This document shows, piece by piece, positions 1 through 64,000 of a stretch of 64,000 bases of DNA. The position numbers and the translations under genes are program-made. The stretch comes from Bacteroides ovatus (GTDB lineage: Bacteria > Bacteroidota > Bacteroidia > Bacteroidales > Bacteroidaceae). Position 1 is the stretch's first letter; each line of letters opens with the position of its first letter. A model generated the notes under the pieces. That model had not been told where the DNA came from, ran no database searches, and was given only the letters and a program-made list of their open reading frames with translations. Where the stretch lies: positions 2,604,001 through 2,668,000 of the forward strand of contig NZ_CP012938.1 of NCBI RefSeq assembly GCF_001314995.1, given 5' to 3'.

Positions 1-1
1 C

Positions 2-922
2 GAGGGTGAAGAAGAAATAGGTTCACCCAGTCTGGAAGCTTTCTGCGAAGAACATAAAGAATTGCTGAAAGCAGACGTTATTCTGGTGTCGGATACGAGT
101 ATGCTAGGAGCTGAACTGCCCTCATTGACTACTGGTCTGCGCGGGCTGGCTTATTGGGAAATAGAAGTGACGGGACCGAATCGTGACTTGCATTCCGGAC
201 ATTTCGGGGGTGCGGTAGCCAATCCGATCAACGCGCTTTGCCAGATTATTAGCAAAGTAACGGATGCCGACGGACGTATCACTGTTCCCGGATTCTACGA
301 TGATGTGGAAGAAGTGCCGCAAACCGAACGGGAAATGATAGCCCATATTCCTTTTGACGAAAAGAAATACAAAGAAGCAATCGGTGTAAAAGAGCTTTTC
401 GGAGAAAAAGGATATAGCACATTGGAACGTAACAGTTGCCGTCCGTCTTTTGACGTATGTGGCATTTGGGGCGGATATACAGGAGAAGGTTCTAAAACCG
501 TACTGCCTTCAAAGGCTTATGCTAAAGTATCTTGCCGGTTAGTACCGCATCAGGATCACCATAAGATTTCGCAAATGTTCGCAGATTATATTCTTAGTAT
601 CGCGCCTGATACAGTACAGGTAAAAGTGACTCCCATGCACGGGGGACAAGGATATGTGTGCCCGATTTCACTTCCTGCCTATCAGGCAGCAGAGAAAGGT
701 TTCGAGATCGCTTTCGGGAAAAAGCCGTTGGCGGTACGCCGTGGCGGAAGTATTCCCATCATCTCTACTTTCGAACAGGTATTGGGAATCAAAACCGTAT
801 TGATGGGATTTGGACTCGAATCGAATGCGATCCATTCTCCGAACGAGAACTGCTCATTGGATATCTTCCGGAAAGGGATAGAGGCAGTCATAGAGTTTCA
901 TCAGGAATATGCCAGACGATAA
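2..922 (+). CDS. M20 family metallopeptidase (dipeptidase-like), C-terminal part
   Basis: The reading frame is open from the left edge, so this is the 3' part of a larger gene. The fragment starts with EGEEEIGS, the region of the catalytic/metal-binding glutamates of M20 peptidases. It continues with a dimerisation-domain signature (DLHSGHFGG) and ends with a conserved AIHSPNE segment that supplies a metal-binding histidine. Family knowledge points to a cytoplasmic zinc-dependent di- or aminopeptidase; the exact substrate cannot be read. The N-terminal metal-binding half lies outside the window. A perfect hairpin terminator follows the stop codon. Confidence 0.88.
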   Translation, partial: EGEEEIGSPSLEAFCEEHKELLKADVILVSDTSMLGAELPSLTTGLRGLAYWEIEVTGPNRDLHSGHFGGAVANPINALCQIISKVTDADGRITVPGFYDDVEEVPQTEREMIAHIPFDEKKYKEAIGVKELFGEKGYSTLERNSCRPSFDVCGIWGGYTGEGSKTVLPSKAYAKVSCRLVPHQDHHKISQMFADYILSIAPDTVQVKVTPMHGGQGYVCPISLPAYQAAEKGFEIAFGKKPLAVRRGGSIPIISTFEQVLGIKTVLMGFGLESNAIHSPNENCSLDIFRKGIEAVIEFHQEYARR

Positions 923-960
923 AGCGGATAAATAACAATCAAGTTATAAACGATACATAT

Positions 961-1012
961 AAAAGAGTGGTGAACAAGCTTGATTACAAGCATTTGTCCA
1001 CCACTCTTTTAT
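961..1012. terminator. bidirectional intrinsic terminator
   Basis: A perfect 12-bp inverted repeat (arms 961-972 and 999-1010, AAAAGAGTGGTG and its complement) lies between the convergent peptidase and bile-salt-hydrolase-family genes. A and T runs on either side of the stem make it usable from both strands. Confidence 0.8.
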
Positions 1013-1032
1013 ATATCTATCACACTGACAAA

Positions 1033-2097
1033 TTACATGACCGGAGTCTCGAAAAGGAAGGTAAATGATTGGCTGTCTTTCAAATCCTTCACTGCATCAC
1101 CTGCATAAATTTCGCCCTTTGTCAGAGACAGTTTCTTAATGCCGGCTTTCGGACTAAAATCAATTTTCTTCAAATCCAGCCAAAACAAATTCGGAGTCAG
1201 GGTAGATTCGAAATAATATACCTTATTCTTCTGATCGGATACGGAACGCCAACGGGTAGAAGATATATAAGGCTTCTCCGGTGTATTAATACCAAATGGC
1301 ACGGAAACATTACGCATCACACTCAATACGCTGGAAACTGCAATCTTTGCATCCGCAATTTGGGGAATGGCATGAATGTAGAATGAAGCCCGTACAAAAC
1401 GGTCGCTTGCCCGATTGGTTCCGGGTAACATCTGTAAGCCACCGATTTCTTTCCAGTAATCATTAATGGCCAACTGCTGTTCATATCGAGGAGAATTTGT
1501 CATCACCCGGTATTCTTTTCCTTCGTGAATACTTAATTTCCCATCCAGATATTCCAATACAGCCGTATTGCCTGTTTCATCGGTTATGGCCAGATGTAAG
1601 GTAGACTCCGGTCCTCCATTCGGCATACGGGGAGCATCAATGCGGAAAGTCTCCTTTTTCAATTCATCCACCGCTTCGCGTACCGTGGCAAAGTTATCAA
1701 GCACATACTGTGTCCAAATGCTGATGCCCATTGCCGGACGGGTATCGCCGGGAAGAGAGTAAATGGATTCCGGCAAGAAAAGCAGGCTAGCCACTAATCC
1801 TTTCTCGTTCATTCCGTCACAAGTACCTATATCATATCCTGTAGCAATCACACTTCCATATTTGGAAGTCCAGTTCACAGTTTTCTCTTTGTTATGTCCC
1901 ATACGTTGGATGCCACGCGGAAATACATAGATATTCGTCATGATATCTTCCTTCCAGTCCATTGTACGTCCTGTTACCACCATCTGGTCAGGGCCTATAT
2001 ACACTGCACGCGTACATGCTTCTACAGGCTGTACACTCATCAAAGAGACGGCAGCCAACACCAATGCAACTCCTGCTAATTTTTTCTTCATGTTCAT
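1033..2097 (-). CDS. choloylglycine hydrolase family protein (bile salt hydrolase / penicillin V acylase type)
   Basis: An Ntn-hydrolase of about 354 residues, taking the start MNMKKK at 2097 because a typical signal peptide follows; an upstream ATG at 2145 would add 16 residues before it. The peptide ends VEA and is followed directly by Cys28, the N-terminal nucleophile of this family. Family residues are visible: Arg44 and Asp47 (GRTMDW), Asn97 (GMNEKG), Asn201 (TNSP) and Arg233 (DRFVR). Signal cleavage, rather than removal of Met, would expose the nucleophile, as in periplasmic Bacteroides members. These enzymes hydrolyse linear amides, either glycine/taurine bile acids or penicillin V; sequence alone does not separate the two. 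A B. thetaiotaomicron-like context favours bile salts. Confidence 0.88.
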   Translation of the reverse strand: MNMKKKLAGVALVLAAVSLMSVQPVEACTRAVYIGPDQMVVTGRTMDWKEDIMTNIYVFPRGIQRMGHNKEKTVNWTSKYGSVIATGYDIGTCDGMNEKGLVASLLFLPESIYSLPGDTRPAMGISIWTQYVLDNFATVREAVDELKKETFRIDAPRMPNGGPESTLHLAITDETGNTAVLEYLDGKLSIHEGKEYRVMTNSPRYEQQLAINDYWKEIGGLQMLPGTNRASDRFVRASFYIHAIPQIADAKIAVSSVLSVMRNVSVPFGINTPEKPYISSTRWRSVSDQKNKVYYFESTLTPNLFWLDLKKIDFSPKAGIKKLSLTKGEIYAGDAVKDLKDSQSFTFLFETPVM

Positions 2098-2341
2098 TCT
2101 ATTTAAATAATTGATCTTCTTATTTATAAATAACAAACGCGCCACGATTATTGCCTAAAAGAAAGAGGATTTTAATGAAAAAAAGGCATTTATCCAATGC
2201 AGGAAGAAATTTTGGGTTTTCAACGTATGAGGGTTATCATCACAAAGATCATTTCTTAGCGAAAAATATTAAATAAATTTAAGTGTTACTATTGCAGTCA
2301 TTGCTACTTTAGTTCGTCCAATAAATAAACATACAATTATC

Positions 2342-3208
2342 ATGATAAAAGAGTACACCAAACAAACTATAATCATTTGCTTTCTATTACAAGGAATCGC
2401 ATTATCAAGCAGAGCGCAAGAACAACAAATGTGGCAACGATACCACGATAAATGTCGAAGAGAAGCAAGTATTATTGACACTCTCCCCTCCAAATTGGAA
2501 AAAGCCTTGCACTGGTCGCCAACAATAAATAAAGAACAAAAAGAGGTTATACGCTATATACTATGGAATATGGTTTATGTGGAAGGTGGTACAGCCAATC
2601 TCGGAGACAACAACAACTATCCCGTGGATGTAGCCTCTTTTTTCATCAACCGATATGAAGTTAGTCAGGATGAATGGTATGTCATTATGGGAGAAAATCC
2701 TTCTAACCAACACAGACGTAACTATCCGGTAGACCAAGTCAATTGGTTCAACGCTCAACGATTTACCAAAAAACTTTCTCAATTAAGCGGTCTACCCTTC
2801 CGTCTCCCCTTCGAAGCAGAATGGGAATATGCAGCACGTGGGGGAGTAAAAACCAAGAATTTCATCTATGCCGGCAGCAATAATGCAGAACAGGTTGCCT
2901 GGTTTAGAGAAAAATATTATAATACTTACGTGTCCAAAGAAACAGGGACGAAGAAGCCCAACGAACTGGGACTTTATGACATGAGTGGAAACGTATATGA
3001 ATGGTGTATGGACTGGTATGACAGAAAGGTTCCTTTTACCGGAAACATCGCTCCGGTTATAAGCGAAAAAGATACGCATAAAGTGTTGCGTGGAGGTAGT
3101 TATTATACCTTCGAGAAATATTGTAAAGTCACCAGCCGCTACGGAGTTAACCCGCAACGATGGGATATTGATTACGGATTACGGTTGGTAGTGTCACTAC
3201 CAAATTAA
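2342..3208 (+). CDS. SUMF1/formylglycine-generating-enzyme-fold secreted protein, probably not a sulfatase activator
   Basis: This 288-residue protein has an N-terminal signal peptide (hydrophobic stretch to about residue 25, then AQEQ). It carries the FGE-sulfatase fold: the WEYAARGG motif, GNVYEWCMDWY and VLRGGSY. In true formylglycine-generating enzymes two cysteines five residues apart bind copper. Here only the first is kept (Cys261) and the second position is Arg, so sulfatase activation is unlikely. Related Bacteroidetes proteins (GldJ/GldK-type) use the fold structurally at the outer membrane, which may be the case here. It stands alone, with no sulfatase nearby. Confidence 0.75.
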   Translation: MIKEYTKQTIIICFLLQGIALSSRAQEQQMWQRYHDKCRREASIIDTLPSKLEKALHWSPTINKEQKEVIRYILWNMVYVEGGTANLGDNNNYPVDVASFFINRYEVSQDEWYVIMGENPSNQHRRNYPVDQVNWFNAQRFTKKLSQLSGLPFRLPFEAEWEYAARGGVKTKNFIYAGSNNAEQVAWFREKYYNTYVSKETGTKKPNELGLYDMSGNVYEWCMDWYDRKVPFTGNIAPVISEKDTHKVLRGGSYYTFEKYCKVTSRYGVNPQRWDIDYGLRLVVSLPN

Positions 3209-3210
3209 AA

Positions 3211-3247
3211 GAGGAGCATATTATTCACTGTATTATTTTAGCTCCTC
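3211..3247. terminator. weak intergenic hairpin between convergent genes
   Basis: GAGGAGC (3211-3217) pairs with GCTCCTC (3241-3247) between the ends of the two convergent genes. The U tract is poor, so terminator function is uncertain. Confidence 0.4.
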
Positions 3248-3289
3248 ATTGTTCTAAATACTGTTATTATATACAAATGTCAAGTCGAC

Positions 3290-5329
3290 TTATTGATCGG
3301 CCAGTTTATAAAGTTCATACCCTCCCAATGCCAGTACATAAGGCAGATTAAGAATAACGTCGGCATCCTTCTCCACCTCTTCGGGGTACTTTTGCAGCAA
3401 TTCGTTGAAAGGCATAATGAGAGGGTGTTGCAAGAAAACTTTATCTTTCACCTCGGCACGTCTCCAGCCAGCCACTGTACGCTCGGCATTCCATCGGTAT
3501 TTCTCCATGCGCACCAACAGACACAAAACTTGAGACGGTAGATTCTCATTGAACATAGATTCGGATATGCGTGCCGGCGAACGGTCGCTCCGCTTAATAC
3601 CGTAGCCTAGCGTACGACAAAATACACTATAGGCATCCAGTTGATAGCGGTTAGCCCAACGTAACGGCTCGCTCAATTTGTTCCACAGAAACTGTGCCTG
3701 ATGATTCATCAAAATGAAATCGGCAGAGTGGTTGCCATAAGATTCATACATCTTCTTCAACACCTCTTTCTGCTTGAGGCTTTCATCTGTATAGCAGCAA
3801 TCGTAGAGGTAATTCACATACAAAGCCAGTTTATCCTGCAAGATATTTTTCTTCATCCCCCTATCTACCATACCAAACACCTTGACATAACGATAACGCC
3901 CTTGCTCATCGTCCACTATCGACGACAAATCGTTATTGAAATCCTGACGGATAAGTACACGACATTGATGTTGATAAACCTCATGCGGCAAGTTGAGTCC
4001 TAATGAGAGACTCAAATCGGGATCATGCACGCAAATAGCCACTGTAAGCATACAGTGTTTATTTTGTGCCCATTGTTGTAGACGGGTGCGCATAGCAGTA
4101 CTACAAATGTCGTCATGGCAATATTCTACCTCAATATCGCCTATCTGACTCTCTATATAAGGAAATTGAGCTTTGAAGTAGTCTTTCTGTGATTCCATCT
4201 CTCGATCTACTAAAGTGATGTGGGTACGTATGCGCTCATCTGTCGGCAGACGGTCATCGTAATTGGCATAATGGCAGATACGTAGTGCTTCAAGCAGCAA
4301 CGAGCGTCCCATCCGATTGAATCCCACAATAACCAGATGCACATAGTCTTGACTAGTAGCAGTCCAGTTTCCATCAGGTTGTTGCGTTATGCTTATGGGG
4401 CGATAGTCTAGCGGATCATAATATCTTTCACTATCGGCAGCATAGAGACTCCATAGTTGCCGGGCCAAATTCTCGTGGAGGTTAAAGGGACGGAAAAAAA
4501 TATTAGGTTTCCCCTCAATGCAAAACACCTCCGGCGGCAGATTCATTTTCTGTATGTTAGAGTACGAAGGGATACTGTCGAACTGCACATATACAGGCAT
4601 CACCTTGCCATCGGAACATTTGCCACGCAGAGCACTCACCAAATGCACAATCGCTATATTTTTAGCATCGCGTCCGCAACGTTCTTCATCACCCAGTACA
4701 TACACTTCACTCGCGCTCGCTATGTTCAACCGCTGAAGTTCTTCGATCGACTCAATGTTGCCAAAGTAAACAAGCACTTGCCGCTCTATTTCGATGGGCA
4801 AGGCAGACTGTATGCGATGACGTACCGTTGCCGCCTCTATACCGCTCATCAGTAAGATACGTGCCGAAGAACATTCGTTATATAGTTCGCGTATCATATT
4901 GATAGATAGTTCATTGAAGCCTATCAATACATAATGTTGAGTTATGTTGCGGTAAGTCATTCGCCCCGTGTTTACTACATCCACACGCCGCTCTATAATG
5001 TTGGAAATGGTAGAGATGAGCACACCGCCCAATAAAATGGATCCCGAAAAGCTAACAATTCCCAGCAATAGCCTGCTGGACCAAGCTGTCTCGTTCATTT
5101 GGTTACCAGGATCCACAAAGTTGTTGTACACCACCCAGAGCCTTTCGCCCCATTCCTCATGTCCATACAATTGGATAGAAAAGAACATCACGATGATAAA
5201 GAAGATAGCCAGCACCGTAGCAATAGTAACGAGTAACAGGGTGAGCTGCGACTTGATACCTCCCGAAATGGTGCGATCCATATACTCTTGTGAGAATATC
5301 TTCTTGTAGTAGTTTATAAAACGGTTCAT
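3290..5329 (-). CDS. CASTOR/POLLUX-like ion channel with two RCK-type Rossmann domains
   Basis: A 679-residue membrane protein. A transmembrane helix lies near residues 27-55, a pore-like segment (VVYNNFVDPGN) near 68-78, and another helix near 85-112. Two cytoplasmic nucleotide-binding-like folds follow; their first strands read HYVLIGFNELS (about residue 132) and HLVIVGFNRMG (about residue 335). Length and order match prokaryotic relatives of plant CASTOR/POLLUX nuclear-envelope channels and TrkA-N/RCK potassium channels. It probably passes cations under ligand control, but the selectivity filter is not the canonical TVGYG, so I do not claim potassium. It is a single gene with a possible promoter about 170 bp upstream. 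Confidence 0.72.
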   Translation of the reverse strand: MNRFINYYKKIFSQEYMDRTISGGIKSQLTLLLVTIATVLAIFFIIVMFFSIQLYGHEEWGERLWVVYNNFVDPGNQMNETAWSSRLLLGIVSFSGSILLGGVLISTISNIIERRVDVVNTGRMTYRNITQHYVLIGFNELSINMIRELYNECSSARILLMSGIEAATVRHRIQSALPIEIERQVLVYFGNIESIEELQRLNIASASEVYVLGDEERCGRDAKNIAIVHLVSALRGKCSDGKVMPVYVQFDSIPSYSNIQKMNLPPEVFCIEGKPNIFFRPFNLHENLARQLWSLYAADSERYYDPLDYRPISITQQPDGNWTATSQDYVHLVIVGFNRMGRSLLLEALRICHYANYDDRLPTDERIRTHITLVDREMESQKDYFKAQFPYIESQIGDIEVEYCHDDICSTAMRTRLQQWAQNKHCMLTVAICVHDPDLSLSLGLNLPHEVYQHQCRVLIRQDFNNDLSSIVDDEQGRYRYVKVFGMVDRGMKKNILQDKLALYVNYLYDCCYTDESLKQKEVLKKMYESYGNHSADFILMNHQAQFLWNKLSEPLRWANRYQLDAYSVFCRTLGYGIKRSDRSPARISESMFNENLPSQVLCLLVRMEKYRWNAERTVAGWRRAEVKDKVFLQHPLIMPFNELLQKYPEEVEKDADVILNLPYVLALGGYELYKLADQ

Positions 5330-5496
5330 GCTTATAACTTATTGATAGCAAAACATACAAGTCCTGCCCATATTGTGTATATTTCGAGCTATTTGTTCTG
5401 ATAATCGTACCATATCATGCACCAATACCATATAATCCGTATCAATGGGTTTGGTTGACAGTCGTGTTTCATAAATAGAATATTTAGAGTTGTGTA

Positions 5497-5504
5497 CAAA
5501 TATA
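5497..5504 (-). promoter_or_regulatory. candidate -7 box for the ion-channel gene
   Basis: The minus strand reads TATATTTG, matching Bacteroides TAnnTTTG. CAAA blocks upstream are at a short spacing (16 nt), so this is tentative. It would give a leader of about 160 nt. Confidence 0.4.
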
Positions 5505-5643
5505 GTATTTTTCAACAAATCAAATAGTTTTTCACTTAACTATTTTCAGCAGTGTACTTTACCTTGTTATCGTATGGCAGTATATAAAATGAAATTCACC
5601 AGTACAAGAAGACATTAATCGCAAGATAACAGCTATGGAACGA

Positions 5644-5877
5644 AGTAAAATTCGTATAAAAATGGAGTAAGATATTCTACTTCCATAAAGTAATATCTCC
5701 ATAATCTTTATTGTATTTAAGATTATTCAGTGCATAGATTTAAGATTTTCTATGCAGAAAACTAGAATCTTTTATGCACTCAAGTAGTTGTCACCTTACA
5801 ACGGGATAATAGTCACCTTATAGAATGACAAACGTCACTTTATAAGGTGATATTAATCATTCTATAAGGTGACCATC
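5644..5877. repeat. intergenic array with 22-bp periodicity (array A)
   Basis: This is the main content of the 776-bp gap between the channel gene and topB. GTCACCTTA begins at 5790 and 5812, and GTCACTTTA at 5834, exactly 22 bp apart. The inverted form AAGGTGA recurs at 5844-5850 and 5866-5872, again 22 apart. The 17-bp segment 5812-5828 is perfectly inverted at 5857-5873. Just upstream a second word, TATGCA, recurs at 5751 and 5773 (22 bp), with an inverted copy at 5731. A weaker word, AGTAA, recurs at 5644 and 5666. No coding potential was seen. Confidence 0.8.
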
Positions 5878-6105
5878 TATCTCTGAAAGGATGAAAACCA
5901 CTAAAGATACAAAATAAATCAGTAAAAAGCAATAGTAAGATAGGAAATTTGCCTGGAATGCAAACATACTTAATTTATTTCAATACAGCATAATAAAGAG
6001 GCCGCATTCATATCATGCAGATTAAATCTAACCTGCTAATTGCAGCACCTCCATCTCTCACTCTCTTCGTGATATGACGGACTTTTTACTTTTATCCCTT
6101 TTCTA

Positions 6106-8280
6106 TTAGAAATTTTTCCGGAAAGTACATCCATTTCTCCATTCCGAACATCCGTAAGCGGTTTTTCCTTTAATAATAATTCCCTTACCACAAAGCGGAC
6201 ATGGCTGACCTACAAACGTATCTACATCACCTGTAGCAGAAGGAATTGAAGCAGGAGTAGTAACCGGAGCCGGAGAAGGTGCCGAATTAGAACTCACTTC
6301 ACTTACCGCTTTTTCTGTTTTCGGTTTCTTTTCTTTCGGTGCACTCGGTTTACGTTCTCGCTTTTTAGTTTCTTTCTTTTCTTTCTCTTCAGCCTTTGCA
6401 GCTACTGCATCCTGAATAGTAATGCGTCGGTTTGTATTATCAGAAAGTACACTCATCACTATTTCCGAAACCATCTGTTTCAGTTCTTCGAGAAACTGGC
6501 GGGCATCGTATGTCTTCTTTTCAATTTCGCGAAGCTTCTTTTCCCAAATACCTGTCAGTTCCGCCGATTTCAATAATTCTTCGTGAATGAGCTGCACCAA
6601 CTCCACTCCTGTCGGGGTGGCAATCAGGTTCTTTCTCTCCTTACGGATATAATTTCGTTTGAACAGTGTTTCAATGATGGCAGCACGGGTAGACGGCCGG
6701 CCGATACCATTCTCCTTCAAGGCATCACGAAGTTCATCATTATCCACCAGTTTTCCGGCTGTTTCCATTGCACGGAGCAGTGTCGCTTCGGTATAAGGTC
6801 TGGGCGGCTGTGTCCATTTCTCGTTCAAGTCGGGAATGTGAGGACCACTTTCACCCTTCACAAAGGTAGGGAGTACATTTTCATCCTCTTCCTCTTTTTC
6901 TTCAGTAGGATCTTTTACGTCCTTTGCAAACACGACACGCCATCCCGGTTCCAGAATTTGTTTTCCGGTTACCCGGAATTCTATCTTATCCACTTCTCCC
7001 ATGACGGTAGTAGTAGAAATCTTACAGTCCGGATAGAATACGGCTATAAAACGACGGGCTATCAAGTCATAGACACGACGTTCCATATCCGTCAGGTTTT
7101 GAGCATAGACTCCGGTGGGGATAATGGCGTGGTGATCCGTCACCTTCGAGTTGTCAAATACCTTTTTCGATTTAGGAAGTGTAGTGCCGGCTAACGGAGC
7201 CGTCAAGACTTCGTAATCACGGAGTCCTTTCAGGATAGCGGGACATTTCGGGTAAATATCATCACTCAAGAAAGTGGTATCGACACGCGGATAGGTAGCT
7301 ACCTTCTTCTCATAAAGAGACTGGATTAGTTTCAGCGTTTCATCAGCCGAATAAGCGAATTTCTTGTTACATTCTACCTGAAGAGAAGTCAAGTCGAACA
7401 AACGTGGGGCGAACTCTCTCCCATCTTTCTTGCCAACACTAGTGACTACAAACGGAAGATCCTTTATGCGTTCTACCAATGCCTCGCCTTCTTCCCGGTT
7501 AGCGATAGGGTCGATACCCGGATTATCTATTTTCTTTTTTCCACCGTTCTTTTCTTCTTCCGCAGCAATTTCTTCATCACTTTTGCGGATAAGTGCGGAA
7601 AAAGTGGTATCCCGATAGTTGGTTTTCAGTTCCCAGTATTGCTTGGGTTCGAAATTGGCTATTTCCAACTGACGGTTGACAATCAGTGCCAGAGTCGGTG
7701 TCTGTACACGACCGATAGAGAGTACCTGTTTATTTTGACCGTATTTAATGGTGTAAAGACGGGTGGCGTTCATTCCTAATAGCCAGTCACCCATCGCACG
7801 AGAAAGTCCGGCTTCATAGAGTGACTGAAAATCTGTCTGATCTTTCAGCTTCGCAAACCCTTCCCGGATAGCTTCTTCTGTCAATGAAGAAATCCACAGA
7901 CGTTTCACCGGACAGCGTGCACCTGCTTTCTGCATCACCCAACGCTGAATCAATTCTCCCTCTTGCCCGGCATCACCGCAGTTGATGATTTCATCTGCGT
8001 TCTGCATCAGTCCCTCGATAATGTGGAATTGTTTTTCGTAGGTAGGATTCTCTATCAACTTGATGCCGAAACGTGGAGGAATCATTGGCAGGCTACCTAA
8101 ATTCCATGATTTCCAGTTAGGCGTGTATTCATGCGGCTCTTTCAGGGTACAAAGATGCCCGAATGTCCAGGTCACCTGGTATCCGTTTCCTTCTATATAT
8201 CCTTCTTTTCTGGTATGAGCGCCGAGTACTTCGGCTATATCGCGTGCTACTGATGGCTTTTCGGCTATGCAAACTATCAT
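6106..8280 (-). CDS. topB: DNA topoisomerase III (type IA)
   Basis: A 724-residue type IA topoisomerase. The TOPRIM domain starts at residue 1 (CIAEKPSVARDIAEVLGA) and includes the acidic DAGQEGELI motif near residue 103. The active-site tyrosine lies in ATYPRVDTTFLSDD, near residue 336. The conserved TEATLLRAME and GIGRPSTRA motifs are present. A low-complexity Lys/Glu/Pro linker (about 635-690) leads to one four-Cys zinc ribbon at the C terminus. It relaxes or decatenates single-strand-containing DNA. The gene appears monocistronic, with a TAACTTTG box upstream. Confidence 0.95.
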   Translation of the reverse strand: MIVCIAEKPSVARDIAEVLGAHTRKEGYIEGNGYQVTWTFGHLCTLKEPHEYTPNWKSWNLGSLPMIPPRFGIKLIENPTYEKQFHIIEGLMQNADEIINCGDAGQEGELIQRWVMQKAGARCPVKRLWISSLTEEAIREGFAKLKDQTDFQSLYEAGLSRAMGDWLLGMNATRLYTIKYGQNKQVLSIGRVQTPTLALIVNRQLEIANFEPKQYWELKTNYRDTTFSALIRKSDEEIAAEEEKNGGKKKIDNPGIDPIANREEGEALVERIKDLPFVVTSVGKKDGREFAPRLFDLTSLQVECNKKFAYSADETLKLIQSLYEKKVATYPRVDTTFLSDDIYPKCPAILKGLRDYEVLTAPLAGTTLPKSKKVFDNSKVTDHHAIIPTGVYAQNLTDMERRVYDLIARRFIAVFYPDCKISTTTVMGEVDKIEFRVTGKQILEPGWRVVFAKDVKDPTEEKEEEDENVLPTFVKGESGPHIPDLNEKWTQPPRPYTEATLLRAMETAGKLVDNDELRDALKENGIGRPSTRAAIIETLFKRNYIRKERKNLIATPTGVELVQLIHEELLKSAELTGIWEKKLREIEKKTYDARQFLEELKQMVSEIVMSVLSDNTNRRITIQDAVAAKAEEKEKKETKKRERKPSAPKEKKPKTEKAVSEVSSNSAPSPAPVTTPASIPSATGDVDTFVGQPCPLCGKGIIIKGKTAYGCSEWRNGCTFRKNF

Positions 8281-8313
8281 TTTTTCTCTTCTTGTTTTTA
8301 CACTAACAGCTTA

Positions 8314-8321
8314 CAAAGTTA
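8314..8321 (-). promoter_or_regulatory. candidate -7 box for topB
   Basis: Minus-strand TAACTTTG lies 34 bp upstream of the start codon. No clear TTTG -33 element was seen. Confidence 0.45.
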
Positions 8322-8478
8322 CACGATTATTTCTCATTGACCGCATGAAGAGAGAAAAAAGTCCATAAAGGCATAGATCGGAGAAAGAATGATAACTTCA
8401 ACTGAATAGTTTTCAAGATGTACCGCTTTCTCCTTTTTTATACCACTCCATTTGATGTTTGATAAGCTATATAATGAA

Positions 8479-8521
8479 GCTGCACAGTTCTACACACGAT
8501 ATGTGCATAGCTCTGTGCAGC
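8479..8521. terminator. intergenic hairpin downstream of the EEP gene
   Basis: GCTGCACAG (8479-8487) is perfectly inverted at 8513-8521. There is no strong U tract, so it may be a terminator or only a 3'-end stem. Confidence 0.45.
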
Positions 8522-8536
8522 CTCTCTATAACGTTT

Positions 8537-10096
8537 CTATTTTAAACCGGAGAAATCACAAAAAAGAGGATAATGTGTAGAAGCAACGGTCACATCTACT
8601 CCCGACAGACTTTCTATCACATCAGCCTGTGTCACATTTACGTTGTGACTCTTCAAAGACACGATAAAGTCAAGGCGACGTTTCTTACCACTGACTTCGG
8701 TAGACTTATCGGCACTAAGAAGATTCCAGTTACTCTTCACCATTTGGAAAAATTCGCTTTCCAAGTCGCCCTCATTGAAGTATCCTAACAAGAATGCAGG
8801 TTTATTATAGGCAGACAGTTTCGTTTCTAACGTTTGAAGGGCCTCTATACGCTTTGCCATATCCGTATCGAAGTTGGTACTGGCTACTACAAACTTTTCA
8901 TATTCCACTACCATGGCTGCACGCATCTCGCTCTTTCCCGCCATTTGGTATCTGTCTACACTTACAGGTTCTTCTTTTGTCAGTATACCAACACCGAATT
9001 CACCGCCTTTATAATCAATGACTTTAGCAAAATAATCATGCATATTTGCTTTCTGTGCCAGTACGTTCAACTGGTCGATACCTTCCGAACGTTCCGTCTC
9101 CTTATCCAGTCCCTGCAAGCAGACAATATCCGCATTCATTTTGGCGATAATACGTCCTGTCCGGTCGTAATCAATCACGCCATCTGTACCTTTACAATAG
9201 GTCAGGAAATAGTTACCTATGCGCAGGTCACCTTCTGCCTTCGGATATTCTTCAAGTCCGGTCGGCTTCTTAAAATCACAATAAAGTGGATAATGGTCGG
9301 AAGTTATTGCTACGTTGACACCATCCAGGTTGTATATTACATTCGATTTTACCACAGTGGTAGGTGGAGTTTTCAAAGTAACGACAAAATCAATCCGTTT
9401 GGTAGCCTGTCCGGTAGGAAAAGTGTTTTCTGTAGAACTGACAACCTCCCATTCTTTCTTCAGTTCCGTAAAGAATGTGCCATTCATCAAGTCCTCGTTA
9501 AAGTCACCAGCCATATAAACCACTTTATTATATGTTTTGGCAAGGTCTGTGAGCTGTTTTGCAGATTCAACTCTATTATTCTCTTCCAAAGCCAAGTGGG
9601 TGGAGATAACTACATAGTTCTCAAATTCGGCTATGGCAGCAGAACGGAGTTCGGCACCGGGAAGGGGATAAGTCTTCGTGCTGATCGGCGTCCCTTTGAA
9701 CAAAAGGCCATTACCGTATTCACCACCCTGGTAAGCGATTGACTTACTAAAATAGTGATTCATGCCTGTTTTATCCGCCAAGGTTTTCAATTGGTCGACT
9801 TTATTACTGCGGGTAGTCATGTAGTCCACTTCCTGCAGGCAAACGACATCGGGTTCCATTCCGTTGATAACAGCGGCTGTCCTGTCATAATTAATCACGT
9901 CATCGTTACCGGCACAATGCCTTATATTAAAGGTCAACACTCTAAGGTTCCCCTCCCCTTTCGGATAAGTATAGGAAACTTCCTGTTTACCGTAAGGTAT
10001 CATATTATCGAATTTAGAGTTGTCCATGTCGTCGGCACAGGACAAGTTGGCAAACACGGTTGCCAAAAGACATATATAAGAAATCATATTTTTCAT
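8537..10096 (-). CDS. lipoprotein with tandem endonuclease/exonuclease/phosphatase (EEP) domains, second one degenerate
   Basis: A 519-residue lipoprotein (lipobox LSC, Cys20) carrying two homologous EEP-fold domains, about 48-275 and 288-517. The first has the full catalytic set: Asn57, Glu89 (LQEVD), His167 (STHLAL), Asp198 and Asn200 (GDFN), Asp267 and His268 (SDHYP). The second aligns along its whole length but has Phe297, Gly329, Asn408, Tyr439 and Thr507 at five of these positions, so it should be inactive. EEP enzymes cleave phosphodiesters in DNA, phosphoinositides or sphingomyelin, or phosphomonoesters. As the last gene of a SusCD locus it probably prepares the imported ligand at the cell surface; the substrate is unknown. 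Confidence 0.85.
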   Translation of the reverse strand: MKNMISYICLLATVFANLSCADDMDNSKFDNMIPYGKQEVSYTYPKGEGNLRVLTFNIRHCAGNDDVINYDRTAAVINGMEPDVVCLQEVDYMTTRSNKVDQLKTLADKTGMNHYFSKSIAYQGGEYGNGLLFKGTPISTKTYPLPGAELRSAAIAEFENYVVISTHLALEENNRVESAKQLTDLAKTYNKVVYMAGDFNEDLMNGTFFTELKKEWEVVSSTENTFPTGQATKRIDFVVTLKTPPTTVVKSNVIYNLDGVNVAITSDHYPLYCDFKKPTGLEEYPKAEGDLRIGNYFLTYCKGTDGVIDYDRTGRIIAKMNADIVCLQGLDKETERSEGIDQLNVLAQKANMHDYFAKVIDYKGGEFGVGILTKEEPVSVDRYQMAGKSEMRAAMVVEYEKFVVASTNFDTDMAKRIEALQTLETKLSAYNKPAFLLGYFNEGDLESEFFQMVKSNWNLLSADKSTEVSGKKRRLDFIVSLKSHNVNVTQADVIESLSGVDVTVASTHYPLFCDFSGLK

Positions 10097-10120
10097 AAGA
10101 ATTTATATTTCTGAATCTAA

Positions 10121-11878
10121 TTAATTAAAGTTCAATCCGTCATTCCAACCGGGATTCTGTGTTATCACACCATTGGACAAAGTACGTTCGCTGATAGGAA
10201 CAGGGTACAAATAATCTCTGTCTTCATTCCATTTCTTGGTAATCAGACTATGACAGATGATATAACCACTTTCGCCATTCGACAAGCGAATCAGCTCGCC
10301 GATCTCTAAATATAAAGGTACATTTCCGGCAGGTTTTGTTCCTACGTAGAAACAGACATCATCCGTACCGTCTTTATCTAAATCGTAAGTTCCGGGCCCG
10401 GGAACATAGATTCCCAGCAGATCGTTCTCAAATAGTTTACCTTCTTTCCAACGCATGATGTCGTAATAACGGAAACCCTCCATTACCAGTTCGATGGTTC
10501 GTTCGCGACGGATTTCAAGGATTACTCCCTGATTGGCTCCTTTCACATTCGGATAACCTGTGGCGGCACTCATCAAATACGGGTCGGGTTTTGAATTTGC
10601 CAGTTCCATATCCAGGTTAGTCATTCCTACCCTGTCTCTAAGTAATTTAATAGATTTATTGATGTCGGCTTGCTTCAAAGTGCCTAGTTCGGCTTTTGCT
10701 TCTGCAAAATTCAGATACACCTCTGCCGTGCGGAACAGGGGAATATCGTTGCACGATTTATTATATTCATCGTAGTTAGCCGTCATCGAATATTTTATCA
10801 GGTGATATCCGGTCATGGTATAAGCCAGGTTCGGGGCTTCTTTCTTTGTACTTCCGATTCTCGTATATCCAGGGGTACGGATGGTTTGTGCCAGTCGCGG
10901 ATCCCGATTCTGACATTCTTGTTCGAATGTCATCGTTTCATAACCGGCTTTATCCGTGAAACGGCTTCCGTCCGCCATCAGATAAGAATTCACTATCTTC
11001 TTGTTCATTCCCGGACGTCCCATTGTGGTGGAGTTCTCATAATTCTGCACATTATGAAGCACAGAAAGAGAAGCTTCATAGTCACGCCCGAAAATCACTT
11101 CATCCGCTTGTAGATTTATGGAAGCGAATAAATCCCTGTAAGGTGTGCTGCCCGATTTATAGAGTGTATATCCGCTTTCGTTCATAAAGGTTTCAGAAGC
11201 CGAGACACAAGCATTCAAGTATTTTTCATAATCCTCCAGTCCATGATATTTACGGAAAGTACCCTCAAACAGGCAGACACGGGATTTCAGAGCCAATGCC
11301 GTCCACCGGGTCAGTACATACGCATTCTTCGTTTTCGGAAGATTGGCTATCGCAAAATCCAGGTCCTCCAGCATTTTCTGCATGACAAATTCACGTGAGT
11401 CCCGGGCTTTATACAATTCGGGATCATCCGAGTCGAGTGCTTTGTCATACCAGGGAATATCGCCATATCTCTTCACCTTCTCAAAGTAGAAATAAGCTCT
11501 GAAAAAACGGGCAACACCATCGTAACGGTTACGGACATTCACTTCCGTGCAGTTATGGGAATACTGCAGATAGAAATTAATATCGCGAAGTGCCGTAAAA
11601 TTCCAACCGTTTCCTTCATCGGGTATGATGCGCTGTCCGGACATTTCGAGCATCAAGTCGGACTTGACAATCAAATCGGACGACTCGGAATAAATATCGA
11701 CAGCGGACGGAACCAGATTGTTATAAAACTGATTCGTAAATAATCGCAACTCATCTTCAGTCTTGAAATATACATCCGGATACAGGCGGTCTTTGGGTGT
11801 CTTATCCAACCAATCGTCGCAAGACACGAAAGATATCGCCAACGCGAACAACCAAGATACTATATAAACAGGTTTCAT
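10121..11878 (-). CDS. RagB/SusD family nutrient-binding outer-membrane lipoprotein
   Basis: 585 residues with a lipoprotein signal (FVSC, Cys20) followed by DDWLDKTPKD, the usual start of mature SusD proteins. The C-terminal third has the family hallmark IRRERTIELVMEGFRYYDIMRWKEG and the ending NPGWNDGLNF. It should form the lid and ligand-binding partner of the SusC transporter encoded 19 bp upstream. No glycoside hydrolase is encoded nearby, so the ligand may not be a glycan; the EEP lipoprotein downstream suggests a phosphate-ester ligand (inference). Confidence 0.92.
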   Translation of the reverse strand: MKPVYIVSWLFALAISFVSCDDWLDKTPKDRLYPDVYFKTEDELRLFTNQFYNNLVPSAVDIYSESSDLIVKSDLMLEMSGQRIIPDEGNGWNFTALRDINFYLQYSHNCTEVNVRNRYDGVARFFRAYFYFEKVKRYGDIPWYDKALDSDDPELYKARDSREFVMQKMLEDLDFAIANLPKTKNAYVLTRWTALALKSRVCLFEGTFRKYHGLEDYEKYLNACVSASETFMNESGYTLYKSGSTPYRDLFASINLQADEVIFGRDYEASLSVLHNVQNYENSTTMGRPGMNKKIVNSYLMADGSRFTDKAGYETMTFEQECQNRDPRLAQTIRTPGYTRIGSTKKEAPNLAYTMTGYHLIKYSMTANYDEYNKSCNDIPLFRTAEVYLNFAEAKAELGTLKQADINKSIKLLRDRVGMTNLDMELANSKPDPYLMSAATGYPNVKGANQGVILEIRRERTIELVMEGFRYYDIMRWKEGKLFENDLLGIYVPGPGTYDLDKDGTDDVCFYVGTKPAGNVPLYLEIGELIRLSNGESGYIICHSLITKKWNEDRDYLYPVPISERTLSNGVITQNPGWNDGLNFN

Positions 11879-11897
11879 AATTCAAATATTAGTTAGT

Positions 11898-14800
11898 TTA
11901 AAAAGTTACGTTCACTCCAAAAGAATAGGTCTTTGACCAGGGATACAACTTTGCGTTACCATTTGCCGATTGGATGGAATTTTCTGCCGATGCTTGTTCC
12001 GGATCAATGTAGTCGCTCTTTAGCGGAGAGAAGGTAAACAGATTCTCACCACTGAAATAGATATGCAGGCGTTCTATCTTTACCTTCTTCGTCCATACGG
12101 CGGGAATCGTATAGCCTACTGTGATATTCTTCACTCTGCAATAAGCCAGATTCTGCAAATAACGGTCGTTCACCACTCCCAAAGAACGGTTATTGCCGAG
12201 GGAAAGATACCCTATCGGACGTGGGAAATAAGCATCGGGATTTTCCGGGCTCCATACCTGGCTCAAGAAATCGCGTGGAATGAACGATGAATACGGACGA
12301 GCGTATGGTCCCCAAAAGAATACAGAATTAGTACCCGGATACCAGTCTTGATGTCCTACTCCCTGAAGATAGATGGAGAAGTCGAATCCATACCAGTCGA
12401 ATCCACCTTGAATACTGTATGTATAGCGCGGCAATGAGTTTCCGATTATTTTACGGTCGCCCGGATCATCTGCCGTGTTCGAGCCGGAAGATATTGTATG
12501 GTCGCCGTCTAAATCAACAAATTTCATATCACCGGCGTGAAGTCCCGGATTCACCTGCGCTGTATTGATAACGAAGTTGACTGCTGTTTGGTCGACGTTA
12601 TAGTTTGCCGCTTCTTCGTCTGTTCTGAAAAGTCCGTCTACTACATATCCCCAGATATCTCCCAATTTCTGACCTACATAATAATCACTCAATATCTTGG
12701 AAGGATTATCGAATTTGGTTATTTCCGATGTATTATCTGCCAAGCCTACGGACAGGTTATAACGGAAAGGTTTGTTTGCCAGTTTGAAAGCATCATTCCA
12801 GGTCAGCATCAATTCCCAGCCTTTGGTACGCAAGTTGGCTGCATTTTGCTTGGGCTCGTTGGCTCCATAAGCACCGGGAAGCTTTTTGCCGGAAGTTTGC
12901 ATACCTTTAGTATCACGAACATAGGCATCGGCAGTCAGGTTCAGACGGTTGTTCAGGAATCCGAGATCGAGTCCTACGTTCCAAGTCGAAACGGTTTCCC
13001 AGGTCAGGTCGGCGGAATTCGGGTCGGAGACACTTGCATAAGAGCCTTTCTTCTGATCGCCAAAGATATAATTCATTGTACCGTTGGTATTAATGGTTTG
13101 GATATAATCGTAGTATCCTACCTGCTGATTTCCCAACGAACCGTATGACAGACGCAATTTCACATTATCAATATTCTTCTTTAAATTCCCGAAAAACGGT
13201 TCTTCACTGATTCTCCATCCTACGGAAGCCGAGGGGAAGAAACCGAAACGGTGTCCGCTTCTGAAACGTGAACTTCCGTCATAGCGTCCACTCGTCTCAA
13301 ATAGGTAACGACCTCCTTTATAGGAGTAATTAAGACGATAAAATGCTCCCAAAAGCGCATATTCATTTTGTCCGCCGGACATAGTCATCGCATCTCCGAC
13401 TGCCAGATTTAAGTCATTCAAGTCATCGGAGAGCAAGCCCTGGCGGGAGACTTTGATATCTTTCAGGCGCTTGGTTTCATAATTGTAACCTGCCATGATT
13501 TTTATCTGATGGTCGGCAATATCCAGCATATAATCACCATAAACATTGAAAGCCTGATACCAATGATTGGTCTGCGTTTCTTTCAACTGATTCACACCGC
13601 TTCCGGTAGTCAGATAGGATATCTCACCCGGATACTTAGAATATGGTACATTTACTGTTCTGTTCATGGTCTGATAGTTATAGTGCAGGTAGCTGTAATT
13701 TGCACGGACATTCAGGTTCTTCATTACATTGAAACTTGCTTCGAAAGTCGTGGAAAACTCATACCGCTGGTCTTCATTCTTATGTTTTCCATAAGCAAGA
13801 ATAGCTCCCATGCCATCCAAAACAGCAGAATTGCTCAACGAAGTCAGATACACCGCACTGCCATCCGGATTAATGGGTACAAAGCTCGCCAGTGCATGAT
13901 TCACCGCAGTATTGAAGTTGTTATTAATACCCGATAATCCCGGATAAGAGTAACTATTATAATGGTACTTCGTGTTATTGCTGATTGTCAGTCGTGGAGT
14001 GATCTTTGCCGAGATTTTACTTCTGAAATTATACACCTTGTATTTATCAGGATTCTGTCTGAAGATACCCGTTTGGTCAACTGTATTTCCTGATAAATAA
14101 TAGTTCAACTTTTCATTTCCTCCACTGACACTGATATTGTGCTCCCACATCGGTCTGTTTTTACGATAAAGATAATTATACCAGTCGAAGTTACCGTAAT
14201 AGACGTATGTATCTCTTCCGTCACGTTGGTCGGTAACTACCCAGGGACGTTCGGGATTCTCCGTTTTATCATTCCGGCGCAACCAAAGCTGGCGGTAGTC
14301 TTCTTCCGTATAGTTGGTATAAGGCTTTCCGTTATAATTGGTATAAAACAAGTCGTTGATGCCTGCCGAATAATATCCCCTGGTTTCAAAATCAGTAGAA
14401 GTCGTCTGATTACTCCATGAATATCTTCCATCATACGAAACGGTAGTCTTGCGGGCGGAGCCTTCCTTGGTAGTCACGAGGATAACACCATAAGAAGCAC
14501 GAGCCCCGTAAATAGCGGCCGAAGATGCATCTTTTAATACGGAAATGGAAGCGATGTCATTCGGATTCAAGCGGTCGATATCCCCTTCTATTCCGTCAAT
14601 CAGCACTAATGGCGATGCATTGCCACTGATAGAATTCACACCACGGATATTGATAGTTGCCGAAGCTCCCGGATACCCAGACCCAAAAGTTACATTCATA
14701 TTGGGCACAGTCCCTTGCAACATCTGTGAGGCTCTCGGCACGGGTCTGTCTTCCATCGCTTTACTGTCTACTACTGCAACAGCTCCCGTCAGGTTTATTT

Positions 14801-15419
14801 TCTTTTGAGTACCATAGCCTACCACCACCACTTCTTCCAGCGTAGCCGTATCCTCCCGGAGTATTACTCTCGAAGATTTCTGCAAGTCGGAGACTTTAAT
14901 TTCTTTCTTCTCAAATCCAATATAGGACACAACGACTAGGGCATTGGCCGGAACCGAGGATAATGTAAATTCACCATCCAAATTCGTGATCGTTCCCATA
15001 GACTGTCCCATCACCTGTACACTGGCACCGATTACCGGGTCACCGTTCACATCGACCACTTTCCCCGTAACCCGATGTAAAGGCTGCGATGGGACGGCAG
15101 TAGTATTACGTTCTGTTTTCTTTGTGATGATAATCATCCGGTTTTGTAGTTTATACTCTACATCCTTATCCAAAACAGTAGCAAGCACATTATTAACAGT
15201 TGCCTGCTGAAAGGAAGCCGTTATCTTCTTGTTTTCATTAACCTCGTCCGTTTTATAGATAATGGAGTACTTCGTCTGCCGCTCAACTTCTTTCAATACC
15301 GCCTTCAGCGGCTCATTTTTAAAGACCTTTGTAACTGTCTGCGCCCGTAGTGACTGGACGCCCAAACACAACAGAATCAGGAGAAACAGTCTAAAAAATG
15401 AGTTTCTTCGGTCATTCAT
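11898..15419 (-). CDS. SusC/RagA TonB-linked outer-membrane protein with N-terminal STN signalling domain
   Basis: 1173 residues. After a signal peptide (ends LRAQ) comes a secretin/TonB N-terminal (STN) domain at about 30-105, then a carboxypeptidase-regulatory-like domain at about 117-190 (GDPVIGASVQV...YIGFEKKEI). The TonB box/plug follows (VVVVGYGTQKKINLTGAV), then a 22-strand barrel ending in Phe. The STN domain is the part that contacts FecR anti-sigma factors, and a FecR/ECF-sigma pair lies just upstream, so import and induction are coupled. A terminator-like hairpin separates this gene from the preceding lipoprotein gene, so it likely has its own sigma-dependent promoter. Confidence 0.94.
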   Translation of the reverse strand: MNDRRNSFFRLFLLILLCLGVQSLRAQTVTKVFKNEPLKAVLKEVERQTKYSIIYKTDEVNENKKITASFQQATVNNVLATVLDKDVEYKLQNRMIIITKKTERNTTAVPSQPLHRVTGKVVDVNGDPVIGASVQVMGQSMGTITNLDGEFTLSSVPANALVVVSYIGFEKKEIKVSDLQKSSRVILREDTATLEEVVVVGYGTQKKINLTGAVAVVDSKAMEDRPVPRASQMLQGTVPNMNVTFGSGYPGASATINIRGVNSISGNASPLVLIDGIEGDIDRLNPNDIASISVLKDASSAAIYGARASYGVILVTTKEGSARKTTVSYDGRYSWSNQTTSTDFETRGYYSAGINDLFYTNYNGKPYTNYTEEDYRQLWLRRNDKTENPERPWVVTDQRDGRDTYVYYGNFDWYNYLYRKNRPMWEHNISVSGGNEKLNYYLSGNTVDQTGIFRQNPDKYKVYNFRSKISAKITPRLTISNNTKYHYNSYSYPGLSGINNNFNTAVNHALASFVPINPDGSAVYLTSLSNSAVLDGMGAILAYGKHKNEDQRYEFSTTFEASFNVMKNLNVRANYSYLHYNYQTMNRTVNVPYSKYPGEISYLTTGSGVNQLKETQTNHWYQAFNVYGDYMLDIADHQIKIMAGYNYETKRLKDIKVSRQGLLSDDLNDLNLAVGDAMTMSGGQNEYALLGAFYRLNYSYKGGRYLFETSGRYDGSSRFRSGHRFGFFPSASVGWRISEEPFFGNLKKNIDNVKLRLSYGSLGNQQVGYYDYIQTINTNGTMNYIFGDQKKGSYASVSDPNSADLTWETVSTWNVGLDLGFLNNRLNLTADAYVRDTKGMQTSGKKLPGAYGANEPKQNAANLRTKGWELMLTWNDAFKLANKPFRYNLSVGLADNTSEITKFDNPSKILSDYYVGQKLGDIWGYVVDGLFRTDEEAANYNVDQTAVNFVINTAQVNPGLHAGDMKFVDLDGDHTISSGSNTADDPGDRKIIGNSLPRYTYSIQGGFDWYGFDFSIYLQGVGHQDWYPGTNSVFFWGPYARPYSSFIPRDFLSQVWSPENPDAYFPRPIGYLSLGNNRSLGVVNDRYLQNLAYCRVKNITVGYTIPAVWTKKVKIERLHIYFSGENLFTFSPLKSDYIDPEQASAENSIQSANGNAKLYPWSKTYSFGVNVTF

Positions 15420-15554
15420 AATTTTATCAATTAAGTTGTTACAATTTAAAGTGATTTATATTTAAGGATATATATATTCGATTGTAGTATTTCTCTGAAT
15501 CGCTTCTATAAGATAAAACAACTCATCATTCATCTGCCCAACCCCTATAAAAGC

Positions 15555-15581
15555 AAAAAAGCAGATTATTTCTGCTTTTTT
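15555..15581. terminator. intrinsic terminator between the repeat lipoprotein gene and susC
   Basis: A perfect 11-bp stem, AAAAAAGCAGA / TCTGCTTTTTT, with a 5-nt loop, symmetrical for both strands. It lies just after the repeat lipoprotein gene and 136 bp before the susC start. Confidence 0.8.
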
Positions 15582-15598
15582 GTATCGACTGGCTTTAT

Positions 15599-16744
15599 TT
15601 ATTCAGACCACTGGAATATCGGATAACCGTTCGTTCCTTTTTTCCAAAGATTCGGATTCCAGGCTACGATGATATTCCCCAGTTCTTCCGCTGACTTCGC
15701 CACTCCGTGAAAAGTTGTTCCTGTGGCTGATGATTCGTCTGATGCGGTAATCGTTTTTTCATTCACTTTGAGTACAATACTTTCGCAGGCGTAACAATTC
15801 TCATAACTGCCTAATGAAGCAGAGACCCCAACAATGCGTCCTACGGTTGACGAAGCATCCACTCCGGTCAAGTTACTCCATGCTGCGCTGTTCTTGATAG
15901 CAATGTCACAACTTTTGTCAATTTGTCCCAAAATACCGCCTACGCCTCCTTTAGTTGCACTGACTGCTCCGTATGCATAGCAGTTCTCAATAAATCCGCC
16001 GACACCTACTTTCCGTCCAGCAATACCGCCTGCTTTTCCGCCACTTGCCGCCCGATCGCTGACCGTTGCATTTGAATAACAGTTCTTTATATAACTTTCC
16101 TGCCCATCATAGCTATTTGCCAATACACCGGCTATTCCACCTGCCGCACCAGAACCGATTACTTCGCCGGTCGTATAGCAGTTCACAATTCTTCCTGTCT
16201 TATTTCCGTTACCTTTATCTTTAAGTCCGAGATAACCGGTAATAATTCCAATCCCCTGCCGAGCAGATGATACAGAAGCATTCACAAAGCCCACATTACG
16301 ACAATCACCGCACAATACTCCGAAGAAACTTGGATAATCACCGGCAGAACATTTGAAGTTCTTAATGACATGGCTGTCTCCGTCAAAATCTATTTCATAA
16401 GGAAAATCACCGGAACCATTCAACGACTGCCAGTCATCAATGCCTGCCATATCAATATCAGCACCTAACTGGAAATAAACTTTCATTCCCGATTTCAACA
16501 CACTACGCATATTTCTGATCTGCGTAGCATTCATTATCATATAAGGTTTGCTGTCCGTTCCGTTTCCTTTCTCGAACAAACCGCCGGCACCGTCTCCGTC
16601 ACCATCACCATTTCCGTCATCCGTTTCCGTTTTTTCGAACGGAACACGAGTGTATGAGTCCAAAGGATTAGGGTCAGAACACGAGATTGCAACAGATGCC
16701 ATCATCAACAGCATCCCAAATCTGCCTATTTGAGTAATATTCAT
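15599..16744 (-). CDS. lipoprotein with GLUG-like glycine-rich repeats
   Basis: 381 residues with a lipoprotein signal (VAISC, Cys22), an Asp/Gly-rich linker (about 42-56), and then repeated units built around NCYTTGEV, NCYSNATV, NCYAYGAV and NCYACESI. Each is preceded by GGIAG/GGILG-type turns, the pattern of GLUG repeats that form a beta-helix. Such proteins are often surface-exposed adhesins or binding proteins. It lies between fecR and susC, so it may help capture the locus ligand. No catalytic residues were recognised. Confidence 0.72.
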   Translation of the reverse strand: MNITQIGRFGMLLMMASVAISCSDPNPLDSYTRVPFEKTETDDGNGDGDGDGAGGLFEKGNGTDSKPYMIMNATQIRNMRSVLKSGMKVYFQLGADIDMAGIDDWQSLNGSGDFPYEIDFDGDSHVIKNFKCSAGDYPSFFGVLCGDCRNVGFVNASVSSARQGIGIITGYLGLKDKGNGNKTGRIVNCYTTGEVIGSGAAGGIAGVLANSYDGQESYIKNCYSNATVSDRAASGGKAGGIAGRKVGVGGFIENCYAYGAVSATKGGVGGILGQIDKSCDIAIKNSAAWSNLTGVDASSTVGRIVGVSASLGSYENCYACESIVLKVNEKTITASDESSATGTTFHGVAKSAEELGNIIVAWNPNLWKKGTNGYPIFQWSE

Positions 16745-16776
16745 ACTTGATTTCTTTACAATTAAACATTGAGTTC

Positions 16777-17769
16777 TTATCTTATATATATATCCTTTTC
16801 CTTATATTCTACTTTGATAGGTATGATTTCTTTCAGTGCATCCATTACATCTACGATTGTCTCTTTATTACGCAACGAAACACGGAACTTCATATCGCCC
16901 AATTTCTCCGACTCTAACTGAATATGCACATCGTACTGACGTGAAAGCTTCTTCACCATCTCTCCTAACGTAATGTCATCATATTCAATCCTGTCTTCCG
17001 CCCACGCCATTGCCTGACGTGCATTTACTTTCTTTCCTTTCAACTGTCTTGTTACCAAATCCAAAGAAATAGATTCTCCCGGAGACATCCGTATCTGATC
17101 TTCTTTATAATTCAACTCTACTGCTCCTTCCAGCAAGGTGGTTGTTATATACGAATCGTCTGAATAGGCAGATACATTAAATTTCGTACCTTTTACCACC
17201 ACATCATATTCATGCGTCTTTACTGTAAATTGCTTTCCATTCTGTTTAGTCACCTCAAAATACCCCTCTCCTTCCAGCTCCACCACCCGGTCGGCTGTAT
17301 TAAAATGATTCGAATATCTTAATACGGAACCTGCATTCAGCCATACAACTGTACCATCCGAAAGCTGTATCTTACTCTTATCCCCCAACGGAGCTTCGCA
17401 AACAAAGAAAGTCTTTGGCGTAAACAAGTAAATAGCCTGTTGAATACCCAACGTAGTACCGACAATCAATGCTATAACGGCAGCAATACGGGCTATCTTC
17501 CATATACCAGGTTTCGACTTTTTCAATAACGGAACAATCGCTTCCTGCGTATACATCTTATGCTTCAAAGCTTCCCATTCGGCATCTGTCTCCGAATCGG
17601 TATTCCGGTGATTCATCCATTCTCTCTCCCATTGACGGAACCTGCCATAGCCACCTTCCACCTGTTCGATATATTCGAACAGATTCTTTTCGTCAGCTCT
17701 TGATATGCGTCCTTCAAAATACTGAATAGCCAATTCACGGATATTTTCTTCTTGCTTCATGATATTCAC
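16777..17769 (-). CDS. FecR-family anti-sigma factor
   Basis: 330 residues. The N-terminal cytoplasmic segment (about 1-85) is followed by one transmembrane helix at about 90-112 (IARIAAVIALIVGTTLGI), then the periplasmic FecR domain (LSDGTVVWLNAGSVLRYSNHF, about 135-230) and a C-terminal DUF4974-like tail that ends IKVEYKEKDIYIR. It should hold the neighbouring ECF sigma factor until the STN domain of the SusC protein signals ligand binding. ATG codons at 17769 and 17760 are both possible starts. Confidence 0.92.
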   Translation of the reverse strand: MNIMKQEENIRELAIQYFEGRISRADEKNLFEYIEQVEGGYGRFRQWEREWMNHRNTDSETDAEWEALKHKMYTQEAIVPLLKKSKPGIWKIARIAAVIALIVGTTLGIQQAIYLFTPKTFFVCEAPLGDKSKIQLSDGTVVWLNAGSVLRYSNHFNTADRVVELEGEGYFEVTKQNGKQFTVKTHEYDVVVKGTKFNVSAYSDDSYITTTLLEGAVELNYKEDQIRMSPGESISLDLVTRQLKGKKVNARQAMAWAEDRIEYDDITLGEMVKKLSRQYDVHIQLESEKLGDMKFRVSLRNKETIVDVMDALKEIIPIKVEYKEKDIYIR

Positions 17770-17823
17770 TTTCTATAAGATGTAACAACCCATATTTCTT
17801 TTACCCAACCTCTGAAACAAAAA

Positions 17824-17852
17824 AAGCAGAAAAAACTTTCCTGCTTCTTATT
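17824..17852 (-). terminator. terminator between the sigma and fecR genes
   Basis: On the minus strand AAGCAG, an 11-nt loop, CTGCTT and a T run lie 27-55 bp after the sigma-factor stop codon. Read-through into fecR may be partial. Confidence 0.65.
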
Positions 17853-17878
17853 CTTTATATAACCGAAGAGTGCATTGA

Positions 17879-18499
17879 TTATTTCTGCTCCATCATCAGC
17901 CATGCCAATATCACTATATACAGATCCACCGGATAGCGTTCGCTAAAATGCCGGGAGAAATATTGCAAAGCCCTTGCTATATGCTTTTCGACTGCTGTGG
18001 TAGATATTTGTAGTTTTTCTGCGATTTCCCTGTTCTTCAATCCCCTGAAACGGCTTAACAAAAAAATCTCACGCGACCTGTCCGGCAACTGATTAAGCAC
18101 AAGGGCAATCTGCTCCTGCAATTCCTTGTATAATAATTTATGTTCTGCATCCTGCATAAAGTCTGCATAGTAGAGTCTTTCTTCCCCATCCACCTTTGCC
18201 AAGTACTCCACCCGGTACTTTTCAACAATCGAGCGATGCTTCAGATAATTTAGACATCCATTGCGGACCATAGAAAAAAGAAGAGAAGTAAGTGAGAAGA
18301 CAGATAACATTTCGCGACGTTCCCAAAATCGTAAGAAACACTCTTGAATAATATCACGAACCGTTTCTTCATCTTCTATAAAACGAATAGCATACCCTCG
18401 CAAACGAGGATAATAACTCTTGAACAGAAACTCAAAAGCTGCATTATTGCCTCTTTTCAGCTCTCCCAATAATTGTTTATCATCCATGAAATCTACCAT
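17879..18499 (-). CDS. ECF-type RNA polymerase sigma-70 factor
   Basis: 206 residues. Region 2 spans about 20-90 (FEFLFKSYYPRLRGYAIRFI, then DIIQECFLRFWERR). Region 4 spans about 130-185 (LPDRSREIFLLSRFRGLKNREIAEKLQISTTAVEKHIARAL), a clear helix-turn-helix. With the FecR gene and the STN-bearing SusC it forms a trans-envelope induction relay. Met1 (18499) and Met5 (18487) are both possible starts; the nearby TACCTTTG box leaves only a short leader. Confidence 0.94.
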   Translation of the reverse strand: MVDFMDDKQLLGELKRGNNAAFEFLFKSYYPRLRGYAIRFIEDEETVRDIIQECFLRFWERREMLSVFSLTSLLFSMVRNGCLNYLKHRSIVEKYRVEYLAKVDGEERLYYADFMQDAEHKLLYKELQEQIALVLNQLPDRSREIFLLSRFRGLKNREIAEKLQISTTAVEKHIARALQYFSRHFSERYPVDLYIVILAWLMMEQK

Positions 18500-18517
18500 A
18501 GTTTAGAAATTTATGCG

Positions 18518-18525
18518 CAAAGGTA
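18518..18525 (-). promoter_or_regulatory. candidate -7 box for the ECF sigma gene
   Basis: Minus-strand TACCTTTG, the consensus Bacteroides -7 element, 19 bp before the first ATG. A TTTG lies upstream but with a short spacer (15 nt). Confidence 0.5.
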
Positions 18526-18637
18526 CGGGTCAACAGTTAACAAAGTGATGACAATATTATGAATATTTTTTCAATAAATCAAATTTGAGGTACTTTTTTA
18601 TAAAACGCCAAAAAGGAAGTTTTCAATAATAGGATAC

Positions 18638-18667
18638 AAAAAAAGGGTCAGTAACTGACCCTTTTTT
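18638..18667. terminator. intrinsic terminator after mutB
   Basis: GGGTCAG / CTGACCC (18645-18651, 18655-18661) with a 3-nt loop, flanked by a run of A and a run of T, so active on either strand. It lies 60-89 bp downstream of the mutase stop codon. Confidence 0.85.
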
Positions 18668-18726
18668 CTATTAATTCATGGTTTCCCACTTATTGCATAT
18701 ACAATCTGTCAATAAGAAAGTTTTCC

Positions 18727-20874
18727 TTATTCTTCATCCATTAGGATTTCCAGAATCTGACAAGCAGCTTTCGCTACCGGAGTACCCGGACCGAAGATAG
18801 CAGCTACACCTGCCTTATACAAGAAATCGTAATCTTGTGCAGGAATAACACCACCGGCAATCACTACAATGTCTTCGCGACCCAGTTTCTTCAGTTCTTC
18901 AATAATTTGCGGAACCAATGTCTTATGTCCGGCAGCCAGTGAAGAAACACCTACTACATGAACGTCGTTTTCAACAGCCTCGCGAGCAGCTTCCGCCGGA
19001 GTCTGGAACAACGGTCCCATATCCACATCGAAGCCACAGTCAGCATAACCGGTTGCTACGACTTTAGCACCACGGTCGTGACCGTCCTGTCCCATCTTTG
19101 CAACCATGATACGAGGTTGACGCCCCTCTTTCTTCGCGAACTTCTCGGCCAGTTCACAAGCACGTTTGAAGTCGCTATCGTTTTTACTTTCTGATGAATA
19201 CACGCCTGATATCGTTCTAATTATTGCTTTATAACGTCCTACTATCTGTTCGCAAGCATAAGAAATTTCACCCAATGTTGCGCGAACACGAGCTGCTTCC
19301 ACAGCCAATTCCAACAAGTTACCCTTGCCAGTCTTCACACATTCGGTAATTGCTGCCAATGCTTTGTCCACTTCAGCCTGATTACGTCCATCTTTCAAAC
19401 GTTTCAGGTTTTCAATCTGTTCAAGACGAACGGCTGTATTATCAATTTCTAGAATATCAATCGGAGCTTCTTTTTCCAAACGATACTTGTTCACACCGAC
19501 AATTGTCTGCTGACCACTGTCGATACGAGCCTGTGTACGTGCAGCAGCTTCTTCGATACGCATCTTTGGAATACCTGTTTCGATAGCTTTCGCCATACCA
19601 CCCAGTTTTTCAATTTCCTGAATATGCTCCCAAGCCTTGTGTGCCAGTTCGTTCGTCAGAGATTCTACATAGTAAGAACCACCCCATGGGTCAACGTTCT
19701 TGCAGATGTAAGTTTCTTCCTGAATGTAAATCTGTGTATTACGGGCAATACGTGCGGAAAAATCTGTTGGAAGAGCAATAGCCTCATCCAATGCATTGGT
19801 ATGCAAAGATTGAGTATGCCCCAAAGCTGCAGCCATAGCCTCAATACAGGTACGTCCTACGTTATTGAACGGATCCTGTTCGGTCAGTGACCAGCCTGAA
19901 GTCTGCGAGTGAGTACGCAACGCCAGTGATTTCGGGTTCTTCGGATTGAATTGTTTCACAATCTTTGCCCACAACATACGTGCAGCACGCATCTTGGCTA
20001 TTTCCATAAAGTGATTGGTTCCAATCGCCCAGAAGAAAGACAGACGCGGTGCAAATGCATCAATATCAATGCCTGCTGCCGTTCCTGCACGAAGATATTC
20101 CAAACCATCGGCCAATGTATAAGCTAACTCGATATCCGCGGTTGCGCCTGCTTCCTGCATGTGATAACCGGAGATAGAGATAGAGTTGAACTTAGGCATC
20201 TTCTGCGAAGTGTATTCGAAAATATCTGAAATAATCTTCATAGAGAATGCAGGCGGATAAATATAAGTATTACGCACCATGAATTCTTTCAGAATATCAT
20301 TCTGGATAGTACCGGCCATTTCTTCGAGTTTAGCACCTTGTTCCAGACCGGCATTGATATAGAATGCCATAATCGGAAGTACAGCTCCATTCATTGTCAT
20401 AGACACAGACATCTTATTCAATGGGATACCATCAAACAGCACTTTCATATTTTCCAATGAACAGATAGATACACCGGCTTTACCTACGTCACCCACTACA
20501 CGTTCGTGATCGGGGTCATAACCGCGGTGAGTAGCTAAGTCGAATGCCACTGACAAACCTTTCTGACCGGCAGCCAAATTACGGCGATAAAATGCATTTG
20601 ATTCTTCGGCGGTAGAGAATCCGGCATACTGGCGGATGGTCCAAGGACGAAGAGTGTACATAACTGAATACGGACCGCGCAGATAAGGAGGAAGTCCGGC
20701 AGCATAGCCAAGGTGTTCCATTCCTTCGAGGTCTTCTTTTGTATAAACAGGCTTCACTTCAATGTGTTCCGGTGTTTTCCAGTCAGCGGAGATACCGTTA
20801 GCCTTTTGCCATTCAGCACCATTAGTCGGCTGAAATGCGGCATATATATCGATGTTTTTAAAATCTTTTCTCAT
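18727..20874 (-). CDS. mutB: methylmalonyl-CoA mutase, large (catalytic) subunit
   Basis: 715 residues. The N-terminal TIM-barrel substrate domain (about 40-560) includes the signature [20 protein letters not shown]. The C-terminal B12-binding domain (about 585-710) carries the base-off/His-on motif [11 protein letters not shown]. It interconverts methylmalonyl-CoA and succinyl-CoA with adenosylcobalamin, serving propionate formation in Bacteroides. It starts 1 nt after the small-subunit gene stop, so the two are co-transcribed and probably translationally coupled. The gene sits next to a cobalamin salvage locus. Confidence 0.97.
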
Positions 20875-20875
20875 C

Positions 20876-22777
20876 TTACTTCAATAGTTTAGCGTTAAAC
20901 TCTTTCAAGGTATCCAATACATTGACACGAACATGGATGAAGTTTTCGATACCTGCAGCTTTCAGGTCGTCCATACAAGCCGGAGCACCGGCAACGATAA
21001 ACATAGCACGACCATTCAGTGCTTTGAAAGCAGGAATTGCATATTCAGCATATTCATCATCGCTGGAACAGATAACAACAATATCAGCTTTTGCAGCTAT
21101 AGCTGCCTCTACTCCTGCTTCTACTGTCTCAAATCCCAGATTATCAATTACTTCATAACCGGCACAAGCCAGGAAGTTACAAGAATATTGAGCACGTGCC
21201 TGACGCATGGCCAGATTACCAATGGTTAACATGAACGCTTTCGGACGTTTGCCTGATGCTTCTGTTTCGAGACGCAATGCTTCAAACTGACTGGCAGCAC
21301 GATCGAACACCAGAGTATCCACCTCTTTTTCGCAAGTATGAGAGTCACCTCCGCAACAACACTTACCTTCAACAGGTTGCTTATTGCCAGCCTTTTCATT
21401 GAAGTTCGGGAATTGGTTGGTACCCAACAGCACTTCACGACGCTGTGCAACTGCTTTATGACGAGCTTTGTTGCTCTCATTCACAGCAGCCTGAACAGTT
21501 CCTGCTTTCAATGCCGCATAGAAGCCACCTGCTTCTTCTACAGCAAGGAAGAGTTCCCAAGCCTGTTTTGCAATAGCCACAGTCAGATTCTCGATATAAT
21601 AAGAACCGGCAGCAGGGTCGATCACTTTATCAAAATGAGATTCTTCTTTCAGCAGCAGTTGTTGGTTACGAGCCAGGCGTTCTGAGAACTCGTCCGGAGT
21701 CTCATAAGTCTTATCAAACGGAGTTACCGTCATAGAGTCTACGCCTCCTAATGCAGCACTCATGGCTTCAGTCTGTGTACGAAGCAGATTTACATGTGCA
21801 TCAAACAAAGTAAGATTGAAAGTAGAAGTTTCGGCATGAACCGCCATTTTTGCTGCGCAACGACATTCTCCGTTAGGACCTTTATTCTCGCAATCACGCA
21901 CACATTCGGGATTGTAAGAAGCTACAATATTTGCCCAAAGCAAACGTGCCGCACGGAATTTCGCTATTTCAAGGAAATAATTGGAACTGATACCAAAATT
22001 AAATTTGATTTTCTTGGCTACTATGGCAGCAGGAATACCGGCATCAGTCAATTGACCCATATATTCATTTCCCCAAGCCAGAGCATAGCCCAGTTCCTGA
22101 GAAATATAAGCGCCTGCATTATTCAATGATAAAGCGTTTACATTCAGCACACGATAGAAAGGAAGCGGCTGAATGGCTTCAATCAAAGATTTGGCTGTCT
22201 GTACCATATCACCTTTCTCCTTGCCACGAGTCAGCATCTTGTTGAAGAAATCATAGTTGATAGAACCTTTCAGTTTCTTCACATCATAATCTTTCTTCTG
22301 GAAATAAGCTACCAGCAGATTAGCCAACTCAACCACATGCCCCTGACAGGTTGAGAAATTCAGTTCAACACACTCTGCCTGAATATCACTTAACAGTGTT
22401 TCAATATATTCCGCATTAAGTTCTTTTGCTTTCACATGGAAAGAAAGTGAGTCAACACCCTTATTTAGGATATCCAGTGCTTTCGCATTGGCTTCTTTCG
22501 GACATTCTACTCTAATTTCCTGACGGACCAACCATGCATTGTTGTCTTTTTTAGTTCCTCTTAAATAAGGGAACTCTCCAGGAAGTGCATCAGTAGTTTT
22601 TAAATCCTCCAGATCTTCCATCCGGTAAAAAGGTTTCACTTTAAACCCTTCGTTTGTTTTCCAAACGAGCTTCTTCTCAAAATCAGCACCTTTTAAATCG
22701 GCTGTAACCTTCTCCATCCATTGTTCGGTGGAGGCAGGAGAAAAGTCTGAGAAGAGTTTTTCTTTTTTGTCTGCCAT
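20876..22777 (-). CDS. mutA: methylmalonyl-CoA mutase, small subunit
   Basis: 633 residues, homologous to MutB over the barrel ([24 protein letters not shown], then [29 protein letters not shown]). The C-terminal B12-like domain lacks the DxHxxG cobalamin ligand (the region reads [11 protein letters not shown]), as expected for the non-catalytic subunit. Two Cys-rich stretches are unusual: [16 protein letters not shown] near residue 291 and [12 protein letters not shown] near residue 472. They could bind metal (inference). First gene of the mutAB operon. Confidence 0.95.
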
Positions 22778-22856
22778 AGTTTATTTAAAATTAAAACAAG
22801 ATTAATATTGTCTTTATTTTTATCTATCTCTTTCTAAATGTCAGTCGTTCGACCTG

Positions 22857-22864
22857 CAAATATA
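22857..22864 (-). promoter_or_regulatory. candidate -7 box for mutAB
   Basis: Minus-strand TATATTTG fits TAnnTTTG and would give a leader of about 70 nt. No clear -33 TTTG. Confidence 0.5.
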
Positions 22865-22975
22865 ACCAATAAGTTAAAACGAATCTCTTTTTTAGGGAAA
22901 ATTCGCACAGGACGCCCCGATTCGTCAAGTGCATACAATCTGCATAGAAATTCTTCATTTTTAGTTCTTCTTTTA

Positions 22976-23007
22976 TTTGATTAGCTCCAATGTTATGAGT
23001 AATTTTG
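22976..23007 (+). promoter_or_regulatory. Bacteroides promoter for the first AspT/YidE-type gene
   Basis: -33 TTTG (22976-22979), a 20-nt spacer and -7 TAATTTTG (23000-23007). Transcription should start near 23014, which rules out the non-ATG start at 23005 and supports the ATG at 23047. Confidence 0.75.
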
Positions 23008-23046
23008 CACTCGTTTTTAGAAAAACATTATAAAAACTGCTATATT

Positions 23047-24711
23047 ATGGATTGGTTACAAAGTTTATTATGGGACCCCAGCTCCGTAGCTCACATCGTG
23101 CTCCTCTACGCATTTGTAGTGGCTGCCGGCGTGTATCTTGGTAAGATAAAGATATTCGGAGTTTCTTTGGGCGTCACATTTGTTTTGTTTGCCGGCATCC
23201 TAATGGGACATTTCGGCTTCACAGCCGATACACACATCCTACATTTCATCCGTGAATTCGGATTGATCTTGTTCGTATTCTGTATCGGTCTTCAGGTGGG
23301 GCCATCTTTCTTCTCCTCTTTCAAAAAAGGAGGAATGACATTAAACCTGTTGGCTGTAGGCATCGTAGTGTTAAATATTGCTGTCGCACTGGGGCTTTAT
23401 TACCTCTGGAACGACCGGGTAGAACTGCCGATGATGGTAGGTATCCTTTACGGAGCAGTGACAAATACTCCGGGACTTGGTGCTGCCAATGAGGCTCTGA
23501 ATCAGTTGCATTATACCGGTCCGCAGATTGCTCTCGGTTATGCATGTGCTTATCCCCTCGGTGTGGTAGGTATCATTGGTTCTATCATTGCCATCCGTTA
23601 CATCTTCCGTGTCAATATGGCGAAAGAAGAAGAAAGCCTGAAAATCCAAAGTGGAGATTCACACCACAAACCTCACATGATGAGCCTGGAAGTTCGCAAT
23701 GAATCAATTAGTGGAAAAACGCTGATTGAAATCAAGAATTTCCTGGGCCGTAAGTTCGTTTGCTCCCGAATTCGCCATGATGGTCATGTAAGTATTCCCG
23801 ACCATGAAACAGTGTTTAATATAGGCGACCAGTTATTTATCGTCTGCTCGGAAGAAGACGCTCCTGCAATTGTAGTATTTATCGGAAAAGAAGTGGAGCT
23901 CGACTGGGAAAAACAAGACCTCCCAATGGTTTCCCGTCGTATTCTGGTTACCAAACCGGAAATCAATGGTAAAACATTAGGTTCTATGCACTTCCGTAGT
24001 ATGTATGGGGTCAATGTCACTCGTATCAACCGTTCCGGTATGGACCTGTTTGCCGATCCGAATCTGATACTTCAGGTAGGTGACCGCGTTATGGTGGTAG
24101 GACAGCAAGATGCAGTGGAACGTGTTGCCGGTGTACTGGGTAATCAGTTAAAACGCTTGGATACACCGAACATTGTTACGATCTTCGTTGGTATCTTCTT
24201 AGGTATCCTTCTGGGTAGTCTTCCGATTGCATTCCCAGGTATGCCGACTCCCTTAAAATTAGGTTTGGCAGGCGGACCGCTGGTAGTGGCAATTCTTATC
24301 GGCCGTTTCGGTCATAAGCTGCATTTAGTGACTTATACAACCATGAGTGCCAACCTGATGCTTCGTGAAATCGGTATCGTTCTCTTCCTTGCCAGTGTCG
24401 GTATAGATGCCGGTGCCAATTTCGTGCAAACGGTAGTCGAGGGAGACGGATTACTATACGTAGGTTCCGGTTTCCTTATCACCGTTATCCCGCTACTTAT
24501 CATCGGCACCATCGCAAGATTATATTATAAGGTAAACTACTTCACCCTGATGGGATTGATAGCCGGTAGTAATACCGACCCACCGGCATTGGCTTATGCC
24601 AATCAAACAACCTCCGGAGATGCTCCGGCAGTGGGATACTCTACAGTTTATCCGTTATCGATGTTCCTCCGTATTCTGACGGGACAGATGATATTATTAG
24701 CAATGATGTAA
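23047..24711 (+). CDS. AspT/YidE/YbjL-family putative transporter (copy 1)
   Basis: About 554 residues from MDWLQSLL. The family architecture is clear: five or six membrane helices, two central TrkA-C domains (about 200-285 and 290-370; [20 protein letters not shown], then [18 protein letters not shown]), then a second helix bundle. Each membrane half carries the duplicated family signature ([29 protein letters not shown]). AspT itself exchanges aspartate for alanine; most relatives have no known substrate. Located beside mutAB, with its own promoter and terminator. A close paralog at 35218 lies behind a cobalamin riboswitch. Confidence 0.88.
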
Positions 24712-24731
24712 ATCAAGTTTAGCATATAAAC

Positions 24732-24778
24732 AATAAAGCCGGCTATATCCAAATGGAATACGCCGGCTTTATTTATTT
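24732..24778. terminator. bidirectional terminator
   Basis: Perfect 12-bp stem AATAAAGCCGGC / GCCGGCTTTATT (24732-24743, 24762-24773) followed by a T run, between convergent genes. Confidence 0.88.
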
Positions 24779-24801
24779 TTTCAATCTGCTTTTCTATCCT
24801 G

Positions 24802-25434
24802 TCATACAAGCTGCAGTTTCTTTACTACAAATTCTTCAATGAACCGCACTGTCTCTTCAATTCCCAAAGAAGAAGAATCGATGCACAAATGATAAGTAGC
24901 TGCTGCTCCCCACGTTTTATAGCTATAATAATTATAGTATTCCGAACGTCTCTTATCCGCTTTTTCGATCATTTCTTCTGCAGCTTCCGCATCAATATGA
25001 TGCATGCCACACAACCGCGCTATGCGATCTTCTTTAGAGGCTGAAATAAAAACATTAGCGCAACGAGGATGCTCTCTCAGAATATAATCTGCGCAACGTC
25101 CTACAAAGACACAAGATCTTTCTGCTGCCAGATGACGGATCACATCACTCTGTACTTTGAACAAGGCATCATTGCTCAAGCAGTTGTTACATGGCATAGC
25201 TCCCTCACTGATAAAAGGGAAACGCATACCGAACAGTCCGCCAATAATACCCTGCGAGGCTTTTTCATCAGCCTTTTCAAAAAACTCCTTACACAATCCA
25301 CTTTCCTCCGAAGCCAGATTAATCAGTTCCTTGTCGTAGAAGTTGATTCCCAAACGGGCTGCCAACTTCTCTCCTATTTCTTTTCCGCCGCTACCTAACT
25401 GACGGCCGATATTGATAACATAATTACCGCTCAT
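24802..25434 (-). CDS. cytidylate kinase-like family protein
   Basis: 210 residues from MSGNYVINIGRQLGSGG. I chose this ATG because the conserved P-loop strand starts at once and a TATGTTTG promoter box at 25462-25469 would place the transcript start downstream of the earlier ATG at 25464. The glycine-rich loop GRQLGSGGKEIG binds phosphate; VGRCADYILREHP and the helix-rich C-terminus match the Cytidylate_kin2-like family. The phosphate acceptor is uncertain; the true CMP kinase is probably encoded elsewhere. Confidence 0.8.
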   Translation of the reverse strand: MSGNYVINIGRQLGSGGKEIGEKLAARLGINFYDKELINLASEESGLCKEFFEKADEKASQGIIGGLFGMRFPFISEGAMPCNNCLSNDALFKVQSDVIRHLAAERSCVFVGRCADYILREHPRCANVFISASKEDRIARLCGMHHIDAEAAEEMIEKADKRRSEYYNYYSYKTWGAAATYHLCIDSSSLGIEETVRFIEEFVVKKLQLV

Positions 25435-25461
25435 AGTACATTTTGTTTTATGGTTCTGTAG

Positions 25462-25469
25462 CAAACATA
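25462..25469 (-). promoter_or_regulatory. candidate -7 box for the cytidylate kinase-like gene
   Basis: Minus-strand TATGTTTG. Its position decides the start codon at 25434 over 25464. Confidence 0.5.
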
Positions 25470-25486
25470 CGACTTTTTTCTAAAAA

Positions 25487-28249
25487 TCACATCATCAAAC
25501 GAAAGTTATATTTGAAAGTGACTATGAAATATCCTTTTATTTCCTGGTTACGGAACTCATAAAAACCATCAGAAGAAGTCGTACGGCCGAAACTTTTCCT
25601 CTTTCCGAGAATATCCGCCCAATAAGCAGACAGTTCCGCTTCTTTCTTTTTCAAGAACCGCCAGCTGGCACTTGCATTCCACAACATCTGGTCATCTTCG
25701 CCTTTACGGATATTCGTACCATTACGGAAAGAATAAGCCCCGTCAGTCCGTAATTGCAAGCCAAAAGGAAGATCAACGTACCCCTCAAGACGAAAACTAT
25801 AATTACGCGTATAGGTACCGTTATCATTGATAGAATTAAGCGAATACTGATAATTCCAGAAAGTAGAGAAATCAATACCTCCCCAGGTGGGCTGATAAGA
25901 TACATTCGCGTCACACCCCAATCCGGTATCACGTGTCGTACTTTTCTTCGGTTCGAGGCTCTTGTCTTCATTAATCATACTGACACGATTGCTATGATTA
26001 CCGTTCATATCCAACCGCAAGGAAAAATGTCCCAGACGCTTCCACCAGTTGGCACTTCCATATACATTCCAGTTTCCGTTAATATTAATAGGAGATGTCT
26101 CACGTCCACCGGTTTTTGCATCATATAGCACTACCTGCGTCACACTGTTCTGTTCCATCTGCCCGCCGATATTCGCAGATATACCTTTTTTTGAATGTTG
26201 AAAGCTCACACGGACACTATGAGAAAACATCTGTTTCAAATCCGGATTTCCCCGGGTGATATACAACGGATTACTGTTATCCGTCAGCGGCATTAAATCT
26301 GATAAGGAGGGTTGCCGGGTTCTACCACTATAATTGAAAGTGATCCGGGCCTCTTTCTTTTTCCAATTCACCCATATCATAGGCTGAAAGTCGATAGTAT
26401 GCATGGTAGTGTCCGCATAGAGCTTTCCCATTTTCCGTTCAATGGCACGTTTTTGCGGAGTCATCCCTAATGAGGCATTAAACATCCAGGTATCATCAGA
26501 GTAATTAAGCCCCACATCCAGATTATGGCCATTCGTACGACTATGACTCCGATTACTCAAACTATCCACATACCCTGCTTCATAGTCGGGAGGCAGTTCA
26601 CCAAAAACTTCCGACTTCGTCAGAGAAGATAATTCATACGTATCACGATTATCACGTTCATAGTTAGTATCCCAGTTATATGCTACCCGGAAATGCATCT
26701 TCTTACCAATAGGCTGGGCAAAGGTAATCCCGACTCTCCATGAATTATTTTTTTGAGGCGACTTCAAATACTGGTTACGAAAAAGCACCGAATCATTTCC
26801 CAATTTATCTTCAAGACGGAAATAAGTAGTTTTAGAAAGCGAAAAACTTTCATTATCTCCCCACGAATCCGAGTTCAGGATATTCAATGCCAGCGTTGTA
26901 CCTTTTTCATTCAGACGTCTCATAATACTCATCATCCAGCTATAACGGTTCGACTGATTCTCCGAACGCGACCGGTTCTCGCTACGATTCACTTTTATAT
27001 CCCGGGGAATAGATTCAAAGTCATCAAACAAGCTCTCATGATTTATGCCGGGAGGAGCATCAAAAGATGCATTCTGGCTACTGTTTTCATTCCTATTAGG
27101 AGAGATTCCTAAATTACCGGTAAAATGTATACGTGTACGTTTATCTACTTCCCAGCTTCCCATGAAGTTAGAACTAATCGACCGCCCCTTAGAGTTACTT
27201 TCGTTAGTAGACGCAGAGTATTGATTACCTGCCGGCAAATACTGTTCCTGATAAATGGAAGAAAGATTTCCGTTCCGGTTCAAATTATAGTTCACACTTC
27301 CGGTCAGGGAGAATTTCTTACCGAATTTATGAGTCATATTCATTCCTACCGAATTGTTGATATTATCCTTGTACGTACTATTCTGGTATCTGTTGGTAGA
27401 CTGTGCGATAAAAGAAAGATTATCTCCGTCTTTACTAAAATAATTCACTTGCCCCTCGAAATCCTTCTTCTGGTTATTCCCGTATCCTACCGTTGCATTT
27501 GTCAGCCAGGTTTTATTCAATTCATCCTTAGTCTGCAAGTCGAGTACATATTTCTTTTCTCCTGAACTAATTCCGGTGAACTCCTCTTCTTTCGATTTCT
27601 TATCATATACTTTCAACTTACTAATCAGGTCTGCCGGAAGATTTTCGAGTGCCGTCTTTTTATCTCCGGAGAAAAAAGCTTCGCCATTTACATTGATTTC
27701 ACTGATGGGCTGTCCGTTGTATGTCAACGAATTATCTTTCTTATTATATACCAATCCGGGAACACGCTTCACTAAATCTTCCAGATAAGCTCCTTCAGGA
27801 GTTTTAAAAGCGGCAGCATTGATAACCGTAGTATCTCCCTCCATCACTACTTCCTGCAATTTTCCCGTTATCGTCACTTCACTAATCTGAATATCATCAT
27901 CTTTCAATACCACTGTACCGATATTCACCGATACAGAGTCTTCCAGTGCCCGGTATACAGATTGCATTCCCATAAAAGAGACCTTCAACAGGTATTTCTT
28001 TTTCTTCTGCGGTTGATAATTAAGAATGAAACGCCCATTCTTATCACTTGTTATTCCCTTGATAAAGGCAGAATCACTTTTCGCCAAAATAACAATGCTG
28101 GCAGATGGTAATGCCCGCTTCTCATTACTGCCGGCTTCCACTGTCTGCACTCTTCCTCGCACAGTTCTCACTTGTTGAGCATACAGAGCAGTATGTCCCC
28201 AAAGTAGCAGCAAAAGCAATCCCACTAACTTACAAGCGTTCATATCCAA
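25487..28249 (-). CDS. outer-membrane beta-barrel protein with carboxypeptidase-regulatory-like N-terminus (OMP_b-brl_3 type)
   Basis: 920 residues. The signal peptide ends ALYAQQ (about 25). A CarboxypepD-reg-like beta-sandwich covers about 28-115, a TonB-plug-like region about 125-240 (VKRVPGLVYNKKDNSLTYNG, then NGEAFFSGDKKTALENLP), and a long barrel runs to the C-terminal Phe-rich strand (FIVTFKYNFRLMM). No SusD partner is present, unlike SusC proteins. This family is common in Bacteroidetes and its cargo is mostly unknown. Divergent from the cobalamin operon, but I see no riboswitch in front of it. Confidence 0.85.
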   Translation of the reverse strand: MDMNACKLVGLLLLLLWGHTALYAQQVRTVRGRVQTVEAGSNEKRALPSASIVILAKSDSAFIKGITSDKNGRFILNYQPQKKKKYLLKVSFMGMQSVYRALEDSVSVNIGTVVLKDDDIQISEVTITGKLQEVVMEGDTTVINAAAFKTPEGAYLEDLVKRVPGLVYNKKDNSLTYNGQPISEINVNGEAFFSGDKKTALENLPADLISKLKVYDKKSKEEEFTGISSGEKKYVLDLQTKDELNKTWLTNATVGYGNNQKKDFEGQVNYFSKDGDNLSFIAQSTNRYQNSTYKDNINNSVGMNMTHKFGKKFSLTGSVNYNLNRNGNLSSIYQEQYLPAGNQYSASTNESNSKGRSISSNFMGSWEVDKRTRIHFTGNLGISPNRNENSSQNASFDAPPGINHESLFDDFESIPRDIKVNRSENRSRSENQSNRYSWMMSIMRRLNEKGTTLALNILNSDSWGDNESFSLSKTTYFRLEDKLGNDSVLFRNQYLKSPQKNNSWRVGITFAQPIGKKMHFRVAYNWDTNYERDNRDTYELSSLTKSEVFGELPPDYEAGYVDSLSNRSHSRTNGHNLDVGLNYSDDTWMFNASLGMTPQKRAIERKMGKLYADTTMHTIDFQPMIWVNWKKKEARITFNYSGRTRQPSLSDLMPLTDNSNPLYITRGNPDLKQMFSHSVRVSFQHSKKGISANIGGQMEQNSVTQVVLYDAKTGGRETSPININGNWNVYGSANWWKRLGHFSLRLDMNGNHSNRVSMINEDKSLEPKKSTTRDTGLGCDANVSYQPTWGGIDFSTFWNYQYSLNSINDNGTYTRNYSFRLEGYVDLPFGLQLRTDGAYSFRNGTNIRKGEDDQMLWNASASWRFLKKKEAELSAYWADILGKRKSFGRTTSSDGFYEFRNQEIKGYFIVTFKYNFRLMM

Positions 28250-28294
28250 TAGTAGTTAAGTCTGATATTTATGTTGATCTAAAACAAATCGGGA

Positions 28295-28302
28295 CAAAGT
28301 TA
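28295..28302 (-). promoter_or_regulatory. candidate -7 box for the beta-barrel gene
   Basis: Minus-strand TAACTTTG, giving a leader of about 40 nt. Confidence 0.5.
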
Positions 28303-28344
28303 ATAACTTTTACGTAAAACGGTTAATCCCGGAGTTATTTTTTA

Positions 28345-28352
28345 TACCTTTG
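28345..28352 (+). promoter_or_regulatory. candidate -7 box for cobU-cobT-cobS-cobC
   Basis: TACCTTTG 28 bp before the cobU ATG at 28380; the start site near 28359 excludes the upstream in-frame codon at 28350. No cobalamin riboswitch aptamer is visible in this short leader. Confidence 0.55.
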
Positions 28353-28379
28353 TCCATCCATTATTCAATCAGCAACTTA

Positions 28380-28890
28380 ATGAAAAGGATTATACTAATC
28401 ACAGGAGGACAACGATCCGGTAAAAGTTCGTTCGCGGAAAATAAAGCGCATGAACTTACTACGTCACCGGTTTACTTGGCCACTGCCAGGATATGGGACG
28501 AAGAATTCAGAAAAAGGGTGGAACGCCATCAAAAGAACCGCGGTCCTGAATGGATAAATATAGAAGAAGAAAAAGAATTGAGCCGTCACAATGTAGCGGG
28601 CAGAGTCGTAGTGATAGATTGTGTAACTCTTTGGTGCACTAACTTCTTTATGGAGTTTGATTCTAACGTTGCCTCCTCATTGGAAGCCGTCAAAAAAGAA
28701 TTCGACAAATTTACCCAGCAGGATGCCACTTTCATATTTGTAACTAATGAGATTGGTTGGGGGGGGAGTTTCCGAGAACAAACTGCAACGTAAATTCACA
28801 GACTTGCAAGGTTGGACCAATCAATACATCGCATCGCATGCCGACGATGTATATCTCATGGCAAGTGGTATTCCCGTAAAAATAAAATAA
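28380..28890 (+). pseudogene. cobU: cobU, adenosylcobinamide kinase / guanylyltransferase, frameshifted in a G8 run
   Basis: The N-terminal part starts MKRIILITGGQRSGKSSFAE (P-loop GGQRSGKS) and continues through VVIDCVTLWCTN to VTNEIGWGG. There the frame shifts in eight consecutive G (about 28759-28766) and ends early at 28793. With seven G the frame reads [20 protein letters not shown] and stops at 28890, giving 169 residues, normal for CobU. CobU phosphorylates adenosylcobinamide and adds GMP to give adenosyl-GDP-cobinamide. The downstream genes are intact, so this may be a recent slippage event, a contingency tract or a sequencing error. Confidence 0.85.
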
Positions 28891-28892
28891 AC

Positions 28893-29930
28893 ATGAAAAC
28901 ATTTCATATTCAAAAGCCAGATGAAGCTATCAAAGAAGCTCTGATTGACAAAATCAATAATCTGACCAAGCCTAAAGGATCGCTTGGAAGACTGGAAGAA
29001 ATTGCTTTGCAAATCGGACTGATCCAACAATCCCTTTCTCCACGATTAACTCATCCTCAAAATATAATCTTTGCCGCGGATCATGGCATCGTAGAAGAAA
29101 AAGTCAGCCCATCTCCTAAAGAAGTAACCTGGCAACAAATCAGCAACTTTCTTCATGGGGGAGCAGGGATCAATTTCCTGTGCCGACAGCACGGTTTCAC
29201 TCTTAAAATTGTAGACGCAGGAGTCGATTATGATTTACCTTATGAAAAAGGTATCATTAACATGAAAGTCGGAAGAGGAACACGCAATTTCCTGTACGAA
29301 GCAGCCATGATGCCCGAAGAGATGGAACTTTGCCTGGAGCGTGGTGCTCAATGTGTGGATGCTTCTCACCAGGAAGGCTGCAATGTCATTAGTTTCGGTG
29401 AAATGGGAATCGGAAATACTTCGTCCTCTTCTCTATGGATGACTTGCTTCACCGGAATCCCATTAGATCAATGTGTAGGTGCAGGAAGCGGACTCAATCA
29501 CCAGGGAATAAACCACAAATACGAAGTTCTGAAAAGATCTCTCGAACAATATCCGGGAGAGCATTCCGCAGAAGAAATCCTCTGCCGTTTCGGAGGTTAC
29601 GAAATGGTAATGGCCGTAGGAGCAATGCTCAAAGCTGCCGAACTGGGAATGGTTATTCTAATTGATGGATTTATTATGACCAATTGTATTCTTGCCGCTT
29701 CACGCCTTTATCCGGAAGTGATGAGCTATGCCATATTCGGTCATCAGGGAGACGAGAGCGGACATAAGCTATTATTGGACTATCTCGGAGCACGTCCCCT
29801 ACTCAATCTCGGACTAAGACTTGGAGAAGGAAGCGGTTCCGTTTGTGCCTATCCCATTGTAGATTCTGCTGTGAAAATGCTGAATGAGATGGATTCATTT
29901 GCTCATGCTTCCATCACTAAATATTTCTAA
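28893..29930 (+). CDS. cobT: nicotinate-nucleotide--dimethylbenzimidazole phosphoribosyltransferase
   Basis: 345 residues from [10 protein letters not shown]; the longer frame overlaps cobU and has no family homology. Family segments: [15 protein letters not shown] near residue 28, FAADHGI (about 60), [14 protein letters not shown] (about 168) and [10 protein letters not shown] (about 310), which holds the catalytic Glu. It makes alpha-ribazole phosphate for the cobalamin lower ligand. Starts 2 nt after the restored cobU stop and ends 1 nt before cobS, so this is a tight operon. Confidence 0.96.
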
Positions 29931-29931
29931 A

Positions 29932-30678
29932 ATGAACCAGATACTTGCCGCCCTCATATTCTTTACACGATTGCCTTTCTGGAAAATAAAAGAAGTTCCG
30001 CAGGAGTGTTTCAAACACGTTGTCAATTATTGGAGTTTCAGTGGCTGGCTGACCGGGGGAATGATGGCATTGATTTTCTGGGGAGCCAGTACTATTTTAC
30101 CTCACGGAGTAGCCGTGATCCTGGCACTGACTTCACGTTTACTTATCACAGGAGCATTGCATGAGGATGGATTGGCCGATTTCTTCGATGGATTCGGAGG
30201 TGGAACGAACAGGGAAAGCACGTTACGCATCATGAAAGATTCCCATATCGGAAGCTATGGAGTTTTGGGATTAATCATCTATTATTTATTTGCTTACAAT
30301 CTACTGGTCGCACTTCCCTTAGCAGTTACTCCTTTCTTATTACTAAGCGGAGATACCTGGAGTAAATTCATTTCTTCCAATATCATCAATTACCTGCCCT
30401 ATGCACGTAAAGAAGAAGATAGCAAATCCGGAACAGTATATACAAGAATGAATTTTGGGGAGATCGTAATGTCTGCGATGGGTGGAATACTGCCTCTCCT
30501 ATTACTTCCTCCAAGCTACTGGCCCGTATGTATATTTCCCATTCTGGTATTCTTCTTTATCTGCCGGATGATGAAACGACGTCTGAACGGATATACCGGA
30601 GATTGTTGCGGTGCATTATTTCTCCTAAGCGAAATGAGTTTCTGGCTGGGAGCAGTGATGTCTATCTATATAAAATAA
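29932..30678 (+). CDS. cobS: adenosylcobinamide-GDP ribazoletransferase (cobalamin synthase)
   Basis: 248 residues from MNQILAALIFFTRLP, an integral membrane protein with about 6 hydrophobic segments. Family motifs are LHEDGLADFFDGFGGG (about residue 76) and MKDSHIGSYGVLGL (about 98), metal-binding acidic residues of CobS. It joins adenosyl-GDP-cobinamide and alpha-ribazole(-phosphate) at the inner membrane. The start was chosen at the ATG 1 nt past the cobT stop. Confidence 0.96.
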   Translation: MNQILAALIFFTRLPFWKIKEVPQECFKHVVNYWSFSGWLTGGMMALIFWGASTILPHGVAVILALTSRLLITGALHEDGLADFFDGFGGGTNRESTLRIMKDSHIGSYGVLGLIIYYLFAYNLLVALPLAVTPFLLLSGDTWSKFISSNIINYLPYARKEEDSKSGTVYTRMNFGEIVMSAMGGILPLLLLPPSYWPVCIFPILVFFFICRMMKRRLNGYTGDCCGALFLLSEMSFWLGAVMSIYIK

Positions 30679-30686
30679 GTAAACCT

Positions 30687-31220
30687 ATGAATATTTATCT
30701 AATCAGACATACCTCTGTCGACGTTCCTAAAGGTCTTTGTTACGGTCAGTCAGACGTTCCTTTACGTCCTACATTTGAGGCAGAAGCAGCTGTAACCAAA
30801 GCTAAAATCGAATCCATTCACTTTGATATGGCTTACACCAGTCCTCTATCCAGATGCACCCGTCTGGCACAGTATTGCGGATTCGGAGATGCCATCCGTG
30901 ACCCAAGAATACTGGAACTTAACTTCGGAGATTGGGAAATGCAGTATTTTCATAAAATCAAAGACCCGAATCTCCAATGCTGGTACGACGACTACTTGAA
31001 TGTAAAAGCAACCAATGGAGAATCGTTTGCCGATCAATATAAACGGGTAGCCGCGTTTTTAGACGAAGTCAGACAAAAGGAGGGTGAAAATACAGTAGTA
31101 TTCGCTCATGGCGGCGTATTGATTTGCGCACAGATTTATGCAAAGTTGATTCACCCGGAAGAAGCATTTCAGGCAGTACCTGCCTACGGAGGAGTTTTTC
31201 TATATCAAGAGTGCCCGTAA
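30687..31220 (+). CDS. cobC: alpha-ribazole / adenosylcobalamin phosphatase (histidine phosphatase family)
   Basis: 177 residues from MNIYLIRHTSVDVPKGLCYG. It has the RHT catalytic motif of the phosphoglycerate-mutase-like family, the YGQSDVPL segment typical of CobC, and the second catalytic His in FAHGGVL. It removes the phosphate of alpha-ribazole-5'-phosphate or adenosylcobalamin-5'-phosphate, the last step of nucleotide-loop assembly. Last gene of the cobUTSC cluster. Confidence 0.92.
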   Translation: MNIYLIRHTSVDVPKGLCYGQSDVPLRPTFEAEAAVTKAKIESIHFDMAYTSPLSRCTRLAQYCGFGDAIRDPRILELNFGDWEMQYFHKIKDPNLQCWYDDYLNVKATNGESFADQYKRVAAFLDEVRQKEGENTVVFAHGGVLICAQIYAKLIHPEEAFQAVPAYGGVFLYQECP

Positions 31221-31324
31221 ACAAACAGGTGTAGATATCTCTAATAAGTTTGCGATGTCTTTACCCTCACACCCTGTTTAATAATTACTTACTGGAGAAT
31301 TTTCGGTTGACGGCAGTTCCACTT

Positions 31325-31456
31325 TATTTCATTACTTGGGACAAAGTGTTTCGCACCGAGAAACGAAATGTTTCAAGTAATGAAACGAAGTGTTTCACAC
31401 CGAGAAACAAAATGTTTCGCTACTTGAAACTAAGTGTTTACCTATATGAACAAGCC
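31325..31456. repeat. six-unit intergenic array with exact 22-bp period (array B)
   Basis: Main content of the 596-bp gap between cobC and btuF. TGTTT begins at 31347, 31369, 31391, 31413 and 31435, and GAAAC at 31360, 31382, 31404 and 31426, all exactly 22 bp apart. A degenerate first unit starts at 31325. Each unit can form a small GTTTC...GAAAC hairpin. Units 2 and 4 (from 31347) share CACCGAG-type loops. Units 1 and 5 have a TACTTG loop, whose inverse (CAAGTA) is in unit 3. The rest of the gap (31457-31744) shows nothing I recognise. Confidence 0.88.
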
Positions 31457-31744
31457 ATTATCTGCATAGATTCTGCAAATAACTACATACTTTCGATGGA
31501 TTTACTATATCCTTATAAACTTCAGGTTTAACCTATCAACCAAATCAAGACGAGACAGGGTGAGAGTGCGAGGATAAAAAGCATCTCCAAATTTTTTCTG
31601 AATCTTTAAGGTGCAGAAATTCTCTGAAGTAATCAGCAGACCGATAAACTTAATCCATTCTGCCTGCCTAAGGGGAGGATACATAAATAGGAATGATTTC
31701 GGAGAAAATGCAATAAAAAAAGAAAGAATATCTCCAAAGATACT

Positions 31745-31752
31745 TATCTTTG
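31745..31752 (+). promoter_or_regulatory. candidate -7 box for btuFCD
   Basis: TATCTTTG 64 bp upstream of the btuF ATG; no clear -33 element. It excludes the upstream start at 31760 as lying next to the transcript start. Confidence 0.45.
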
Positions 31753-31816
31753 CCCCGCAATGTCAATCTTCGGACACCGAAAATTATTTATTCATTTAAA
31801 AGATACACGAATAAAG

Positions 31817-32950
31817 ATGAAATCTCCTATTTCAATCCTCACATGGCTATGTCTTCTTTTCCTGGCTAGTTGTATATCCAACAAGAAGACTTCTCTCGAG
31901 GCTTTCAAACAGGATGTCTATACACCTGAATATGCTACCGGATTCAAGATTCTGGGTGCGGACAATGCCGCCAGCACACTTATTCAGGTATCCAATCCAT
32001 GGCAGGGAGCCAAGGACGTAAAAATGTCTTATTTCATTTCACGCAACGGTGAACAGGCACCTGCCGGATTCAACGGGCCTACCATCCCTGCCGGAGCGAA
32101 ACGTATCGTATGTATGGCTTCTTCCTACATCGCCATGTTCGACGCTCTAGGTCAAGTGGACAAAATTGTCGGAGTATCGGGCATCGACTATGTATCCAAT
32201 CCATATATTCTTGCACACAAAGATTCTATCAAGGACATGGGTCCCGAAATGAATTATGAATTATTATTGGGACTGAAACCGGATGTTGTCCTGTTATACG
32301 GTATCGGAGATGCGCAAACTGCCGTAACAGACAAACTGAAAGAACTGTATATACCTTATATGTATGTAGGAGAATATTTGGAGGAATCACCGCTTGGTAA
32401 AGCCGAATGGCTGGTAGCTCTTGCCGAATTAACAGACAGCAGGGAAAAAGGCATCGAAATATTCCGTGAAATCCCTAAACGTTATCAAGTTTTGAAAGCG
32501 CTCACCGAATCGGTAGAGCAACGTCCTACCGTTATGCTCAATACCCCGTGGAACGACAGTTGGGTGATGCCTTCCACACAAAGTTATATGGCACAATTGG
32601 TAACTGATGCAGGTGCGGATTACATCTACAAAGAAAACACTTCTAACAGTTCCACTCCCATCGGACTGGAAACAGCTTACAAACTGATACAAAAGGCCGA
32701 CTACTGGATTAATGTAGGCATGGCTTCTACGTTGGATGAATTAAAGACGGTCAATCCTAAATTTGTAGACGCCAAAGCTGTACGCGAAAAAACTGTTTAC
32801 AACAACAATTTACGAACAACACCGACAGGAGGTAATGACTACTGGGAATCTGCAGTGGTACGTCCCGACGTCGTATTGCGTGATCTGATTCATATCTTTC
32901 ACCCCGAACTCGTATCCGATTCACTTTACTATTACAGACACCTGGAATGA
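31817..32950 (+). CDS. btuF: cobalamin ABC transporter substrate-binding lipoprotein
   Basis: About 377 residues from MKSPISILTWLC, a lipoprotein signal (LASC). The class III solute-binding fold is recognisable by AKRIVCMASSYIAMFDALGQ (about residue 95), IVGVSGIDYVSNP and GLKPDVVLLYG. The function as cobalamin binder is inferred from the following BtuC/BtuD genes and the flanking cobalamin genes; iron-complex binding is the alternative for this fold. It overlaps btuC by 4 nt. Confidence 0.85.
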   Translation: MKSPISILTWLCLLFLASCISNKKTSLEAFKQDVYTPEYATGFKILGADNAASTLIQVSNPWQGAKDVKMSYFISRNGEQAPAGFNGPTIPAGAKRIVCMASSYIAMFDALGQVDKIVGVSGIDYVSNPYILAHKDSIKDMGPEMNYELLLGLKPDVVLLYGIGDAQTAVTDKLKELYIPYMYVGEYLEESPLGKAEWLVALAELTDSREKGIEIFREIPKRYQVLKALTESVEQRPTVMLNTPWNDSWVMPSTQSYMAQLVTDAGADYIYKENTSNSSTPIGLETAYKLIQKADYWINVGMASTLDELKTVNPKFVDAKAVREKTVYNNNLRTTPTGGNDYWESAVVRPDVVLRDLIHIFHPELVSDSLYYYRHLE

Positions 32951-33963
32951 AACAGCCTGATAAACGTACTCCCTTTTTATTCATTACACTGGGTATAGTT
33001 ACCATACTGTTATTACTGATAGACATGGCAACGGGAGATACATATATTCCTATCACCAAGGTATGGGCTGTACTCACCGGAGGCGAATGTGACGAAATGA
33101 CACGGAATATTCTCCTTTCTATCCGTTTCATACGGGTAGTGGTAGCGGCTTTGATAGGAATAGCACTCTCCGTTAGCGGTTTACAGATGCAAACAGTATT
33201 CCAGAATCCGTTGGCAGATCCTTACCTGCTGGGAGTAAGTTCCGGTGCAGGACTGGGCGTAGCTCTGTTCATACTAGGTGCTCCATTACTTGGATGGGCG
33301 GAGTTTCCAATTCTTCAGTCGCTGGGTATCGTAGGTTCGGGCTGGATAGGAACTGCCATAATCTTATTGGGAGTAGCCATTATCAGCCGGAAAGTAAAAA
33401 ACATTCTCGGTGTATTGATTATGGGAGTTATGATAGGCTACGTAGCAGGTGCTATCATTCAGATACTCCAATACCTAAGTTCTGCCGAACAACTGAAAAT
33501 GTTCACACTCTGGTCAATGGGATCTCTTAGCCACATCACAGTCACCCAACTGGGAATTATGATACCAATGTTATGTATCGGTTTACTAATTTCCGTAGCC
33601 TGTATCAAATCGCTGAACCTGTTACTGCTCGGTGAAAATTATGCACGAACGATGGGAATGAACATTAAACGTTCACGCATGTTCATCTTCGTTTCTACCG
33701 CACTGCTGACAGGAACGGTCACCGCTTTCTGTGGTCCGGTAGGATTTATCGGCCTGGCAGTACCGCATGTCACACGACTGCTATTCAACAATGCCGACCA
33801 CCGGATACTGGTCCCCGGCACCATGCTGACAGGGCTTATCAGCATGCTTCTCTGCGACATCATCGCCAAGAAGTTCCTACTTCCGGTTAACTGCATCACC
33901 GCCTTACTAGGTGTTCCGGTTATTTTATGGGTAATTGCTAAAAACTTGCGTAGATTCAAATGA
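32947..33963 (+). CDS. btuC: cobalamin ABC transporter permease (FecCD family)
   Basis: 338 residues with about ten membrane helices. FecCD signatures: LSVSGLQMQTVFQNPLADPY (about residue 79), LGVSSGAGLGVALF, and the late segment GPVGFIGLAVPHVTRLLF. It forms the inner-membrane pore with BtuD. ATGA overlaps at both ends (with btuF and btuD) indicate coupled translation. Confidence 0.92.
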   Translation: MKQPDKRTPFLFITLGIVTILLLLIDMATGDTYIPITKVWAVLTGGECDEMTRNILLSIRFIRVVVAALIGIALSVSGLQMQTVFQNPLADPYLLGVSSGAGLGVALFILGAPLLGWAEFPILQSLGIVGSGWIGTAIILLGVAIISRKVKNILGVLIMGVMIGYVAGAIIQILQYLSSAEQLKMFTLWSMGSLSHITVTQLGIMIPMLCIGLLISVACIKSLNLLLLGENYARTMGMNIKRSRMFIFVSTALLTGTVTAFCGPVGFIGLAVPHVTRLLFNNADHRILVPGTMLTGLISMLLCDIIAKKFLLPVNCITALLGVPVILWVIAKNLRRFK

Positions 33964-34715
33964 TAGAACTTAAAGAACTGACATTAGGATATGGACAGCG
34001 CACGCTGTTGGAAACGGTAAATGCCCGAATCACAGGCGGACAACTCGTTGCCCTGTTAGGACGTAACGGAACGGGAAAGAGCACCCTACTCCGTGCCATG
34101 ATGGGACTGGAAAAGCCTCAATCAGGAGAAATTACTCTGCAAGGAAAAAACATAGCTTCATTGAAACCGGAAAAATTAGCCCGGAATATCAGCTTTGTCA
34201 CCACCGATAAAGTACGCATCGCTAATCTCCGCTGTAAAGATGTAGTAGCTTTAGGGCGTGCTCCCTATACCAACTGGATCGGCCAACTGCAACCGGAAGA
34301 CCAAAAGCGGGTGGATGACGCTATGCAGCTAGTCGGTATGTCCGGTTATGCAGAAAAGACAATGGATAAAATGTCCGATGGCGAATGTCAGCGAATTATG
34401 ATTGCCCGTGCTCTTGCACAGGATACTCCCGTCATCCTGCTTGATGAACCGACCGCCTTCCTGGACTTACCTAACCGCTACGAGCTCTGTTTGCTTTTAA
34501 AGAAACTGGCACAGGAAGAAAAAAAATGTGTCTTATTCTCCACTCATGACCTCGACATCGCCTTATCGCTTTGCGACTCCATCATGCTCATAGATAATCC
34601 GCAGATGTACACGCTGCCTACTCCGGAAATGGTGGCCAGCGGACATATAGAAAGACTTTTCCGAAATGAATCCGTCACGTTTGATGTGCAGGAGATGAGA
34701 GTACGCATCAAATAA
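33960..34715 (+). CDS. btuD: cobalamin ABC transporter ATP-binding protein
   Basis: 251 residues. Walker A is GRNGTGKST (about residue 36). The signature loop appears as MSDGECQR rather than LSGGQ. Walker B is VILLDEPTAFLD (about residue 161) and the H-loop is STHD. It powers the BtuC channel. The signature deviates (SDGEC), a variation seen in FecE/BtuD relatives, so I still expect activity. Confidence 0.92.
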   Translation: MIELKELTLGYGQRTLLETVNARITGGQLVALLGRNGTGKSTLLRAMMGLEKPQSGEITLQGKNIASLKPEKLARNISFVTTDKVRIANLRCKDVVALGRAPYTNWIGQLQPEDQKRVDDAMQLVGMSGYAEKTMDKMSDGECQRIMIARALAQDTPVILLDEPTAFLDLPNRYELCLLLKKLAQEEKKCVLFSTHDLDIALSLCDSIMLIDNPQMYTLPTPEMVASGHIERLFRNESVTFDVQEMRVRIK

Positions 34716-34771
34716 ACAAACAGATATCCGACAAGAATCAGACTGTGTATAAAATAAATAGGTAGCATTCA

Positions 34772-34801
34772 TTTGGGTTCTATATAAATTCGCTATCTTT
34801 G
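34772..34801 (+). promoter_or_regulatory. promoter of the first cobalamin-riboswitch transcript
   Basis: -33 TTTG (34772-34775), an 18-nt spacer and -7 TATCTTTG (34794-34801), just before the aptamer. Confidence 0.75.
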
Positions 34802-34807
34802 CCCCTG

Positions 34808-34992
34808 AATTGGTTTCAGATAGCCATATCAACTATCTGAATTAAAAGGGAATCGGGTGTAAATCCCGGACAGTCCCGCTGCTGTGAAACTCTATTCAAC
34901 TTCTTGATATTTACTTTTACCACTGACCGGGTATAGATAGTCAAGGTCGGGAAGGAATCAGGAAGGGAGTCAGTCAGAAGACCTGCCATTCA
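34808..34992 (+). promoter_or_regulatory. cobalamin riboswitch 1 (upstream of the second AspT/YidE-type gene)
   Basis: The aptamer has the usual conserved blocks: AAAAGGGAATCGGGTG near 34844, the B12-box-like GTCCCGCTGCTGTGAAAC near 34872, CCACTGACCGGG near 34920, GGTCGGGAAGG near 34946, and the closing AGTCAGAAGACCTGCC at 34972-34987. It lies about 230 nt before an AspT/YidE-family gene rather than btuB. A hairpin at 35152-35176 may be its expression platform. Confidence 0.93.
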
Positions 34993-35097
34993 TACCTTTA
35001 TAGCTGTTTTTACTCGTGGGATAGGAAAATGGCAAACTGTAAAAAATAATCGAGTAGTCATGACATCGGAAATGATTGAAGGAGGATAAATTCTCTC

Positions 35098-35189
35098 TAG
35101 CTAAAATATCAAAAGGACGGCATTAGACCGTCATGCTCAATGTGTGCGTATCCCCGCAGAAGTGATTTCTCCGGGGTTACTTTTAGCTA
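35098..35189 (+). promoter_or_regulatory. branched leader structure between riboswitch 1 and its gene
   Basis: TAGCTAAAA (35098-35106) pairs perfectly with TTTTAGCTA (35181-35189). It encloses a GACGG/CCGTC hairpin (35116-35132) and a stronger hairpin CCCCG..AGAA / TTCT..CGGGG (35152-35176). The latter is followed by TTACTTTT and may act as a weak terminator. The outer pairing would sequester that U tract. Confidence 0.6.
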
Positions 35190-35217
35190 AACTAAATATC
35201 ATCATATAATAATCACA

Positions 35218-36903
35218 ATGGAAGTTCTAAGAAATTTATTTGAAGGTTACCCCAATCTTTGGGGCGGCGGAGTGGCACACTCCGTACTGATTCTGTCACT
35301 AACCATAGCGTTTGGAATCATCCTTGCAAAAATCAAAGTGCGGGGAGTATCTCTAGGAGTTACCTGGATACTCTTTGTCGGAATCGTATTCGGTCATTTC
35401 AACATGAATCTGGACGAACACCTGCTCCACTTTCTAAAAGAATTCGGATTGATTCTGTTTGTTTACTCAATTGGTTTGCAGGTAGGACCCGGCTTTTTTT
35501 CAGCATTCAAAAAGGGGGGCTTTACCCTGAATATGCTAGCTATGCTCGTAGTAGTATTAGGAGTAACCATTACTATTATCCTGCACTTCACCACCGGAAC
35601 TCCGATTACCACAATGGTAGGTATTTTGTCCGGAGCCGTCACCAATACTCCGGGGCTGGGAGCCGCACAACAGGCCAACAGTGATTTGAATGGCATAGAT
35701 GCTCCCGAAATTGCTTTAGGATATGCTGTCAGCTATCCGCTGGGTGTAGTAGGTATCATCCTTTCCCTGCTTGCTTTGAAATATCTCCTTCGCATCAATA
35801 CTGCTCAAGAAGAAAAAGAAGCAGAAGTCGGTCTGGGACATCTCCAGGAACTTACCGTACGCCCTATCTCCATTGAAGTGAGAAACGAATCGGTAGATGG
35901 CATCAGGATTAAAGAACTCCGCCCGTTACTGAACCGTAAGTTTGTCATTTCCCGCATCAAACACCGCGAGGGTGGAGAAACCGAATTGGTCAATTCCGAA
36001 ACAATTCTACATGTAGGGGATATCATATTAGTGATCTCTACCCCGATTGACGTGGAAGCAATTACTGTATTCTTCGGAAAGGAAATCAAAATGGAATGGG
36101 AACAACTGAACAAAGAGCTCATTTCACGCCGTATCCTGATTACTAAACCGGAATTGAACGGGAAAACGCTTTCACAACTCAAAATCAGAAATAACTTCGG
36201 AGCAAACATCACCCGCGTCAATCGTTCGGGAGTAGACTTGGTAGCCTCTCCACAATTACAGTTACAAATGGGAGACCGTGTCACCATTGTAGGTTCCGAA
36301 CTGGCTGTTGCCCATGCAGAGAAAGTACTTGGCAACTCCATGAAACGCTTAAATCATCCGAACCTGATTCCTATCTTTATAGGTATCGCTTTAGGATGTA
36401 TTCTGGGAAGTCTTCCTTTCGCATTTCCCGGAATTCCGCAACCTGTGAAACTAGGATTGGCAGGCGGTCCGCTCATCGTTTCTATCCTGATTAGCCGTTT
36501 CGGTCCGAAATACAAGCTGATTACTTATACCACCATGAGTGCCAACCTGATGCTTCGTGAAATCGGTATTTCCATCTTCCTCGCTTGCGTAGGTTTAGGA
36601 GCAGGCGAAGGCTTTGTAGACACAGTCATTCATGGCGGAGGATATATATGGGTAGGCTACGGAGTAATCATAACCATCCTGCCACTTCTGATTACGGGAT
36701 TGATAGGACGGTATTATTGCAAGCTGAATTATTTCACGCTTATCGGAGTTCTGGCTGGTTCTACCACCAATCCGCCGGCATTGGCTTACTCCAATGACCT
36801 GACCTCCTGTGATGCGCCTGCCGTCGGCTACGCTACGGTGTATCCGCTCACCATGTTTCTGCGAGTATTGACGGCACAAATATTGATTCTGTCGTTGGGA
36901 TAA
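35218..36903 (+). CDS. AspT/YidE/YbjL-family putative transporter (copy 2), under cobalamin riboswitch
   Basis: 561 residues, strongly similar to copy 1 along the whole length: N-terminal helices, two TrkA-C domains ([20 protein letters not shown] about 225; [18 protein letters not shown] about 305), and duplicated [15 protein letters not shown] and [14 protein letters not shown] signatures. The cobalamin riboswitch in its leader means it should be expressed when cobalamin is scarce. That suggests a role in corrinoid handling or in a pathway replacing a B12-dependent one. The transported substrate is unknown. Confidence 0.88.
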
Positions 36904-37036
36904 CATATTAATATATCCTTTTTCCATCCAATTGATTATTAACAAATGGGGAAAACAGAATCAGATGCCGGAATATTTGTTATTGGTCAGTGGGATATTT
37001 TTTTAGAATAAAACAAACTAATTAATAAAAACTTTC

Positions 37037-37044
37037 TAACTTTG
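37037..37044 (+). promoter_or_regulatory. candidate -7 box of the btuB riboswitch transcript
   Basis: TAACTTTG immediately before the second aptamer; no obvious TTTG -33 element. Confidence 0.6.
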
Positions 37045-37049
37045 TGCCA

Positions 37050-37238
37050 TTAAGGTTTCCTTAAACAACTTTTGCGTTGTTAAGGAATGAAAAGGGAATG
37101 CCGTGTAAACCGGCAACAGAACCTGCTGCTGTAAATCTCCGCTCCTTGTAATCAGAGAGCAAAATTGCAACACGAAAGTCACTGGATAGTTTATCTGGGA
37201 AGGCGTTGCAAAATGGGATGAGTCAGAAGACCTGCCTT
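37050..37238 (+). promoter_or_regulatory. cobalamin riboswitch 2 (upstream of btuB)
   Basis: Conserved blocks are AAAAGGGAATGCCGTGTAAA (from 37090), CCTGCTGCTGTAAATC, GTCACTGG, TCTGGGAAGGCG and the closing AGTCAGAAGACCTGCC (37221-37236). The first helix (TTAAGGTTTCC and nearby complement) brackets the aptamer. A terminator at 37326-37371 follows and is the probable expression platform. Confidence 0.95.
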
Positions 37239-37325
37239 GATGCTCTGATTTACACCTGCGGGATTTCGGGTAGTAGTCAAATAGAAAATAAGCAATTATC
37301 TTTTATTTGGTATAATAGCTATATG

Positions 37326-37371
37326 TCCGTTTGTGTAGATTGAATTCAGATCTGAACAAACGGATTTTTTA
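37326..37371 (+). terminator. terminator of riboswitch 2 (expression platform)
   Basis: TCCGTTTGT (37326-37334) pairs with ACAAACGGA (37356-37364), followed directly by TTTTTT, 20 bp before the btuB ATG. The position fits premature termination when cobalamin is bound. Confidence 0.8.
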
Positions 37372-37390
37372 TACCTATAAAATAAAAGAC

Positions 37391-39454
37391 ATGCTTTCTA
37401 TTCAAGTCCATTCATACAATAAGCATTGTATCCATTTACGGTGGATATTATGTTTGATTCTATCTCTATTTACCACAGTACCAGCCATTTCCCAGTCCAG
37501 GGTTCGGCATCAGACTTCTCTGTCTGATACACTTCTCAAACTCAAAGAAGTTACTATCTACAGCAACCGGATGCAAAAAAAGATGTCTCCTGTACAGATT
37601 CTGTCCGGCAAAGAACTTGAGAAGCTAAATGTTTACTCCGTCGCCGATGCTTTACGCTACTTTTCCGGAGTACAGATAAAAGATTACGGAGGTATTGGAG
37701 GACTAAAAACCGTCAATATACGAAGTATGGGCAGTCATCATGTCGGAGTATTCTACGATGGTATTGAATTAGGAAATGCGCAAAATGGAGTCGTCGATCT
37801 AGGCCGTTTTTCATTAGATAATATGGAAGTCATTTCACTATATAATGGTCAAAAAAGTGCCATCTTCCAACCTGCCAAAGATTATAGTTCCGCAAGTGCC
37901 ATATATATGCAGACACGAAAACCCCTATTCAAAGGGGAAAAGAAAAACAACCTGAACATCGGGGTGAAAGGCGGTTCATTCTCTACCATCAATCCGTCAC
38001 TACTTTGGGAACATCGTTTCAACGAACGAATAAGCAGTTCCATCAGTACGGAGTATATGTATACATCAGGACGATATAAATTCACATACGCCAAGAAAGA
38101 TGGTTACGACACAACAGCTGTTCGTCAAAATGGAGACGTAAGAATGTTACGTTTGGAGAATGCATTCTTCGGAAAAATCCCCAAAGGAGAATGGAAAGCC
38201 AAAGCATACCTATACAATTCAGAACGAGGATACCCCGGAGCTGCGGTAAGAGAAGAGCCGGGTAAGTTTCGCCATCAGGACCGGCAGTGGGATACCAATC
38301 TGTTTGTGCAAGGCTCTTTTCAAAACTATTTTAAGCCTTGGTACAGTCTGCTAGCCAACGGAAAATATGCTTATGACTATCTCCACTATTTATCCGATCC
38401 CAGACTGGATGTCACCACCATGTACGTAGACAATTACTACCGACAGCAAGAAATCTATGCTTCGGCCGCCCATTTATTCACCATCTATCCCTGGTGGAGT
38501 ATGTCATTATCCAACGATTTCCAATGGAATACATTACGGGCCGATCTCATAGATTTTGTCTATCCAACCCGTAATACAATCCTGACTTCTGCTGCCACGT
38601 CCTTTGACTTCAACCGCCTCATGTTGCAGGCGAGCCTGTTATATACTCATGTCGACGACAATACACGTACCAAAGGAGCCAATGCAGGCACCAAAAACAA
38701 ATACACTCCGTCTGTCATAGCCACCTGGCAACCATTGACCAAGCTCCCTCTGAATGTACGAGCCTTTTATAAGAAAGTCTTTCGCATGCCAACTCTCAAT
38801 GATTTGTATTATACTTTTATAGGCAATAAGGACTTAAAACCAGAATATACCACCCAATACGATGTGGGTATCACTTTCTCTCACACCTGGAATAACCATT
38901 GGCTGAAAAGCCTGGACTTACAAATAGATGGTTACTATAGTGAAGTAGATGATAAAATCATTGCCATGCCTACCTCCAACCAGTTCCGTTGGACTATGAT
39001 TAATCTCGGACATGTGGAAATTCGGGGATTAGACGCAGCCATACGAGGAGAATGGGGCTTCGGAAAGGTGGAACTTAGCACTCTCTTCAATTACACCTAT
39101 CAAAAGGCACAGGATTTTACCGATCCTACCAGTGAATGGTATGGAGGCCAGATTCCTTATATACCTTGGCATGGAGGTTCCATCATCCTCAATGGAAGTT
39201 ACCAAACATGGTCCTGTAACTATAGTTTCATTTATACAGGTGAACGTTATGAAGCAGTCGCCAATATCCCGGAGAACTACGCACAGCCCTGGTATACCCA
39301 CGATTTTTCCCTATCCAAAACTTTTCAATGGGGGAAAACGGGAATACGTGTAACGGCAGAAATTAATAATATCTTCAATCAGCAATATGAAGTAGTGCAA
39401 TGCTATCCTATGCCCGGTACAAGTTTTAAAATCAAATTAAACGTCATGTTATGA
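37391..39454 (+). CDS. btuB: cobalamin TonB-dependent outer-membrane receptor
   Basis: 687 residues from MLSIQVHSYNK; earlier in-frame codons lie inside the terminator hairpin. A signal region (about 15-40) is followed by a TonB-box/plug start (LKEVTIYSNRMQKKMSPVQI) and plug domain with DALRYFSGVQIKDYGG. The barrel ends FKIKLNVML. There is no STN and no carboxypeptidase-like domain, unlike SusC. Cobalamin specificity is inferred from the riboswitch and the linked btuG. It overlaps btuG by 4 nt. Confidence 0.92.
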   Translation: MLSIQVHSYNKHCIHLRWILCLILSLFTTVPAISQSRVRHQTSLSDTLLKLKEVTIYSNRMQKKMSPVQILSGKELEKLNVYSVADALRYFSGVQIKDYGGIGGLKTVNIRSMGSHHVGVFYDGIELGNAQNGVVDLGRFSLDNMEVISLYNGQKSAIFQPAKDYSSASAIYMQTRKPLFKGEKKNNLNIGVKGGSFSTINPSLLWEHRFNERISSSISTEYMYTSGRYKFTYAKKDGYDTTAVRQNGDVRMLRLENAFFGKIPKGEWKAKAYLYNSERGYPGAAVREEPGKFRHQDRQWDTNLFVQGSFQNYFKPWYSLLANGKYAYDYLHYLSDPRLDVTTMYVDNYYRQQEIYASAAHLFTIYPWWSMSLSNDFQWNTLRADLIDFVYPTRNTILTSAATSFDFNRLMLQASLLYTHVDDNTRTKGANAGTKNKYTPSVIATWQPLTKLPLNVRAFYKKVFRMPTLNDLYYTFIGNKDLKPEYTTQYDVGITFSHTWNNHWLKSLDLQIDGYYSEVDDKIIAMPTSNQFRWTMINLGHVEIRGLDAAIRGEWGFGKVELSTLFNYTYQKAQDFTDPTSEWYGGQIPYIPWHGGSIILNGSYQTWSCNYSFIYTGERYEAVANIPENYAQPWYTHDFSLSKTFQWGKTGIRVTAEINNIFNQQYEVVQCYPMPGTSFKIKLNVML

Positions 39455-40608
39455 GAATATCTGTTCTATCCATCATTATCTGTTTTGTTCTTCTATCGAC
39501 TTCTTGTCGCGAAGATGAACGCATTATTCCGTCAACTCCCAACCAAGTTACTCCCGGAGTAAACGGTACCTCTGTCAAAGGTTTCTTTCTACTCAATGAA
39601 GGAAATATGGGAAGCAACAAGGCTACCCTTGATTACTTTGATTACGAAACCGGTATCTATCATAAGAATATCTATGCGGAACGGAACCCGGGAGTCGTAC
39701 AAGAATTGGGGGATGTGGGAAATGATATCCAAATCTATGGAAATAAGTTATATGCCATCATCAACTGTTCTCATTTCGTAGAAGTGATGAATGTAGAAAC
39801 AGCAAAACACATCACGCAAATTTCCATACCTAATTGCCGTTATATCGTCTTTAAAGATAAATATGCATACGTCAGTTCGTATGCAGGCCCTGTCAAAATA
39901 GATCCCAACGCCAGACTGGGGTATGTAGCACGTGTTGACACTACCACACTGACTGTCAAGGATACCTGTGTGGTCGGCTACCAGCCGGAAGAAATGGTGA
40001 TTGTGGGCAACAAACTCTATGTAGCCAACTCCGGCGGGTATCGCGTACCTAATTATGACCGCACGGTATCCGTCATCGACTTGAACACATTCAAAGTTAT
40101 CAAAACCATTGATGTGGGAATCAATTTGCATAGAATGGAATTAGACCAATACGGAAATATTTATGTCTCATCCCGGGGAGATTATTATGACACTTACTCC
40201 GAAACATTTGTAATAGATTCCAATACCGATAAAGTAGTCGATGAATTACCGCTTCTTCCCAATACAGAAATGGCTATTTGCAGAGATTCACTGTATGTAT
40301 ACAGTACAGAATGGAGTTATTACACCAACAGTTGGACAGTCTCTTACGCCATCTATAATACAAAAACAAAGAAAACTGATACCCGCAATTTTATTACAGA
40401 TGGTACGGAAAAATCTATCAAGATACCTTATGGAATAGCAATCAATCCGGAAACAGGTGAATTCTTCGTCACCGATGCCAAAGACTATGTGACTCCCGGC
40501 ACATTATACTGTTTCTCCCGGGATGGAAAAAAGAAATGGTCAGTCATCACGGGGGACATTCCGGCACATATTGCCTTTACAGATAAGAAACTAAAAGAGA
40601 TTCAATAA
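39451..40608 (+). CDS. btuG: BtuG-type surface cobalamin-binding lipoprotein (beta-propeller)
   Basis: 385 residues with lipobox STSC (Cys19). The body is a YncE-like seven-bladed propeller: repeated strands such as KLYAIINCSHFVEVMNVETA, NKLYVANSGGYRVPNYDRTV, SVIDLNTFKVIKTIDVG and GNIYVSSRGDYYDTYSETF. BtuG proteins of gut Bacteroides bind corrinoids very tightly at the cell surface and sit as a lid on BtuB. The direct overlap with btuB supports this assignment. Confidence 0.9.
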   Translation: MRISVLSIIICFVLLSTSCREDERIIPSTPNQVTPGVNGTSVKGFFLLNEGNMGSNKATLDYFDYETGIYHKNIYAERNPGVVQELGDVGNDIQIYGNKLYAIINCSHFVEVMNVETAKHITQISIPNCRYIVFKDKYAYVSSYAGPVKIDPNARLGYVARVDTTTLTVKDTCVVGYQPEEMVIVGNKLYVANSGGYRVPNYDRTVSVIDLNTFKVIKTIDVGINLHRMELDQYGNIYVSSRGDYYDTYSETFVIDSNTDKVVDELPLLPNTEMAICRDSLYVYSTEWSYYTNSWTVSYAIYNTKTKKTDTRNFITDGTEKSIKIPYGIAINPETGEFFVTDAKDYVTPGTLYCFSRDGKKKWSVITGDIPAHIAFTDKKLKEIQ

Positions 40609-40642
40609 TTCACAATTCTATTAATAATTAAAAACAAAAGCA

Positions 40643-42262
40643 ATGAAGAAAATTCTATTTTTACTGCTCACTGTCGTTACAGTATGCAGTTGCTACAATG
40701 ACGATGATCTCTGGGATAAAGTCAATGATCTCGACGGACGAATAGAAACACTAGAAACAACAGTCAAGAAAATGAACTCTGAAATTACAACTTTACAGAG
40801 TTTGGTAGACGCATTAAATCAAGGGAAAGTAATCACCAACACGGAACAGACATCTGATGGCTACACATTAACCTTCAGTGATGGAAGCACCGTATCTATC
40901 AAAAATGGAAAGAATGGTACAGATGCTCCTGTGATTGGAGTGAAAGCTGACGAAGACGGAATATATTACTGGACCATTACTACCAACGGTACTACAGAAT
41001 GGCTGCCGGATGCAACTAACAAGTTAAAAGTGACAGGTACAACTCCAGTTATGGGAGTTGATAGTGACGGATACTGGACCGTTGATACAGGCGAAGGAGC
41101 CAAACGTATTAACGGAACAGACGGAAAACCTGTGAAAGCGGAAGGACAAGACGGAGACTCTTTCTTCAAATCTGTTACAGTTAATGACAATCATGTACTA
41201 GTTACTCTTGCAGATGGAACGTCGTTCACATTGCCCAAAGGGGAAACATATACATTTGACATTGCCAATAGGGATTATACCTTGTTCTCGTCTAATGAAA
41301 CAAGGACGTATCTTCTTACAACTGCCAATATAGACGACGCAACATTAATTGCTATTCCGCAAGGATGGACAGCGGTTCTTAATGATAAAGACTTAAGAAT
41401 CACAGCTCCGGCAGTTTCAGGTGATGATGTCAAAGATGGTGAACTTAAAATACTTGTCACTCCGTCCAAAGCTTTCGGTAAAGTAATAAAAATGCAATTA
41501 AGAGCAGTGCGTGAAGCACACTTCTTGACATTCGAGGATGTTGATTATAAAGGTGATGCTAACATGGTAGGAGAAAGAAACTGGTCATCATTAATTGACA
41601 GCCAACAATATGGTGGCCCACTACTTTATCCTAAGAATAACCAACTCTATAACTGGAGTGATGCAAACAACACTTTTCTTGCTTCCGAACTTCCTAACGG
41701 ATGGGGTGATTACCAATACTGGGGTGGCGGACACGCAATTTCCAATTATCTGGATATGGATCTTACTCATGGAGACTTCCAGCACCAACTAGCCGTTTAT
41801 TATCAGGATGCAAAAACTGGTTTTGGAGGACATAATGGTTCCAAAAACTTCTGCGTACATTACGGCTATGCAGACAATTCCGGATATGCCAACGGTCCAT
41901 TACCCTATATTTACTTTGGAGACGGAGTTGCTCGTGTAGTTGACCACATGTATGTGACTATGACGACCTACCTAGCCAACTGTGTGGCCAACGGTAACGG
42001 TTTGACCGCACCCGCAGGCAAAGATGATTGGGTGAAACTGGTTGCTATCGGTTATGATGAAGATGGAAAAGAAGTAGCTACACGTCCGGAATTTTATTTG
42101 GTTGGAGCCGAGGGTAATATACTTGAATGGACAAAATGGGATTTATCCGCATTAGGCAAAGTGGTCAAAATAGACTTTAATGTCACTGGAAGTAATGATA
42201 ACGGATATGGTTTCAGCCAACCTGCCTATTTTGCTTATGATGATGTAGCAGTGAGATTCTAA
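40643..42262 (+). CDS. surface lipoprotein with coiled coil and C-terminal DUF4465 domain, in the cobalamin operon
   Basis: 539 residues; lipobox VCSC (Cys17). A short coiled coil (about 24-58) leads to a repeat-like region with paired GTTEWLPDAT and DGYWTVDTGEG modules (about 60-190). The C-terminal DUF4465-like domain (about 290-539) starts LTFEDVDYKGDANMVG and includes YQYWGGGHAISNYLDM and GFGGHNGSKNFCVHYGYAD. Its place after btuBG suggests a corrinoid-binding accessory, perhaps equivalent to the BtuH surface proteins described in Bacteroides; I cannot confirm that family link from memory. Stop overlaps the next start (TAATG). Confidence 0.8.
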   Translation: MKKILFLLLTVVTVCSCYNDDDLWDKVNDLDGRIETLETTVKKMNSEITTLQSLVDALNQGKVITNTEQTSDGYTLTFSDGSTVSIKNGKNGTDAPVIGVKADEDGIYYWTITTNGTTEWLPDATNKLKVTGTTPVMGVDSDGYWTVDTGEGAKRINGTDGKPVKAEGQDGDSFFKSVTVNDNHVLVTLADGTSFTLPKGETYTFDIANRDYTLFSSNETRTYLLTTANIDDATLIAIPQGWTAVLNDKDLRITAPAVSGDDVKDGELKILVTPSKAFGKVIKMQLRAVREAHFLTFEDVDYKGDANMVGERNWSSLIDSQQYGGPLLYPKNNQLYNWSDANNTFLASELPNGWGDYQYWGGGHAISNYLDMDLTHGDFQHQLAVYYQDAKTGFGGHNGSKNFCVHYGYADNSGYANGPLPYIYFGDGVARVVDHMYVTMTTYLANCVANGNGLTAPAGKDDWVKLVAIGYDEDGKEVATRPEFYLVGAEGNILEWTKWDLSALGKVVKIDFNVTGSNDNGYGFSQPAYFAYDDVAVRF

Positions 42263-43974
42263 TGAAACATATTATACTTTTTTTATTTGTTCTGTTAGCA
42301 TTAATATCATGCGTGAAAGAAGAGGAGGACTCTCCTCTTCTTTCCGCTCCTGTCATTACCTTGAAAGAAGAATCCTCCATCTATAAAACAAAAATTGGTC
42401 GGGAGATAACCATCGCTCCCATTTATGAAAATACCGATTCGGAAACGACCTTTAACTGGACAATAGATGGAAAGAGTATCTGTACCACTTCCACCCTGAC
42501 ATTTTCAGCCGATGAAGCAGGCAGGTATTTCATTCTGATTTCTGCCACCAATGCCGGAGGGACAACAGAAAAGGAGATACGTATCGATGTCTTTCAACTT
42601 GATGTACCTACTATCTCTATTGCGGATGCCGACAAAGGTTTCAAAGTGCTTCAAGGCTCTGAACTAACCATTACACCTATAGTAGATTCTTTTCTGGAAA
42701 CCAGTTACTCCTGGCAAATAAACGGTGAAGATATTTCGAACGAATTAACCTGTACTCTCCCCACAATCGAGCTTGGCGAATATCAAGTTCGTTTTGCTAC
42801 TCACAATGAAGATGGCGATGACGAAGTAACTTTCAAAGTAGAAGTTTGTTCACCGGATCAAGTAGATTTCAACTGGACATTCCTGCAAACGGAATATAAC
42901 ATGTCAGCCGGCAGAACTATCCGTATCAAACCGGTTGACGTGAATAATGCACTGGATGCAGTCTATACATGGACCGTGGACAATGAACAAGTGCAATCCG
43001 GAGAAAATGATACTTATCTGTTTACATCCGAGCAGCAGGGAGAACACACGGTAAAGGTCGAAATGAAGAACTCATATATACTCGCTACGCAAACATTAAA
43101 AGTCAATGTTTGCCCTCCCGCAGGAACATACCAGCGGAAGATTAGCGCCACAAGTTCTGCGTCAATGAACAAAGTATATGAATATTTACCGGCTCCCGGT
43201 CAATTCATCAATGAGAATCATAACACAATAACTATGGCAGAAGCCTGCACCTATGCAGAAGAACGAATCAATCAGACGGCTTATGTTTCCCTAGGCGGAT
43301 TCGGTGGATACATCATCGTTGGATTCGATCATAGTATCGTGAATGATGGAGATTACAACATTGCTATTACAGGAAACGCTTTTGATGGTTCGTCAGAACC
43401 GGGAATTGTATGGGTAATGCAGGACGAAAATGGTGATGGGTTACCTAATGACACTTGGTATGAATTGCGCGGATCCGAATATGGGAAAGCCGAAACCTGG
43501 CAGGACTATGCCGTCACCTATCATAAACCAACTGGTATTCAGCTTCCCACCCCATGGACAGACAATCATGGTCAAAGTGGGTCTATTGATTATCTGGGTG
43601 CTTTTCACCGGCAAGATTATTATTATCCCGCCTGGGTAAAGGAAAAACAATATACTTTGCGAGGTACTCGCCTGAAAGAGCGTAATTACGATCAATCCGG
43701 TAATGGTACTTATTGGGTAAATGATAGTTATGAATGGGGATATGCTGATAATTTCAGCGCCATTGATCGTCTGACAGATGATGACAACTATAATGCCGGA
43801 CCGTCTGACAATCATTTCAAGATATCCCATGCTGTAACTTTCGACGGTAAGGATGCAAACCTGAAGTACGTTGATTTTATCAAAGTACAAGTGGGTGTTA
43901 ATAGTAAAAGCGGTTGGTTGGGTGAAATATCCACTGAAGTTTTTGGAATAAAGGATTTCAACATGCTCAAATAA
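42262..43974 (+). CDS. PKD-type multi-domain surface lipoprotein of the cobalamin operon
   Basis: 570 residues; lipobox ISC near residue 17. Three Ig/PKD-like beta-sandwich repeats (about 28-290) are marked by TFNWTIDGKSI, SYSWQINGEDI and VYTWTVDNEQV. A C-terminal domain (about 315-568) begins YLPAPGQFINENHNT and includes VSLGGFGGYIIVGFDHSI and GLPNDTWYELRGSEY. The C-terminal domain looks like a carbohydrate- or ligand-binding fold; its function is unknown. Co-transcription with btuBG suggests a role at the cobalamin uptake complex. Confidence 0.75.
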   Translation: MKHIILFLFVLLALISCVKEEEDSPLLSAPVITLKEESSIYKTKIGREITIAPIYENTDSETTFNWTIDGKSICTTSTLTFSADEAGRYFILISATNAGGTTEKEIRIDVFQLDVPTISIADADKGFKVLQGSELTITPIVDSFLETSYSWQINGEDISNELTCTLPTIELGEYQVRFATHNEDGDDEVTFKVEVCSPDQVDFNWTFLQTEYNMSAGRTIRIKPVDVNNALDAVYTWTVDNEQVQSGENDTYLFTSEQQGEHTVKVEMKNSYILATQTLKVNVCPPAGTYQRKISATSSASMNKVYEYLPAPGQFINENHNTITMAEACTYAEERINQTAYVSLGGFGGYIIVGFDHSIVNDGDYNIAITGNAFDGSSEPGIVWVMQDENGDGLPNDTWYELRGSEYGKAETWQDYAVTYHKPTGIQLPTPWTDNHGQSGSIDYLGAFHRQDYYYPAWVKEKQYTLRGTRLKERNYDQSGNGTYWVNDSYEWGYADNFSAIDRLTDDDNYNAGPSDNHFKISHAVTFDGKDANLKYVDFIKVQVGVNSKSGWLGEISTEVFGIKDFNMLK

Positions 43975-44017
43975 TTGATAGAATATACATAAGAGATTCT
44001 TTTCCCTATTAAATATA

Positions 44018-44051
44018 GAGATAAAAATTACCAAATGGTAATTTTTATCTC
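44018..44051. promoter_or_regulatory. 15-bp perfect inverted repeat, terminator or operator
   Basis: GAGATAAAAATTACC (44018-44032) is perfectly inverted at 44037-44051 with a 4-nt loop. There is no U tract after it. It lies just upstream of the MATE promoter, so an operator is as likely as a 3'-end stem. Confidence 0.6.
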
Positions 44052-44062
44052 CTCCCATAACC

Positions 44063-44096
44063 CTACCTTTGTCGCCATTTTCAACGACAAAGGTAG
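44063..44096 (+). promoter_or_regulatory. MATE promoter within a 12-bp inverted repeat
   Basis: TACCTTTG (-7 box, 44064-44071) is embedded in CTACCTTTGTCG (44063-44074), which is perfectly inverted at 44085-44096. The second arm lies in the leader, 7 bp before the ATG. Binding here would block transcription. Confidence 0.6.
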
Positions 44097-44102
44097 AAAG
44101 TT

Positions 44103-45458
44103 ATGAAAGATAGTATTGATTTCGGCAGTATGAACATCTCCACGTTGTTCCGTAAGTTACTAATTCCTACGGTACTTGGGATGGTATTCTCGGCTCTGTT
44201 CGTTATTACGGACGGGATATTTGTAGGAAAAGGAATTGGCAGTGACGCGCTGGCGGCAGTAAATATCACTGCACCGCTTTTTATGATCGCAGCGGGTATC
44301 GGACTGATGTTCGGAGTGGGAGCTTCGGTGGTGGCTTCCATTCATTTATCTCAGGGAAAACGCAAAGTAGCAAGTATTAATATCACTCAGGCAATTGCTT
44401 TTTCCGCATTGCTCATACTTATCCTGTCTGCTCTGTGCCTTTATTTTATAGAGCCATTAGCCAGATTATTAGGTAGTTCGGACCGATTGTTGCCGTTAGC
44501 TGTAGAATATATGGCATGGTACATTCCTTTTCTCGTATTCTACGAAGTCTTAAATATAGGTATGTTCTGCATCCGTCTGGACGGTTCACCCACCTATACC
44601 ATGATGTGTAATGCGGTTGCAGCCATACTCAATATCATACTGGATTATATATTCATCTTCGAACTTGGTTGGGGAATAATGGGAGCAGCTTTTGCCACCA
44701 GTCTGGGAACTGTCGTGGGAGGGTTGATGACACTGATTTACTTACTCCGTTTCTCTCGTACCCTCCATCTATGCCGGATAAAGTTAAGTATCAAAAGTCT
44801 GTTACTGACTCTTCGCAACATCGGTTATATGATTAAACTGGGAAGTTCTGCTTTTATCAGTGAAGCCTCCATTGCCTGTATGATGTTTCTGGGGAACTAC
44901 GTTTTCATCCGCCATCTCGGTGAAGACGGAGTGGCAGCATTCAGTATTGCCTGTTACTTCTTCCCTATCATCTTCATGGTCTATAATGCCATTGCACAAT
45001 CCGCACAGCCGATTATCAGCTATAACTTCGGAGCCGGACAACCCGAGCGTGTACGAAAGACACTGCATCTCGCCATTCGGACCGCTTTAATCTGCGGTAT
45101 CAGCTTTTTCATTCTTACCGTACTATGCTGCCAAGACATCGTTTCGTTATTCATTGACCGCAGCTACGCTGCATTTGATATAGCAGTAAACGGGCTTCCT
45201 TATTTCGGAGTAGGATTCATTTTCTTTGCCGTCAACATGATTGGCATTGGTTATTATCAGAGTGTCGAAAGAGGTCAGCGAGCAACAATTATCACTCTTC
45301 TCCGGGGAGTCGTATTTATGTTGATGGGATTCTTTGCGCTCCCTCCGGTATTGGGTATACCGGGTATCTGGCTAGCCGTACCATTGGCAGAGTTATTAAC
45401 CACTTTCTATATTTTCGGAATTTATTTGAAAGATCGTTTCATTGTCTGCCGACGATAA
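44103..45458 (+). CDS. MATE family efflux transporter
   Basis: 451 residues with about 12 membrane helices in two homologous halves; family segments LLIPTVLGMVFSALFVITDG (about 17) and NAIAQSAQPIISYNFGAGQPE (about 297). MATE proteins export cationic drugs or metabolites using H+ or Na+. The gene precedes a Crp/Fnr-like regulator by 13 bp and has two nested palindromes in its control region, so a local regulatory pair is likely. The substrate cannot be read. Confidence 0.92.
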   Translation: MKDSIDFGSMNISTLFRKLLIPTVLGMVFSALFVITDGIFVGKGIGSDALAAVNITAPLFMIAAGIGLMFGVGASVVASIHLSQGKRKVASINITQAIAFSALLILILSALCLYFIEPLARLLGSSDRLLPLAVEYMAWYIPFLVFYEVLNIGMFCIRLDGSPTYTMMCNAVAAILNIILDYIFIFELGWGIMGAAFATSLGTVVGGLMTLIYLLRFSRTLHLCRIKLSIKSLLLTLRNIGYMIKLGSSAFISEASIACMMFLGNYVFIRHLGEDGVAAFSIACYFFPIIFMVYNAIAQSAQPIISYNFGAGQPERVRKTLHLAIRTALICGISFFILTVLCCQDIVSLFIDRSYAAFDIAVNGLPYFGVGFIFFAVNMIGIGYYQSVERGQRATIITLLRGVVFMLMGFFALPPVLGIPGIWLAVPLAELLTTFYIFGIYLKDRFIVCRR

Positions 45459-45459
45459 G

Positions 45460-45467
45460 TATCTTTG
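45460..45467 (+). promoter_or_regulatory. possible internal -7 box before the Crp/Fnr gene
   Basis: TATCTTTG 4 bp before the ATG at 45472; if used, the transcript would be almost leaderless. No -33 TTTG at the expected distance. Confidence 0.35.
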
Positions 45468-45471
45468 CAAT

Positions 45472-46050
45472 ATGAGAACATTCATTGAAAAACTTTGCGA
45501 TAGATACAAGGTATCTGAAACCGATGTACAGTCTCTACTGAACTATATGGAAGAGGTACATTTCAAAAAAAGAGATTTAATAGTACGCGAAGGGACAAAG
45601 AACTGTAATCTTTATTTTATCAAGACAGGAATATGGCGAGCCTATTATCATAAAGACGGAGTGGATACTACCATCTGGTTTGCTTCAGACGGAGAAGCTG
45701 CTTTCTCCGTCTGGGGCTATGTAGATAATGCCTACTCATTAATAAATATTGAGGTCATGTGTGACAGTGTGGCCTATTGTATTTCCCGAACAGCTCTGAA
45801 TCAGCTATTCGCCTCATCCATCGGACTCGCTAATTTGGGGCTCCGCCTCATGGATCATCAGTTTCTTCAACAGGAGAACTGGCTTATCAGCTCGGGAAGC
45901 CCACGGGCTAAAGAACGCTATCTCAACCTTATCAAAGAGACTCCGGAATTATTGCAATATGTACCTTTAAAACATATTGCGTCTTACTTGTGGATAACTC
46001 CGCAGTCGCTAAGTAGGATTCGGGCGAAGATAGCATCTTCTCCGCAATAA
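45472..46050 (+). CDS. Crp/Fnr-family transcriptional regulator
   Basis: 192 residues from MRTFIEKLCDRYKVS. The N-terminal cyclic-nucleotide-binding-like barrel (about 12-115; FKKRDLIVREGTKNCNLYFI) lacks the clear cAMP phosphate-binding Arg/Ser pair. The C-terminal helix-turn-helix is at about 165-188 (LKHIASYLWITPQSLSRIRA). No Fe-S cysteine cluster is present, so it is probably not an Fnr oxygen sensor. It likely controls the MATE gene. A longer frame from 45442 would overlap MATE. Confidence 0.85.
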   Translation: MRTFIEKLCDRYKVSETDVQSLLNYMEEVHFKKRDLIVREGTKNCNLYFIKTGIWRAYYHKDGVDTTIWFASDGEAAFSVWGYVDNAYSLINIEVMCDSVAYCISRTALNQLFASSIGLANLGLRLMDHQFLQQENWLISSGSPRAKERYLNLIKETPELLQYVPLKHIASYLWITPQSLSRIRAKIASSPQ

Positions 46051-46052
46051 TA

Positions 46053-47222
46053 CTAGGCTTTCGCGGTCTTCACCCCAAAAGCACAATAAGTCAAATAACA
46101 CACACAAGCTAAAGTGACAAAAACGCCTCCGATAACACCTACTGTTCCAATCGCAAACCCAATAACTGGAGTAACTACTCCGCCACCGGCAACAGCAGTA
46201 ATCATCAACCCTGAAATTTGGTTTGCTTTTTCCGGTCTTGCCTGCAAAGCCATCGAATAAATGATAGAAAATACGGATGACGCAAAGAAACCGACAGCAC
46301 CGATACAAATCAGATTTACCATATCGTTTTTCACAAAGGCCAGAATAAGCAAAGAGAAAATACAGGCAACAATATTCACACGGAAATATTTTATTTCAGC
46401 GATACGGGCCAACAAGAAAGCACCCAATAAAGCACCTACCGTACGACTTAAAAAATAAACTTGTGGAGCAAACTTCACTTGTTCTGTCGTCCAGTCAAAA
46501 CGTTCTGCCATCAGCTTAGAACTGATAAAGTTGGTGGCAACATCTACCCCCACAATAAAGAAGATACCCAAAAACAACAACAGAATCGTTTTATCCTTCA
46601 ATAAAGAAAAAGTATCACTGATAGAAAGTTGCTGGGTTGCAGCACTGGAATCTTCTCGCTTAACAGGGGTAGCCATCAACCAAACAGCGGATAATAATGT
46701 GATAAAACCTAATATCGGGAAGCAATAATACCATTTGTCGTCTCCAAAGTGAGCTACAGCCAACAATACAATCTCCGGTCCAACGAGAGAAGATACAGCT
46801 TTGATTACCTGCCCTGCCGTCAAGCTACTAGTCAATAAACGTTGGCTAGTTACCACATTACTTAACAACGGATTCAGTGAAACTTGCAGAATAGCGTTAC
46901 CAATTCCCAAGAGAGCATAAGCTATCATACAAGTCGCGCTATTATAAACGATCAATGGTAATAACATACCCACTACCGTTATTCCCATACTAAGAAGAAC
47001 TGTATTTTTACGTCCCCATTTGTTCATCTGATTTCCAATAGGAATACCTAAAAACAGGAACCAGATAAATACTAATGAAGGAACAAATCCCGTCATCACA
47101 GGAGACCAGTTGAAAGTACGTTGAACATAATCGGACGAAATGCCGACTATATCACAGAAGCCCATTACAAAGAACCCGAAGAGAACGGGAAGGGCGGCAT
47201 AAATAGAGTTTTGTGTTTTCAT
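46053..47222 (-). CDS. MFS sugar transporter
   Basis: 389 residues, about 12 helices. The N-terminus reads MKTQNSIYAALPVLFGFFVMGFCD-like; the loop between helices 2 and 3 carries GNQMNKWGRKNTVLL, a variant of the MFS signature. It resembles FucP-type sugar importers. As the last gene of the mannan locus it probably imports mannose or short manno-oligosaccharides into the cytoplasm. It ends 2 bp from the convergent Crp/Fnr gene with no terminator between. Confidence 0.85.
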   Translation of the reverse strand: MKTQNSIYAALPVLFGFFVMGFCDIVGISSDYVQRTFNWSPVMTGFVPSLVFIWFLFLGIPIGNQMNKWGRKNTVLLSMGITVVGMLLPLIVYNSATCMIAYALLGIGNAILQVSLNPLLSNVVTSQRLLTSSLTAGQVIKAVSSLVGPEIVLLAVAHFGDDKWYYCFPILGFITLLSAVWLMATPVKREDSSAATQQLSISDTFSLLKDKTILLLFLGIFFIVGVDVATNFISSKLMAERFDWTTEQVKFAPQVYFLSRTVGALLGAFLLARIAEIKYFRVNIVACIFSLLILAFVKNDMVNLICIGAVGFFASSVFSIIYSMALQARPEKANQISGLMITAVAGGGVVTPVIGFAIGTVGVIGGVFVTLACVCYLTYCAFGVKTAKA

Positions 47223-47256
47223 GTTTAACTCACTATATTATAAAATGTAGAATCCC

Positions 47257-47286
47257 CGGTGCCATTGTCAAGCGACATCGGCACCG
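47257..47286. other. intergenic hairpin between the GH92 and MFS genes
   Basis: CGGTGCC (47257-47263) pairs with GGCACCG (47280-47286), with further pairing inside. There is no T run, so it may be an RNA stability or processing stem within the operon. Confidence 0.4.
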
Positions 47287-47301
47287 AGGTAAATAAGCTG
47301 T

Positions 47302-49677
47302 TTATTCAGAACAATGAGGCGGATTTTCCACTCCCCATTTTTCATTCGGTTGATTACCCATTGTGAGTTTCAATGTTCCACCTTTATAGAGTTCATCCCG
47401 GTACATCCAACATTGTTCCAGCGGTTTACCGTTCAACGTAGCAGATTGTACATAATAGGCATCCGGTGTATTACCAGTCGTTTCAATCACAAACGTTTTT
47501 CCCGTCGCATTCATCGGACTAAGTTTGATTTCAATCTTATCAAACAACGGACTGCCAATCTGGAAAGTCGGTCGTTCACAAGAACCGCCCTGTACATCGA
47601 ACAATCCCATTGCCGCCATCACATACCAGGCTCCCAACTGTCCCTGATCTTCATCCTGACCGTAGCCATAACCATGCTCTCCGTTTGTTCCGTAAAACTC
47701 ATCACAAATCAAGCGCGTCCATTTCTGTGTCAGGTAAGGTTTACCGGAGAAATTGAACAACCAAGGAATATGAAGACTTGGCTGATTACCATGATTGTAA
47801 GGACTCTCCACACCTGCAAAAGCATAAGTTATCTTACCGCCACCAAAAATAGATTTACGCGCTTCGGTAAATATAGAATCCAACCGATTATTAACCTCCT
47901 CTTTACCCACTTTTTCAATCAAACGATATGGATGTTGAGGAACAAAAAATGTATATTGTACAGCATTTCCTTCCTGAAATCCTCTCCATGACTCCAGCGG
48001 ATTAAAGTTATCAATAAACTCACCGTTAGGAACTCTGGGACGAACCAGTTTCAATGAATCATCAAATAGTTTTTCCCATCCTCTTGATAATTCCATCAAA
48101 CGGTTGTAATCATCCGTATGCCCCAATGCTTTCGCCCACTGCGCCACAGCATAAGCACTAAAGCAATATTCCAATGTATGAGAAACAGAAAAGGTAGAGC
48201 CATCCGGATGTGTGCCATAATGAACACTGTTCTCATAAGGTACATATCCTCTTTCTACAAACTGCTTCACATCCATCTTACCTGCCCCCTCAATGCGGCC
48301 TTCCCAGCCTAATTCATTCTTTAAAGCTGCCTGATAAGCCGTTTCAACATCAAAATCACGAATACCACTATTGTATGCACCTGCCAGGGTAATACTCACC
48401 ATATTTGTCCCTACGCCCGAAACATATCTACTGGCAGCAATACCATCACCTAACCAGCCAGCATCTTTGTATACCAGCAACTGACTGTTAACTAATCCAT
48501 TGTAGTATTCCGGATAAGCTAGTGCCCAAAGAGAAGTCAAGTTCCAGTAAGCCCCCCAAACTGCATCCGTATTATAATGATTATATATCGGCTTACCTTC
48601 TTTTCCCAAAGGTATCTGCCCTACTGTTCCATCATTTTTGGGATAAGCTCCATTAACATCGCTAGCAAGTCCTCTGCCCAACAAAGCGTGATACAATCCT
48701 GTATAAAATTTGATTTTGCTTTCATCCGTACCTCCTGAAACCAGAATACGTCCCAAGGATTCATTCCATTTATCCGTAGTTGACTGTAAAGCTTCATTAA
48801 AAATCAAGTCTTTCGCTTCCGTTTCCAGATTCAGTTTAGCATTTTCAATGGAAGTATATGACAAACCGATCTTTACATTTACTACATCATCTTTTTTCGT
48901 TTTATAATTCAGGCACATAATAGCTCCTGCACCTTTGATTTCATTTCCCGCTTTCAGAGTACTATCTTGATAAAAAACCTCTACCGATTCAGGAATACGA
49001 TCTAGTTTTGCATAAAAATACATAGCTACTGATGAACCCGCTTGATATTTCTTCACATATTCCGGTTCCGTAATCACGTAACCTTCAATAGTATTTCCAT
49101 CTATCTGTTTGATATATGCATCACGCACAGCTCCACTTTCTCCCTGACGATTTCCAATATTCAAAAGAATATGAGCAGCTTCCGTCTCCGGGAAAGTATA
49201 TCGCTGGAATCCGACACGAGCAGTGGCAGTAAGTTCTGCCTTTACCTGGTAATCCTTTAATAATACAGAGTAATATCCCGGACGCGCCGTTTCATCTTTC
49301 TTATCAAAGCGGGAACGGAAACCTTTATCGGGGTCTTCCAGTTTTCCGGGATTTGTTTTTACTTCTCCCGTTACAGGCATCAGTGAAATTCCTCCTATCT
49401 GAAACTCATGTAAGCAAGGAAAGCCATCAATCGAAGTATGATTATCTTCATAACCAATAGCTTCCCATCCTTGATTATTACCGTAAGTTCCATTGGTAGA
49501 AGCTCCCAGTTTAGCCATTCCAAAAGGCTCCGCAGCCGGAGTATAGAAAAACCAACGACTATGTACAGTTCCAATATTAGGATTCACATACTCTACCAGA
49601 TTGGGACGATCAGGTGTTTTGCACCCTACAACACCTGCCAGAATCAACAGGCTACCTATCCATTTTAATTTCATCAT
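47302..49677 (-). CDS. GH92 family alpha-mannosidase lipoprotein
   Basis: 791 residues; lipobox VVGC (Cys19). Family landmarks are NPNIGTVHSRWFF at the mature start, FGMAKLGAST, the catalytic-acid region TLEYCFSAYAVAQWA (about 500) and GQDEDQGQLGAWYVMAAMG (about 695), equivalent to the conserved Asp-rich GH92 active site. GH92 are Ca-dependent exo-alpha-mannosidases that trim alpha-1,2/1,3/1,4/1,6 mannose. Linkage is not readable. It overlaps the GH76 gene by 4 nt. Confidence 0.93.
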   Translation of the reverse strand: MMKLKWIGSLLILAGVVGCKTPDRPNLVEYVNPNIGTVHSRWFFYTPAAEPFGMAKLGASTNGTYGNNQGWEAIGYEDNHTSIDGFPCLHEFQIGGISLMPVTGEVKTNPGKLEDPDKGFRSRFDKKDETARPGYYSVLLKDYQVKAELTATARVGFQRYTFPETEAAHILLNIGNRQGESGAVRDAYIKQIDGNTIEGYVITEPEYVKKYQAGSSVAMYFYAKLDRIPESVEVFYQDSTLKAGNEIKGAGAIMCLNYKTKKDDVVNVKIGLSYTSIENAKLNLETEAKDLIFNEALQSTTDKWNESLGRILVSGGTDESKIKFYTGLYHALLGRGLASDVNGAYPKNDGTVGQIPLGKEGKPIYNHYNTDAVWGAYWNLTSLWALAYPEYYNGLVNSQLLVYKDAGWLGDGIAASRYVSGVGTNMVSITLAGAYNSGIRDFDVETAYQAALKNELGWEGRIEGAGKMDVKQFVERGYVPYENSVHYGTHPDGSTFSVSHTLEYCFSAYAVAQWAKALGHTDDYNRLMELSRGWEKLFDDSLKLVRPRVPNGEFIDNFNPLESWRGFQEGNAVQYTFFVPQHPYRLIEKVGKEEVNNRLDSIFTEARKSIFGGGKITYAFAGVESPYNHGNQPSLHIPWLFNFSGKPYLTQKWTRLICDEFYGTNGEHGYGYGQDEDQGQLGAWYVMAAMGLFDVQGGSCERPTFQIGSPLFDKIEIKLSPMNATGKTFVIETTGNTPDAYYVQSATLNGKPLEQCWMYRDELYKGGTLKLTMGNQPNEKWGVENPPHCSE

Positions 49678-50873
49678 TTATTTATTTTTCTGTTTGTAAC
49701 TTCTCCTTTAATCATCGCCACACGTGCATAATACTCCGGCACACACGAAGCATCCAATAACCATTTCGGCTTACGTTTTTCATCAGTCCGCCCTGTCCAG
49801 TCATGATACATCAGTCCCGCCTGGTCACGTGCATGTTCCCAAGCATAATCCAGTCCTTTTATCATCGTATCCACATACTTTGAATCCCCCGTAACATTGT
49901 ACAGATCGTGATAACCTCTAAACAAAACCAGATTAAACCAAGGTAAATCAGCAATATAGGGAATACCTTCTTCCGTGTATTTAAAGAACACTTTGCAACT
50001 TCCTTCTGCCAGAAATTTAGCATTATCCAGATACGCCTGCTCACCCGTATAATTATATAAAGCTACAGCTGCTTGTAACAAAGTACCAGTATTGTAAGTA
50101 TACAAATCCGGGCATACTGCCGAAGTCGTTGTTAACCATGAATTCCAAACGACTCCTCTTTCCGGATCTTTCAGATATTTATCAATCCAATGATAGAACT
50201 TCTTTCCCACCTCCAGATAATACTCATCTTTAGTTGCTTCATAAAGTTTTAAAGCCAACACCATCGCTTTTCCGTTAGAACAGGCAGGTTTCTGATCTTT
50301 CACTCCTTCCAACCAAGAAACAGCTCCTTCAAAGTTCTCATCCCAGCCACTTAAAATAAAGGTCAATACCTGTTTCGCTTTCTCCAGATAATGAGAATTT
50401 TTAGTTACCAGGTAAGAATCAATATAATCAATACCCACTAAACCATTGTCATCATAATAGCGGTCTACCTTTCCAAACTGAACAGGGTAAGCCTGATAAC
50501 CAAAAGGAACACGCGTTGTATCATAGTAACGCTCCATCGCCATCACCATCGAATCGACATAAACCGTATATTTCTCCGGTTCGATGGTAGCCATCAACAC
50601 TGCCGAAGAAAAGACACCACTCATAGGCCACAGATAAGAAACTTCCTGCGCTTGCCGGGTGGAATCATTAAAATAAGTCAGATCAGGACGATGACTGCTT
50701 GGGTAATATTCAGAGAAGAGGCCGTATTTGGGAACCCTGTAGAGTTCCCAAACACGCTGAAACATTTCTTCTGCCTTATCTTTATTCGGAGTCGTTTTTG
50801 ATTCTCCGGCACAAGAAAGAAGCACGAATACCGTCGATACAAATAAAGCTATATTTCTAATTTTACTATTCAT
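49674..50873 (-). CDS. GH76 family endo-alpha-1,6-mannanase-like lipoprotein (copy 1)
   Basis: 399 residues; lipobox LLSC (Cys21). An (alpha/alpha)6 barrel with the catalytic Asp pair in DRYYDDNGLVGIDYIDSY near residue 140, plus repeated helical motifs TYNTGTLLQAAVALYNYTGE. GH76 enzymes cut the alpha-1,6-mannan backbone of fungal mannans. It pairs with copy 2 just upstream and GH92 just downstream. Confidence 0.9.
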   Translation of the reverse strand: MNSKIRNIALFVSTVFVLLSCAGESKTTPNKDKAEEMFQRVWELYRVPKYGLFSEYYPSSHRPDLTYFNDSTRQAQEVSYLWPMSGVFSSAVLMATIEPEKYTVYVDSMVMAMERYYDTTRVPFGYQAYPVQFGKVDRYYDDNGLVGIDYIDSYLVTKNSHYLEKAKQVLTFILSGWDENFEGAVSWLEGVKDQKPACSNGKAMVLALKLYEATKDEYYLEVGKKFYHWIDKYLKDPERGVVWNSWLTTTSAVCPDLYTYNTGTLLQAAVALYNYTGEQAYLDNAKFLAEGSCKVFFKYTEEGIPYIADLPWFNLVLFRGYHDLYNVTGDSKYVDTMIKGLDYAWEHARDQAGLMYHDWTGRTDEKRKPKWLLDASCVPEYYARVAMIKGEVTNRKINK

Positions 50874-50876
50874 ATC

Positions 50877-52103
50877 CTATTCCTCTGTCACTGTTTCTCC
50901 TTTGTACAAAGCAATCATTCCCAAAGATTCGAGCGCAGCATCCTGCATCAACAACTGTTCAGCACGTTTTGGAGTTGCTCCTGTCCAGTCTTCATAGAAC
51001 AGTCCGTTTGATAAACGGGCATTTTCGTATGCATAATCCAGGAAGTTGATGAATGTTTTGATATAATTGCCTGCATTTTTATAATAAGGCTCAATATCAA
51101 TAAATGCACGGATCAGTTTTGTTGTGAACCAAGGATCATGATCGGGATAAGCCAACGCCAACCCATTAAGCGGACGTACAAAATAATTATACGCACCTTC
51201 GGAAGAAGCAATGGCACTGTCCAGATAAGTCTGCTCACCCGTTATTTTGTATAAACGGATTCCGTTAGAAATCATCACACCTGTATTGTAAGTCCATTTT
51301 GTTTTATTAATGGATCCGTCTGCTTGTTTATCATTCCAGTAACAGCCATCTTCCGGATCACGCAAGTTAGTCAACGTCCAAGCATATAAACGTTTTGCCA
51401 GAGCCAACACATCCGCTTTTTCCTCTTGAGGACATACAGAATAATATTCAAGCAAGAATAGCGTTGCATATCCATTAGCGCATGTCGGTTTATTCGAATC
51501 ACCAACTCCCTGCTGCCCTTTCTGCTCTTCATTCCACCAAAGGCCTCCTCCAAACGTATCATCTTCACCAGCTTGCAGGAACTCAACGATTCTTTTAGCT
51601 TTCGTCACATAATCTTGATTATTTAGCAAATTAAAAGCCTCTACCAATTCAATCCCCACAATAGAATTATCATCATAAAAACGTGTTCCACTACCGGTAG
51701 TACCATTGGTTTGAGAGCCATAACCACCCACAGCTCCACTAGGAGTACGATAATAAACTTCAAACCGGTCTACCATATCTGCATAATTCACATCATAACC
51801 TAAGGCATGTAAAGCTGCTGCCCCGGAAACCAGTCCGTCATACGGCCATAAGAAAGAAGCGGAATTATCCCCGTCTTTCTTAGGATAATTTTCATTATAC
51901 AGTCCTTCTGTTGCCCCACTATTGTTCCGGTAGCACTGATTAATCAAGTCAAACTGTTCTTTGGCACGTTTATGATAAACGACCTCCTCTCCGGGTTCTG
52001 ACGGAGCAATCGGTGTAGGCGGGATATATTTCTCTACGTCATCTCCGGCACAGGAGAATAATAGTGCCGGAAGAATAGCTAAAATAGTCTTTATCTTTTT
52101 CAT
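50877..52103 (-). CDS. GH76 family endo-alpha-1,6-mannanase-like lipoprotein (copy 2)
   Basis: 408 residues; lipobox LLFSC (Cys18). The GH76 active-site Asp pair lies in TRFYDDNSIVGIELVEAF near residue 149, and the motif TYNTGVMISNGIRLYKITGE recurs. It is clearly paralogous to the next gene but divergent in the substrate-facing segments; a longer linker (PPTPIAPSEPGEE) after the lipid anchor suggests surface display. It may open the polymer while copy 1 works on released fragments (inference). Confidence 0.9.
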   Translation of the reverse strand: MKKIKTILAILPALLFSCAGDDVEKYIPPTPIAPSEPGEEVVYHKRAKEQFDLINQCYRNNSGATEGLYNENYPKKDGDNSASFLWPYDGLVSGAAALHALGYDVNYADMVDRFEVYYRTPSGAVGGYGSQTNGTTGSGTRFYDDNSIVGIELVEAFNLLNNQDYVTKAKRIVEFLQAGEDDTFGGGLWWNEEQKGQQGVGDSNKPTCANGYATLFLLEYYSVCPQEEKADVLALAKRLYAWTLTNLRDPEDGCYWNDKQADGSINKTKWTYNTGVMISNGIRLYKITGEQTYLDSAIASSEGAYNYFVRPLNGLALAYPDHDPWFTTKLIRAFIDIEPYYKNAGNYIKTFINFLDYAYENARLSNGLFYEDWTGATPKRAEQLLMQDAALESLGMIALYKGETVTEE

Positions 52104-52115
52104 AACTTAGTTTTA

Positions 52116-53255
52116 TTAATTAATCGGAGTCACATTAGTAAATGTATGTATCATCAATCCATCCGAATTCGTATCGATAGTGATAGTCGCATGCATATAA
52201 TCCAGACTACCTTTCATTTTCCAAAGATGATCCCACTGACTCCATTGGAATTCATACAAAGCATAGAAAGAAGCAGGTTCTCCACCTACCGGACGTTCGG
52301 CACTCACGCCATCACCTCTACCCCAACACATAGTTCCACCATTTACTTGAGCTAAAAAGTAGTAACGTTCTTCTATCCAACTTAACCAATCAGGAGCGCC
52401 GGTCTCCGGTTTGGATGGATCAAGGAAGCGAATATCTGCTTCTCCCACAAACTTACCGTTTCCAACATAATTCAATATAGCTATATCACCAAATGTCGCT
52501 CCCCAAACACAACGAACAGCAGAACCTATTTTTTCCGTCGTCATTGCCATTGTATTAAAGTTCACAGTCAAGCGGGTTACTTCTTCGGAAGCAGCGACTG
52601 CCGTTTCACCATCTCCTTCTCTTAACTTCGAGCTATCATCAATATAATAGCTGAACGTTTCACCTGTAGTAGCTGACTTGAATGATATATTTCCTGCTGA
52701 CAATTTTGTATAAATCTGGAAAACACCCTCTTCTACACAACGGAACGGAATTCCACCCTGTCCACTGTTTTCCGTAGCCGAACCATATAAATACAATTCC
52801 GCCGGAATATTATCAATTCCCTCTCCACGAGTTACTGTGATGGTAGCCACCTTGTCGGTTCTCTTCACTACTCCACCTTTCGAAGCGTTTACTGTCCATT
52901 TTATATCTCCGGTTTCCAAAGGATAAATGCCTGCATTTCTAGCAATCGTATTAATAGCTGCATGAGTGATTGACAAACTAGTCGCAGCTCCCAAATCACT
53001 TTTTACCGTAGCCAGCGGCTTTGAAAAATCGCCGTCTGCCTTGTCAAACAACACCTCGTACAATACAATTCCGCCATCTGCCGCGCCACCTCCTGACCAC
53101 GACAACACAACAGGCGTTGGAGATGACACATCCAACTGGACAGAAGCAGGAGAACTCAATTCCGTAGGGACCGCAAAATCTGCGTTCAATTCATAATCTT
53201 CCTGGCATGATACCATTGCCAGAAGTACTGAACATATCCATAATATCTTTTTCAT
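52116..53255 (-). CDS. SusE/SusF-like surface glycan-binding lipoprotein
   Basis: 379 residues; lipobox MVSC (Cys17). An N-terminal SusE-like domain (about 25-140) begins ELNADFAVPTELSSPASVQL and contains VVLSWSGG, followed by one or two beta-sandwich binding modules (VRCVWGATFGDIAILNYVGN; EERYYFLAQVNGGTMCWG). Its place directly after susD fits a surface binding protein for the mannan. Confidence 0.82.
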   Translation of the reverse strand: MKKILWICSVLLAMVSCQEDYELNADFAVPTELSSPASVQLDVSSPTPVVLSWSGGGAADGGIVLYEVLFDKADGDFSKPLATVKSDLGAATSLSITHAAINTIARNAGIYPLETGDIKWTVNASKGGVVKRTDKVATITVTRGEGIDNIPAELYLYGSATENSGQGGIPFRCVEEGVFQIYTKLSAGNISFKSATTGETFSYYIDDSSKLREGDGETAVAASEEVTRLTVNFNTMAMTTEKIGSAVRCVWGATFGDIAILNYVGNGKFVGEADIRFLDPSKPETGAPDWLSWIEERYYFLAQVNGGTMCWGRGDGVSAERPVGGEPASFYALYEFQWSQWDHLWKMKGSLDYMHATITIDTNSDGLMIHTFTNVTPIN

Positions 53256-53284
53256 AATTATTCCTTTTTGAGTCGTTTAACCAA

Positions 53285-54892
53285 TTACCAATTCGGATTC
53301 TGCTCCAAATTACCATTCAAGTCACGTTCAGCCTGTGGTATAGGCCACAAATAATGTCTATTTGCATTAAAGGTTCTGTTTTCAACCCGAACGTATCCGT
53401 CATCCGTACCTACCACATCATTTGTCTTTAGTCCGTGACACCATCCATTCAATACATTGTCCGCAATTCTCCAACGGATAATATCTTTATGACGATGTCC
53501 TTCCAATGCCAGTTCTGACCGACGTTCGTTCCGCACAATCTCAATCAGTTTATCTTTAGAAGCTCCCTCTGGGAATTCCAGTGCTGAAGCAAGTGTAAAT
53601 CCGGCCCTATCACGAATTGGTTTAATAGTTGCATCCCAAGCCGTCTTATCCAGTTCACCTAATTCTGCCAATGCTTCCGCATTCATCAATAAAATATCAG
53701 CGTAACGAATCAGAATCGGATTCAAACCAGAATAAAGAGTAGCACGATACGTATTATCCCAATATTTCTTAATATAATAACCGGTAGCCGAACAGTCTGA
53801 ACCTACCCCATAACCATCTTTACCTTCACCTTTCTCACAGTTGATAACAACTTCTGTTCCGTCGGCCAAAGTATAAGAATTTCCAGTGTACATCACCGTT
53901 GCCTTCAAACGTGGGTCACGATTGGCATACGGATGACTTTCATCAAACGATGTTCCTGTTTCCTTAATTGTTTTTCCATCCAGCATAATATAACTGTCTA
54001 CCAACTCCTGCAAAGGAGAAAGCTGGGAATATCCACCCAAAGTGGGCGGCAGGAAAACATACATCATCTGATGTTCACGACTAGTCGGACGATACTGTGC
54101 ATCCAAAATTACTTCAGAGTTGTACTCATTAGCAATCTCAAACAATCCTGCATAACTTTCAAAGAGTTTAAAGCCTCCCTCTGTCATAATGGTAGAAGTG
54201 ATATTTTTCACTTGCGTCCAATTACCTTCAAACAAATAGATTTTAGCTTTAATCGCCATTGCCGCCCAACGGGTAATCCGACCTTTATTATCCGCATCAT
54301 AAGAAGTCGGCAAATAGTTACCGTTAATCACTTCATCCAGATCGGCCAAAACATTTGCTATTACAGTGGCTTTGGCCGTACGTGCAATCGACATACTTTC
54401 TTTAATGGAAAGCACTTTGGTAGTATAAGGAACATCGCCGAATTTCGTATACAACTCATAATAATTATAAGCACGAAGCACTTTTGCCTCGCCAATATAA
54501 CGTTTCTTCAATTCAGGATCCAAATCGGGTACGCGATCAATATTCTCCAATAGTTCATTACACATACGAATCCCCGTATAACGTCCGTCCCAAACCTTTT
54601 TCACGTAAGGGTCTGCTGTAGAATATGAACCATTACCGATATTCTGTGTAGCATCGTTCGGTTGCTTGGTATAAGCATTGTCCGTCATTGCTTCACAATA
54701 AAGCTGTTCGTCCATATTTCCCAAATAGGTATAGCAAGTATTCAACGCCTTGACAGCTGCTTCAGGGTCCTCTTCCCAATAAGTCAAGTCCGTTTCTCTG
54801 TCATACGGTGCCGTATCCAAGTCAACACAAGAGGCACCGCCCACTACCAAAACAGCAGATAAAATCAAATTCTTTATAGTTGTTTTCATCAC
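53285..54892 (-). CDS. RagB/SusD family outer-membrane lipoprotein (mannan locus)
   Basis: 535 residues; lipobox GASC (Cys22). The mature start VDLDTAPYDRETDLTYW and the C-terminal motif VRNERRSELALEGHRHKDIIRW, ending LEQNPNW, are family hallmarks. It pairs with the SusC protein encoded 8 bp upstream. Confidence 0.94.
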   Translation of the reverse strand: MMKTTIKNLILSAVLVVGGASCVDLDTAPYDRETDLTYWEEDPEAAVKALNTCYTYLGNMDEQLYCEAMTDNAYTKQPNDATQNIGNGSYSTADPYVKKVWDGRYTGIRMCNELLENIDRVPDLDPELKKRYIGEAKVLRAYNYYELYTKFGDVPYTTKVLSIKESMSIARTAKATVIANVLADLDEVINGNYLPTSYDADNKGRITRWAAMAIKAKIYLFEGNWTQVKNITSTIMTEGGFKLFESYAGLFEIANEYNSEVILDAQYRPTSREHQMMYVFLPPTLGGYSQLSPLQELVDSYIMLDGKTIKETGTSFDESHPYANRDPRLKATVMYTGNSYTLADGTEVVINCEKGEGKDGYGVGSDCSATGYYIKKYWDNTYRATLYSGLNPILIRYADILLMNAEALAELGELDKTAWDATIKPIRDRAGFTLASALEFPEGASKDKLIEIVRNERRSELALEGHRHKDIIRWRIADNVLNGWCHGLKTNDVVGTDDGYVRVENRTFNANRHYLWPIPQAERDLNGNLEQNPNW

Positions 54893-54900
54893 GGTACAGT

Positions 54901-57900
54901 TTAAAATTTAACATTAAGTCCAAATGAATATACTCTTGCCACAGGATAAGAACGACCACTACCGTCTCCGGTATATTCCGGGTCCCATCCGCCTTTCATC
55001 TTCGTGAAAGTCAACGGATTCTGCACACTGGCAAAGATTCTTAAATTCTTGACATAGAGTTTTTTCATCCATTGTTGCGGGAAAGTATATCCAATCTGCG
55101 CATTTTTCAAACGCAAGTATTTAGCATCCTGAATCCAGAAATCTGATTTCGCTGCATTATTAGCAGATTCCGCACCCATTGTCAGACGGGGATAAGTAGC
55201 ATCCGGATTATTCGGAGTCCAGCGATCTTGATGGAAATCCATTACAGGACCTTCATTGTTATTATGGAAAGCCTCTACAGATTCACCACGCATCCACTTG
55301 TTACGTTTTCCTACTCCTTGCCACATCATCGAGAAATCAAAACCTTTATATTCCAAACCATAGGTGAAGCCGAAAGTATATCTTGGGAAGTCATTACCAA
55401 CAATAAAACGGTCATCGTCCGGTTTAATCACACCATCGCCGTTCTTATCCAAATAACGAATATCTCCCGGTTTCGGTGTAATACCTTCCAAGTGCGGTCC
55501 TTTCTGACATTCTTCCTCATTCTGGAAAAATCCATCCGAACGATATGCATAGTAAGAGTACAACGGATAACCTTCCTTGATAATTGTCTGTACATCCGAG
55601 CCACCGATAATTTCCGTACCGCGTGTATCTATTACTTCATTAAAGCTATCTGAAATATTTCCGGCGAAGTTATGCACTACCGGACCAGTCTTCAAACGAT
55701 AACTTACTGATAATTCCCATCCTCTCGTCTCGACCTTACCAGCGTTTTGAATCGGGGCACCATTACCAAACAATCCGGGAACCGGTAAATTCACCAAAAT
55801 ATCTTTTGTACGATTATTGAAGCAATCAAAAGTAATATTCAAATCATTATTCAACAATCCCAATTCGAAGCCGATATTAGCCATACGGGTAGTTTCCCAT
55901 TTGAGATCAGGATTTGTAGAAGCAAATGTAGCCGTCTGCGCCAATTTATCTCCGAAGCTGATGCCGTTAGTCACAGACACCGTCTGCATGTATTGATAGG
56001 CACCAATACGGTTATTACCTACCAATCCCCAGGAACCTCTAATTTTTAGAGAAGGAACATACGGTTTCAATACAGACCAGAATTTTTCCTCCGAAATACG
56101 CCATCCTGCAGAGAAAGAAGGGAAGACTCCCGAACGGTTTCCTTTAGCAAAATAAGAAGAGTAGTCATTACGGATATTAAATTCCAGTAAATATTTCTCA
56201 TCATAATTATAAGTGGCTCTTGCAAAACCGGAATAGATAGCCCAGTCACTTCCCGAACCTGTATTACTTACCTTATCACCACTCAAATCACCTACAAAAA
56301 TGTCGTATTTAGAATCTTCCGTCAAACGACTGGTAGAGAATTGTTTTTCAGAGAAACCTTCATAAGCATACCCCAGTAATCCACCGATAGAGTGCTTTCC
56401 TATCTTCGTATTATAAGTCACCATCAGATTGGTAGTGATATTCTTGGAACGGTAGAATTGCTCGGTCAACTTGTTTTCAGTATCTCCCGTACCTTCAAAA
56501 GCTTTCCGGTTTTCATGCAATTTATTATTCCACACGCGTCCACCAGCACTTCCAATCAGTTTCAGTCCTTTATATACTTCCCATTCGGCTTGTATGGTTC
56601 CCAATAATTCATCATTCACATTCTGGCGATAACCGCCTTCTTCCAAACGTTGTAAACCGTTTGAGTTACTTCCGGCTGGATAATTATAACTACCATCCTC
56701 ATTCTTGATCGGATAAATCGGTGGCATGCGGTTTGCCTGCTCGATAATCCATTCCGTCCAGTAAGCATGTTCTTTAATGTCATTACGGGCAAATTGAGAA
56801 GTCAAATTCAATGTAAAGTTATTCGTCACCTTATGGCTTACATTCAGACGTGCATTGTAGCGCTTATAACCATAATCAGGTCCCTTGAACATACTACTCT
56901 GATCCAGATAACCCAGAGAAGCCATGTAAGACAACTGGTCGTTACCGCCTGTCATCGAAACATTGTGTGAACTTTGAGGAGAATTACGATTATAAAGTTC
57001 TTTCACCCAATTTACATTCGGACCACCATTTCTATATTGCGCAATCTGCTCGGGAGTGAATTTTGCAGCTCTTCCCGAATTAACAGCCGCTTCATTATAC
57101 AGTTCAGCGTATACCCACGAGTCTGCTATCTTAGGCAATGAAGTAGGTTGCTGAACACCATACATAAAATCATAAGAGATTTCTACCTTACCGGCTTTTC
57201 CTTTCTTGGTAGTGACAAGTACCACACCATTGGAAGCACGTGAACCATAAATAGCAGTAGAAGAAGCATCTTTCAAAATAGAAATCTGCTCAATATCAGC
57301 CGGATTCAGATTGGCGAGCGATCCTTCAATTCCGTCAATAATCACCAACGGATCATTGTTGTTCATTGTATTCAAACCACGGATATTAATAGAAGGTACA
57401 CTACCCGGAGTAGAACTTCCCTGCTGAATTACCAAACCGGGAGTCGTTCCCTGCATCGCTTCCAATACATTGGAAATCGGCTTTCCTTCCAATTCATCCG
57501 TAGAAACAGAAGACACAGCTCCTGTCAGGTTGACTTTCTTCTGCACACCGTAGCCTACCACTACCACATCTTTCAAAGCAACCACATCCGACTTCAACAC
57601 CACATTAATAAACTGGCGGCCGTTCACCGGAACTTCCTGTGTTTCATATCCTATTGAGGAAACTACCAATACCGCTTTCGAAGCAACATTCAGTGAAAAA
57701 TTTCCATCCATATCCGTAGCCGTACCCGTAGATACACCTTTCACCAGCACGGTAGCCCCAATCACGGGTTCCCCGTCTGCCATTACCTTACCTTTCACTG
57801 CGATTGTATTAGATTGCGCATACAGTTTGGAACCAACAGCCACATTCATACAAACAATCAACATAACAGCCAATAATTGCCAACTCGAAAATGCCGTTCT

Positions 57901-57948
57901 GAAAAGCCGGCGGGCAAATTGCGCGTTCAATAGATTAGATTGTTTCAT
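54901..57948 (-). CDS. SusC/RagA TonB-linked outer-membrane transporter (mannan locus)
   Basis: 1015 residues. A long signal region (to about 45, ending LYAQ) is followed by a carboxypeptidase-regulatory-like domain (about 50-125; GEPVIGATVLVKG), the TonB box (VVVVGYGVQKKVNLTGAV), plug and barrel ending FGLNVKF. There is no STN domain, so unlike the 11.9-15.4 kb SusC this one should not signal to an anti-sigma factor; regulation instead probably rests on the GntR protein encoded at the other end. Confidence 0.95.
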   Translation of the reverse strand: MKQSNLLNAQFARRLFRTAFSSWQLLAVMLIVCMNVAVGSKLYAQSNTIAVKGKVMADGEPVIGATVLVKGVSTGTATDMDGNFSLNVASKAVLVVSSIGYETQEVPVNGRQFINVVLKSDVVALKDVVVVGYGVQKKVNLTGAVSSVSTDELEGKPISNVLEAMQGTTPGLVIQQGSSTPGSVPSINIRGLNTMNNNDPLVIIDGIEGSLANLNPADIEQISILKDASSTAIYGSRASNGVVLVTTKKGKAGKVEISYDFMYGVQQPTSLPKIADSWVYAELYNEAAVNSGRAAKFTPEQIAQYRNGGPNVNWVKELYNRNSPQSSHNVSMTGGNDQLSYMASLGYLDQSSMFKGPDYGYKRYNARLNVSHKVTNNFTLNLTSQFARNDIKEHAYWTEWIIEQANRMPPIYPIKNEDGSYNYPAGSNSNGLQRLEEGGYRQNVNDELLGTIQAEWEVYKGLKLIGSAGGRVWNNKLHENRKAFEGTGDTENKLTEQFYRSKNITTNLMVTYNTKIGKHSIGGLLGYAYEGFSEKQFSTSRLTEDSKYDIFVGDLSGDKVSNTGSGSDWAIYSGFARATYNYDEKYLLEFNIRNDYSSYFAKGNRSGVFPSFSAGWRISEEKFWSVLKPYVPSLKIRGSWGLVGNNRIGAYQYMQTVSVTNGISFGDKLAQTATFASTNPDLKWETTRMANIGFELGLLNNDLNITFDCFNNRTKDILVNLPVPGLFGNGAPIQNAGKVETRGWELSVSYRLKTGPVVHNFAGNISDSFNEVIDTRGTEIIGGSDVQTIIKEGYPLYSYYAYRSDGFFQNEEECQKGPHLEGITPKPGDIRYLDKNGDGVIKPDDDRFIVGNDFPRYTFGFTYGLEYKGFDFSMMWQGVGKRNKWMRGESVEAFHNNNEGPVMDFHQDRWTPNNPDATYPRLTMGAESANNAAKSDFWIQDAKYLRLKNAQIGYTFPQQWMKKLYVKNLRIFASVQNPLTFTKMKGGWDPEYTGDGSGRSYPVARVYSFGLNVKF

Positions 57949-57987
57949 AACATTTTATATTTGAATTAATAGAAGAGTTATCATATA

Positions 57988-59088
57988 TTATAAGATATTA
58001 AGTTGGGACAAAGCAAAGGAATAAGCCCCTAAAGCAACAGCCCTGCTTGCTCCTAATGTAGAAACAGCAATGCCTATTTTCTTGTGACAGGCATAATGTA
58101 CCTCTCTCTCCGAAAATGGTATTTTCACCATCTTGTCTTTTTCTTCCAGAAATTTATCAAATGCCTCTTTTTCGGACAGATTGAACACCTCCATCTGCAA
58201 ACAAGGGAAAGAAGCTCCTGCAAACGTGCCAATCTGCCGATTCATCTCATTCATAATTCCCGGAAGTATGTATTTAGCCGCTCCAGCCACTCCTCCGCCA
58301 ATCACTACCAAGCCATCAACAATATCCAATGCACGGATGATAGCATCACCGGCCATCTCTCCCAGTTCGTTAAAACTCCGGACAGCAGCCTGCTGATCTC
58401 CCTCTGCAGTCCCTTCGGCAATATCATATATATCTTTGGGAGTCAAAGAAGAAGCATCCTTTCCGGTCAATTCCTGATATACTCGCCTGACAGCCCTGAT
58501 GCTGACACTTTCTTCCGCGATCATTTCGGGATATTTCTTATTCCGCATAATCCAGACGTCGCCGCCGCAACCGTTGTCTCCGGTCAGTAACCGGCTGTCA
58601 ATCACCACTCCGGCACCAAACCCTGTACCCAGCGTAATTCCGAGCAGGTTCTTATATACCTTACTGCTGCCTGCTTCTTTCAGGCGTTTATTCACTTCGG
58701 GCAAAGTGCCTGCCAAGGCTTCGCCATAAGCAAACAAATTACCGTCATTATTAATAAAAACCGGAATACCAAACTGTTCCCTCAAATAAGGTCCAAGTGC
58801 CGCTCCTCCCCTGAAGGCCGGGAAGTTGGGCAAGTCACCAATAATTCCATGCTCATAGTCAGCAGGCCCGGGGAAAGCAAAACTGATAGCTACCGGAAGT
58901 CTCGGCAATCGTTTCTCAACTTCCAGGAAACCTTCTACAAGAACAGACAAGCAACGCTCCAAGTCGTCGGACGCTGCCGGAAGGCAAATAGGTTCCACTA
59001 TTTCGCGACAGCCTTGTATGGCTGAAAACACGAAATTAGTGCCTCCCGCATCGAGCGTCATTACGATTCGTTCATCATGTTCATACAT
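57988..59088 (-). CDS. ROK family sugar kinase
   Basis: 366 residues from MYEHDERIVMTLDAGGTN. The ATP phosphate-1 loop is LDAGGTNFVFS. FAFPGPADYEHGIIGDLPNF and NDGNLFAYGEALAG hold the catalytic Asp (N-D-G), and LGTGFGAGVVID follows. The usual ROK zinc CxCxxxxC is absent. In this locus a manno- or glucokinase feeding the mannose-6-phosphate isomerase is likely. The ATG at 59088 coincides with a copy of the proposed GntR operator; an upstream TTG at 59097 is less likely. Confidence 0.87.
   Translation of the reverse strand: MYEHDERIVMTLDAGGTNFVFSAIQGCREIVEPICLPAASDDLERCLSVLVEGFLEVEKRLPRLPVAISFAFPGPADYEHGIIGDLPNFPAFRGGAALGPYLREQFGIPVFINNDGNLFAYGEALAGTLPEVNKRLKEAGSSKVYKNLLGITLGTGFGAGVVIDSRLLTGDNGCGGDVWIMRNKKYPEMIAEESVSIRAVRRVYQELTGKDASSLTPKDIYDIAEGTAEGDQQAAVRSFNELGEMAGDAIIRALDIVDGLVVIGGGVAGAAKYILPGIMNEMNRQIGTFAGASFPCLQMEVFNLSEKEAFDKFLEEKDKMVKIPFSEREVHYACHKKIGIAVSTLGASRAVALGAYSFALSQLNIL
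59077..59088. promoter_or_regulatory. proposed GntR operator, copy 1
   Basis: ATGTTCATACAT, half-sites ATGT and ACAT, overlapping the ROK kinase start codon. On the minus strand it encodes the first residues MYEH. Confidence 0.6.
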
Positions 59089-59121
59089 AGTTCTCAAGAT
59101 ATTAGATGATTTATTTCATTA

Positions 59122-60852
59122 TTAAAAGCGTACGTAAGCTTTGATCGTTACACATTCTTTTCCTGCAGATTTACCATACGGGGCAATGGTATATTCTTTC
59201 ACCCCGGCAGGAATGATAAATGTTTCGGCATAATGCACCACGAAAGGTTCAAAAGCATGAGTAGGACTCTCAACGACGGCCTCTTCTCCCTCCAGCAGAT
59301 TCAGCACATTTACACTGTCGTTTGTGTGATGCAGCACCGGTGACGAGAAACGGTGACGGCGGGTTTCGATAAATTCATTCGGATGCAATCCGGTACGTTC
59401 CTCAATCCACCCATCTCCGGAAGCCACTTCTTTAAACTGGTTGCGAAGATGTTCATTTACATATTCCGTATCCCGGTTCCAGTTGATTACGCATTTACCA
59501 CGTTCCACATTGATTGGGCGTGGTTTTCCATCCAGTCCCAGACGTTGCCAGTCCCATAGTTTGAAAGTAAAGAGGTTCGGAGTCGAACTGATTTCAAGTA
59601 CCATACTATTCGCACCGGAACAATGAATCGTTCCTCCCGGAATCAGGAAGTGATCGTGTTTCTTTGTCGGAATCTTGTTGACATACTTTTCTGCGTCGAA
59701 CACCAATTCGCCTTTTTGTGCCTTACGCAAATCGTCGATCATCGCTTCTTTATCAACGCCCGTTTTCACTCCCAGATAAACTACGGCATCTTCTTCCGCA
59801 TCTACCATGTAGTAACTTTCATCCTGTGTATAGTACATACCGAAACTATCACGGATAAATTGAGTGGTAGGATGCACCTGCAAACTCAAATTACCTCCAC
59901 CTATCGTATCCAAAAAGTCGAAACGGATGGGGAAGTCTTTTCCAAAGCGTGCTTCCACCGGTTCACCAAGCAACTCTTTACTTTTCAGCAAAACCAAATC
60001 GACCGAAGGAAGTTCGAAGCGCACTCCGTTCACCTCAAAATAGAGGCTGTTTTCTTCGGGCACACAGTCAAAGCACCAGCCAAAATTTTCGCGTTCACGA
60101 TCCAAGTCGCAAACTTCTTTCATCCATTGACCACCCCAGGGAGCCGGATCGAAGAAAGGAACTACCCGGAACGGTGTGTTCACCGTTGCCTCTACCCCTT
60201 TAAAGAAAGTATCCTTATCAATCATCTTCGGTGTCCCGGCCACATGGGTGTCAATCCAGAATTCTACCCTGTCAAACAATCTTTCCTTATACCTATCACA
60301 TACTCTCCAATCGTTGAAATACCCTCTCTTGTATTGCAAAGAAACAGCATCGTTCCGATTGTCTATACCTAAAGCTTTTACCTCATGCCGGCGGAAACGT
60401 TGTTGGATTTCCCAACGTGCCATATCCGCATAAACTACCATCGCATCCTGTGGAGCAACAACAGCAGCACCCGTACCTATGATTACAATGGTTTCTTTCG
60501 CTTCACTGATTTGCTTCCGTGCAGCAGCCACCTTATCCGCATCCAAATAATCTTCCAGCTTCAAATTGGTAACATAGCCGAATAACACATCTTCAGTCAT
60601 GAAGCGTTCTGTCAACGTTTGAATTTCTTTTTCCGGTTTCATCAAATCACGTACATTCATCACTCTTCCGGAGAATTCTTTTGAAAAAGCATCCAGCACT
60701 TCTTCTTCATATACTCCTGTATATAAATCCACAGCCAGCACTTTTCTTGCATCCATTTTCTTTTTTAACATAGAAATGATACTATCCCAACCCTGAACAA
60801 GCATCCCCGTCAGCTTCGTAGAAGGAAATTTATCATAATTAGCTTTTCTCAT
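59122..60852 (-). CDS. manA: class I mannose-6-phosphate isomerase with N-terminal extra domain
   Basis: 576 residues from MRKANYDKFPS; a first ATG at 60888 lies about 7 nt from the predicted transcript start and within an operator copy, so I prefer 60852. Residues about 1-250 form an additional domain (KVLAVDLYTGVYEEEVLDAF, then IVIIGTGAAVVAP) that looks like a nucleoside/sugar-kinase-like fold without a classic P-loop. The isomerase cupins follow: GNLSLQVHPTTQFI (zinc site Gln/His) and DHFLIPGGTIHCSG. It converts mannose-6-P to fructose-6-P. Confidence 0.85.
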   Translation of the reverse strand: MRKANYDKFPSTKLTGMLVQGWDSIISMLKKKMDARKVLAVDLYTGVYEEEVLDAFSKEFSGRVMNVRDLMKPEKEIQTLTERFMTEDVLFGYVTNLKLEDYLDADKVAAARKQISEAKETIVIIGTGAAVVAPQDAMVVYADMARWEIQQRFRRHEVKALGIDNRNDAVSLQYKRGYFNDWRVCDRYKERLFDRVEFWIDTHVAGTPKMIDKDTFFKGVEATVNTPFRVVPFFDPAPWGGQWMKEVCDLDRERENFGWCFDCVPEENSLYFEVNGVRFELPSVDLVLLKSKELLGEPVEARFGKDFPIRFDFLDTIGGGNLSLQVHPTTQFIRDSFGMYYTQDESYYMVDAEEDAVVYLGVKTGVDKEAMIDDLRKAQKGELVFDAEKYVNKIPTKKHDHFLIPGGTIHCSGANSMVLEISSTPNLFTFKLWDWQRLGLDGKPRPINVERGKCVINWNRDTEYVNEHLRNQFKEVASGDGWIEERTGLHPNEFIETRRHRFSSPVLHHTNDSVNVLNLLEGEEAVVESPTHAFEPFVVHYAETFIIPAGVKEYTIAPYGKSAGKECVTIKAYVRF

Positions 60853-60876
60853 GTTTATAGCGTTTTTAAATTTTAT

Positions 60877-60888
60877 ATGTTCATACAT
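60877..60888. promoter_or_regulatory. proposed GntR operator, copy 2
   Basis: ATGTTCATACAT at about +8 to +19 of the predicted isomerase transcript, in the gntR-isomerase divergent region, where a bound repressor would block transcription. Confidence 0.7.
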
Positions 60889-60901
60889 ACTTTCAATTGT
60901 G

Positions 60902-60931
60902 CAAATATATAGATTTTATTTTTATTCCAAA
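60902..60931 (-). promoter_or_regulatory. promoter of the mannose-6-phosphate isomerase gene
   Basis: Minus-strand TTTG (60931-60928), an 18-nt spacer and TATATTTG (60909-60902). Confidence 0.65.
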
Positions 60932-60937
60932 CAAAAC

Positions 60938-60968
60938 TTGGATTATTTTTTGATAAATCTTATATTTG
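60938..60968 (+). promoter_or_regulatory. promoter of the gntR gene
   Basis: TTG (60938-60940), a 20-nt spacer and TATATTTG (60961-60968); supports the ATG at 60995. Confidence 0.65.
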
Positions 60969-60994
60969 CTGAAAATAAACCAATCAGAATAGAT

Positions 60995-61723
60995 ATGAAA
61001 TTAGATCATAATAGTGATAAACCGCTTCATATTCAGGCAGAAGAGATACTAAGAAGACTCATAGAATCTGAAGAATACAAAAACGGGAAGCTATTTCCCA
61101 ACGAGGTCGAATTGTCTGAACAATTACATATTTCAAGGAACACATTAAGACAAGCTATCAACAAACTCGTGTTTGAGGGGCTTTTGGTGCGAAAGAAAGG
61201 TTACGGAACGAAGGTAGTAAAGAAAGGTATCGTAGGCGGAGTAAAGAACTGGCTTAGTTTCTCACAGGAGATGAAGATGTTAGGTATCGAGATTCGCAAT
61301 TTCGAGCTGCATATCAGTTTAAAGCGTCCAACCGAAGAAATCGGCACATTCTTTGATTTAGGTTCCAATCCCGACACTCGCTGTGTAGTGATGGAGCGTG
61401 TCAGAGGAAAAAAAGAATATCCGTTTGTTTACTTCATCTCTTATTTCAACCCCAATATTCCACTAACCGGAGAGGAAGATTATACACGCCCATTATACGA
61501 AATGCTGGAAACCCAATATAATATAGTGGTAAAGACCAGCAAGGAGGAGATTTCAGCCAGACTTGCAGGGGAATTTATTGCAGAGAAACTGGAGATAAAA
61601 TCCAATGACCCTATATTAATAAGGAGAAGATTTGTTTATGATGTGAACGGAGTACCTATTGAATACAACGTCGGATATTATCGGGCAGACAGCTTTACTT
61701 ATACAATAGAGGCAGAGAGATAG
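60995..61723 (+). CDS. GntR/HutC-family transcriptional regulator
   Basis: 242 residues from MKLDHNSDKPLHIQAEEILR. The N-terminal winged helix (about 8-75) contains NGKLFPNEVELSEQLHISRN and TLRQAINKLVFEGLLVRKKG. The C-terminal UTRA ligand domain (about 90-240) has TRCVVMERVRGKK and IEYNVGYYRADSF. UTRA domains bind sugar phosphates or similar. Divergent from the isomerase gene, and probably represses the mannose operon through the ATGTNNNNACAT sites. Confidence 0.93.
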   Translation: MKLDHNSDKPLHIQAEEILRRLIESEEYKNGKLFPNEVELSEQLHISRNTLRQAINKLVFEGLLVRKKGYGTKVVKKGIVGGVKNWLSFSQEMKMLGIEIRNFELHISLKRPTEEIGTFFDLGSNPDTRCVVMERVRGKKEYPFVYFISYFNPNIPLTGEEDYTRPLYEMLETQYNIVVKTSKEEISARLAGEFIAEKLEIKSNDPILIRRRFVYDVNGVPIEYNVGYYRADSFTYTIEAER

Positions 61724-61728
61724 ACCAT

Positions 61729-61740
61729 ATGTTCATACAT
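61729..61740. promoter_or_regulatory. proposed GntR operator, copy 3
   Basis: Third exact ATGTTCATACAT, 6 bp after the gntR stop codon. Its position downstream of the gene is unexpected for simple repression. Confidence 0.5.
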
Positions 61741-61832
61741 ATATAATATAAGGAGGCTATTTTAGAAGTTGAAATCTCTATCTTTCCTTTAAAATAACCT
61801 CTTTATATCATCTCTCTTTCCATAATCATGTC

Positions 61833-62656
61833 CTACCCGTCATTTATTATCGAACTACCATTAGAGCATCCGGCAAGAATCCGATCCAGACTTTCATCCA
61901 CAACACCTATCATCTGAAGTTTGGATAATAAATGATAGTAGGAAGTTTTTCCTACTCCTTCTATTCTCAACAGACTTTTCCAACCTCTTCCCGATACTAT
62001 ATCCAACAAATCTTTCACCGTTCGAACATCTTGATTATACAAGATATTAGCCAACCGGGTATCAGCTACTTTACGAACAGGCAATTGAAGTATCCACTCC
62101 TCCTGCCCAACATTTATATTCTTATTATTGTCTACCAAGGATAAAAAACGAGCATCGATAGCACGCTTTCGATAAGTAGCCAATATATCTTTTTCAGTTT
62201 CAACCCTTTAAGTATAGAGTTATACATTTGCAATGTCTTCCCATAGGTAATTCGATGCCGATCAGCCACTTTCGCTACTGATTCTCCTGTAGAAATTGAA
62301 TAGAAGATATCGCGGGTAACAGGGTGAAGAATCAATGCTGACAGTTCACGAATGATTATTTCATATAGCGGTTTACAAGTCGTCTGTGTTCTCAATACAT
62401 ATAGTAGATCATCGTATTTGGAAATGATAAAGTCCCGTTCCAGTTTCTTTTCTTCTACGATTTTAGAAAGGTAACCTGCTTCTAAACCAAGTCTTTTGTG
62501 AGCTTCCAGATAAGCATCCAAACTCTCATCATCCAAAAACAACTGATCGTCGATTCGGGAACTCGTAATGTATCCAAGATTTGCCCAATTCTTTAAAATA
62601 GCTTCTTGGATGTCGTGTCTTTCGGACATCTGTTTTGTTGTGAGCCAATTTGACAT
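61833..62656 (-). pseudogene. multi-domain helix-turn-helix protein with alpha-CTD-like C-terminus, frameshifted
   Basis: Two overlapping frames make one apparent protein of about 274 residues. Frame 1 (start 62656) has an excisionase/MerR-like helix-turn-helix (LTTKQMSERHDIQEAILKNW, about 5-55) and a later sigma-region-4-like helix pair (VAKVADRHRITYGKTLQMYN, about 133-152). Frame 2 has no ATG near its beginning and carries VADTRLANILYNQDVRTVKD and IEGVGKTSYYHLLSKL, like the helix-hairpin-helix of the RNA polymerase alpha C-terminal domain. Inserting one base in the GGG or AAAAA runs near 62186-62205 rejoins them. This could be a mutation, a sequencing error or a programmed -1 shift. The ATG directly abuts the U tract of a terminator. 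Confidence 0.7.
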
Positions 62657-62696
62657 AAAAAAACGGAACTAGATTAATAATATCAACTAGTTCCGT
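62657..62696 (-). terminator. intrinsic terminator of the structured RNA
   Basis: On the minus strand ACGGAACTAG (62696-62687) pairs perfectly with CTAGTTCCGT (62672-62663), followed by seven T, then at once the ATG of the HTH gene. Its first arm overlaps another hairpin (62693-62720), so the two stems exclude each other. Confidence 0.82.
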
Positions 62697-62903
62697 ACCT
62701 TTTATTATAAAAGAGTACGGAGCTGCCACAATCCCGCAAACAGGAGGTAGTAGCGGCTACCTTTCAGACACGGGCAGACAGCCCGTACCCTATGAGAAGT
62801 CATAGAAGTACAGGCGTCTCCCGGTGTCTGAAAAAAAATCCGCTACGATTTCCTGTTCACCGAGGAAACGCACAATCGCATACCACAAAGGCATGCTACG
62901 TTC
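62657..62903 (-). ncRNA. structured RNA of about 245 nt with own promoter and terminator (unidentified; 6S-like or attenuator leader)
   Basis: Nested, collinear pairings form one long rod: CAGGA/TCCTG (62741-62745 with 62851-62855), GTAGCGG/CCGCTAC (62750-62756 with 62840-62846), TTTCAGACAC/GTGTCTGAAA (62762-62771 with 62824-62833), an 8-bp helix (62781-62788 with 62808-62815, one G-U on the minus strand), and CTATGA/TCATAG (62790-62795 with 62800-62805) closed by a 4-nt loop. Flanking hairpins lie at 62693-62720 and around TTTCCT/AGGAAA (62850-62870). Promoter, GC-rich rod and terminator indicate a discrete transcript. I do not recognise it as tmRNA, RNase P or SRP RNA. Confidence 0.75.
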
Positions 62904-62909
62904 CAATGA

Positions 62910-62941
62910 CAAAGGTACAAATACTTTTCGGAAAATAACAA
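62910..62941 (-). promoter_or_regulatory. promoter of the structured RNA
   Basis: Minus-strand CTTG (TTG) near 62941, a 21-nt spacer and TACCTTTG (62917-62910); start site expected near 62903. Confidence 0.7.
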
Positions 62942-63089
62942 GAGAGAGTTATAAATGTTTAGGAAAGAAAATGAATGATGATTGTATAATTAAAGCGTAT
63001 GTATATAAAAAGGCAGGCTTCAATAAGTTATCTTATTCATATAAGAAACCACTCTACAATTAAAGCACCTCTCTCTTACATAAACTAGC

Positions 63090-63097
63090 TACTTTTG
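63090..63097 (+). promoter_or_regulatory. candidate -7 box for the HU-like gene
   Basis: TACTTTTG; the start would fall near 63104, which places array C inside the leader RNA. Confidence 0.5.
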
Positions 63098-63104
63098 TAA
63101 CACA

Positions 63105-63214
63105 CATCAATTCGTTCCACAAATATGGAACGAAACAATAACAGATGTGGAACTAAAGGGAAACAACTGTGGAACTAAAAGTCAACAGTTGTAGAACGAA
63201 TTAACAGTAACTAT
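63105..63214. repeat. 22-bp-period array in the leader of the HU-like gene (array C)
   Basis: GGAAC begins at 63127, 63149 and 63171, and AGAAC at 63193, exactly 22 bp apart. TTCGTTCC (63111-63118) is perfectly inverted at 63127-63134, and AATTCGTTC (63109-63117) is inverted at 63194-63202. Accessory words ACAACTGT and ACAGTTGT also alternate in orientation. Confidence 0.82.
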
Positions 63215-63235
63215 AAAACCACTAAACATTAGTAT

Positions 63236-63835
63236 ATGAGTGCAATATATGACCTATTTGAGACTCCTAGTCCAAACAAAGAAGAGAAACAACCGCTACA
63301 TGCCCGTATTGTCTCCAAAGGAACCGTAGATAAAGAAGAGTTTCTGGATCGTGTCCACAAATTTACCGGTATCAGCAGAAGTTTATTGGCAGGAGCCATG
63401 GAAGCCTTTGCCAATGAAGCACGGGATTTACTAGCCGACGGCTGGAATGTAGAAATGGGAAACTTCGGATTCTTCTCTACATCGTTACAATGTCCGCCGG
63501 TTAAAGATAAAAAAGAAATTCGGGCAGCGTCTGTCCAAATGAAAAATATTAATTTCCGCGCAAGTCGTCCATTCAAGAAAGAAGTAGGCGACAAAATGAG
63601 GCTGCAACGAGGAGAATCTATCACACGCCCTAAGAAAAATAGTATCTCCCGTGAGACGTGTCGCGAGCGCCTCAACACATATTTGGAAAATCACCTATTC
63701 ATCAGCCGGACAGATTATAGCCATCTGACAGGACGAAATAAAAAAGTAGCTATTGAAGAATTAAATTCCTTTATTACCGACAGAATAATCCAAAAGGAAG
63801 GGGTTGGAAAGTTGACTGTATATATAAAGGTATAA
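63236..63835 (+). CDS. HU/IHF-like DNA-binding protein with C-terminal extension
   Basis: 199 residues. The central part (about 25-125) has the HU fold: VDKEEFLDRVHKFTGISRSL, AMEAFANEARDLLADG, the turn WNVEMGNFGFFS and a basic arm FRASRPFKKEV. A C-terminal extension (about 130-199) is helical (YSHLTGRNKKVAIEELNSFI), like the HU-HIG/DUF4469-type long HU relatives of Bacteroidetes. Likely a nucleoid or regulatory DNA-binding protein. Its leader carries array C, and it could act on its own gene. Confidence 0.85.
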   Translation: MSAIYDLFETPSPNKEEKQPLHARIVSKGTVDKEEFLDRVHKFTGISRSLLAGAMEAFANEARDLLADGWNVEMGNFGFFSTSLQCPPVKDKKEIRAASVQMKNINFRASRPFKKEVGDKMRLQRGESITRPKKNSISRETCRERLNTYLENHLFISRTDYSHLTGRNKKVAIEELNSFITDRIIQKEGVGKLTVYIKV

Positions 63836-63870
63836 ACTCTTGGAACACAGAATTAAGAGCCACAACAAGA

Positions 63871-63999
63871 TTATTGCTGTTGTAACTCAAGTATGATTTC
63901 ATCAGTGATGTAGGCATCACTCAACGTTATAAGCGGATATTGTTTATTAAGAAGCAATGCATATACCTTACTATTATAGAACAAGTGCAATGCTTTTTC
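63871..63999 (-). CDS. unidentified protein, C-terminal end
   Basis: An open frame on the minus strand runs off the right edge and ends at 63871; the visible tail includes LHLFYNSKVYALLLNKQYPL and DAYITDEIILELQQQ. The amino-acid make-up looks like a real protein and it converges on the HU-like gene. No family recognised. Confidence 0.5.
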   Translation of the reverse strand, partial: EKALHLFYNSKVYALLLNKQYPLITLSDAYITDEIILELQQQ

Positions 64000-64000
64000 G

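What the first reader, a model, noticed from the sequence alone, without database searches (positions are those of the whole stretch)
5644..63214. Three arrays, one 22-bp rule, three different vocabularies: a possible family of intergenic elements
Arrays A, B and C share the exact step and partly mirrored unit order but no common sequence. A homology search with any one of them would miss the others. This pattern could reflect replication-slippage growth followed by selection for phase, or sites for a protein that reads shape or spacing. I know of no described Bacteroides element with this definition.
Basis: partly seen in the sequence, partly recalled or inferred. Interest (0 to 1): 0.8.

Follow-up and report, generated by a model that had tools for sequence, protein, structure and literature searches.

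The report
Spacing-coded DNA arrays for HU proteins
Gut Bacteroides carry many short stretches between genes that share little or no sequence but repeat every 22 DNA letters, and they look like landing strips for a little-studied family of DNA-folding proteins whose own genes often begin with the same kind of stretch.

Summary
In a 1.264-Mb sample of the host genome, sequence-blind autocorrelation finds 29 intergenic islands at lag 22, against 2, 5, 5 and 0 at lags 20, 21, 23 and 24; 24 of 29 have dyad-symmetric units. Samples of two other Bacteroides show the same peak (9 and 11), partly with other vocabularies; samples of other Bacteroidota families (1) and E. coli (0) do not. Vocabularies tested are dispersed repeat families, and orthologous arrays can differ by whole 22-bp units. 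Key lead: array C is the leader of an HU-HIG gene (PF18291). Of 28 HU-HIG genes here, 11 have a lag-22 array within 400 bp upstream (control genes 17 of 792; p about 1e-10): 11 of 13 without a Gly-rich tail, 0 of 15 with one. The window member is predicted to end in a winged helix. Seven leader vocabularies recur in unlinked arrays, and in two relatives leader and dispersed arrays differ from the host in the same letters. Best explanation: HU-wHTH paralogs bind the arrays; the body sets the step, the winged helix the letters. Binding is inferred; three abundant vocabularies (GTTTC, TCTCA, TGGCAC) have no HU-HIG partner yet.

The parts
5777..5879 (.). Array A: 4-5 dyad-symmetric 22-bp units (GTCACCTTATARRGTGAC vocabulary)
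   Evidence: lag-22 30/44, dyad p 0.004; 14 copies aligned; 0 indels in array columns of 13 of them, the 14th (L298) has one inserted base
5699..5949 (-). A element: about 240-bp dispersed element that carries array A; seven copies in this genome (this one and L292-L297), one of which (L293) is the leader of an HU-HIG gene. The right end resembles a Bacteroides promoter (TTGC-N19-TATCTTTA on the minus strand, 5932 down to 5902; consensus recalled, not from a call)
31332..31456 (.). Array B: GTTTC-N7-GAAAC-N5 units, about 5 units
   Evidence: lag-22 31/44, dyad p 0.02; 61+57 pattern matches in the genome with <=1 mismatch, reversed control 0
31283..31526 (+). Larger B element, also found at another place in a relative (G012), there flanked by inverted repeats that themselves hold 22-bp spaced GTGTAAGATA units
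   Evidence: the flank reading is by eye
63111..63215 (+). Array C: TTCGTTCCA...TGGAACGAA, 4 units, leader of the HU-HIG gene
   Evidence: lag-22 32/44, dyad p 0.026; second copy in this genome L309
63090..63097 (+). TACTTTTG, match to a TAnnTTTG -7 element (consensus recalled), so transcription of the HU-HIG gene might start at or in array C
   Evidence: read from the sequence; inference
63236..63835 (+). HU-HIG gene, 199 aa: HU domain (1-125) plus predicted C-terminal winged helix (139-198)
   Evidence: PF18291 129.4 bits, cut-off 26.2; helices and strands of 139-198, pLDDT block means 83-90 over 141-199

Best explanation
The 22-bp arrays are binding arrays for HU-wHTH proteins (HU-HIG family members whose C-terminal domain is a winged helix). 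Shown here: arrays are a class with a strict 22-bp step and mostly dyad-symmetric units in the three Bacteroides sampled; in the host they sit upstream of HU-HIG genes that lack a Gly-rich tail and not of those that have one; leader vocabularies recur in unlinked intergenic arrays of the same genome; in two relatives leader and dispersed arrays carry the same changed letters; unit number can change in steps of 22. Inferred: a two-fold symmetric dimer covers one 22-bp unit, the HU body fixing the step (two turns of underwound DNA) and the winged helix reading a short word; neighbouring dimers stack on one face of the DNA; binding at the leader autoregulates the gene, and the dispersed arrays act as anchor sites that shape or insulate the chromosome. 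Each paralog has its own word, hence the many vocabularies; array turnover by slippage lets the letters drift while the step is held.
For: HU-HIG genes of the own genome: 34 PF18291 matches, 28 above 50 bits; 11 of these 28 have a lag-22 island >=27/44 within 400 bp upstream; the other lags from 12 to 39 reach it at most twice each. Control genes 17 of 792, or 16 of 343 with at least 100 bp free upstream, Fisher 1e-10 and 3e-7 (HU-HIG genes inside the sample were not removed from the controls). No Gly-rich tail 11 of 13, Gly tail 0 of 15, p 3.6e-6, tails classed by a text pattern after the arrays had been seen; the two exceptions are L421 (24/44, long palindrome) and L437 (31/44 at lag 23). 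Relatives and one host paralog: 17 of 17 loci with an anchored HU-HIG gene (16 distinct places) have an array upstream, the nearest 4-128 bp away, with at least five clearly different words (GTTCCAC, ACTATAG, TTCGTCTG, TTTCCAC, GTTAGAC) (29 loci given, 12 not usable; the search that fetched them included array C itself, so some may have been found by the array). Leader vocabularies found in unlinked arrays: L413-L084, L416-L030, L418-L101, L420-array A and L085, L432-L106, L437-L032 (step 23 in both), C-L309. In G012 the CGTCTGAC vocabulary gives islands at 9 of 10 fetched places, one of them 70 bp before the start codon of an HU-HIG gene like L418. Concordant letters: GAACTAA v GAACGAA[ACG] counts are 0:8 in two G029 leaders and 1:6 in three G029 dispersed arrays, against 5:1 in the host and G012 leaders and 24:7 in ten dispersed arrays of host, G012, G043, G009 and G058; G030 has TCTAAC 3 and TGGAAC 1 in its leader, 8 and 0 in two dispersed arrays. 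Putative recognition helix goes with the word in orthologs. Winged helix predicted in the window protein; Foldseek lists HU/IHF proteins and winged-helix proteins including DIP2311 (rmsd 1.3 over 62 columns) and the centromere protein AspA (1.9 over 58), all at E>0.001. No G.T over A.C excess on the transcribed strand (111 v 96, p 0.33), so DNA rather than RNA.
Against: No binding data. Three abundant vocabularies have no HU-HIG neighbour: none of the listed GTTTC places lies within 5 kb of a listed HU-HIG gene (positions; list capped), TCTCA 0 of 10 loci, TGGCAC 0 of 16 loci (about 2 kb each side). Dyad symmetry is not significant in 5 of the 11 leader arrays. The MARYI/MAMYV subclass (L428, L432, and L342 in G043) fits lag 21 better than 22. 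The concordance has exceptions: G001 dispersed arrays are mixed (2:4) and one G012 array (L490) is 1:2. L449 of G012 carries ACTATAG as well as CGTCTGA, although its helix is of the CGTCTGA type. Copies of the A element do not favour one orientation to the next gene (8 of 15 co-directional, some of these orthologous pairs), which speaks against a simple regulon. Orthologous protein and leader descend together, so the helix-word match is not independent. Replication outside HU- or array-picked loci is thin: in 400 kb of G043 and G059 two HU-HIG genes, one of winged-helix type with an array (29/44 at lag 22, 34/44 at lag 21) and one of FGFDK type without.
Confidence: 0.67

Rival explanations
1. 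The arrays are selfish MITE-like elements: small mobile or copied units, some derived from HU-HIG leaders, that spread into intergenic DNA; the 22-bp step is inherited by descent and slippage and has no present function.
For: Vocabularies are dispersed families with many matches in single relatives; C family has sharp ends with unrelated flanks; B element in G012 has inverted flanks; A elements are copies of an HU-HIG leader in both orientations; no preference for convergent, tandem or divergent gaps (5/16/8, expected by length 4.5/15.2/9.2).
Against: Unrelated vocabularies in three Bacteroides all keep 22; array columns of 13 A copies hold 0 indels at 26% divergence while flanks hold some, though few events and one copy left out has an inserted base; HU-HIG genes without Gly tail mostly carry arrays; different vocabularies recur in the same orthologous gaps. 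Of transposases only Y1 was searched, and is absent.
Confidence: 0.2
2. RNA function: units fold as hairpins or the whole array as one long hairpin in transcripts.
For: Units are palindromic and some arrays are mirrored overall; weak Rfam hits of array A to miRNA hairpins, all far below gathering scores.
Against: G.T 111 v A.C 96 on the transcribed strand of 16 tandem-gene islands; no coherent covariation in the A family, G.T 29 v A.C 33; unit-order tests are inconclusive.
Confidence: 0.06
3. A mutational quirk of Bacteroides replication (hairpin-primed template switching with an 11-nt step) makes h, rc(h), h, rc(h) arrays without selection.
For: Dyad units at 22 mean alternating 11-mers and their reverse complements; G009 and G058 arrays at one locus differ by one 22-bp unit.
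Against: Does not explain concentration upstream of HU-HIG genes without Gly tail and absence from those with it, nor shared vocabularies at unlinked sites.
Confidence: 0.06

Closest known systems
BrickBuilt MITE of Porphyromonas gingivalis (PMC4596501, passages read)
   Same: Intergenic, dispersed, non-identical tandem direct repeats (23 nt), 19 copies, long stem-loops predicted
   Different: One element with leader and tail and up to 22.8 repeats; no cognate protein named in the passages read; here many vocabularies, short arrays, dyad units and linkage to HU-HIG genes
REP/BIME with RAYT transposase (recalled; papers seen in a search listing only)
   Same: Dispersed intergenic palindromic units in alternating orientation, bound by architectural proteins
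   Different: No Y1 transposase found in the genome; no avoidance of divergent gaps; 22-bp unit without a fixed sequence tag
Plasmid iterons and centromere arrays (AspA and the like; recalled)
   Same: Sites spaced by about two helical turns for a dimer that spreads; AspA is among the fold matches of the winged helix
   Different: Chromosomal, an estimated hundred or more copies, several private vocabularies in one genome, linked to HU fusions
HU-HIG family (Pfam PF18291)
   Same: The window gene and 27 other proteins of the genome score above 50 bits; best fold match is the solved Bacteroides vulgatus protein BVU_2165 (4fmr, E 1.1e-3)
   Different: No DNA target was known to me; the one relevant paper in the library names the domain in an annotation table only (PMC11035120, passage read)

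Membership tests
HU-HIG proteins (PF18291) | HMM score over the curated cut-off | tested here: met
   window gene 129.4 bits v 26.2; 28 genome members above 50 bits
HU-HIG proteins (PF18291) | HU fold plus wHTH, Ig or Gly-rich C-terminus | tested here: met
   C-terminal H-H-H-beta-beta, pLDDT block means 83-90; HU part modelled with low confidence but Foldseek ranks HU-type chains first, at E>0.001
HU-HIG proteins (PF18291) | Binds DNA arrays with 22-bp step (proposed here) | not testable with these tools
   needs EMSA or ChIP
REP/BIME-RAYT | Y1 (RAYT) transposase in the genome | tested here: not met
   PF01797 0 matches; the same search rings in 5 of 14 control genomes
REP/BIME-RAYT | avoids divergent intergenic gaps (recalled) | tested here: not met
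   8 of 29 in divergent gaps, 9.2 expected by length
BrickBuilt-type MITE | tandem repeats framed by leader and tail or terminal inverted repeats | tested here: inconclusive
   28 of 94 array flanks recur in the held own-genome DNA, duplicates included; B copy in G012 has inverted flanks
RNA hairpin element | G.U tolerated more than A.C on the transcribed strand, or covariation | tested here: not met
   111 v 96, p 0.33; 29 v 33 and no coherent covarying pairs
CRISPR array | near-identical repeats with unique spacers | tested here: not met
   units are short and degenerate without a constant repeat
CRISPR array | cas genes nearby | not tested
   cas genes were not searched

The most novel reading that the evidence does not exclude
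Bacteroides chromosomes carry a spacing-coded folding layer: about a dozen HU-wHTH paralogs, each with a private word, assemble on more than a hundred 22-bp arrays into paralog-specific nucleoprotein filaments. The body of the protein is the ruler, the winged helix the reading head; words drift in concert with the protein, so each species has its own folding code and foreign DNA lacks it.
Probability: 0.4. Interest if true: 0.93.

Novelty: categorically new. Interest (0 to 1): 0.86.

Why it matters
It gives a probable DNA target, and so a direct test, for a large family of HU fusions that Pfam describes only by its domains. It also shows a class of bacterial elements that homology search can miss because spacing is conserved and sequence is not. 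If the arrays fold or insulate the chromosome, Bacteroides uses a set of paralogous sequence-specific architectural proteins with species-specific words, unlike the one or two HU/IHF proteins of textbook bacteria.

Tried and rejected
RAYT/REP: rejected, no Y1 transposase. RNA structure: no strand asymmetry, no covariation. Mirror-order tests by folding and by pair score: both biased as built (cut palindromes; best of two phases), so taken as inconclusive. A first profile clustering had a start-value bug and was repeated. Orthologous site of array B: no array in the 12 relatives used, but only 319 bp of noncoding DNA there. Near-versus-far test: 42 lag-22 islands near, 0 far, but the far side held only about 3.4 kb of noncoding DNA, the near count double-counts loci with two anchors and includes 16 same-vocabulary hits, so apart from the HU set it is only suggestive. 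Sites beside the topoisomerase gene: 3 of 27 relatives with an array within 600 bp, 5 arrays within 700 bp, i.e. not clearly above what I would expect from background. GTTTC arrays as leaders of some other gene class: no pattern in 22 loci, some of them the same place twice. Rfam at gathering scores: two riboswitches, nothing at the arrays. The GTTTC pattern over the phylum: 7 of 296 genomes including the host, four outside the genus with a single match each, reversed control one match in all. Papers: PMC5771137 passages added nothing.
Full report
Observation. Arrays A, B and C exist. At 27 of 44, lag 22 gives 29 islands; lags 20, 21, 23, 24 give 2, 5, 5, 0; lags 44 and 66 give 17 and 8. At 28 of 44 the noncoding count is 25 (coding 4), and dinucleotide shuffles give 0 at lag 22. 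The next highest short lag is 14 (12 islands), AT-rich and rarely dyad-symmetric (2 of 12). Scaled up, the genome holds roughly 150 arrays.

Anatomy. In 24 of 29 lag-22 islands the 22-bp unit is dyad-symmetric, so two dyads fall 11 bp apart. The islands span about 3-6 units. Some arrays are mirrored around a centre: most C-family arrays run TTCGTTCCA ... TGGAACGAA, with inverted units to the left and direct units to the right of a palindrome. Islands lie in convergent, tandem and divergent gaps as expected from gap length (5, 16, 8; expected 4.5, 15.2, 9.2).

Vocabularies. Of 28 own arrays, 12 fall in a GTTTC/GTTCC superfamily, 6 in pairs, 10 alone at z>4. The GTTTC-N7-GAAAC-N5-GTTTC pattern has 118 matches in the genome with up to one mismatch, the reversed control none. 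Vocabularies tested are dispersed families: TCTCA/TGAGA, TGGCAC and CGTCTGAC are each seen once among the 29 host islands but recur at many sites in relatives. Array A is part of a 240-bp element with 7 copies here.

Other genomes. G043 and G059, same genus, have 9 and 11 lag-22 islands in 27.0 and 25.3 kb of noncoding DNA, with lags 20, 21, 23, 24 at 0-2; some words (AACTAGTT with CCGCGG in G059) I did not notice in the host sample, which was not tested formally. Thirteen stretches from other Bacteroidota families give 1 in 27.8 kb (an 11-bp repeat), and four 50-kb pieces of E. coli K-12 give 0 in 21.2 kb. In 119 GTDB stretches picked by the GTTTC pattern, with that array masked, lag 22 has 12 islands, lag 21 has 6, lag 23 has 2, lag 24 has 4, lag 14 has 6.

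Dynamics. At one locus G009 and G058 differ by one 22-bp unit; at another the host has 2 units where G043 and G009 have 4. In 13 A copies, array columns show 26% divergence and no indel, flanks 12 and 60 pairwise gap openings; these rest on few events, and a copy left out (L298) has one inserted base in the array. Orthologous gaps can hold arrays of different words: beside one gene the host, G012, G009, G058 and G043 have TGGCAC, G001 GTTTC, G029 TCTCA, G025 CATGTACATG, G042 CAGACCGTCTG, while G056 and G059 have none in the DNA fetched.

The protein. Array C ends about 20 bp before the start codon of an HU-HIG gene (PF18291). The genome has 34 PF18291 matches, 28 above 50 bits. Eleven of 28 have a lag-22 island within 400 bp upstream; control genes have one in 17 of 792, or 16 of 343 when at least 100 bp upstream are free. 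The 28 split cleanly: 13 without a Gly-rich GEAPDPAA-like tail (11 with array), 15 with it (0 with array); this split was made after seeing the data. Among HU-HIG loci fetched with the window gene, all 17 that could be anchored (16 distinct places, one of them a host paralog) have an array upstream, in at least five clearly different words; 12 of the 29 loci were not usable, and the query included array C. The window protein is predicted to end in a winged helix; fold search returns HU/IHF and winged-helix proteins, none below E 0.001.

Words shared in trans. Leader arrays of L413, L416, L418, L420, L432 and L437 match unlinked arrays in the sampled fifth of the genome, L437 and its match L032 both with step 23. 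C matches L309. The A elements are copies of the leader of L420. In G012 the CGTCTGAC family includes the leader of an HU-HIG gene like L418. In G029 leaders and dispersed arrays read GAACGAA (0:8 and 1:6 GAACTAA:GAACGAA) where the host and four relatives mostly read GAACTAA (5:1 in two leaders, 24:7 in ten dispersed arrays); G001 is mixed (2:4, no leader seen). In G030 leader and dispersed arrays read TCTAAC for TGGAAC (3:1 and 8:0). The putative recognition helix LTGHDKKRA or near forms goes with ACTATAG in five genomes, LTGRNKKVA with GAAC(T/G)AA in three, LTGLSRLKA with CGTCTGA in two, though one of the last also has ACTATAG.

Mechanism. I propose that an HU-wHTH dimer covers one dyad unit; the HU body fixes 22 bp, two turns at the 11-bp period that is commonly tied to negatively supercoiled bacterial DNA (PMC4132750, passages); the winged helix reads the word. 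Leader arrays would autoregulate; dispersed arrays, lacking gap preference and, for the A copies, orientation preference (8 of 15 co-directional), look architectural. Binding, autoregulation and architecture are inference. RNA is disfavoured.

Against. GTTTC, TCTCA and TGGCAC have no HU-HIG neighbour in what was seen; five of 11 leader arrays lack significant dyads; one HU subclass fits lag 21 better; replication in unpicked DNA of other species is one gene with and one without an array.

Known or new. Searches of the held library for 22-bp repeats in Bacteroides, for palindromic intergenic repeats in Bacteroidetes, for minisatellites and for HU-HIG (one search listed only papers matching Bacteroidetes) returned no description of these arrays or their protein; titles and abstracts were seen, and one paper (PMC11035120) names the domain in a table. 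BrickBuilt of P. gingivalis (passages) is the nearest element and may belong to the same class. The label 'categorically new' rests on the combination of spacing-defined arrays and paralog-specific words; if the binding test fails, 'new variant of a known kind' would be right.

Noticed in passing
34793-35004 and 37036-37253: Two cobalamin riboswitches (RF00174, 95 and 96 bits) downstream of array B, near a periplasmic binding protein gene (31760-32950)
   Followed up: no
6106-18499: A DNA topoisomerase gene next to SusD-like and ECF sigma genes; array A lies past the 3' end of the topoisomerase gene, and a few other species have arrays of other words there
   Followed up: partly
L197, L262, L268, L190, L205, L226, L228, L253, L263, L287: GTTTC-N7-GAAAC arrays in GTDB records named Evansella, Methanolinea, Methanoculleus and Treponema; transfer, convergence or mis-binning not decided
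   Followed up: partly
L114 1450-1850: In G012 the B element is flanked by inverted repeats that themselves carry GTGTAAGATA units at 22-bp spacing (by eye)
   Followed up: partly
lag-14 islands, e.g. L074 6364-6446, L089 18181-18259: A separate class of AT-rich 7/14-bp intergenic repeats (ACTTAAT, TTTTTAA words), mostly without dyads
   Followed up: no
L428, L432, L342 leaders; L437 leader: HU-HIG subclass MARYI/MAMYV has leader arrays that fit step 21 better than 22, and L437 has step 23: the step may be a property of the protein subclass
   Followed up: partly
whole genome G000: Length 6,472,489 in one contig suggests Bacteroides ovatus ATCC 8483 (recalled, from no call)
   Followed up: no
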